From the IMG/VR virus record IMGVR_UViG_3300017776_000125, positions 1 to 28,465 of that record: a stretch of 28,465 bases of DNA; one strand, given 5' to 3'. A model generated the notes under the pieces. The model was not told the DNA's origin, did not search any database, and saw only the letters and a program-made list of their open reading frames with translations. The position numbers were made by a program, and so were the translations under genes. Of the stretch, positions 1 to 28,465 are shown in pieces. Numbering within the stretch: position 1 is the first letter of the stretch; each line of letters opens with the position of its first letter. This DNA comes from a virus.

Positions 1-193
1 ATTCAACAGAGTCAACATTAAGAGTATAAACTCCTCTATCAACTTTGTACTTGTCTGATTTTAACCAAGAAGGATTTTTGATAACCTTCTTTTTAACAAG
101 AGCATTAATCTCTGCCCTAGTCACGGTATCTTTTTTGTAAGTATCTTTTAATACTTTCAATACCGTTTTTTGTGTTTTGTTTAACTCAATCAT
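1..193 (-). CDS. 5' end of an unidentified gene, possibly CobS/MoxR-like AAA+ ATPase (partial)
   Basis: Only the first 64 codons are inside the window; the frame runs open off the left edge. The start ATG at 193 has a good ribosome binding site (AAAGGA about 8 nt upstream) and a sigma70-like promoter further upstream. The visible part is lysine-rich (MIELNKTQKTVLKVLKDTYK) with predicted helices and a segment ending KYKVDRGVYTLNV, which looks like a small winged-helix domain. In marine T4-like phages the partner of the VWA/metallopeptidase gene just upstream is usually a CobS-type AAA+ ATPase, and some of these start with such a domain. No Walker motif is visible here, so that identity is inference from context. 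The reading frame itself is well supported. Confidence 0.6.
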   Translation of the reverse strand, partial: MIELNKTQKTVLKVLKDTYKKDTVTRAEINALVKKKVIKNPSWLKSDKYKVDRGVYTLNVDSVE

Positions 194-227
194 TATATAA
201 GTCCTTTCATAGTTAAGTTATACATAT

Positions 228-256
228 ATGCTACACTATTTCTAGCGATTTCACAA
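228..256 (-). promoter_or_regulatory. sigma70-like promoter for the gene at 1-193
   Basis: On the minus strand TTGTGA (251-256) and TAGCAT (228-233) are 17 nt apart. The -10 lies inside the 14-nt sequence AATAGTGTAGCATA (227-240), which recurs exactly at 2428-2441 before the next gene upstream. The recurrence at equal promoter spacing is the main support. Confidence 0.55.
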
Positions 257-275
257 GAGCGCAAAATGTCGCACA

Positions 276-2417
276 TTAAGCAATCCTCTTAATAAAATTC
301 TGTAATAAAACCCTACTGTTTATTCTATTTTTCATACCAGACATAAACATCTTTTTTAAAGTTCTCTTATTGGTTGAATCTGAATTAGAATTAAACACTT
401 GATTCGCAACCCTAGTATCAGATTTAACATAGAAGTAAACATCATACGCCTTTGAATAGTCAGCAATAAACTTATCTTTAGTAAACATTTTTCTAGCCAA
501 CATCTCTTTATTATATGGCACTCTTAACATGTATTGTAATTCTCTATATTTTGAAACTAGATAGAAACCAATAGTCTGTAAATCATATTTCTTTTTAAGA
601 TACTTTAACATAACACTTGTAAGGTCTTTGTTGTCACCCCAATAACTACCAGCCTGTACATATCTGTTATTAAGTTTTACATAAATCTCACCATGACCTT
701 TGTGATTCATTGAATTAGAAGCACCATCTGTTAAGGTAACAAGTGAAAGTTTATCTGTATTATAATCTTTTTTAAATTTAGCAATTATAGTATCTAAGGC
801 AATCAACGACTCATTAAGTGGTGTTGAAGATAGATAGTAATCACCAGAGATAGAAGGTACTGATTCATCCTCTAACATATGATCATGTCTTCTATATCCA
901 TAGTCATTAAAGTACATTGCAGCCCTATGTAATATAGTAGCACTTCTCATGTAATCAACTTTTGATTGTTTATGTGAAAACACTTGAACAAGTCTAGTTG
1001 AACCATCTGGTTGTAAAGATTTATTAGTCACAGAAAAACCTGAGTCTGTATAGTCATCTTTGGTTTCTCTATGATTATTCATAAACGCATAAACTGAAAA
1101 AGGTATATTGATCTTTTTACAGAATAGAGTCAAGTTTAATAATTGTTCTACTGTTGGTAGTAAATGTTTTTGCATTGAGCCAGACCAATCAAGTAATAAA
1201 ATCATACCGTGATTTTTTTGATTAGGTACAGTTGTAATCTTTTTAAATATATCTTCAGCAAATTTATAACTATGTAATTTTAGAGGGTCAATAATACCTG
1301 TTTTATCCTGTGAAGCACGAGCATATAACTTGGCATTTTTTTTCATCTCAAATTCTTTAACTAGATAATTTACAACATTAGAAGACTCTTTCATAAATTT
1401 TTGAGTTCTAACTTTTGCCTTATTGATTTGTTGTTTATCATATTCTGTATTATGGTGTTGTTTATCATAAACCATAATATCTCTAATAAACTTTTGATAA
1501 GGAATAATTAATTTTTTAAGATTAACTTTTGGTAATTCGCAATAGTCACGTTGTCTAGCCTGATCATCTGTAATACCTTTCACAGCACTATCCATATCAT
1601 CATTAGTTAATGATCTCAATTCAGTAGCAGTACCTTCGCCACCTGCACCGTTAGCACCTATTGTATTTGATTCTTTTTTCTTATCAGTATCATCATTATC
1701 ACCATCTGATTCTGACTTCTTCTCTAACCATTCGTCTAATTTTTCATCTGTACTTTTACTAGATGAAGACTCACTATCTAAATCAGAGTCACCAACCTTC
1801 TCACCATTAGGGTCTTGTGTATAAACTTTTTGTAATTGTTGATTTTTCTTTAATTCATCTTTACAATACCCTAGTATTTCCTCTGATAACTTTAAAACAT
1901 CATCAAAGGTTTTACACTTGTCAACAGCGTTAACTAGGATTTTTTCTTTAGGAGTAAAATTGAAATCTAATCTTTTTGAAGACTTATAATATAAGTTGAT
2001 CTTATCAATAAGAGCATAATCATTTTGTAAGTTCTTACCTTTTGTTTTAAAGAAATCATCTTTTAACATCTTATCAAAACCTTGTAGGTAATCATCTGTT
2101 AAACCAGGATACTTCTTTTGAATTAACTTGTCAATTCTAGCGTCTTCAATAACATTTACAAATGACTTAAATTCTTTAGTTCTTTTTGCCATCTCTTTCC
2201 ATGAATCAGATGGTGTATGTAAAGCATGAGATACCTCATGTCCTACTAACATGTCATATACATGTTTAGATTTGTGTTCTTCTTTAAATATTGGGATTGT
2301 TAATACTCTGTTAACTACATCAAACGAAGCAGTCTGTACAGCGTTTTCTTGTACTTCTATATTTTCAGTAGCAAGTAATTTTGCAAGTTGTGATTTATTC
2401 ATAGTGTTTTTATTCAT
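276..2417 (-). CDS. CobT-like protein: HExxH metallopeptidase domain plus von Willebrand A domain
   Basis: A protein of about 713 residues with two recognisable parts. The N-terminal part carries a zinc-peptidase motif HEVSH (about residues 60-64) followed by NVIEDAR (about 88-94), the arrangement of gluzincin peptidases in which the later Glu completes the zinc site. A Ser/Asp/Lys-rich, probably disordered linker follows (about 205-265). The C-terminal part has a VWA MIDAS motif DWSGS (about 410-414) and a later TLTDGAS segment. VWA proteins of this type normally work with a MoxR/CobS AAA+ ATPase; the partial gene downstream may be that partner. Marine T4-like phages often carry such a pair, once annotated as cobalt-chelatase-like, but real function is unknown. 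ATG at 2417 is preferred; GTG at 2426 and ATG at 2402 are in frame. None has a clear Shine-Dalgarno sequence. Confidence 0.8.
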   Translation of the reverse strand: MNKNTMNKSQLAKLLATENIEVQENAVQTASFDVVNRVLTIPIFKEEHKSKHVYDMLVGHEVSHALHTPSDSWKEMAKRTKEFKSFVNVIEDARIDKLIQKKYPGLTDDYLQGFDKMLKDDFFKTKGKNLQNDYALIDKINLYYKSSKRLDFNFTPKEKILVNAVDKCKTFDDVLKLSEEILGYCKDELKKNQQLQKVYTQDPNGEKVGDSDLDSESSSSKSTDEKLDEWLEKKSESDGDNDDTDKKKESNTIGANGAGGEGTATELRSLTNDDMDSAVKGITDDQARQRDYCELPKVNLKKLIIPYQKFIRDIMVYDKQHHNTEYDKQQINKAKVRTQKFMKESSNVVNYLVKEFEMKKNAKLYARASQDKTGIIDPLKLHSYKFAEDIFKKITTVPNQKNHGMILLLDWSGSMQKHLLPTVEQLLNLTLFCKKINIPFSVYAFMNNHRETKDDYTDSGFSVTNKSLQPDGSTRLVQVFSHKQSKVDYMRSATILHRAAMYFNDYGYRRHDHMLEDESVPSISGDYYLSSTPLNESLIALDTIIAKFKKDYNTDKLSLVTLTDGASNSMNHKGHGEIYVKLNNRYVQAGSYWGDNKDLTSVMLKYLKKKYDLQTIGFYLVSKYRELQYMLRVPYNKEMLARKMFTKDKFIADYSKAYDVYFYVKSDTRVANQVFNSNSDSTNKRTLKKMFMSGMKNRINSRVLLQNFIKRIA

Positions 2418-2428
2418 AATATACACTT

Positions 2429-2476
2429 ATGCTACACTATTACGGTATATTAAACAAGCACTAAATGGTACGTCAA
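2429..2476 (-). promoter_or_regulatory. sigma70-like promoter(s) for the CobT-like gene
   Basis: Two overlapping solutions are visible on the minus strand: TTGTTT (2452-2457) with TAGCAT (2429-2434), spacing 17, matching the promoter at 228-256; and TTGACG (2471-2476) with TAATAT (2447-2452), spacing 18. The first shares AATAGTGTAGCATA with the downstream gene's promoter. This accounts for most of the 121-nt gap between the methyltransferase stop and the start at 2417; nothing else is recognisable there. Confidence 0.6.
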
Positions 2477-2538
2477 ATATAGGTTATTTAAACTGCGTCA
2501 GGTTGCGCTATGAGAACAAAACAAGAACGAGTCGGTAT

Positions 2539-3618
2539 TTACTTGATTCCAATGAATATTGGTTCGTATTTTCTACCTGCAACATCTGGCCTTGCGAATC
2601 GCCCTATGTAGTTTTGAGATTGTTTCTTTTCTGTTTCTGTGCCTTCTAGTGTAGATTGTACCTTTGTTCCTTGTTGAGTTGATAAAGATAACCACCATAT
2701 CTGTATATCTTTAAATCCTGCCTCAACCATACAATCGTAGGTATCTTCTTCGAAGGTCTTATATGATTTTACATTTGCTACATTGAAACCTGCATATTTA
2801 CCAGGTTTCAATCCCTTATAGGCGTTCTTAATAGTCTGTAATAAGAAACCATTTCGCCATTCATCTTGTACTTTAAACTTGTTATATGATTGTTCAGGTT
2901 CATCACCGTATTGTTCGTGTCCTAGATAAGGTGGACTAGTAAATACAAAATCTAAACTATTGTCTTCAGGTATGTAAGTTTCTGAACCTTGTCTTAATAG
3001 TGTATATGATTTATGATCATGGCCATATTCATCTCTAATTTTTTCTAAACCTGCATATGTAGGAACACATGGGTCTGTGCCTATGTAATTAACACCAGCT
3101 GCAATTGCACCCATTAAACGACCACCATAACCCATACTAGGATCCCAAACTGTACCTGCTTCAGTACCCTCTAGTGGACTATCTTTTTCTACAAATATAT
3201 CATATAGAGTCGCAGCTGCTGTAGGTCTAAAATTAGATACCATTTGTGAGCCAGAGTATCTTCTTAACATTGCCCTCATATCTGATTTTGTTATCTTATG
3301 TGCTTCTCTCTTTGTAAAGAAAGTGCCTGTCAATATCTTATTGATACCTTTTTCTAAATGTGTTTCATCTTCCCATATCTCCATAGGCGTCTTCATAGTG
3401 CCACATTTGATTGACCATGCGTGGTGCATATAAGACCATGCAAGTGATAAACCATGTGTTGATTGACCTATAATTTTATGTTGTCTATCTAATAATGTAT
3501 CTCTGTTGAAAGATGTTAGTTTTGCAAATTCATCATTACGCCATTTTCTATCTTCAGGATAGTATGGAAAACCTTTATTGTCTTTCCAATCTCTAACTAC
3601 CTCTATTGCGTTTGTCAT
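2539..3618 (-). CDS. DNA methyltransferase (SPPY type)
   Basis: A 359-residue S-adenosylmethionine-dependent DNA methyltransferase. The AdoMet-binding motif I reads DPSMGYGG (about 159-166) and the catalytic motif IV reads TSPPY (227-231). The order, motif I before motif IV, resembles gamma-class enzymes, although SPPY is common in N4-cytosine enzymes, so target base and site cannot be read. There is no restriction endonuclease beside it, so it is an orphan, plausibly protecting phage DNA or marking it for a phage process. The start overlaps the stop of the preceding oxygenase as ATGA at 3615-3618 and has TGGAGA upstream, arguing for coupled translation. Confidence 0.85.
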   Translation of the reverse strand: MTNAIEVVRDWKDNKGFPYYPEDRKWRNDEFAKLTSFNRDTLLDRQHKIIGQSTHGLSLAWSYMHHAWSIKCGTMKTPMEIWEDETHLEKGINKILTGTFFTKREAHKITKSDMRAMLRRYSGSQMVSNFRPTAAATLYDIFVEKDSPLEGTEAGTVWDPSMGYGGRLMGAIAAGVNYIGTDPCVPTYAGLEKIRDEYGHDHKSYTLLRQGSETYIPEDNSLDFVFTSPPYLGHEQYGDEPEQSYNKFKVQDEWRNGFLLQTIKNAYKGLKPGKYAGFNVANVKSYKTFEEDTYDCMVEAGFKDIQIWWLSLSTQQGTKVQSTLEGTETEKKQSQNYIGRFARPDVAGRKYEPIFIGIK

Positions 3619-4169
3619 TTTGTCTCCATGTTTATATTAGTATTAAACGATATAACAGTTTTTCTTTCTTTAGATTTATTTACAGGTGACCTGTGCATTA
3701 CATGAGCGGGAAAAGTTAATAACTGTCCCTCTCTTAATTTTACATTTATAATTTTTTTTCTCAATGTATCATATAATTGTGTTGTTAATGATCTATCAGG
3801 CAGTTCAACATAATATACATTAGTCCAATTAGCATACCAGTGATTGTGCCAGTGATGATCACTCTTTTCATTATATTGTTGAAACCAGATATTGCCTGCT
3901 CTCCATCCCCACCTTTTTTTACCTAATTGTTTTGCAATCTTATTATAGTAAGGAGTGATCTTTTTAAAAAAAGGTTTGATGTATGTTTTCTTATCTGACT
4001 CTTCTTTACTCATAGACCAATCAGTTTTTGTCACATTAGCAAAACTAAGGTTAGGCATTTTATCAAAGTGTTCTAATAACTTTCTATTAAAGAAACTAAA
4101 TTTTTCTAATGTCGTTATCATATAAAAACTATTTAATGAGTGAAATGATATATTACTTTCTTTTTGCAT
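3615..4169 (-). CDS. 2OG-Fe(II) oxygenase, HxH type
   Basis: A 184-residue protein with the core of the 2OG-FeII_Oxy_5-like family. A histidine-rich strand HHWHNH (105-110) gives H108-x-H110 as the likely first metal ligands. The strand TNVYYVELP (116-124) follows, and FPAHVMHRSP (153-162) supplies the distal ligand H159. KERKTVISFN (167-176) supplies the basic residue for 2-oxoglutarate. Substrate is unknown. The start at 4169 overlaps the GNAT gene by 17 nt and has AAGG just upstream; an inner ATG at 4121 lacks one. Its stop overlaps the methyltransferase start, so the two are probably made together. Confidence 0.8.
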   Translation of the reverse strand: MQKESNISFHSLNSFYMITTLEKFSFFNRKLLEHFDKMPNLSFANVTKTDWSMSKEESDKKTYIKPFFKKITPYYNKIAKQLGKKRWGWRAGNIWFQQYNEKSDHHWHNHWYANWTNVYYVELPDRSLTTQLYDTLRKKIINVKLREGQLLTFPAHVMHRSPVNKSKERKTVISFNTNINMETK

Positions 4170-4578
4170 AAACCTTGCCTGGTAAAGTACCTCTTGCCCA
4201 ACTAGTTTCTCCTACTAGTTTCATTCCTATCTGTTCATAGAAACTACATGCCTTTGTGTTGTCTGATCTTACTGATAAGAATACATCTCTAGGACACCAC
4301 TCAAAAAAATTCTGTAATATTACTTTTGCATTACCACTACCTGGGTCATCATTTGCAATTTGATGTAATACAGTATCGCCTTTTTTCACATGAACATCGC
4401 CAATAGTTTGTTTTCTTTTAGCGTGATGAAAGGTAATCAATATACCTTCTTCTAAAATTAATTGTTGTTTTGCAATCATACGCCTCATGTAATCAGTTCT
4501 TACATGGGGAAACCATTTCTTATGTTTATAAAATATGGTTTTTACTTGTTCAAAATCTTCTTCTTTTGCTATTAACAT
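4153..4578 (-). CDS. GNAT-family N-acetyltransferase
   Basis: About 141 residues, single GNAT domain. The C-terminal half has the acetyl-CoA-binding beta4-alpha3 region (DDPGSGNAKVILQNFFEW) and the family's common ending VRSDNTKACSFYEQIGMKLVGE, in which the Tyr is the usual general acid. Acceptor is unknown. I prefer ATG at 4578, which has AGGTG 6 nt upstream; the in-frame GTG at 4587 has no ribosome binding site. The gene overlaps the small membrane ORF before it and the oxygenase after it. A consensus sigma70 promoter lies at 4602-4630, so it can start its own transcript. Confidence 0.8.
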   Translation of the reverse strand: MLIAKEEDFEQVKTIFYKHKKWFPHVRTDYMRRMIAKQQLILEEGILITFHHAKRKQTIGDVHVKKGDTVLHQIANDDPGSGNAKVILQNFFEWCPRDVFLSVRSDNTKACSFYEQIGMKLVGETSWARGTLPGKVYAKRK

Positions 4579-4663
4579 TTTTTTCACCTACACTATAACC
4601 TATTATAAACGATATTATCATAATTGTCAATATCGCAAGCATGTGCCATACTAAAAAACTCAT
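4550..4663 (-). CDS. Small single-pass membrane protein (37 aa)
   Basis: Too short for most gene finders. It starts at ATG 4663, overlapping the TGA of the preceding oxygenase as ATGA, and ends at TGA 4550-4552. It encodes MSFLVWHMLAILTIMIISFI followed by IGYSVGEKNVNSKRRRF: one strong transmembrane helix (about residues 3-22), a glycine pair, then a basic tail, as expected of a membrane protein with a cytoplasmic C-terminus. Support comes from the coupled start and coherent topology. Against it, the last third overlaps the GNAT gene and a consensus promoter lies within it. Function unknown. Confidence 0.5.
   Translation of the reverse strand: MSFLVWHMLAILTIMIISFIIGYSVGEKNVNSKRRRF
4602..4630 (-). 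promoter_or_regulatory. Perfect consensus sigma70 promoter
   Basis: TTGACA (4625-4630) and TATAAT (4602-4607) on the minus strand with exactly 17 nt between: a 12/12 match to the bacterial sigma70 consensus. It would start transcription near 4595, just upstream of the GNAT gene. The later motif TATAGTGTAG resembles part of the element shared by the promoters at 228 and 2429. Confidence 0.75.
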
Positions 4664-5286
4664 ATATCTACGCCTACCATTGTATTTAATCTATCATCAT
4701 CTAATAAACTTTTTATTTTAGGGTTATTATAACAATCAACCACAAGATGTAATCTATCAAAATCTGCTTTATTGTGAACAGCATGTGGTTTTGAAACGTC
4801 TGTATAATAATATTTTCCTGTTTCTAAATTATAGTGATGTTGTTCCTTACCTTCCCATAGGTAGAAGTGAACATTTAAACTTGTCTTTAATGGTATGTGT
4901 ATTCTAATAATATTCTTATTCTTAATTTCTTTATCTATTTTGTCTGTATGTTTTTTTATAGTTGTACCTGCTTTTAATCTCATAACTCTTACTCTTTCAA
5001 ACTCAGCAGGTATATGTGATAGTATTTCTTTTATAGGTAAACAATCAGGTTCTTCATATAGATGTGTCCATCTTAAATGAGATGGTTCTACATTACTTTT
5101 TAAAACACCAGGTTTTAAAATGTTGCCTACATCATCACTATATCCTCTAATTGATATAGCATCCCAATCACCCTTTGCGTTGTATTTTGTTTTTACAGGT
5201 GAATATTCAATGTTATTTAAAAACGCTACACACTTTCTTAAACTCTGTTTATATTGTGGTAAATCTAATTCTGTGAGGATTGCCAT
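4660..5286 (-). CDS. 2OG-Fe(II) oxygenase, aspartyl/asparaginyl beta-hydroxylase-like
   Basis: A 208-residue protein with the Asp/Asn beta-hydroxylase pattern. KKHTD (111-115) gives H113 and D115, RIHIPL (128-133) is a family strand, and KPHAVHNKADFDRLHLVVD (167-185) gives distal H168 and R178 for 2-oxoglutarate. Bacterial and phage members of this family are common, but their substrates are mostly unknown. Its first 22 nt overlap the end of the peptide deformylase gene, and its stop overlaps the small membrane ORF, so it sits in a tightly packed operon. Confidence 0.85.
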   Translation of the reverse strand: MAILTELDLPQYKQSLRKCVAFLNNIEYSPVKTKYNAKGDWDAISIRGYSDDVGNILKPGVLKSNVEPSHLRWTHLYEEPDCLPIKEILSHIPAEFERVRVMRLKAGTTIKKHTDKIDKEIKNKNIIRIHIPLKTSLNVHFYLWEGKEQHHYNLETGKYYYTDVSKPHAVHNKADFDRLHLVVDCYNNPKIKSLLDDDRLNTMVGVDI

Positions 5287-5816
5287 CTTTTTTGTGCCTT
5301 TTTAATTTCTTTATTTCTTTTTTTTATTGACATCTCTAGTTTTAATTTACTGACATGCTCTGTAAATACTATGCCTTGCATATGGTCAAATTCATGTTGA
5401 AAACATCTTGCCACAATACCTGACATATGTTCTTCTTTTTTTTCTAAATTTTCATCTAGGTACTCAACCGATATATCTTGTGGTCTTTCTATATCTAAAA
5501 ATAAGAAAGGAAAAGTTAGACAACCTTCTTTATATCTTATCAACTCTTTAGTGACATTTGTAATTTTAGGATTAATACAAACCCACTTCTTATTCTTTTG
5601 TATATTTAGGTGATCACCCATAACAAACATTCTATATGGTTTACCTACTTGATTAGCAGACAATCCTATACCACCATATTGTTTCATGGTCTCAAACATA
5701 TTATCTACAAATTCTTTTAGTTCTATCTTTTCTTCATCTTTGAATCTTTCAATATCAAATTCTGCTATTGATGATAATACTCTTGGATCGTTTGGTGGTA
5801 ATAATTTATATATCAT
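5265..5816 (-). CDS. def: Peptide deformylase
   Basis: A 183-residue metalloenzyme that removes formyl groups from new N-termini. All three family motifs are visible: GIGLSANQ (49-56; Ser replaces the usual Ala), EGCLTFP (97-103) with metal-binding C99, and QHEFDHMQG (140-148) with metal ligands H141 and H145 and catalytic E142. A Lys-rich C-terminal helix (about 156-183) is longer than in many short phage versions. Deformylase genes recur in marine phages, perhaps to keep protein maturation going late in infection. It starts at a TAATG junction with gp46. Confidence 0.93.
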   Translation of the reverse strand: MIYKLLPPNDPRVLSSIAEFDIERFKDEEKIELKEFVDNMFETMKQYGGIGLSANQVGKPYRMFVMGDHLNIQKNKKWVCINPKITNVTKELIRYKEGCLTFPFLFLDIERPQDISVEYLDENLEKKEEHMSGIVARCFQHEFDHMQGIVFTEHVSKLKLEMSIKKRNKEIKKAQKRWQSSQN

Positions 5817-7525
5817 TATGCTAACCTCGTAAAGTTTTTATATTTCTCAAATTTTATTATATTAGTAAACTTATCAAATAATATATCGCCTTTGTGAGAT
5901 ATAATAAATGTATTTTCACTTGTCAATGACTTTAATATTTTAAAGAAGTCTTCGGTACCTGAACCATCTAAACTACTATCAAATATCTCGTCAAGTATTA
6001 ATAAATTTGTATTTGTACTATTTTTCATCTTAGCGATTGTTCGCCATGTAAATAATAATGCAAGGTCTATTCTTAATTTTTCACCTTCACTAAAACTATT
6101 ATAAACAAACGTATCTCTAAATCTACTCTTAATTGTTTCGTTAAACTCCTCATCTAAATGAAAGTTAACAAAGAAGTCCATAGATTGTAGATATTTATTA
6201 ATTAAGTTATTCATTATAGGCAGATACTTTTTAATTATCTTTGCCTTGACACCTGTATCATTTAATATCTCTCTAGCAATATCAATGTATTTTTTTTCTT
6301 CTATAACTTTTTCTTTGTCAACATTTATTTGTTTTAGGTCCTCGTTCAATTGGTCTAATTCATGTGCAACCTTACCTGTGTTTTCTTTTTCTGATTGTAG
6401 TTTCTGTATCTCAATATCAAGTCTATTTGAGTGTCTATTGATTTCTGAAATAGAGGTGTTAACCTTTGCAACAGATATATCTAAATCATTTAATCTTTTT
6501 TCTACTGCTTTATATTCAGTTATCTTATCCTGTGTTTTGATTATCTCTGTTGATAGGTTTGTCAGGCCTGCTTCTAACTCTGATATTTTACTTTCTTCAC
6601 TTGATATTTTACTTTGTTTAAATGCTTTATCTATGGGTTGTGTACATGTATTACAAGTATCATTATTCTTAAAAAATTCTAAAGTCTTTTTATGATTAGA
6701 TAAATTAGTTTCTATCTTTGCCTCTAGTTTAGAAAGGTCAGCAGACTTTCTTGTAAACTTATCACCGCCCCATATCTCTGCCTTTGTTGATATAATCTTC
6801 TCATTTAACAATTGTAATTTTTGATTGTACTCATAATTACTTTTATCATTTTCTTTTAGTTGTGATCTTCGATCTTCTATGTCTGTGTTATCTCTATTTT
6901 GTATGTGTTCAAAATGGTCTTTCTGTAATTGATATTTCTCTGACATCAAATCATATCTATGCCTAACATCTACAATATTTTTAGATAGTTCAGCTTGTTT
7001 GTGTCTTAACAATAAATCCATATGACTAAAAACTCTTATGTCTAATATTTCCTCTACAACCTCTCGTCTGTATCTTGCTCGTAGGTGCATAAATGGCTCG
7101 TATGATGATGACCCTAATATTACTACTTGACAGAAAGCACGATAATTGCATTTTAAAATATTCTGTTCTAACATGTTTTGATAATCTACATTTGAGGCGT
7201 CTTGGTTTATCAATACATCATTACAATAAATCTCAAATAAATTAGGTTTGATACCTCTAATAATTCTATACTGTTTACCATTTGTTTCAAAATCAACCTG
7301 TATCTCACAATCAGCATTATTGATTGTGTTTACTAATTGCTCTTTCTTAATAGTTCTAAATGGTCTGTTAAATAGAGAAAAACATAATGCGTCAAGTAAA
7401 GTAGATTTACCTGAGCCGTTAGAACCTATGATTAATGTTGATGGTGACTTTGCCAGGTCAACTTCTATAAACTGATTACCAGTAGATAAAAAATTCTTCC
7501 ATCTTAACTTCTTAAAATATATCAT
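5816..7525 (-). CDS. 46: gp46 recombination nuclease subunit (Rad50/SbcC-like ATPase)
   Basis: A 569-residue SMC-type ATPase, the large partner of gp47 in the complex that resects DNA ends for recombination-dependent replication and host DNA breakdown. Walker A is GSNGSGKST (34-42). Long coiled coils (about 170-420) flank a zinc hook CNTC (291-294). The ABC signature FSEGEKLR, Walker B LLILDE and the H-loop IISHKG are near the C-terminus. It is close to T4 gp46 length. An oxygenase gene is inserted between gp47 and gp46, joined to this gene by an ATGA overlap at 7522-7525. Confidence 0.95.
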   Translation of the reverse strand: MIYFKKLRWKNFLSTGNQFIEVDLAKSPSTLIIGSNGSGKSTLLDALCFSLFNRPFRTIKKEQLVNTINNADCEIQVDFETNGKQYRIIRGIKPNLFEIYCNDVLINQDASNVDYQNMLEQNILKCNYRAFCQVVILGSSSYEPFMHLRARYRREVVEEILDIRVFSHMDLLLRHKQAELSKNIVDVRHRYDLMSEKYQLQKDHFEHIQNRDNTDIEDRRSQLKENDKSNYEYNQKLQLLNEKIISTKAEIWGGDKFTRKSADLSKLEAKIETNLSNHKKTLEFFKNNDTCNTCTQPIDKAFKQSKISSEESKISELEAGLTNLSTEIIKTQDKITEYKAVEKRLNDLDISVAKVNTSISEINRHSNRLDIEIQKLQSEKENTGKVAHELDQLNEDLKQINVDKEKVIEEKKYIDIAREILNDTGVKAKIIKKYLPIMNNLINKYLQSMDFFVNFHLDEEFNETIKSRFRDTFVYNSFSEGEKLRIDLALLFTWRTIAKMKNSTNTNLLILDEIFDSSLDGSGTEDFFKILKSLTSENTFIISHKGDILFDKFTNIIKFEKYKNFTRLA

Positions 7526-8130
7526 CTACAAATTATATCAAAACTAATTGATATTCTCTCCTCGTCTGTATTACTTGGTTCTACAAGATGATCTAGGTAC
7601 GAAGGCCATATCGCAAGTAGTCCTTCCATTATACTTAATTTTTTAAACTCACCTTTATCAAAATTACTCACTAAAAAATTATTGCCCATTGCACCAGGTC
7701 TTGGATCTCTAAACACGATACGACCAGAATCTTCAGGTACCTTAACATAATAAGTTCCTGATAGACTGTATTGTCCATGTTGATGTATTATATTATAATC
7801 ATTTTTTCTATTTACATTTGCCCATAGTTGTGCTATTTGCATATCTTTAACATCTAAATTTAAATGTTTTACAAACTCCATAATCTCATCTACTAGTGGT
7901 TTATAATTTTCATCTGTAGCGTTTGTTGAATGACTTTGCCAACCACCTCTGTTTGATTTTCTAACAGACTTATTATTTTGTTCTTCATTTAGAATATAAC
8001 CTGTAAAATCATCATTGAAGGTAACTCTAGTTTCACTTCTCATAAAATCCCATAGTTGTGTATACCAATATGGCGTAGGCCATAGATTTTCTTGTCTGAT
8101 AATTTTTTTACTTGGTTTAGGTTTAGGCAT
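7522..8130 (-). CDS. 2OG-Fe(II) oxygenase, 2OG-FeII_Oxy_5 type
   Basis: A 202-residue protein with a clear 2OG-FeII_Oxy_5 core: IIHQHGQYSLSGTYYV (114-129) giving H116-x-H118, a strand around GRIVFRDPRP, then IWPSYLDHLVEP (174-185) giving H181, and ERISISFD (191-198) giving R192. The N-terminus carries a WPTPYW segment and lies in a region typical of the family. It lies between gp47 (8-nt overlap) and gp46 (ATGA overlap), breaking the otherwise adjacent 47/46 pair, so it should be co-expressed with the recombination nuclease. Substrate unknown. Confidence 0.87.
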   Translation of the reverse strand: MPKPKPSKKIIRQENLWPTPYWYTQLWDFMRSETRVTFNDDFTGYILNEEQNNKSVRKSNRGGWQSHSTNATDENYKPLVDEIMEFVKHLNLDVKDMQIAQLWANVNRKNDYNIIHQHGQYSLSGTYYVKVPEDSGRIVFRDPRPGAMGNNFLVSNFDKGEFKKLSIMEGLLAIWPSYLDHLVEPSNTDEERISISFDIICR

Positions 8131-9187
8131 TGTCGTTTGCTTCTATGTAAAATGATTTTAAATACTCTTTTAGTTTAGTTTTATTTACATCTGTTTCAAG
8201 TTGATCTACATAGTTATTTAGGAATGTGACAGTATCCTCACCCATTTCAACTATGTCATCTCTTACACTTGCTTTTATATCAGAGTAATCTTCTATAATA
8301 TTTAAATCATGTACCGTTATCTCATTATACAACCTTTCAACAAATTTGTCAAATTGGTTATCATCTGTCTTATTTAAGACTATTAATTTTATAAAGTGAT
8401 TATGATAAGGTTGTATATCATAGTTTATGTAATCTTTTTTCTTGTCATCATATATTATTTTTTTATGAATAGTTAGAGGATTCCATATTCTTTCAATCTC
8501 TCTTGTTTCTGTATCAAAGATATGAAAACCTTTAGGGTCTTGGTAATCTGACCATGTCATCTCATATTGAGCACCACAATAAAATATCTGACCATCATCT
8601 GTATGTTTGTGAAAGTGACCTGAAATTACTCTATCAAATCTTTTGAAGTCTGCCTTATCATTACCAAACTCATTGATTACACCATTCTGCATTTCTATAC
8701 CTTTAATCTCTAAATGACCAAAACATAAATCTGCCTTTGCTGTATTCAACATCTGTATAGATTCTTCTTTAGTATCATCACATATCCAAGGCATTAATAA
8801 TATAGAAGTGCCATCAAAATCTACGACTTTAGGTTTAGTGTATATAAATGGTTCATTAACACCATCAAAACTTGTATATAAATTTTCTATAGCATTTACT
8901 TCATTTGTATTTTTAAAATAGGTATCATGGTTACCTATGATTATATGTGTATCAATCTTTTCTTTATATAATCTGTCCCAGAATTGTTGTCTGTAAATAG
9001 AGGCAGTTTGAAAGTTAATAAATTTTCTTCTATCAACAACATCGCCTAAATGTATTAGTGTTTTAATATTGTTTTTTTCTAGGTAAGGAAAAAAGATTTC
9101 GTTATAAAATCTTAATTGATATTTTCTAAATGCTTCGCTATCATTACGAACACCGAAGTGTGTATCATTTAATATTGCAATTTTCAT
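8123..9187 (-). CDS. 47: gp47 recombination nuclease subunit (Mre11/SbcD-like)
   Basis: A 354-residue calcineurin-like phosphoesterase, nuclease partner of gp46. Metal-binding motifs are in order: NDTH (7-10), GDVVD (48-52), GNHD (85-88), GHLE (157-160), and GHFHKH (190-195). The C-terminal third should bind gp46. The length matches T4 gp47. It begins at a TAATG junction with the gp55 stop, so the late sigma factor and the nuclease are translationally coupled. Confidence 0.95.
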   Translation of the reverse strand: MKIAILNDTHFGVRNDSEAFRKYQLRFYNEIFFPYLEKNNIKTLIHLGDVVDRRKFINFQTASIYRQQFWDRLYKEKIDTHIIIGNHDTYFKNTNEVNAIENLYTSFDGVNEPFIYTKPKVVDFDGTSILLMPWICDDTKEESIQMLNTAKADLCFGHLEIKGIEMQNGVINEFGNDKADFKRFDRVISGHFHKHTDDGQIFYCGAQYEMTWSDYQDPKGFHIFDTETREIERIWNPLTIHKKIIYDDKKKDYINYDIQPYHNHFIKLIVLNKTDDNQFDKFVERLYNEITVHDLNIIEDYSDIKASVRDDIVEMGEDTVTFLNNYVDQLETDVNKTKLKEYLKSFYIEANDNA

Positions 9188-9735
9188 TATGTATCTAAAA
9201 CGCTTGTGTAATTTCTTCTTTTTCTTTTCTTAACTTTTATTTCACTCTTTTTTGGTTCTTCGGTTGTTGGTCTATTCTTTCTTAAAAATTCTAAAAATTG
9301 ATTCTTATATTCTGTATTAGTATCTCCAGGTAGTGTATCAAACTCATCAATACCTGCCTGTTCAATCATCTTATATTTTATATTTGCTTGTTTTTTCTCT
9401 TTCTGTATTCTTCTAATAAACGCATAATATATTATCTGCGTAAAATAAGCAAATGGGTTATTTGATTTTTGTGGGTTAAAATTATTTAAATATTGTAAGC
9501 AGTTTTCTATACCATCACTTATCATGTCATCTCTAAATGTGTAATTTATAAAGTTAGGTCTGTATGATAAATGATTTGCTATCTTTAAAAAACATTCACC
9601 AATGTAGTTAGTCACAGGAGGTCTTTTTCTTTTTCTTTTATCTGCCTTTTCACAACGATCCTTGTATTCAATCATTGCCTGTAAAAACTCTTTATTGCTT
9701 ACATAATGTACTGATTTTTTCTTTGTTCTAGTCAT
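9187..9735 (-). CDS. 55: gp55 late sigma factor
   Basis: A 182-residue relative of T4 gp55, the small sigma factor that recognises late boxes when RNA polymerase is tethered to the sliding clamp. The sigma region 2-like core spans about residues 66-118: TFRDDMISDGIENCLQYLNN, then FAYFTQIIYYAFIRRIQKEK. The tail (about 160-175) is very basic. Late boxes in this window are consistent with its activity. The promoter at 9742-9770 puts the predicted transcript start at or within a base or two of the ATG; there is no Shine-Dalgarno sequence, so the mRNA may be leaderless. Confidence 0.9.
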   Translation of the reverse strand: MTRTKKKSVHYVSNKEFLQAMIEYKDRCEKADKRKRKRPPVTNYIGECFLKIANHLSYRPNFINYTFRDDMISDGIENCLQYLNNFNPQKSNNPFAYFTQIIYYAFIRRIQKEKKQANIKYKMIEQAGIDEFDTLPGDTNTEYKNQFLEFLRKNRPTTEEPKKSEIKVKKRKRRNYTSVLDT

Positions 9736-9741
9736 AATTAT

Positions 9742-9770
9742 ATAATACTACATTTTGTTGTTTTTGTCAA
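9742..9770 (-). promoter_or_regulatory. sigma70-like promoter for gp55
   Basis: TTGACA (9765-9770), 17 nt, TATTAT (9742-9747) on the minus strand. The -35 lies in the end of the upstream oxygenase gene. This lets host polymerase make the late sigma factor before late transcription begins. Confidence 0.65.
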
Positions 9771-10353
9771 GGACATGCACAATATAATCCTTATCTTCTC
9801 TACATAGTATTTCCATGTTTATACTTACTCTCCATTCTTTTGAGTTGTGTTTAGTTGCGTCATGTATGAGATAATTTGGGAATAATATTAACTCGTTATT
9901 ATCTGGTTGATAGTATATCCATTTATTATCTACTTTAAACTTTACAGGACCTGATAATTTCTTGTTTATTCTAGGTATATTTAAGTAATATACAGCATTA
10001 ATAGTAGATGATTTTATATGATTATGTGGCACAAAGTTATAGTATTCTTTATTAGTAATACATGCCCAACATATTCTTTTACTTTTTTTTGATACTGTAA
10101 AATTAAATAACTGTTGTGCTACTCTATAAAATTTATCATATAGGTCATTAATAAGATTATTATACTTTTTGTCATCTTTATTATATAATATCTCAAAATT
10201 AGTAGTTGATTTATTTGAATTAGGTTGGTTATCCCAAAGGTCTTTTATACCTAATAAATTTTTTATTATCTTATCTTTTTGATATTTTGTAAACTTATGA
10301 AAGTCTTTTATTGATATTATAGGTACGTTCTTTAATGGTATATGTAAATTCAT
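9748..10353 (-). CDS. 2OG-Fe(II) oxygenase, HxH type
   Basis: A 201-residue, Asn/Lys-rich protein. The core reads VPHNHIKSSTINAVYYLNIP (108-127), giving H110-x-H112. Then LILFPNYLIHDA (155-166) gives H164, and EWRVSINME (173-181) gives R175. This is the 2OG-FeII_Oxy_5-like layout also seen in the genes at 7522 and 3615, but the sequences are far apart, so these are not recent duplicates. Base composition looks more AT-rich than the neighbours. It sits between the Sm-like gene and gp55, after a 71-nt gap that holds hairpins and a plus-strand promoter. Confidence 0.8.
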   Translation of the reverse strand: MNLHIPLKNVPIISIKDFHKFTKYQKDKIIKNLLGIKDLWDNQPNSNKSTTNFEILYNKDDKKYNNLINDLYDKFYRVAQQLFNFTVSKKSKRICWACITNKEYYNFVPHNHIKSSTINAVYYLNIPRINKKLSGPVKFKVDNKWIYYQPDNNELILFPNYLIHDATKHNSKEWRVSINMEILCREDKDYIVHVLDKNNKM

Positions 10354-10364
10354 TTCACGGTCGC

Positions 10365-10392
10365 TTGACAGGTTAGGTTTTTCTGATATAAT
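10365..10392 (+). promoter_or_regulatory. Plus-strand sigma70-like promoter opposing the operon
   Basis: TTGACA (10365-10370), 16 nt, TATAAT (10387-10392), with TGA directly before the -10 forming an extended -10. It points right, against all genes in the window, and would start an RNA near 10399 that runs through hairpins and antisense to the 3' end of the gene at 10425-10850. Confidence 0.6.
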
Positions 10393-10424
10393 ACCCTATG
10401 TGGGTTGGTCACCAGGGACCTTAG
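10393..10424. repeat. Paired short inverted repeats in the gap between oxygenase and Sm-like genes
   Basis: Two adjacent inverted repeats: ACCC/GGGT around a 5-nt loop (10393-10405) and GGTC/GACC around a 6-nt loop (about 10407-10420). Either strand's RNA could fold. Neither is followed by a clear U-tract, so they do not look like a standard terminator. Confidence 0.5.
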
Positions 10425-10850
10425 CTAGTGTATCTTTTTGCTAGGCATATCAAAGTATTCTTTTAAATCATCAAGGTTCTCTTTTTGAGTTTTATTATCA
10501 TAATTATCATAGTCTTCATCTGACATATCTCTTTCTATAAAGGCAGGAAGTTTTTGATTTTGTTTGTTTATTGTATCTACTAAATGATGATATCTTCTAG
10601 TAAAAGGCTCTGTGGCATTTGCGATAGTCATAATCTTATCTTTTGGTATTGTTATAATTTTATCATTAGTAAACCCAACCCATTTAACCAATGCGATATA
10701 ATCTGATATCCCCATCTCGGTTATTTTAGGCACGTATTTAATTAACATTGGCTCAGATAATCTTATAAGCGTTTTATTATCTTTAATTTGTTCTTTAGGA
10801 ATTACACAACAGATTTCTTCGCCAGATATTAGTCGAATTATTTTAACCAT
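10425..10850 (-). CDS. Sm-like small protein, conserved in marine T4-like phages
   Basis: A 141-residue protein starting MVKIIRLISGEEICCVIPKE. The opening 'hydrophobic strand, SGEE, hydrophobic strand' resembles the first half of an Sm/LSm fold, as do the later strands LIRLSEPMLIKYVP and DKIITIPKDKIMTIAN (about 28-95). The C-terminal 45 residues are acidic and Tyr/Asn-rich (MSDEDYDNYDN), probably disordered. If the Sm-like reading holds, RNA binding would be possible, but that is inference. It follows uvsW after 1 nt, so it is co-translated with it. Confidence 0.6.
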   Translation of the reverse strand: MVKIIRLISGEEICCVIPKEQIKDNKTLIRLSEPMLIKYVPKITEMGISDYIALVKWVGFTNDKIITIPKDKIMTIANATEPFTRRYHHLVDTINKQNQKLPAFIERDMSDEDYDNYDNKTQKENLDDLKEYFDMPSKKIH

Positions 10851-10851
10851 A

Positions 10852-12306
10852 TTACTTTAGTTCCACACTATGGATCTCATATGTGAAACCCTCCTCGTTG
10901 TAAATATTTATTCTTTCCTGAAAGTGGGTCAGCGTAAAGTTCTTCTTTTCTTTATATGTCAGGTCATCTGATATGTCATATAATGTCGCTGTATCTTTAC
11001 TATCACCTATCCTTAAACCTCTACCTATTGATTGTAGATTTCTTATCCTAGATTTAGAAGGACTAGCAAAAATAATGTTATGCAAGTTCCGTATGTTAAT
11101 CCCCGTAGAGAAAGTCCCATAGGAAGCCACGATAATAGCGTCATCGCTTTTTTCTGTGATTGCTCTAACTTGTTCTCTTTGTTGGGTGTCAACTCCTCCA
11201 TAGACAAAGAAGACTTCTCGGTCTCCTGCTTTGTTTCGTATAAGTTCATATAACTCCTTACCATGTTTTTCTACAAGTTGAAATAGTATTAAAGTATTAC
11301 CATTCAAGGCTGTTGCTAGATTTCTTATATACTTATTTCTTTTCTCACTCTGAGCTAGATATTCTAACTCTTTATGATACTTTTCTTTGTAAATCGCTTT
11401 TGCTTCTGCCTCTGTATGTTTTAATACTAGGCATATTATTTTTAAATCTGCAAGTTGTTTTTTATCTATTAGTTCTCTAGTAGATACAACTTTGTTTACT
11501 CTACCAAATAGACCTTCTAATACTAACTTATGGGTTTTAGTACCATCTAAGGTACCAGTCATACCAATACGATATTTACAATCGGTCAGTTTCGTCATTA
11601 TTTTCGTCAAAGATACAGCTTTAAATAAATGGGCTTCATCACCTATAACAGCGCCGAAGTCAGCGAAAAAAGTTTTTGGGAGTTTATATAGAGATTGCCA
11701 AGTAGAGATAACTATTCGTTTGCCTTCTTCTATTTCGTAACCATGGTAGTTTCTACTTACATTATTCTCTACATCAAATCCATAGTCTTTAAAGTCTTTG
11801 TATAGTTGTTCTACTAATGATGTTGTTGGTACTATTATGAGTATGTTGTTATCTATCACGTTTAGATAGTGTCTTACTAATAGATATGCGATAAGTGATT
11901 TACCAGACGCAGTAGGCGATAATATTAATCCTCTCTCGTAATCTAAGGCATATTTAAATGCGTCAATTTGATAATCTCTCGGTGTGATAGAGAGTTCATA
12001 AGACTTGACTAATTCGTCTATATCGGCGGCTGTGTGCGATTGAATTGTATGAATCTCGTTGTTTTCTTCTATTTCTATGTTTTTCTTATTACACCAGTCT
12101 TTTAGATAGGGATACAATCCAACATATAATTGACCTGTGGCATATGAATATAATCGTATCTTACCATCCCAAACTCTGTTTCTAAATTGTGGTGTAAACT
12201 TATAACCAGGTACCTCAAAAGAAAAATAATCTGTTAATTCACGTCTAACATCTGCTTCTGCCTCTATCTGTAAATAGACCGTATTTAATTTTTTTACTTT
12301 AATCAT
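10852..12306 (-). CDS. uvsW: UvsW recombination helicase
   Basis: A 484-residue superfamily 2 helicase. In T4, UvsW unwinds R-loops and branched DNA and switches replication from origins to recombination. Visible motifs: PTASGKS (131-137, Walker A), GDEAH (222-226, Walker B), MTGTLDG (249-255), and QSIGRGLRIG near residue 435 (motif VI with arginine fingers). The first about 100 residues form the small N-terminal DNA-binding domain of this family (FEVPGYKFTPQFRNRVWDGK). The length is near that of T4 UvsW. It starts at an ATGA overlap with the preceding oxygenase. Confidence 0.95.
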   Translation of the reverse strand: MIKVKKLNTVYLQIEAEADVRRELTDYFSFEVPGYKFTPQFRNRVWDGKIRLYSYATGQLYVGLYPYLKDWCNKKNIEIEENNEIHTIQSHTAADIDELVKSYELSITPRDYQIDAFKYALDYERGLILSPTASGKSLIAYLLVRHYLNVIDNNILIIVPTTSLVEQLYKDFKDYGFDVENNVSRNYHGYEIEEGKRIVISTWQSLYKLPKTFFADFGAVIGDEAHLFKAVSLTKIMTKLTDCKYRIGMTGTLDGTKTHKLVLEGLFGRVNKVVSTRELIDKKQLADLKIICLVLKHTEAEAKAIYKEKYHKELEYLAQSEKRNKYIRNLATALNGNTLILFQLVEKHGKELYELIRNKAGDREVFFVYGGVDTQQREQVRAITEKSDDAIIVASYGTFSTGINIRNLHNIIFASPSKSRIRNLQSIGRGLRIGDSKDTATLYDISDDLTYKEKKNFTLTHFQERINIYNEEGFTYEIHSVELK

Positions 12307-12824
12307 ATTTTAAATGTAAATACCATAACAGCTCTAAGGCCTTTTTTAGGAAAATATAGATAGTGAGGTTGATTGTCAAAACAAACACCTTTGTACTTCT
12401 CTGGTCTTACTTTTATTTCCTTCTTACCATTCTTAATTACTGTATATGATTTTTTATCACACTCATTTATATATACAAGCAGTTGTGAATGATTATATTC
12501 ATGGTCTTGGTGTACATTACATTTTTCATAACCATTGTTATATGTTAGATTGATACTTATTCTAAGCACATCTATTATAGTCATAGTATTATTTTTTGCA
12601 AAATTATCTAATATACCTAAACAGAATTTGCCCATATATGACCTAAAATATTCTCCTTCTTCTCTTTCCTCAGGTCTTCTTAATACCGTATGTTTTAGAA
12701 AAGGTTTATTCTTTCTACCGACAACACTCCTGTTCTCAATAAACCAAGGAAAGTCATTACTAAAAATATGATTTTCAATATACGCTATCTGTTCCTTACT
12801 TAAAAAATCTTTATCTATTATCAT
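12303..12824 (-). CDS. 2OG-Fe(II) oxygenase, paralogue B of a tandem pair
   Basis: A 173-residue oxygenase. NVHQDHEYNHSQLLVYIN (103-120) gives H105-x-D107, HYLYFPKKGLRAVMVFTFK gives H154 and R164, and KKSYTVI (124-130) is a shared family strand. It aligns along its full length with the next gene upstream (12821-13336): both begin with a KDFL segment, share FP-F-I-x and the same motif spacing, and end VFTFK or VYTFK. It is therefore a tandem duplicate. ATGA overlaps join it to both neighbours, including uvsW. Confidence 0.82.
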   Translation of the reverse strand: MIIDKDFLSKEQIAYIENHIFSNDFPWFIENRSVVGRKNKPFLKHTVLRRPEEREEGEYFRSYMGKFCLGILDNFAKNNTMTIIDVLRISINLTYNNGYEKCNVHQDHEYNHSQLLVYINECDKKSYTVIKNGKKEIKVRPEKYKGVCFDNQPHYLYFPKKGLRAVMVFTFKI

Positions 12825-13336
12825 TTAAATGTATATACCAATACAACTCTATGACCTATTCTTGGATAATAATGATAGTGATGATTGTCACCAAAACTTA
12901 CTGCACTATATTGTATAGGTTTTATTTTATCTATAGGTTTTCTATTTTCATCTAATATTACTGTGTATGATCTTTTGTCCTTTACATCATTACAATATAT
13001 TAATAATTGTTTGTGTGGTTCTTTATGATCTGTATGTTCTAATGATTTTTTTATACCCACGTTAAATGTTAGATTTACAGAGCACCTTAATATTTCCTTA
13101 TATCGTATATCATGTTTATTGCAAAACGTATTTAATATATCCTTATACATATCTACGTTGCCTGTATTCCAATCTTTATCATATCTTCGTAAACATATAT
13201 GTTCCATCATTGTGTAGTCGTCATCAAATGTAGAATGTGGTTGTATGAAATAAGGAAAATCAGCCTTTAGAATAAACTCTGATATAAAGTCCTTATGTTT
13301 ATCTTTTAAAAAATCTTTATCTTTGATTATCTTCAT
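12821..13336 (-). CDS. 2OG-Fe(II) oxygenase, paralogue A of a tandem pair
   Basis: 171 residues from ATG 13336 (MKIIKDKDFLKDKHKDFISE). A longer frame reaches 13429 but its extra N-terminus is just the overlapping end of the preceding gene, and the paralogue has no such extension. SLEHTDHKEPHKQLLIYCND (98-117) gives H101-x-D103. HYHYYPRIGHRVVLVYTFK gives H153 (the His conserved in the paralogue) and R163. It overlaps the gene before it by 20 nt. Substrate unknown. Confidence 0.82.
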   Translation of the reverse strand: MKIIKDKDFLKDKHKDFISEFILKADFPYFIQPHSTFDDDYTMMEHICLRRYDKDWNTGNVDMYKDILNTFCNKHDIRYKEILRCSVNLTFNVGIKKSLEHTDHKEPHKQLLIYCNDVKDKRSYTVILDENRKPIDKIKPIQYSAVSFGDNHHYHYYPRIGHRVVLVYTFK

Positions 13337-13856
13337 AATTAAAATAGCCACCCATAATATATCTATCATGGTTATCAGGACATTGTTGTCCTCTATGTAG
13401 ATGTGTAAAGTAGGCTGGGAACATAGCAACCCTACCTTTTATAGATTTAATTACTTCACCTGTATAAAACTCTGTACCACAATTATGATCTGATAGATAT
13501 ATCATAAAGTTTAATACTCTTTTGTTATTATCATATCCATGCTCACAATGAAAATCTTTGAACCAGTTGCCTGGTTTAAACCATTTAAACCTAAGTTCTT
13601 TTAATACCCAAGGATAAGGTGTCAAAGCACTTTCCTTAAATGTTTTTGTGTATGTATCTATTAATGTTTTTAATTGATCTGAAAATGTTATATTGTTCGT
13701 AAAGTATGATGAATAACCATACTTATTATTATCAAATTCAGATGTAAGATTTTTATATTTTTCTACTAACTCATCACACTCATTATTTGACAAGAAATTA
13801 TCTTGTACCAACGTGAAATCTTTATGTTTTTTCTTTGTTTGATAATCGCTGCTCAT
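13317..13856 (-). CDS. 2OG-Fe(II) oxygenase, prolyl-4-hydroxylase-like with HxE site
   Basis: A 179-residue oxygenase of the P4H-like group. FKDFHCEHGYDNNKRVLNFM (99-118) gives H103-x-E105, so Glu replaces the usual Asp. YLSDHNCGTEFY (120-131) is the conserved strand, FPAYFTHLHRG (146-156) gives H154, and DRYIMGGYFN (164-173) gives R165. The Glu form also occurs in the oxygenase beside gp17, which has the same FPA-F-H-H-G layout, and HxE is known in active members of the clavaminate synthase group. It overlaps its neighbours by 35 and 20 nt. Confidence 0.83.
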   Translation of the reverse strand: MSSDYQTKKKHKDFTLVQDNFLSNNECDELVEKYKNLTSEFDNNKYGYSSYFTNNITFSDQLKTLIDTYTKTFKESALTPYPWVLKELRFKWFKPGNWFKDFHCEHGYDNNKRVLNFMIYLSDHNCGTEFYTGEVIKSIKGRVAMFPAYFTHLHRGQQCPDNHDRYIMGGYFNYEDNQR

Positions 13857-14577
13857 GTAAGTTTTTATCTGCCTTTTGCATTGCCTGTATTTTTTCTGGT
13901 ATCTTAAATTCAGCAGGTAATCCTAAATGAGGTCTGCCATCATAGACACAGTTTTCACCATATGGTCCATCTACGTTGTTATAATGAAGGAATACTTGAG
14001 CGTGATTATCACCTAAAAAAGGTTCTCTCCAATGTTCTATTTCACAACCTCTATAAACTATCATATCACCAGGTTTCATATGAATAGGCACACCTCTATT
14101 ACCAAAGCCCCCTGTCTTATCTACCCACATAGGCCAGTCATATTTTTCCCAATCTTGTTTTCTACCTTTTAAATTATTATTGTCATATCCTAAACATAAT
14201 GTAGTTGACACTTCACAACTTGGTCTATCTTTGTGTCTTTTTAAATCATCACCGTTCTTGTATAAACGCCAATATGAATATGTAGGTTTAAGATTTAAAC
14301 CTGTAATATTTCTCATGCCTTGTAAACCATATTGTAATAATGTTTCCATTGCTGGATCAGCATAACATGAGTAAGTATTAGGCACTTGTTGATCTTTATA
14401 TGTGCCATCAAGCTCTGCTCTATAACCAGGCCATTTACTATTGACCATAGTCTTTGCTCTATTAGCTCTCATAAGAGCATAACCGTATAGATAATCTGCA
14501 AGTATAGGTGGTATAAATTCTTTTATAACACAATACTTATTATCTTTGTAAAATTTTTCTGTGTCTTTTATTGCCAT
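13822..14577 (-). CDS. 2OG-Fe(II) oxygenase family protein
   Basis: 251 residues from ATG 14577, which has TAGGA upstream; a GTG at 14595 is less likely. It starts with a KFYKDNKYCVIKEFI-type helix, then YWRLYKNGDDLKRHKDRPSC (102-121) giving H115-x-D117, TTLCLGY, and GDMIVYRGCEIEHWREPF (170-187) giving H182. QVFLHYN (194-200) ends the core; the usual 2OG-binding Arg is not obvious and R184 is a candidate. A Gly/Trp-rich insertion (about 136-165) is unusual. The C-terminus is Lys/Gln-rich. The start overlaps the end of the preceding oxygenase by 10 nt. Confidence 0.78.
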   Translation of the reverse strand: MAIKDTEKFYKDNKYCVIKEFIPPILADYLYGYALMRANRAKTMVNSKWPGYRAELDGTYKDQQVPNTYSCYADPAMETLLQYGLQGMRNITGLNLKPTYSYWRLYKNGDDLKRHKDRPSCEVSTTLCLGYDNNNLKGRKQDWEKYDWPMWVDKTGGFGNRGVPIHMKPGDMIVYRGCEIEHWREPFLGDNHAQVFLHYNNVDGPYGENCVYDGRPHLGLPAEFKIPEKIQAMQKADKNLHEQRLSNKEKT

Positions 14578-15461
14578 GGTTTTCCTAAACTCCACAATAC
14601 TAATGAGTATCTAGTTCCTCTTGTACAAGGTGTGACACAATGATATGTAAAACTAGGGAATATGATAACTGATCCTTGAGGTCTTATTTCTTCACATACC
14701 TTAAATCTTTTCTTACCTGCGTGAGCGCCTAAATCAAACTTTAGATTACCACCTGCATAATTATTAGGATTAGTTAGATTAACAGTCATACTTATTTTTC
14801 TTACTTTATCCCACATATGTATATTATCAGTAAATCCAGGTGCTAAAGATTTCTTATCTCTTTTAAGAGGTATATCAGCTCCTCTCATGTCAGGTTCAGG
14901 TTTACCATCAGGTCTCATAATCACAAAACCTTTATCATCTCTTTTAGGTGGTTTAAATTGTGGTACCTTACCATCTTTTACTTTTACAGCTGCTTTATAT
15001 GCACTTCTAAAATCAGATGATCCATCAGCATGCCAACCATAGAAACCACCATTTTCTTTTCTACCGTGATATACTGTAAACTGAAATGACTCAGAAAAAT
15101 CCCACTTCCAGTTCCAACCTGCTTGTGCGTTTGCGTGATGTATATATGGATGAAATAAATCGTATAACCATTTGTCATTCAACCATGAAATATCACTATC
15201 TCTTACATAGGCTCTTTCAACGTCAATGCCTTTTTTAGCAAGCGTTTCTCTGTTTGCGCCTCCTGTTATCATAGTATCAGACATCTTCCTGCCTTGACTA
15301 TCTATGCCACCTTTTTCTTTACCATCAAAGGTAGCAGCTACTTTTGATACACCATGACTTTCATCCACAACCATCTTTGATAAACCATGTGATATAATTT
15401 TCTTACATACATCTGGCTTGATAGCACTCTTGTAAAACATGTATGAATTTCTTAATTGCAT
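14568..15461 (-). CDS. 2OG-Fe(II) oxygenase, PKHD-type
   Basis: 297 residues from ATG 15461, which has AGGAG 7 nt upstream and overlaps the uvsY stop as TAATG; a start at 15491 is less likely. The core resembles PKHD-type hydroxylases: YHGRKENGGFYGWHADGSSD (131-150) gives H144-x-D146, MTVNLTNPNNYAGGNLKFD gives the Gly-Gly strand, FPSFTYHCVTP (268-278) gives H274, and GTRYSLVLW (282-290) gives R284. A charged insertion of about 70 residues (150-220) separates the first metal motif from the barrel, making it the largest oxygenase here. Confidence 0.87.
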   Translation of the reverse strand: MQLRNSYMFYKSAIKPDVCKKIISHGLSKMVVDESHGVSKVAATFDGKEKGGIDSQGRKMSDTMITGGANRETLAKKGIDVERAYVRDSDISWLNDKWLYDLFHPYIHHANAQAGWNWKWDFSESFQFTVYHGRKENGGFYGWHADGSSDFRSAYKAAVKVKDGKVPQFKPPKRDDKGFVIMRPDGKPEPDMRGADIPLKRDKKSLAPGFTDNIHMWDKVRKISMTVNLTNPNNYAGGNLKFDLGAHAGKKRFKVCEEIRPQGSVIIFPSFTYHCVTPCTRGTRYSLVLWSLGKPWQ

Positions 15462-15889
15462 TAAATAACTCCTGAAGTAAACTTTTTCCAATCTATAGCA
15501 TTCTTAATAGTAAATGTTCTATTTGATATAATTTTTAGAGTCTTCTCTAAATAATCTACCGTTGTTTCTATATATGTTACCTTTTGTTCTAGTTTATTAA
15601 CATCACTATCTGACTTAACGTATTTGTCAACGTCTTGTCTTAATACTTTTAGATTAAAAGGTTTTTCTTGGTATACACTAGGGTCTGCTTTACCTGTGTA
15701 GTATTCCCACTTCTCTCTTACAATTCTTGCTAAATCTTGTTCAGCAACCTTTAAAAGATTTTTATATTTTGAATGGTACTTTGAATATTTGTTGTGTAAT
15801 TGTGGCGTCTTTAAAGATTCTAAATCAAGTTCAACATCATTGATCTTCAAGTCTTTATCTGCCATTGTCTGTATTTCTTCTAACGTCAT
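15461..15889 (-). CDS. uvsY: UvsY recombination mediator
   Basis: A 142-residue homologue of T4 UvsY, which loads the UvsX recombinase onto gp32-covered single-stranded DNA. Recognisable segments are MTLEEIQ, LDLESLKTPQLHNKY, REKWEYYTGKADPSVY, PFNLKVLRQDVDKYV and, near the end, FTIKNAIDWKKFTSG. The length matches the family (about 137-142). Promoters of both early and late type lie just upstream, fitting a gene needed through the switch to recombination-dependent replication. UvsX is outside the window. Confidence 0.92.
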   Translation of the reverse strand: MTLEEIQTMADKDLKINDVELDLESLKTPQLHNKYSKYHSKYKNLLKVAEQDLARIVREKWEYYTGKADPSVYQEKPFNLKVLRQDVDKYVKSDSDVNKLEQKVTYIETTVDYLEKTLKIISNRTFTIKNAIDWKKFTSGVI

Positions 15890-15907
15890 TATGTATTCAC
15901 CTTTTTA

Positions 15908-15915
15908 TATTTATG
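15908..15915 (-). promoter_or_regulatory. Late-type promoter box before uvsY (CATAAATA)
   Basis: Minus-strand CATAAATA, 7 of 8 matches to the T4 late consensus TATAAATA. It ends 18 nt before the uvsY ATG. AAGGTG between box and ATG would serve as ribosome binding site, but only marginally fits on a transcript from this box. Confidence 0.5.
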
Positions 15916-15934
15916 GATATTTTATCCTATGGAT

Positions 15935-15962
15935 ATTATATCATAACTACTCAAAAAATCAA
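15935..15962 (-). promoter_or_regulatory. sigma70-like promoter before uvsY
   Basis: TTGATT (15957-15962), 16 nt, TATAAT (15935-15940), with TGA directly before the -10 (extended -10) on the minus strand. Transcription would begin near 15928, leaving about 39 nt of leader with AAGGTG at its end. Confidence 0.6.
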
Positions 15963-15965
15963 GCT

Positions 15966-16592
15966 TTATGATGTAGTTTCTATGGTTCTGCCACCTGACA
16001 CAGCTGCAAATTCGTATATCTTATATGCAAAGGTCACACTAGCAGTTAGATACTGTATATCAGTTTCTTGTTGATTATAGTCTAAACCAGATAATGATAT
16101 AGGATATATATCTCTAAATCTAACTTCTAAAGCTGCATTGTTTTTACTTGATAATACAAATAAAGTTGCGTCTGAATATAGACCACCATCATCTTGTACT
16201 GCCGTACTTACTTTTCCTAGTTCTTTGTTGAGACTTACACTATTTGTTGTAGGAAATCTGTCACTTCCTGCGTTTTGTAGATTTCTAAATTGTTCATGGT
16301 CTTTAGGAAAACCAAGACCTGTTAACCAACCATGTATTTCTCTGTAATTTTCTAAACTTTCATCTACCAAGAATTGTATAGTTAAATTATCATAATCTAA
16401 TTTATCGCCTGGTATAGGTATGTCTTTAAGAGGTGTAGGCATACTTGCTTGACCTAGTGATATACCAGGTATGTTTGCAGCCGTACAGAAAAACTCTACT
16501 TTAGGAAGTTTGGTTACGCCAAACCTAAACTTTGTAGGTTCTGCATAGTCAAATTTAGTTGGTTGTCTATCTAATGCTTTTGTAGTAGTCAT
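15966..16592 (-). CDS. 3: Tail-tube-fold protein, probable gp3 tail terminator
   Basis: A 208-residue virion protein. RFGVTKLPKVEFFCTAANIPGISL (about 23-46, compare CTSTSLPGMTLGE in gp19), the strand YDNLTIQFLVDESLENYREI (66-85) and an ending with RFRDIYPISLSGLDYNQQET and VTFAYKIYEF follow the same plan as the gp19 tube protein in this window. The place between gp23 and uvsY is where related marine phages carry gp3, which caps the tail tube; gp54 (tube initiator) is the main alternative. The late-type box GATAAATA ends 5 nt before the ATG and there is no Shine-Dalgarno sequence. Confidence 0.6.
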   Translation of the reverse strand: MTTTKALDRQPTKFDYAEPTKFRFGVTKLPKVEFFCTAANIPGISLGQASMPTPLKDIPIPGDKLDYDNLTIQFLVDESLENYREIHGWLTGLGFPKDHEQFRNLQNAGSDRFPTTNSVSLNKELGKVSTAVQDDGGLYSDATLFVLSSKNNAALEVRFRDIYPISLSGLDYNQQETDIQYLTASVTFAYKIYEFAAVSGGRTIETTS

Positions 16593-16596
16593 GCTA

Positions 16597-16791
16597 CTAT
16601 TTATCTGTTTGTTTATCTACTTCTTGCCACTCTTTTTCAGTCGCTTCTTGTATCAGTTTTTGATCTGACTCTGATACCTTATCTTCTTCTTTCATATTAT
16701 CTATTCTATCCCATAATTTATCCCACACGCTTACTGATGGTTTCGAACAAGAAACTATAAAAATTGTTAAGAGGATTAGTAGATATTTCAT
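16597..16791 (-). CDS. Small lipoprotein
   Basis: A 64-residue protein with a type II signal peptide: MKYLLILLTIFIVSCSKPSV, where lipobox IVSC puts the acylated cysteine at position 15. The remainder is short, charged and mostly helical (DKLWDRIDNMKEEDKVSESD). The protein would be anchored to the inner or outer membrane on the periplasmic side. Phage lipoproteins of this size are sometimes superinfection-exclusion factors, but nothing in the sequence proves this. The start is fixed: an in-frame TAA lies just upstream. There is no ribosome binding site, and a CATAAATA box ends 5 nt before ATG. Confidence 0.75.
   Translation of the reverse strand: MKYLLILLTIFIVSCSKPSVSVWDKLWDRIDNMKEEDKVSESDQKLIQEATEKEWQEVDKQTDK
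16598..16605 (-). promoter_or_regulatory. Late-type promoter box before the gp3-like gene (GATAAATA)
   Basis: 7 of 8 matches to TATAAATA. The box touches the stop codon of the lipoprotein gene and ends exactly 5 nt before the next ATG, which places the expected start of transcription on the A of that ATG. Confidence 0.45.
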
Positions 16792-16796
16792 ACTTT

Positions 16797-16804
16797 TATT
16801 TATG
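16797..16804 (-). promoter_or_regulatory. Late-type promoter box before the lipoprotein gene (CATAAATA)
   Basis: 7 of 8 matches to TATAAATA, lying 2 nt after the T-tract of the gp23 terminator and 5 nt before the lipoprotein ATG. It would restart late transcription just after gp23 transcripts end. Confidence 0.55.
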
Positions 16805-16806
16805 CT

Positions 16807-16830
16807 AAAAAAAAGGGGGCCGAAGCCCCC
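16807..16830 (-). terminator. Strong rho-independent terminator after gp23
   Basis: On the minus strand GGGGGC, loop TTCG, GCCCCC, then eight T. A perfect 6-bp GC stem with the very stable UUCG tetraloop plus an uninterrupted U-tract. It lies 26 nt after the gp23 stop codon and is the only textbook intrinsic terminator I see in the window. Confidence 0.95.
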
Positions 16831-16856
16831 TCTTTAGAATTTGTTTGCACAAACTA

Positions 16857-18248
16857 TTACATGATGTTCGCTACTTGTACTCGTCTGTAATATCTGTTAG
16901 AAGATAATGCAGTTAAGCCATCAGCAGTGATTGAACCAGTACCAGTCACATCGCTACCAGCAAATGGGTTCGCTACTAGACCATATCTAGTTTTGAAACC
17001 AATTTTTGGTTGGAATGAGTCTTGTCCTACTGCTCTTACCATTTGTAGTGGCACATATGGGCAATAGAAAATACCAGCGTCATAAGGTGAAGTACCTTTA
17101 TAACCAACAACATAGTATTGTTTAGCAGGTGAAGCGTTAGACGCCAAGTTTGCAGCATATGGGTCGATATATACTTTGTATTTACCGTTTAATACACCAG
17201 CAAAAGTGTTACCTGTGTCATCAACATTTAAATTGTTGTTTAACGCAGGAGTGTAGTCTAAAACACCAGCCATTTGTAATGCAGAGGCAACATCTGAAGA
17301 ACAGATAATTATATTACCTTTTCCTCTTCTCGTTCTTTGAGCGATAGTGTTTGCGTCTCTCTCTACTTGGAACATTAATCCTTTGAATCTTTCAACAGAC
17401 CATCTTCCGTTTGAGTCAGTATCTAAATCAAAGATACCAGCAGTTGTTGTGTTAATTGCAGCGTCTGAATTATCGTTATCAGCAGCACCTACTTCAGCGC
17501 CTCTGTAAACTGATCTTACAACTTCTCTGTTGATTTCCGCAAGGATCTCAGCAGATAGGATGTTTGATAATTCTGTTTCAGCGTCTAAACCATGGATTGC
17601 TTTTAAGTCTTGAGCAAGTTCCATAGTGTATTCAGCTTTAAGAGCTCTTGATTTAGCAGTCACAGTTGATTTCTCAATTGAGAAAGCCATCTCAGCGAAA
17701 GCGTTTCCGCTAGCATCGCCTAGAGCTTCAGCCGCAGCTGTTGTCATACCAGTACCAGTTGTGTAGTTTGGACCTGCAGCTGGGATTGGTGCGTCATTAA
17801 GCACAGCAGGGTTTTCACCATTCTGTGCAGTTTGTGAGAATCCAGTGTTCGTTGAAGAACCAGCAGCATTTCTACCACTGAAGTCTGAATCAGCTTCGTT
17901 AAATAAAGCTTCTGTGCCAGATTGACTAGAGAATCTACTTCTCATTGCAAATATAAGACCAGTTGGTCCTGACATAGGTTGTACGCCACAAATATCGTAA
18001 GCGATAAGATTTGGCATTGCTCTTCTAACTAAACTGATAAGAATTGGATTCCAGTTTTGTATAGATGAACCAGTAGCGTTTGAAGGAGCCGACTCAGACA
18101 TAAACTGAGCGTCTTCTTTTAAACTTTTCTCTTGGTTCTCTAGTACAACAGAAGTGACTGCTCTTTTATAACTATCACCGATCTTTGGAAGATCAGGATG
18201 GTCTAAAACAGGCTGCCACTTGTTTTGTATAGATTCTGATAAAAACAT
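16857..18248 (-). CDS. 23: gp23 major capsid protein
   Basis: A 463-residue T4-type major capsid protein. Recognisable segments include IQNWNPILISLVRRAMPNLIAYDICGVQPMSGPTGLIFAMRSRF (about 63-106), the long middle with AKSRALKAEYTMELAQDLKA, RRGKGNIIICSSDVASAL, and the ending KIGFKTRYGLVANPFA. It is shorter than T4 gp23 (521) and has no separate gp24 gene nearby. The first about 50 residues are probably a propeptide removed by gp21, perhaps after MSE at 50-52. Codons look clearly less AT-rich than in the oxygenase genes, as expected of the most abundant protein. It has a strong AGGAGA site 9 nt from the start. Confidence 0.95.
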   Translation of the reverse strand: MFLSESIQNKWQPVLDHPDLPKIGDSYKRAVTSVVLENQEKSLKEDAQFMSESAPSNATGSSIQNWNPILISLVRRAMPNLIAYDICGVQPMSGPTGLIFAMRSRFSSQSGTEALFNEADSDFSGRNAAGSSTNTGFSQTAQNGENPAVLNDAPIPAAGPNYTTGTGMTTAAAEALGDASGNAFAEMAFSIEKSTVTAKSRALKAEYTMELAQDLKAIHGLDAETELSNILSAEILAEINREVVRSVYRGAEVGAADNDNSDAAINTTTAGIFDLDTDSNGRWSVERFKGLMFQVERDANTIAQRTRRGKGNIIICSSDVASALQMAGVLDYTPALNNNLNVDDTGNTFAGVLNGKYKVYIDPYAANLASNASPAKQYYVVGYKGTSPYDAGIFYCPYVPLQMVRAVGQDSFQPKIGFKTRYGLVANPFAGSDVTGTGSITADGLTALSSNRYYRRVQVANIM

Positions 18249-18257
18249 ATTTTTATC

Positions 18258-18263
18258 TCTCCT
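18258..18263 (-). promoter_or_regulatory. Strong ribosome binding site of gp23
   Basis: AGGAGA on the minus strand about 9 nt before ATG at 18248. It is one of the best Shine-Dalgarno matches in the window and supports the short start over any upstream alternative. Confidence 0.8.
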
Positions 18264-18273
18264 TTTTCTCTTT

Positions 18274-18312
18274 TAGTTTAATTAAACTACTAAAAAGTTA
18301 TTAGTATAACTT
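18274..18312 (-). repeat. Two hairpins between gp22 and gp23
   Basis: Two inverted repeats in series. AAGTTAT-ACTA-ATAACTT (18295-18312) spans the gp22 stop codon and is followed by T's; TAGTTTAATTAAACTA (18274-18289) is a perfect 16-nt palindrome between gp22 and the gp23 ribosome binding site. Both are AT-only or nearly so, so weak terminators at most. They may instead be RNA processing or stability structures for the gp23 message. Confidence 0.6.
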
Positions 18313-19770
18313 CTTAGCTTGGTTTTTACTAATTGCAGCTGTGTATGCAGCCATTGACTCAGATACAAAAGCATCCGAAGTCATGTTATCTGTTGCAGCT
18401 ACTTCATTAGATTCAGTATCACTTGCTTTTGATTTCGGAAAGTAAGAATTTTTAATTGTTTCTACTTTCGTTCTATAATCAGCAGCATCCACATACTCAA
18501 TACTTTCTGCTAAACCTTTAAGTTTTTCAGTTTCAGTTTCAGCAAGGTCACTAGATACGTCATTTATAATGTCGTCTTTAGCAAATTCGCCAATTTTCTG
18601 ATTTAACTCTACATTAGATTCTAATGTTTTGTTCATATCTTCTTTTAACTTAATGATTGTTGCAGCTTGATCCTCAACAACATCAAATTTACTTTCAGGT
18701 AAATCAATGTAATGAGTTTCAAAAAGTTTCTTCATGCCACCAATAAAGTCTTCAGTAATTTCTGCCTTTAGACCTTTTTCGATAGCCAATTCGTTGTCTT
18801 TCATCCAAGACTCGACAACGTAATTTAGATAAGCGTCAACTTTTTCTACGATTTCTGATTTAGTTTCTTCAACTTTATCAGCAACTTTTGATTCGTATTC
18901 GCCTTCTAATTTTTCAATTTCTTCTACAAGTTTTGCTTTAACAGCAGATTCGAAAATTGTAGCAGCTTTTGCTTTAAACTCTTCCGATAGTTCTTCACCA
19001 TCTGTAAGAGCAGCTACGTCTTCTTTCATATCCATGTCTTTTACTTTATCTTTTGCAGAAGCTTTAATATCTTTTTTATCTTCTTTTTCGTCTTCTTCTT
19101 TAACTTCTTTGTCGTGTTCTTTATTTGCTTTGATGTCTTTTTTCTTTTCGTCTTCAGACTCTTCTTTCATCTCTTTGTCTTTTTGAGATTTGATGTCTTT
19201 CTTCTCACCATCGTGAGCAGTTTCTTTTTTGTCTTGCGACTTTTTCAAAGCGTCTAAAGCAGCCTTAGGCATTTCGCCCTCTGACATTTCTTTTTCCTTA
19301 TCAGCTTGCGCCTTTAATTCTTTTTCTTTGTCAGCCATAGTTTCTTTCATCTTTTCAATCTCAGCTTTGATCATGTCAGATTTCTTATGGTCTTCTGCTT
19401 CTTTCATTTCTTTTTCTTTGTCATTTACTTGAGCGTTCATTTTTTTAATGTCAGCTTGTGCTTTCATCATCTTTTCTTTTTCTTTCTCGTCAGCTTCTTT
19501 AACTTCTTCCTTGTCTTCATAAGTTTCAGACTTAGGTTTCATGTCGTAATTAGCTTTAAGAGATTGCATTGGCTCAGCAGGTTTTGCACTTTTTTGTTGT
19601 GGGTCACCAGTAATGTGGTTTACCCCTTGTGCGAAATCAATTTTGCCATCAGTTGGGCTTGTGATAGCCTTAGTGATAACATTCTGAATAGTTGCCCCTA
19701 AAGTTTTAGGTGCTTCTGCTGGAGCGGCATTTTTTTTCGGCGCCATAGCGTCAGTTTTACCGTTTTCCAT
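18301..19770 (-). CDS. 22: gp22 prohead scaffold protein, enlarged
   Basis: A 489-residue prohead core protein, much longer than T4 gp22 (269). The C-terminal half (about 250-489) looks like the usual scaffold: helical, acidic, e.g. EEFKAKAATIFESAVKAKLV, then coiled-coil stretches and a segment ending ISKNQAKKLY. The extra length is a Lys/Glu-rich segment (about 80-250) made of short repeats such as KEMKE, DKEKE and KKDIKA. Scaffold position between gp21 and gp23 supports the call. gp21 would cut it during head maturation. A late box lies at 19834-19841 and GAGG precedes ATG 19770. Confidence 0.85.
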   Translation of the reverse strand: MENGKTDAMAPKKNAAPAEAPKTLGATIQNVITKAITSPTDGKIDFAQGVNHITGDPQQKSAKPAEPMQSLKANYDMKPKSETYEDKEEVKEADEKEKEKMMKAQADIKKMNAQVNDKEKEMKEAEDHKKSDMIKAEIEKMKETMADKEKELKAQADKEKEMSEGEMPKAALDALKKSQDKKETAHDGEKKDIKSQKDKEMKEESEDEKKKDIKANKEHDKEVKEEDEKEDKKDIKASAKDKVKDMDMKEDVAALTDGEELSEEFKAKAATIFESAVKAKLVEEIEKLEGEYESKVADKVEETKSEIVEKVDAYLNYVVESWMKDNELAIEKGLKAEITEDFIGGMKKLFETHYIDLPESKFDVVEDQAATIIKLKEDMNKTLESNVELNQKIGEFAKDDIINDVSSDLAETETEKLKGLAESIEYVDAADYRTKVETIKNSYFPKSKASDTESNEVAATDNMTSDAFVSESMAAYTAAISKNQAKKLY

Positions 19771-19833
19771 TTTAGTTTTCCTCTTCTTTTTATATTAAAA
19801 TTGCAATAATTGGACTATAAAATAGTCAACTAT

Positions 19834-19841
19834 TATTTATA
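19834..19841 (-). promoter_or_regulatory. Late promoter of gp22 (TATAAATA)
   Basis: Exact 8/8 match to the T4 late consensus on the minus strand, in the gap between gp21 and gp22, giving a leader of about 55-60 nt. A small inverted repeat GACTA/TAGTC (about 19813-19827) lies just after it. Confidence 0.8.
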
Positions 19842-19844
19842 AAA

Positions 19845-20489
19845 TTACAGCTTTTTAAGAAAGTTCTCAAACACAATAGCATTTTTCTCTGCTCTTGCGA
19901 TTCGTTCTTTACTCTCAACCTGTACTTTTAATTCTTTAACCTCTGCTTCTTTCAAAATCCCATTATTCCAAATCCATTCTTTGCCTTCCATTATGCCTTC
20001 TACAAAAGCGTCTGGAGCAGATGGATCAGCAACTATATCAGCTGCTGTCGCAAGGTAAAAATCGTTGTTAACTACATTGGCACCTTGACTATTTGATAGT
20101 GTGCCCATACCTCGGGAAGAAACGCCTAATCTTGCACCTTCATCTATAAGTGACTTCACAATTTTTCCATATGGTGTGTCTAGGACTCTTGCTTCTCCGA
20201 TAAAATTATTGCCTTCTGGATACAGAGCTTTAATCATATGACTAACTCTTTCTAGGTTGACGGTGGGACCGTCTGGATGACCTAGTTCGCCAAATGCTCT
20301 GTTTTTATTGATAAATTCTCTGTTGTATCTAACAACTTCTCTTTGAAGAATCTCTTTTGGATACATTCTGCCATTCTTATTTTTGATGTCAGATTGCATA
20401 AAGATACCTTTGATGGCATAATTTTTCTTGCCATTAGTTTCTTCTACAATGTATTCCGCTTGTTCGATTTCTTCGGTAATTAGCTTCAT
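19845..20489 (-). CDS. 21: gp21 prohead protease
   Basis: A 214-residue serine protease of the T4 gp21 (herpesvirus assemblin-like) group, which cleaves scaffold and capsid propeptides inside the prohead. FMQSDIKNKNGRMYP (30-44) is the family opening. GELGHPDGP (68-76) carries the catalytic H71 and LGVSSRGMG (121-129) the catalytic Ser. Length matches T4 gp21 (212). It is followed by gp22, one of its substrates, after 74 nt. Confidence 0.95.
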   Translation of the reverse strand: MKLITEEIEQAEYIVEETNGKKNYAIKGIFMQSDIKNKNGRMYPKEILQREVVRYNREFINKNRAFGELGHPDGPTVNLERVSHMIKALYPEGNNFIGEARVLDTPYGKIVKSLIDEGARLGVSSRGMGTLSNSQGANVVNNDFYLATAADIVADPSAPDAFVEGIMEGKEWIWNNGILKEAEVKELKVQVESKERIARAEKNAIVFENFLKKL

Positions 20490-20518
20490 AAGTATCTATC
20501 TCTTAATTTCTCTACTAA

Positions 20519-20526
20519 TATTTATA
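20519..20526 (-). promoter_or_regulatory. Late promoter of gp21 (TATAAATA)
   Basis: Exact 8/8 match to the late consensus on the minus strand, in the 44-nt gap between the third decoration-like gene and gp21; expected start of transcription about 24 nt before the gp21 ATG. Confidence 0.8.
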
Positions 20527-20533
20527 CAAATTA

Positions 20534-20926
20534 TTATCTAAACTCGGCAATAATTGTGTAATTATCACCATTTGCAAAATTTTTTGTAGATAGTAAAACA
20601 TCACCTGTAGGTGTTGTCGAGTTATTTGTTATCTCATTACCATCTGCTCTTAAATCGAAAAAACCTTGACCAGACAATAAAACTGCGGTAGCGTTAGTTT
20701 CGCCATCCCATATAAGTTCTACTGCTGACTTACTGTCAGACGTATTAATAGAATAATATAACTTTGATATTTTTCTATTTCCATCCTCAGTCATAAAAGT
20801 TAATTCAGAAGCGTCAACTTTTTTGACTAGGGTCTCACCTGTACCGTCAGAGAAGTTTGTAAGTTTAGTTGTAAACTTGACACCTGAAGTATCTGCGATT
20901 GTTAAGCTTGAAACTGTATCAGCCAT
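20534..20926 (-). CDS. Head-module paralogue 3 (possible decoration protein)
   Basis: A 130-residue beta-rich protein, last of three tandem relatives. The shared pattern is: Val/Thr-rich start; ETLVKKVDASEL; ISKLYYSI; a strand with ELIWDGETNATAVLLSGQGFFDLR; then TGDVLLST and an ending YTIIAEFR. No enzyme motif is visible. The place, in the head cluster between gp68-like and gp21, suggests a virion role, for example capsid decoration or neck; that is inference. It overlaps paralogue 2 by 8 nt. Confidence 0.6.
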   Translation of the reverse strand: MADTVSSLTIADTSGVKFTTKLTNFSDGTGETLVKKVDASELTFMTEDGNRKISKLYYSINTSDSKSAVELIWDGETNATAVLLSGQGFFDLRADGNEITNNSTTPTGDVLLSTKNFANGDNYTIIAEFR

Positions 20927-21320
20927 TTGTAAATCCTTTTTCTTTTCTAAATTCTACTACTATATTATATGTTGACACCGTACTATCAGATGACACAAGC
21001 ACGTCACCTGTCGGATTGACAAGTGTTATGCCTGTGTCTTCTTGTTTAATTCGTGGTTCGTTTTTCTTCAAACCGTAATTACCACGTCCACTAAATTGTG
21101 TTGCAGCTTGTTCATCTGTCTCAGCGTCAAAGAAAAAAGTTAAATTTCCCGAACCGAGTATCTCGTAATACAAGTGTGCAATTGACAAGTTAGGACTTGA
21201 CGTTGCGCCTGATAAAATACTTGCGTCTAATAATGTTTGTTTTGTTTCACCACCTAAACCATTTGCTTTAACAATAACTTTTTTATTATCATCAGCTAAT
21301 GTTTCAGTAATGATCGCCAT
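20919..21320 (-). CDS. Head-module paralogue 2 (possible decoration protein)
   Basis: 133 residues. The matching segments are TKQTLLDASIL, IAHLYYEILGSGNLTFFFDA, AATQFSGRGNYGL, PTGDVLVSS and YNIVVEFRK, which line up with paralogue 3 nearly motif for motif and with paralogue 1 more weakly. Single-domain beta-sandwich is the likely fold. It starts 2 nt after paralogue 1 and overlaps paralogue 3 by 8 nt, so the trio is one translational unit. Confidence 0.6.
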   Translation of the reverse strand: MAIITETLADDNKKVIVKANGLGGETKQTLLDASILSGATSSPNLSIAHLYYEILGSGNLTFFFDAETDEQAATQFSGRGNYGLKKNEPRIKQEDTGITLVNPTGDVLVSSDSTVSTYNIVVEFRKEKGFTNG

Positions 21321-21322
21321 TA

Positions 21323-21697
21323 TTAACTATAATTAAAATTGTCTTTTACTACTTCAATTACAACATAACCACTTGCACTTACCGTTGTGATTGAAATATC
21401 ACCATCGGTTGCATGTGTAGCAGCACCTGCTGAGTTCACAATTGTACCTGCGTTATAAACATCACTACCTGATAGTGATATTGCTTTCTCTGCTGTTGCA
21501 CCATTTTTTATAAATGATAATGTAGCGTAACCTGTAAGCGCAAATTTTAGACCTCTAATTTTTAACTGCCCACCATTTTGGTGTGCGTCTAATCCAGAAG
21601 CGTCAATTACGGTTGTGGTAGCGCTGTCATTTGTAAATTCCACTAATACTTTTGCAAAACCTCTAGTATCTGATAGAGTTCTTGTTGATATTGCCAT
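21323..21697 (-). CDS. Head-module paralogue 1 (possible decoration protein)
   Basis: 124 residues, the most divergent of the trio: TTTVIDASGL, LKIRGLKFALTGYATLSFIKNG, AISLSGSDVY, then GDISITTVSASGYVVIEVVKD. The DAS-L, IRGL, SF, LSG and closing YVVIEV positions match the other two. Ala/Gly/Thr-rich composition and lack of charged patches fit a virion surface protein. AAAGGG lies upstream of the ATG. Confidence 0.58.
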   Translation of the reverse strand: MAISTRTLSDTRGFAKVLVEFTNDSATTTVIDASGLDAHQNGGQLKIRGLKFALTGYATLSFIKNGATAEKAISLSGSDVYNAGTIVNSAGAATHATDGDISITTVSASGYVVIEVVKDNFNYS

Positions 21698-21715
21698 ATG
21701 CTATTCCCTTTACCT

Positions 21716-21973
21716 TTATCTTCTTAAAATTGTTAATGTTTCTTTGTCAAAGTATTTCATTAAATCGTTCACTTTAACATTATACATTTTAGAGGCCGCT
21801 TTGACATTCTTCTCAAAGTCAGCGATTACATCTGCTGATTTATCAGCAGCTCTAAAAACCATATCTACAGCTTTTTTCATCTTAGGCGATAACTTATTAT
21901 ATTGCCTAGTTCGCTTGTAGTCGTTGCCGTCAGTAATTATTTCTTCTCTAAATTTACTGAGCGTCTTGGTCAT
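21716..21973 (-). CDS. 68: gp68-like prohead core protein
   Basis: About 85 residues from ATG 21973, which has GAGGTG upstream; an earlier in-frame ATG at 22003 lacks a good site. Basic, helical: MTKTLSKFREEIITDGNDYK, then KMKKAVDMVFRAADKSADVIADFEKNV. Shorter than T4 gp68 (141), but position straight after the gp67-like gene and before the protease is the T4 position. Identity rests on context and character, not on strong motifs. It overlaps the gp67-like gene by 20 nt. Confidence 0.5.
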   Translation of the reverse strand: MTKTLSKFREEIITDGNDYKRTRQYNKLSPKMKKAVDMVFRAADKSADVIADFEKNVKAASKMYNVKVNDLMKYFDKETLTILRR

Positions 21974-22220
21974 TACTTGGCACCTCTTCAGCAGGAGTTT
22001 CATCTGCTGATTGTTCTATGTTATCACCTGTAAAAGGATCAGCCTCAGGTGCTATAACACCTTGTTGACCTGTAAACATAGATTTAGCCACATCAGTTTT
22101 AGCGTCATCTAAAGAAGCAGCAATCTTATCTGACATGGTGTCATTAAAGTTTTTCTGTGCTTCTGTATTGTCGCCTTTATCCAAGTTATCTACGAAATTT
22201 TTTAAATTTTCTTTACTCAT
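21954..22220 (-). CDS. 67: gp67-like prohead core protein
   Basis: 88 residues, acidic. The first half, MSKENLKNFVDNLDKGDNTE then AQKNFNDTMSDKIAASLDDAKTDVAKSMF, matches the pattern of gp67 in marine T4-like phages (helix with 'D-AE-F---M--KI---LDD'); T4 gp67 has 80 residues. The second half is Pro/Glu/Asp-rich and should be cut up by gp21. The gene overlaps gp20 by 8 nt. Confidence 0.7.
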   Translation of the reverse strand: MSKENLKNFVDNLDKGDNTEAQKNFNDTMSDKIAASLDDAKTDVAKSMFTGQQGVIAPEADPFTGDNIEQSADETPAEEVPSNDQDAQ

Positions 22221-23730
22221 CTTTTATTTCCTTTTTTTCACTTGATTGTTCAGGTTCTACAGGTTGTTCTTTCTGTATCTCATCATCAATCATTTTTTGT
22301 TCTAATTCATTTTGTTTTAAAATTTTTGTTCTTACATATTGATGACTAAAATACTTACCAACATATTGTTCTAAATCTCTAGCAAGACCCACTCGTTCTC
22401 TCATCATCTCACTATGTTTTAGTTCAGCAAAGTATCCATCTTGTAAGTAAGTGTATGTAATATCATTTTGCATATTGTCCCATTCTTCAGGAGCAATAAC
22501 ACCTTTTAAAACAAGTTGTGTTTTTAATAGATCATGGAATAACATACAGAATTTTTTTCTTAATCTGCCTACAAATTTAGTAAACTTAACTTCATCTCTA
22601 CTAATTTCAGCTGCACGACCAAGGTTAAATCCTGATCCACTTTCTAATCTACTAATAGGTACGTTTAGAGAACGATATAGTTTTCTTTGGAAGTATTCTA
22701 TATCTTGTATCTCACCTAGGTTTTGACCACCAGGTAAAGTTGTAATTTCAGTTCCTCTTCCACCTTCTCTACGAGGTAACCAAAAGTCTTCTAACATACT
22801 CATATAGTTTCTGTCATCTCTTACTTCACCTGTACTTGCGTCATATACAAGTTTATTTCTATATCTAGCCATAACATCTCTTAAATATTGTTCAGCCTTA
22901 ATCTTAGGTAAATTACCTACATCAATATAGAATATTCTTCTTTCAGGTGCACGAGCAATTCTGTATATTACAACAGCGTCTTCAATCATTCTTAATTGAT
23001 TGACAGGTTTAATTGCTTTATGTAAATAAGATAAAACTAAATTATGTGTCTGATCTATAAGACCAGAAGGGCAATATGCAATTGCGTCTGTAGCAATCTT
23101 TAATCCACCTACGTTTGAAGCTGCTGTAGGATGTATTCCCTTTTCATTATACATAAAGTATTCCTGAAATTTATCAGAGAAAGAGAAAGAGCCTGGCACG
23201 CCATCTACTCTTTGTTTTCTAACTTCTCTTATCTTCTTAATCTTTCTAGGATCAATATATCTTAATTCTGTTATCCCTAATCTTGGTGAATCTTTATCTA
23301 TAATCTTATGATAATAAACTCTACCATCAACATACCATCTTCTAAAGATGTCATGTCCTTTTATATCAAAACTTAATAGTTTAAGTACCTCACCAAATGA
23401 CTCTCTCATTTTTCTTTTGATTGAATCACTATAATTTACTCTACTTAAATCTAGTTGTACTGATTGTTGATTTTCATTAGAGACTATTGCTTCTGAAACA
23501 ATATCCTCTATTGCAAGGTCACACTCGGGATGTAGTGCTACCTCTCTATATCTTCTTATTAAGTCTAGTTCGTTTCTAGCATTTGTATCGAACCCACCGT
23601 AAGACGCAAAGAACCCACCAGCAGGGACGGTTTGTGTTCCGTCCTCTGCTTGTGGAGGTACTATGTTTTGTCTTGGATCGGTTGACTGAGTGCCTAAACG
23701 CTCTATCTTAAACCCAAATAGTTCTGCCAT
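22213..23730 (-). CDS. 20: gp20 portal protein
   Basis: A 505-residue T4-type portal, the 12-fold ring that nucleates the head and admits DNA. Segments typical of gp20: NELDLIRRYREVALHPECDLAIEDIVSEAIV (about 53-83), LSFDIKGHDIFRRWYVDGRVYYHK, ELRYIDPRKIKKIREV, RIARAPERRIFYIDVGNLPK, EDFWLPRREGGRGTEITTLPGGQNLGEIQDIEYF, and NVPISRLES. The C-terminal about 25 residues are Glu/Lys-rich. T4 gp20 has 524 residues. A CTAAATA late-type box lies at 23755-23761. Confidence 0.96.
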   Translation of the reverse strand: MAELFGFKIERLGTQSTDPRQNIVPPQAEDGTQTVPAGGFFASYGGFDTNARNELDLIRRYREVALHPECDLAIEDIVSEAIVSNENQQSVQLDLSRVNYSDSIKRKMRESFGEVLKLLSFDIKGHDIFRRWYVDGRVYYHKIIDKDSPRLGITELRYIDPRKIKKIREVRKQRVDGVPGSFSFSDKFQEYFMYNEKGIHPTAASNVGGLKIATDAIAYCPSGLIDQTHNLVLSYLHKAIKPVNQLRMIEDAVVIYRIARAPERRIFYIDVGNLPKIKAEQYLRDVMARYRNKLVYDASTGEVRDDRNYMSMLEDFWLPRREGGRGTEITTLPGGQNLGEIQDIEYFQRKLYRSLNVPISRLESGSGFNLGRAAEISRDEVKFTKFVGRLRKKFCMLFHDLLKTQLVLKGVIAPEEWDNMQNDITYTYLQDGYFAELKHSEMMRERVGLARDLEQYVGKYFSHQYVRTKILKQNELEQKMIDDEIQKEQPVEPEQSSEKKEIKDE

Positions 23731-23754
23731 ATTATATCCTCAATTCTACTTAAT

Positions 23755-23761
23755 TATTTAG
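23755..23761 (-). promoter_or_regulatory. Late-type promoter box before gp20 (CTAAATA)
   Basis: CTAAATA on the minus strand, the form of the late box reported for marine T4-like phages, in the 38-nt gap before gp20. Expected transcription start about 18 nt before the ATG, leaving room for the GAGG site. Confidence 0.55.
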
Positions 23762-23768
23762 TCGTCTA

Positions 23769-24296
23769 TTAAGTAGTAGTATTTGTTTCAAAGTATTGGT
23801 ATCTATGCGTTGCAGTAAAAGATTCTACTGCATTGTTAGTACCGTAATCCAGACCAATGTCGTCCAATGTTATTGGGAACATTCCTCTGAAAGTGTATGA
23901 TTTAATCACGTTACCGTTTCGGTCTAATTGGTCAACGAAAGAGTCAACTTGATAGTCAGCAGGATTAACAAGGCCTTCATTATCAGACATATTGTTAATA
24001 CCATTTAACCATCTCTCGTATGCGTTTCTAATTAAAAAGTCAGTATCATTTAGCATAGTTGTAGTCCATGTACCGAATGTTCTATCACCCGCTACATATA
24101 ACTCCCTACCTCTAAATGGTATCGCAACTTCTCCCAAGGTCATTCCTGGTAGACTTGTTGATGTACATAAGAAAGACATTGTTTCAGTCTCTCCACCTAC
24201 ACTTGCAAATCCAGGGAAAGGCATTGTCACTCTGAACTGATTGGCTCGAGCTCCACCGCCTCTTAACTTACTTTTAAAGTCATTTATATTTGGCAT
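23769..24296 (-). CDS. 19: gp19 tail tube protein
   Basis: A 175-residue tail tube subunit. Typical segments: NINDFKSKLRGGGARANQFR (3-22), SFLCTSTSLPGMTLGEVAIP (41-60), FRGRELYVAGDRTFGTWTTTMLND, NAYERWLNGINN, and YTFRGMFPITLDDIGLDYGTNNAVESFTATHRYQYFE. T4 gp19 has 163 residues. It follows gp18 by 4 nt with AGGAG upstream, so sheath and tube are made from one message. Confidence 0.95.
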   Translation of the reverse strand: MPNINDFKSKLRGGGARANQFRVTMPFPGFASVGGETETMSFLCTSTSLPGMTLGEVAIPFRGRELYVAGDRTFGTWTTTMLNDTDFLIRNAYERWLNGINNMSDNEGLVNPADYQVDSFVDQLDRNGNVIKSYTFRGMFPITLDDIGLDYGTNNAVESFTATHRYQYFETNTTT

Positions 24297-24300
24297 GGTT

Positions 24301-26208
24301 CTACGCTCCTATCACTTCTTCAAACGAGACGCCTGTTCTTGTCGCCACGAATGTTAGAGTTATAAAGTTGATTGATCTAGCAGGTTTGACAAAAATGTCA
24401 GCTCTAAATTCATTTCTATCAATGACATCGCCTGTATTGTTTGTTTCGTCACAAACAACCAAGAAGTCTGTAATACCTCTTCGGCCTTGTACATCTCTTA
24501 AAAATGGCTCTACAATGTTTCTAAATTGTGCTCTTGTAAATTCGTCATTAAACTCGAACAATTGAAATTTAGAAGCAGTTGATATTGCCTTCTCTAAAGT
24601 AATGAATAGTCTTCTTACATTTATTCTATCAAACGCACTAGGAGCAGATAATCCAGTTTTATCACCAAACAAGATTGTACCTTGTCCTGGGAATGTAACC
24701 ACTGGGTTTATTCTAGCTCTGTATAAATCATCTCTTTGTGTTTTGTTAGGATTATAAGCAAGTTTAACTGCACCTCTTACTACACCTCTGTTAAAACCAG
24801 CAGGTGAGAAGTGTGAGTCTGCAACTAGATCCGTTCTAGCACATAAACCCGCCATATCTCCGTTTAATGGTACAAATCTGAATACGTCAGCATATTTGTC
24901 GTAAGTATATTTGTAACCACTATCAAATACTACAAATGAAGATGATCTGATTGAATTAAAAAATCCAGTCACGTTGGTTGTTTGCGTCACACTATTTGCA
25001 ACATTAACTACATCACTTCTTTCAGGAGAAACAAATACTACTGCGTCTTTTCTGTTTTCTGCGATTGTAATTAGGTTGTCAATATGTGTTGCGTCACATG
25101 TACCAGCAATGATTAGATTTATGTCTGTTGTCTCAGCGTCTTCAAATTTCTCATAAGCAGTTTTCTTTTGGCCAACTGTAGCAGCTGAACCGTCTGCACC
25201 GCCTCTTAATGAGTCATTTTTAATTGTTGTGACAGCAGTAAATGTTGTTGATTGAACAGCAGATCCCCAATTAGTACCACTAGTATGATGATCCATCCAA
25301 TAAACATAAGCTGATTTATTGTATATTACATCTGGATAATAGTTAGTATCTCCTTGTGGAGTTTTTGCGTCAGAAGCTTTTGATAATGAATCATATACTT
25401 CTAATATATCTCCTGCTTTTCCTGTTATGCCACCGTCTTCGTCAACTACTACAACGTGTAATTCATCATTAACACCTGATCTGTCAGAAGCATAAGGTGA
25501 TGTTCCTGGTGCAGCACTAACTAGATCATAGTATTGCCATCTTCTTCTTACAGTAGCTCCGTTAGCAACAGCAGTATGTAAACCGCCAACGCCTGATGGA
25601 TGTCTTACGATTGTAAGTGTAGTTGAAGCAATACCTGTAATTCTATATTCATAACCGCCAGTTTCGCCAAAGTTTATAATATCTCCGACTGATATACCAG
25701 ATACGGATGCTACCGTTACCGATGTATCTCCAACAGCTAAGTTAGTGTTATTTACAGTTGTTTTTGATGTTTCTTCGTATGCAGTTGAACTTGGACAGAT
25801 GGATATTTTTAAGTTGTTACCATGAGCACCTGCTGTTCTTGCAGCCCAAAGTCCTACTGAACCTTGACCTGTAGCATAGTTATCTTGGTAGGCTTGTGTG
25901 TTGTTGATCAATACGCCACTTGCGTTAGCAGTTGCGTTTAAGATCCCAGTTCCCGAAGCTCTTACTACTCTTAAAGCGTTTCCGTATTGCAAGAAACTTG
26001 CAGCCGAAAAGAACGATTCAAAAGTTGTAGAGTTAGGCTTACCAAAAATTTCTACTAATTGACCTTCAGATGAAACTGTTGTAATCTCATCTAATGGACC
26101 TTGAGTAAAATCACCTGCAAATGCACCTATTGAGGTTGCAACTGCTGGTATTACATTTGTTAAGTCTTTTTCTCTTACGAGAACACCTGGTGAAACTTGA
26201 AATGCCAT
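24301..26208 (-). CDS. 18: gp18 tail sheath protein
   Basis: A 635-residue contractile sheath subunit. The N-terminus (VSPGVLVREKDLTNVIPAV) and the C-terminal part carrying FNRGVVRGAVKLAYNP, RINPVVTFPGQGTILFGDKT, INVRRLFITLEKAI, FEFNDEFTRAQFRNIVEPFL and NFITLTFVATRTGVSFEEV are diagnostic of T4-type sheaths. The middle (about 130-290) is a variable, surface-facing insertion with an immunoglobulin-like look. T4 gp18 has 659 residues. Late-type boxes precede it. Confidence 0.96.
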   Translation of the reverse strand: MAFQVSPGVLVREKDLTNVIPAVATSIGAFAGDFTQGPLDEITTVSSEGQLVEIFGKPNSTTFESFFSAASFLQYGNALRVVRASGTGILNATANASGVLINNTQAYQDNYATGQGSVGLWAARTAGAHGNNLKISICPSSTAYEETSKTTVNNTNLAVGDTSVTVASVSGISVGDIINFGETGGYEYRITGIASTTLTIVRHPSGVGGLHTAVANGATVRRRWQYYDLVSAAPGTSPYASDRSGVNDELHVVVVDEDGGITGKAGDILEVYDSLSKASDAKTPQGDTNYYPDVIYNKSAYVYWMDHHTSGTNWGSAVQSTTFTAVTTIKNDSLRGGADGSAATVGQKKTAYEKFEDAETTDINLIIAGTCDATHIDNLITIAENRKDAVVFVSPERSDVVNVANSVTQTTNVTGFFNSIRSSSFVVFDSGYKYTYDKYADVFRFVPLNGDMAGLCARTDLVADSHFSPAGFNRGVVRGAVKLAYNPNKTQRDDLYRARINPVVTFPGQGTILFGDKTGLSAPSAFDRINVRRLFITLEKAISTASKFQLFEFNDEFTRAQFRNIVEPFLRDVQGRRGITDFLVVCDETNNTGDVIDRNEFRADIFVKPARSINFITLTFVATRTGVSFEEVIGA

Positions 26209-26221
26209 ATGTGTTGTTCTC

Positions 26222-26237
26222 CTATTTAGCTAAATAG
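26222..26237. repeat. Perfect 16-nt palindrome before gp18
   Basis: CTATTTAGCTAAATAG, containing the CTAAATA late-type sequence on both strands. It lies 14 nt before the gp18 ATG, and the ribosome binding sequence AGGAG begins at its edge. Confidence 0.6.
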
Positions 26238-26255
26238 TATCATTAATCTCAAATC

Positions 26256-26263
26256 TATTTATG
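26256..26263 (-). promoter_or_regulatory. Late-type promoter box before gp18 (CATAAATA)
   Basis: 7 of 8 matches to TATAAATA in the 58-nt gap between gp17 and gp18; expected start about 42 nt before the gp18 ATG, upstream of the palindrome. Confidence 0.55.
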
Positions 26264-26266
26264 TTT

Positions 26267-27892
26267 TTATAGACCTTTACGGACTCTTACAGGTGACCAT
26301 ATCTCACCTTTATCGTCTATTATTGTGTCTTCCTCTGTGCCGTCATCTACAAACCCAAAAGGTGCCATATCTTGTTCTATTGCGTTTTGTTGCTCTTCAT
26401 ACATTCTAGCACGTACATCTAGGTCTGTTAATTCTTTAAAATATCTTTGATTAGATATCCATGCAAATATCACTAAACACATTGCAAGGTCGTCATTAGA
26501 ACCTTCTTCGGCTTGCCATGATTGACCTCTTCTTACAAAGGTTGATAATTCTTCTATAATATTAAAGTCATTAATTATAAGTTTATCGCCTTCAACCAAT
26601 GTTTTTAAGTTTGTACAACCAATTCTTTTAACTTGTTTTGTCATACGAACACCTAGTTGAGACCCTCGTTTAGAAAAACCACCACCTAATATTTGACCTG
26701 CTCTACCTTTCATCATACACATTAATAAGTTTGTGTATTCTAATTCAAATTGTAATGCGTCTGCTACTTGATGACCCACATCATTTACCTCAACACAAAC
26801 ATGAGCATTGTTATATGCTCTTGCAACCTTTTCAATAGTATGAGGAAATAGTAAAGGTTTAATTTCATTGTTTCTATATTTTGCAACTATGCGATAAGGC
26901 ATTTTTGATACGTCAAAAACTACAAAGGCAGAATAATCTTTTACTGTACCTCTTGCTACGTCAACCGTCATTACATAATCTCTACCTTTAATTGCTTGTT
27001 CGTACATATCTAAACCATTTTGAGATACAATAGGATTACTATGCGACATGGTTCTAATTTTAGATGGATTTAAAAGTGTGTCTACCGAACCTACAAACTC
27101 ACACTCAAACTCTGTGGCAAATTGTGCCTCACTAGTGTTTCTTATAGTTTCTTCTTTCCACTTATCATCTCTACCTGGTACTTCAGACCAATGTACTTCA
27201 ATAGGTTTGTAATCATTTCTTTTATGTATTGCGTCATTCCACAACTTATAAAACATATTCATACCATGTGGTGTAGATACAATCATCACTTTAGATTTTT
27301 TACCAGATGATATTGTAGGATATACAGAGCTAAAAAACTGTTCAGATATATTTGCAGGTATGAAAGCAAACTCATCTAAAAATATTATGTTAAATGAACC
27401 ACCTCGAATTGCACTTGAAGAAGTTGCAGCTGCAAGTATTTTTGATCCATTCTCTAACTCTAACGAACCTTTGTTCCAGTTTAAAACACCTTGTTGTAAA
27501 AATGTAGGTAAGTTTTCATATGCAAGTTGCAATCTACCTAGTAAGTCTCTAGCAGTTGTAGATTTGTTGGCAAGTATTGCAACATTAATATTATCATTAA
27601 ATATAACTTGATGTAATAGATATGCAATGATGGTAGTTGATTTACCTGATTGTCTTGGTAGTTTACAAATAGAAAATCTGTTATTATGAAAAGTGTCTAC
27701 CATCTTTTCCTGAAAAGGATACATATTAAAAGGCACTAAACCATCATCTATATTTACAATCTTTGTATATTTTTTGACAAAGTAAATAGGATTTTCCATA
27801 CACTTTGCAATCTCTCTGATTTGTTCTTCAGAGTATTGTTGTTGTGTATTTGCTTTAAATAGATTAGGATTGCCTAAATAATTTTCACTCAT
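26267..27892 (-). CDS. 17: gp17 large terminase subunit
   Basis: A 541-residue packaging motor with ATPase and nuclease domains. ATPase: Walker A RQSGKST (80-86) and Walker B NIIFLDEFAF (168-177, D173, E174). STPHG (206-210) is the coupling motif. Nuclease: MTVDVARG (308-315, D311), an acidic residue in VCVEVNDVGH, and NDDLAMCLV near residue 475. T4 gp17 has 610 residues. The start follows the oxygenase stop directly (TAAATG) without a good ribosome binding site, so translation is probably coupled. Confidence 0.96.
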   Translation of the reverse strand: MSENYLGNPNLFKANTQQQYSEEQIREIAKCMENPIYFVKKYTKIVNIDDGLVPFNMYPFQEKMVDTFHNNRFSICKLPRQSGKSTTIIAYLLHQVIFNDNINVAILANKSTTARDLLGRLQLAYENLPTFLQQGVLNWNKGSLELENGSKILAAATSSSAIRGGSFNIIFLDEFAFIPANISEQFFSSVYPTISSGKKSKVMIVSTPHGMNMFYKLWNDAIHKRNDYKPIEVHWSEVPGRDDKWKEETIRNTSEAQFATEFECEFVGSVDTLLNPSKIRTMSHSNPIVSQNGLDMYEQAIKGRDYVMTVDVARGTVKDYSAFVVFDVSKMPYRIVAKYRNNEIKPLLFPHTIEKVARAYNNAHVCVEVNDVGHQVADALQFELEYTNLLMCMMKGRAGQILGGGFSKRGSQLGVRMTKQVKRIGCTNLKTLVEGDKLIINDFNIIEELSTFVRRGQSWQAEEGSNDDLAMCLVIFAWISNQRYFKELTDLDVRARMYEEQQNAIEQDMAPFGFVDDGTEEDTIIDDKGEIWSPVRVRKGL

Positions 27893-28465
27893 TTAAATAA
27901 AATTATACCATCCTGTGACGATATATTTTTCTCCTTTATTTGTTATTTGTCCTTTATGTACATGACTGAAATGTGCAGGCCAAATTACTGTTAAACCTTT
28001 TTTTGCTGGCATAGTAATATTTTGATATTTAAATATTGTACCACCATCTTCGACATCATTTAAATAAGTCATAAAAACTAAAACTCTATCACAGCTACTT
28101 TTAGTCATAACTTCAGAATGCCAAGTTTTAAAACCTTGTTCTTTTTTATAATACTGAATTTTGTAATCTGTATTAATAGCAAATCTTGTTAAACTATTAA
28201 TTTCAGGATACTTTTTTATATACGAGTCTAAACAATTTTGTAATTCTATTCTATAATCGTAAAAAGGTTGTTCAGACCTATCATAGTTTATAGGCAACTC
28301 ATAAGACTCTTTAATTTTTTTATCAACACGACCATCTTTTTCTCCTACGAGGCCTTGCACCCATGCTTGTTTATTTGCCTTAAAATGTTTGACAATATTA
28401 TCACAAACTTTTTCAGATATAAACCATCCTCCCATCAAAGTATGTTCATCTAGTTTATACTCAAT
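27893..28465 (-). CDS. 2OG-Fe(II) oxygenase, P4H-like with HxE site (5' partial)
   Basis: The frame is open to the window edge. It encodes IEYKLDEHT before the first in-frame TTG/ATG (28438/28435), so the true start is probably outside. About 190 residues are visible. The core: QGFKTWHSEVMTKSSCDRVL gives H-x-E (Glu in place of Asp), MTYLNDVEDGGTIF is the conserved strand, IWPAHFSHVHKG gives the distal His and GEKYIVTGWYNF supplies a Lys where Arg is more usual, as in prolyl 4-hydroxylases. It shares layout with the gene at 13317-13856. Related phages also keep an oxygenase next to gp17. Confidence 0.82.
   Translation of the reverse strand: MEYKLDEHTLMGGWFISEKVCDNIVKHFKANKQAWVQGLVGEKDGRVDKKIKESYELPINYDRSEQPFYDYRIELQNCLDSYIKKYPEINSLTRFAINTDYKIQYYKKEQGFKTWHSEVMTKSSCDRVLVFMTYLNDVEDGGTIFKYQNITMPAKKGLTVIWPAHFSHVHKGQITNKGEKYIVTGWYNFI

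Follow-up and report, generated by a model that had tools for sequence, protein, structure and literature searches.

Ten separate 2OG-Fe(II) oxygenase genes (ox1 to ox10), all on the minus strand, are set among the replication and recombination genes of a phage represented by a 28,465-nt stretch of DNA (IMG/VR record IMGVR_UViG_3300017776_000125; hereafter, the window). We favor, at a probability of about one half, the reading that these are independent accessory oxygenases which a fixed backbone acquired over time and which most likely hydroxylate different protein targets. The window derives from a T4-like marine phage, probably one of the Mosig/HTVC008M group that infects SAR11, the host being that of its nearest cultured relatives, the closest of which infects SAR11. 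An assembly artefact is ruled out by a second IMG/VR record (L011), which is 99.9% identical to the window across 21,057 columns, and by ox4 copies of 100% identity in records that span five IMG dataset numbers.

The initial annotation had listed ten 2OG oxygenase genes, and we recovered every one of them at its place. The backbone, likewise encoded on the minus strand, comprises the core genes for the helicase UvsW (10852–12306; 64% identity to Mosig UvsW), the late sigma factor gp55 (9187–9735; assigned by synteny with annotated Mosig and HTVC008M), and the recombination endonuclease subunits gp47 (8123–9187) and gp46 (5816–7525), both assigned by synteny. Further members are an Sm-like gene of the T4-GC 139 type (10425–10850; PF16243, 5.6e-5, below the cut-off), a peptide deformylase (5265–5816; synteny with the annotated deformylase of Mosig and Melnitz), a GNAT-like acetyltransferase (4153–4587; FR47, 0.0013, and Acetyltransf_1, 0.0092, both below cut-off), and a putative methyltransferase of the N6_N4 type with a TSPPY motif (2539–3618; PF01555, 7.5e-4, below cut-off). 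In the gene map, ox2 to ox6 form a run of five between uvsY and uvsW; ox7 lies between the Sm-like gene and gp55, ox8 between gp47 and gp46, ox9 between the deformylase and GNAT genes, and ox10 between the GNAT and methyltransferase genes. At the other end of the window, ox1 directly adjoins gp17 (gap 0).

All ten proteins are members of the 2OG superfamily, or of a Pfam family classified within it, and carry conserved metal-site residues; we keep a reservation for ox7, ox8 and ox10, whose site reads HxH. Profile searches, proposed earlier as a check, bore this out in part: seven of the ten (ox1, ox2, ox4, ox7, ox8, ox9, and ox10) matched a 2OG Pfam family (E 5.6e-5 to 3.5e-22), while ox3, ox5, and ox6 had no Pfam match at E<=1 and were placed by PHROG, fold or homology. 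PHROG profiles placed nine of the ten (E<=2.4e-13). The view that the proteins follow several layouts also held, but the count of at least four was too low, as all-against-all BLAST resolved six lineages (ox1/ox4; ox2; ox3; ox5/ox6; ox7/ox8/ox10; ox9). The pairing of ox5 with ox6, which are neighbors of one family, and the paralogy within ox1/ox4 and ox7/ox8/ox10 might suggest that a single oxygenase gene was recently amplified in place through tandem duplication. However, since the most similar pair is just 36–37% identical, and with several lineages occupying the same slots in relatives, we regard such an origin as refuted for practical purposes.

The P4H-like paralogues ox1 (27893–28465, its 5′ end lying beyond the window; HxE...H...K; PF13640, 1.9e-9) and ox4 (13317–13856; HxE; PF13640, 5.6e-5; phrog_61, 2.7e-21) share a group in which the first ligand is H in 73 of 73 sequences, window proteins included, the second E in 68 (D in 3) and the distal ligand H in 67, with R or K following the distal His in 68/73. 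A bacterial P4H in the PDB matched ox1 (3.3e-6). While ox1, ox2, and ox9 exceed their Pfam cut-offs, ox4 scores 24.4 bits against a curated cut-off of 27 bits. The PKHD-like ox2 (14568–15461; HxD...H...R; PF13640, 2.1e-10; PiuC/PKHD in the PDB, 0.0012) retains H144, D146, H274 and an R or K after the distal His in each of 101 group members. For the PKHD-type hydroxylase YbiX and its kin, ox2 stays below the NCBIfam equivalog cut-off, the best model giving 47.7 bits against 143. The Asp/Asn-hydroxylase-type ox9 (4660–5286; HxD...H...R; PF05118, 9.3e-12, 45.5 bits against a curated cut-off of 22.6) matched only an unknown PHROG family (0.018), and its three ligands as well as the R or K after the distal His are present in 21 of 21 sequences.

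For two families, structure prediction and overlay, also proposed earlier, proved informative: the models of ox3 and ox6 show the double-stranded beta-helix fold and matched 2OG enzymes best, and every structural match listed for either protein is a 2OG-type enzyme. Based on conserved residues and a confident AlphaFold model (pLDDT 92), ox3 (13822–14577; HxD...H) is predicted to adopt the prolyl-hydroxylase fold. Its best PDB match is a Pseudomonas putida P4H (1.4e-10), and its top structural matches are SnoN, this same P4H (of which a structure with EF-Tu exists as well), and PHD2, the closest folds reaching Z 16–17 (SnoN 17.2, P4H 16.4). The ligands H115, D117, and H182 are kept in 68/68 group members, as is Q194, ox3 being without the usual 2OG-binding Arg. 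Although the P. putida enzyme (PDB 4j25, 4iw3) and PHD2 are among the solved folds closest to ox3, identity to them is about 11–17% and their substrate is not transferable. The family of ox3, phrog_2954, bears the label 'ferrochelatase'. Yet ox3 has no match to PF00762 at E<=1; that profile was found in none of ten phage records, five of which carry phrog_2954 genes, as against 8/14 control genomes, and the phrog_2954 profile in turn matched none of the 14 controls. The label is wrong, the family consists of 2OG-type oxygenases, and claims of phage 'ferrochelatases' need revision.

Likewise, ox6 (12303–12824; AlphaFold pLDDT 91; PHD2, 2.8e-6) is assigned by its model, its PDB matches and its conserved ligands to the prolyl-hydroxylase fold, with predicted Z scores of 14–16.6 to PKHD, PHD2 (15.0), and AlkB (14.1), and with H105, D107, H154, and R164 invariant in sets A2 (8) and A3 (12). 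Its neighbor ox5 (12821–13336, the start being inferred as the ATG of MKIIKDKDFL at 13336; HxD...H...R; phrog_274, 4.6e-21) is probably an oxygenase by homology to ox6 (36% identity, 2e-29) and by the same residues. Across the ox5/ox6 group (n=33) the ligands are H in 31, D in 30, and distal H in 33, followed by R or K in 33/33; in a few relatives the motif is gone, with H replaced by Q in 2/33 and D by L in 3/33. The label of this family, 'DNA endonuclease V', is also wrong, phrog_274 being a family of 2OG-type oxygenases. Neither ox5 nor ox6 matches PF03013, the profile of T4 endonuclease V, at E<=1; the T4 genome matches PF03013 at 65,095–65,355 and phrog_274 nowhere, and HTVC008M, with three genes annotated as endonuclease V, has phrog_274 matches and no PF03013 match. 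Wrong names are frequent for these two oxygenase families in databases and papers. In GenBank, some entries are already named as oxygenases.

These labels bear on the suggestion that the enzymes act on nucleic acid, in the manner of AlkB or TET/JBP, modifying or repairing phage or host DNA or RNA and for that reason residing among recombination genes. The placement among uvsY, uvsW, gp46, and gp47, the putative N6/N4 DNA methyltransferase (under its Pfam cut-off) that adjoins ox10, and the predicted nearness of ox6 to AlkB (Z 14.1) are consistent with this. Pfam families of the AlkB or TET/JBP kind, however, gave no match to any of the ten at E<=1, although the ox6 model lies about equally near AlkB and PHD2. 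The 'DNA endonuclease V' names are erroneous, and the same families occur far from replication genes in other phages, for instance beside annotated heme oxygenase and phycocyanobilin:ferredoxin oxidoreductase genes in Mosig. We consider nucleic acid an unlikely target.

The remaining lineage departs from the usual site. In ox7 (9748–10353; HxH...H...R; PF13759, 6.1e-10), ox8 (7522–8130; HxH...H...R; PF13759, 3.5e-22; TIGR02466 above cut-off), and ox10 (3615–4169; HxH...H; PF13759, 3.6e-9), all above the curated cut-off of 27 bits (39.8, 79.1, and 37.4, respectively), the carboxylate ligand of HxD/E is absent and HxH takes its place. The solved relatives of ox8, PDB 2rg4/3bvc, are likewise HxH in the alignment, and within the group (n=105) HxH occurs in 97 and HxD in 8 sequences, with R or K after the distal His in 91/105 and gaps in 12. 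To our knowledge, the chemistry of an all-histidine iron site has not been described for this fold. In a PF13759 tree of 26 rows we counted 8 slot changes versus 15.1 in shuffles, a value as low arising in 0/200; in this group, slots retain their own lineage. Compared with L225/L219, ox7 has a pS of 0.27, below the 0.59–0.76 of six core genes, and on this basis was acquired horizontally.

Comparison of synteny, a further check proposed at the outset, revealed a backbone order common to relatives with slots that are variably filled, empty sites being seen at gene junctions. Across 18 loci spanning uvsY to GNAT, the number of oxygenases ranges from 1 (ox9) to 8 and is nearly nested: ox9, present in all 18, stands alone in 6, is joined by ox2 in 7, and the rest hold 3, 4, 5, and 8. 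This nesting argues for stepwise addition of genes, not for one unit. The slot before gp17 holds an oxygenase in only 7/72 loci. The initial annotation had instead read the ATGA/TAATG coupling as a sign that all ten genes make up one coordinated modification system. Their single strand agrees with it, and, of the nine oxygenase genes with a known upstream gene (ox5 start taken at 13336), eight overlap the preceding gene, as against 5/9 other genes from uvsW to vWA. Three junctions, however, already overlap in relatives with empty slots: gp47–gp46 by 4 bases in 15/19 dereplicated cases, gp46–deformylase by 4 or 1 in 17/19, and gp55–gp47 by 1 base in 17 of 25 listed (26 in total). The empty uvsY–uvsW slot (mostly a 7–9 base gap, 10/12) and the Sm-like–gp55 slot (gap >100 bases) do not. 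Given also the separate gains, with ox9 as sole oxygenase in a third of the loci (6/18) and no joint inheritance of the set, a coordinated system is very improbable.

Using relatives at least 60% identical, drawn in part from the six best per gene, we obtained dN/dS values of 0.24 for ox1 (versus L137), 0.09 for ox4 (versus L225), 0.12 for ox5, 0.19 for ox6, 0.19 for ox7, 0.13–0.27 for ox2, 0.10–0.21 for ox3, 0.21–0.31 for ox8, and 0.08–0.19 for ox9; ox10 had no usable relative and stands outside this set. Rows below 50% identity gave 0.35–0.43. Nine of the ten genes are thus under purifying selection that keeps the protein sequence. Constraint is tighter on uvsY, uvsW, gp55, gp47, and gp46 (0.04–0.13) than on the oxygenases, which resemble deformylase, GNAT, and vWA (0.10–0.26).

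In the favored reading of stepwise, independent additions, a single gene, or a few in a row, would settle where two core genes meet, often with a start/stop overlap, after which phages would swap or lose oxygenases by recombination while selection preserves the protein sequence. Each enzyme would consume 2-oxoglutarate and O2 in hydroxylating a target of its own, with no single shared substrate. These targets would most likely be protein side chains of the host or the phage, with Pro expected for ox1, ox3, ox4, ox5, and ox6, which are P4H/PHD-like, and Asp, Asn or Pro for ox9. That the genes form no common unit is not proof of different targets, and the predicted fold does not by itself fix a substrate, the ox6 model lying near AlkB and PHD2 alike and that of ox3 near SnoN and P4H alike.

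A bolder version, to which we give little credence, holds that the core-gene junctions are reserved slots for interchangeable chemical tailoring enzymes (chiefly oxygenases of the 2OG type, alternatively halogenases and methyltransferases), each slot with its own lineage, which would jointly rewrite host proteins during infection, PF13759 members doing so by an all-histidine iron site. If true, this might counter host defence or retune translation beside the deformylase–ox9–acetyltransferase trio. Alternatively, the oxygenases might work with the flavin halogenases and methyltransferases that relatives carry in this region, producing or modifying metabolites or amino acids. Pointing that way are a tryptophan-halogenase-like gene in the gp55–gp47 slot at 5/32 dereplicated junctions (one gene called by PF04820, 3.2e-107, the other four assigned by eye), the HTVC008M prnA gene beside a phytanoyl-CoA-dioxygenase gene adjoining gp17, the match of the ox3 fold to antibiotic-tailoring enzymes including the antibiotic epimerase SnoN, and that of ox9 to L-proline cis-4-hydroxylase (0.0016). 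Such a pathway seems unlikely, though, as neither a halogenase nor a core biosynthetic enzyme turned up among the window genes examined, and partner genes vary between relatives.

Unrelated oxygenase families in neighboring slots, in widely varying number, would also fit a shared metabolic role in which the enzymes jointly drain 2-oxoglutarate, supply succinate to respiration, and shift the host nitrogen signal, the exact substrate being minor; many copies without a common substrate would thereby be accounted for. Such a role has been proposed for cyanophages by Sullivan et al. 2010 (PMC3037559). Individual roles are suggested, however, by PF13759 slots that keep their own lineage and by constraint on every tested gene, and the NtcA signaling described there concerns cyanobacteria, whereas the nearest cultured relative of the window infects SAR11. 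This role is hence improbable.

That marine T4-like phages carry several such enzymes was known already and is confirmed here, but the density once taken as the mark of a special system is not exceptional among them: sets of this size are known from marine phages. Pelagibacter phage Mosig EXVC030M (MT647606), with the same backbone order, has 10 oxygenase genes within 16,239–44,747 (28.5 kb). Some occupy the slots used in the window (uvsY–uvsW, gp47–gp46) but belong to other lineages, and, unlike in the window, six of the ten form a separate block near an annotated heme oxygenase and a phycocyanobilin:ferredoxin oxidoreductase. HTVC008M has about 20 per genome by profile count. Synechococcus phage S-SCSM1 is also T4-like and marine, with many divergent oxygenases of several Pfam subfamilies, but is a cyanophage with a larger genome (229 kb); four PHROG profiles find about 23 domains, two of them in one gene, and the available text of its description gives 24 2OG-Fe(II) oxygenase genes (PMC9602691). 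In the Phold paper (PMC12774648), PHROG 61 phage proteins are linked by structure to prolyl hydroxylases, resembling human EGLN3, and its main text contains neither 'ferrochelatase' nor 'endonuclease V'. Among cyanophage clusters, the accessible part of Sullivan et al. 2010 (PMC3037559) lists 2OG-Fe(II) oxygenases as T4-GC 104/240/412/611, a table row with up to five genes per genome and none in 2/16 genomes, and phytanoyl-CoA dioxygenases as T4-GC 101/155. In P-SSM4, a T4-GC 412 gene lies immediately before uvsW, the slot of ox2 to ox6 in the window.

The order of genes from gp17 to the vWA gene in this 28,465-base, 32% G+C record from IMG/VR—a virus database entry for a T4-like phage—is that of marine T4-like phages, and in UvsW it is closest, among cultured phages, to Pelagibacter phage Mosig (64% identity), then to HTVC008M and Methylophilales phage Melnitz (both 56%); together these make a SAR11 host likely. 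Ten minus-strand genes had been read in the initial annotation as 2-oxoglutarate (2OG) oxygenases: ox1 beside gp17, ox2 to ox6 between uvsY and uvsW, ox7 between the Sm-like gene and gp55, ox8 between gp47 and gp46, and ox9 and ox10 on either side of the GNAT gene. All ten frames are present where it placed them. Pfam assigned seven to 2OG families (PF13640: ox1, ox2 and ox4, the last below the curated cut-off; PF13759: ox7, ox8 and ox10; PF05118: ox9), whereas ox3, ox5 and ox6 matched no family, 2OG or otherwise, at E ≤ 1. In PHROG, these three fell into phrog_2954, labeled 'ferrochelatase' (ox3), and phrog_274, labeled 'DNA endonuclease V' (ox5 and ox6). All-against-all BLAST yielded the groups ox1/ox4, ox5/ox6 and ox7/ox8/ox10 plus three singletons, and since the closest pair is just 36–37% identical, recent tandem amplification was ruled out.

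The three genes that Pfam left unplaced nevertheless carry the residues of 2OG enzymes, and two of them, ox3 and ox6, also the predicted fold. An alignment of 25 ox3 relatives shows no variation at H115, D117 or H182, and the same holds across 68 distinct sequences; the profile of this family, compared by sequence with solved structures, had no match at E ≤ 0.1. When eight phrog_274 proteins were aligned—six of which bear the name 'DNA endonuclease V' (three from HTVC008M, two from ACG-2014b, one from Mosig)—the invariant residues included H105, D107, H154 and R164, the usual set of 2OG enzymes. Structure prediction also bore out the membership first proposed for ox3 and ox6: both AlphaFold models (pLDDT 92 and 91) matched solved 2OG enzymes. 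The ox3 model resembles P. putida P4H (1.4e-10; Z 16.4, rmsd 3.0 over 172), SnoN (Z 17.2, rmsd 3.3 over 194) and PHD2 (Z 16.0); that of ox6 resembles 6n1f (Z 16.6, rmsd 2.7 over 166), PKHD-type 3dkq (Z 16.3), PiuC (Z 15.9), PHD2 (2.8e-6, Z 15.0) and AlkB (Z 14.1). Thus, ox3, ox5 and ox6 are oxygenases as well.

The labels 'ferrochelatase' for phrog_2954 and 'DNA endonuclease V' for phrog_274 are wrong. Ferrochelatase is not among the structure matches listed for ox3, but this absence is itself no evidence and was not counted, so the question rests on Pfam tests: PF00762 (ferrochelatase) occurs in 8 of 14 control genomes versus none of ten phage records, five of which carry phrog_2954 genes, and the phrog_2954 profile matched none of the 14 controls, E. 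coli among them. For the second label, the phrog_274 profile, run against T4, had no match at E ≤ 0.001, whereas PF03013 (endonuclease V) locates the enzyme there at 65,095–65,355. The three HTVC008M (KC465899) genes annotated as DNA endonuclease V (24214–24702, 26549–27034 and 76476–76958) all match phrog_274 and carry the oxygenase residues, and this genome has no PF03013 match. A true PF03013 gene (70,260–70,553) directly follows a phrog_274 gene (69,667–70,269) in S-SCSM1, a neighborhood that is a possible source of the name.

A tblastn search with ox3 matched 156 phage records. Among the 60 matches listed, 43 bear the name ferrochelatase, three (S-SCSM2R, S-CREM1 and the GenBank version of S-SCSM1, unlike its RefSeq twin, which is named ferrochelatase) only that of a 2OG oxygenase, and one (MW574966) both; some annotators had thus already recognized these genes as oxygenases. 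In published work, pelagiphages are described as carrying one ferrochelatase or two, colocated with 2OG genes and in every case next to one, the gene being treated as part of the heme pathway (PMC9599517); ferrochelatase (phrog2954) and 2OG oxygenase (phrog61) are reported as enriched in seasonal viruses (PMC11561400); and a 'Hyp. with ferrochetalase domain' is listed as T4-GC 615 (PMC3037559), the cluster number that the S-PM2 gene of this family carries. The Phold paper connects proteins of phrog_61 with human EGLN3, and the word ferrochelatase is absent from its main text (PMC12774648). Among the papers listed by our searches, which covered open-licence PMC articles, none corrects the label. 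The relabeling is of wider importance, as phage 'ferrochelatase' genes, as far as they are phrog_2954 members, belong among the oxygenases themselves.

The density of oxygenase genes, considered exceptional at first, is ordinary for marine T4-like phages with many such genes. Mosig has ten within 16,239–44,747, the same density as the window, and whole-genome counts (matches of four PHROG profiles, merged by hand on coordinates) gave oxygenases at approximately 12 sites in Mosig (15 once PF05118 genes are included, one of these under the cut-off), 20 in HTVC008M, 2 in Melnitz, 8 in P-SSM4, 14 in ACG-2014b, 8 in S-PM2 and 23 in S-SCSM1; the counts in Mosig, HTVC008M and S-SCSM1 rule out an exceptional status. 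With the same profiles, T4 showed no convincing oxygenase (one marginal match, 4.5e-4), and two long records from the group to which the window belongs have one oxygenase and one PF05118 gene each.

The array is not an assembly artefact, since another IMG/VR record (L011) is 99.9% identical to the window over 21 kb and copies of ox4 with 100% identity occur in records bearing five distinct IMG dataset numbers. Related phages lack some of its members. Three related loci with UvsW 89–96% identical (L006, L008 and L010) are without the ox4-ox5-ox6 block and without ox7, and L008 is also without ox10; at the empty sites of L010, the counterparts of window positions 13847 and 12302 lie 2 bases apart and those of 10364 and 9771 lie 21 bases apart. 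Two other loci (L016 and L021) have 15 and 8 bases in place of ox8. At the ox3/ox4 boundary, the ox4 start codon lies within sequence also present in relatives without ox4. Among 18 loci that extend from uvsY through GNAT, counted without dereplication, six have one oxygenase (ox9), seven have two (ox2 and ox9), L016 has three, L008 four, L021 five, and the window and L011 eight; the series is nested save for L021, whose two PF13759 genes occupy slots—junctions between two core genes—empty of such genes in the window. ox9 separates deformylase and GNAT in 14 of 14 dereplicated junctions having both flanking genes. In the window, this grouping of deformylase, PF05118 oxygenase and GNAT spans 4153–5816, the acetyltransferase match being weak.

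A census of 11 junctions, dereplicated at 95% identity, covered nine from uvsY to vWA and two upstream. The nine held 81 oxygenase domains versus 22 other frames 120 aa or longer. A single methyltransferase family accounts for ten of these 22, every one in the uvsW–Sm-like junction; the others are five genes resembling tryptophan halogenases, two resembling GDSL proteins, a protein-isoaspartate methyltransferase, three of other kinds, and a piece of L011's split vWA gene. These identities derive from Pfam on one example of each of five kinds, with matches under the cut-off for the methyltransferase and GDSL-like examples, and otherwise from inspection by eye. Three of the nine junctions (uvsW–Sm-like, gp55–gp47 and MTase–vWA) held no oxygenase, and the two upstream ones (gp23–gp3 and gp3–uvsY) went the other way, with 3 oxygenases versus 20 other frames; directly before gp17, an oxygenase occurred in just 7 of 72 loci. 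Because loci were fetched by similarity to ox1, ox3, ox4, ox6, ox7 and ox10 besides uvsW and gp17, the census leans toward oxygenase carriers. In the set not drawn by oxygenase similarity, made up of 80 loci fetched with uvsW, four phage records and the window, at least one oxygenase lay in 35 of 75 uvsY–uvsW junctions, by a greedy overlap rule that missed ox4. In a tree of the PF13759 group (26 rows; deep branches weak), slot labels changed 8 times versus 15.1 in shuffles, a value as low in none of 200, and two separate lineages filled the gp47–gp46 slot.

The halogenase-like genes sit in the gp55–gp47 slot of five dereplicated junctions (L008:5666–7198, L020, L022, L025 and L219), the first matching PF04820 (3.2e-107) and the other four recognized by eye; a gene annotated tryptophan halogenase adjoins gp17 in HTVC008M. 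The gp3–uvsY slot of L028, L033, L039, L075 and L076 contains one to five genes, among them long ones bearing an RGGPGD- or KGGPGD-type stretch close to their start.

Overlap with neighboring genes had been taken as a sign of a coordinated system. The overlap itself holds—8 of 9 window oxygenases overlap the preceding gene, versus 5 of the 9 non-oxygenase genes in the uvsW–vWA stretch—but the conclusion was rejected, as core genes also overlap at empty slots: by 4 bases in 15 of 19 gp47–gp46 junctions, by 4 or 1 in 17 of 19 gp46–deformylase junctions, and by 1 base in 17 of 25 gp55–gp47 junctions among the values listed. Exceptions are the empty uvsY–uvsW (gap of 7–9 bases in 10 of 12) and Sm-like–gp55 slots (more than 100 bases); overlap without oxygenases is therefore common, though not universal.

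Individual genes are under constraint. Against relatives at least 60% identical, dN/dS was well below 1 for nine of the ten (ox9 0.08–0.19, ox4 0.09, ox3 0.10–0.21, ox5 0.12, ox2 0.13–0.27, ox7 0.19, ox8 0.21–0.31, and, with a single relative each, ox6 0.19 and ox1 0.24; six best relatives per gene in one of two comparisons), and 0.35–0.43 against relatives below 50% identity. Core genes uvsY, uvsW, gp55, gp47 and gp46 gave 0.04 to 0.13, and deformylase, GNAT and vWA 0.10 to 0.26. Against the related loci L225 and L219, we quote pS because uvsW and the Sm-like gene have reached synonymous saturation versus L225: six core genes compared gave 0.59–0.76, ox8 0.62, ox2, ox3 and ox5 0.51–0.52, ox4 0.44 and ox7 0.27, the similarity of ox7 beginning and stopping near the gene's own ends. 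For ox1, dS versus another locus (L137) was 0.08, that of gp17 0.88. Two loci with different IMG dataset numbers (L124 and L208) match the window near-exactly across ox1 and about 0.7–0.8 kb of gp17, then at 78%. Transfer of ox1 there as a lone cassette was rejected, since comparison with L206 shows about 5 kb upstream in common too; with upstream sharing judged through L206, the alignments identify ox1 as part of a larger recombination block ending inside gp17. Over window 26267–28465, the drop from ~100% to 78% identity inside gp17 is sharp and marks recent recombination of two phage backbones.

Given independent gain, the fidelity of one family to its slots, constraint on individual genes, and P4H/PHD/PKHD and Asp-hydroxylase folds, our first choice is that the genes encode separate putative protein hydroxylases (probability roughly 0.5). 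Three other readings, in which they would serve as a collective 2OG sink, tailor small molecules or modify nucleic acid, are each rather unlikely in our estimation. In ox7, ox8 and ox10, as in 97 of 105 PF13759 group members, a histidine replaces the carboxylate ligand (HxH), a pattern also aligned in the solved, uncharacterized 2rg4 and 3bvc; as this departs from the canonical facial triad, the three need care and are filed, on their sequences, under PF13759 rather than as proven 2OG oxygenases. PADLOC matched four proteins to no more than a generic '2OG' model and ox8, marginally, to Cas5c, which we did not accept as evidence of a defence role. Near-nested presence/absence variants at known junctions make the question of marine-phage oxygenase substrates concrete here, with slot-specific lineages and the conserved deformylase-ox9-acetyltransferase trio as further handles.

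Within the window, a perfect sigma-70-type promoter (TTGACA-16-TATAAT, 12/12, with TG before the second box) lies on the plus strand at 10365–10392, opposing the annotated genes and reading into the Sm-like gene. Across 31 aligned loci, hand-chosen from 48 distinct sequences, most positions of the two boxes do not vary; the scan overall showed no excess (6 sites versus 8.4 in shuffles). For the conserved sequence lying downstream of the Sm-like gene, a structured RNA was rejected, RNAalifold predicting no pair on the 31 sequences; Rfam had no match anywhere in the window at the database's thresholds, nor in 9600–10600 at E ≤ 1. The opposite-strand promoter is the better explanation, and it may drive an antisense RNA.

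Elsewhere in the window, a 716-aa protein (276–2426; split in L011) carries HEVSH and DWSGSM motifs and by eye looks like a metallopeptidase with a vWA domain, with no Pfam match at 0.01. Three consecutive, similar-looking proteins of 124–133 aa lie between gp20 and gp21 (20534–21697), and a 64-aa protein (16597–16791), with a start that by eye is lipoprotein-like (LLILLTIFIVSC), lies between gp23 and the next tail gene.
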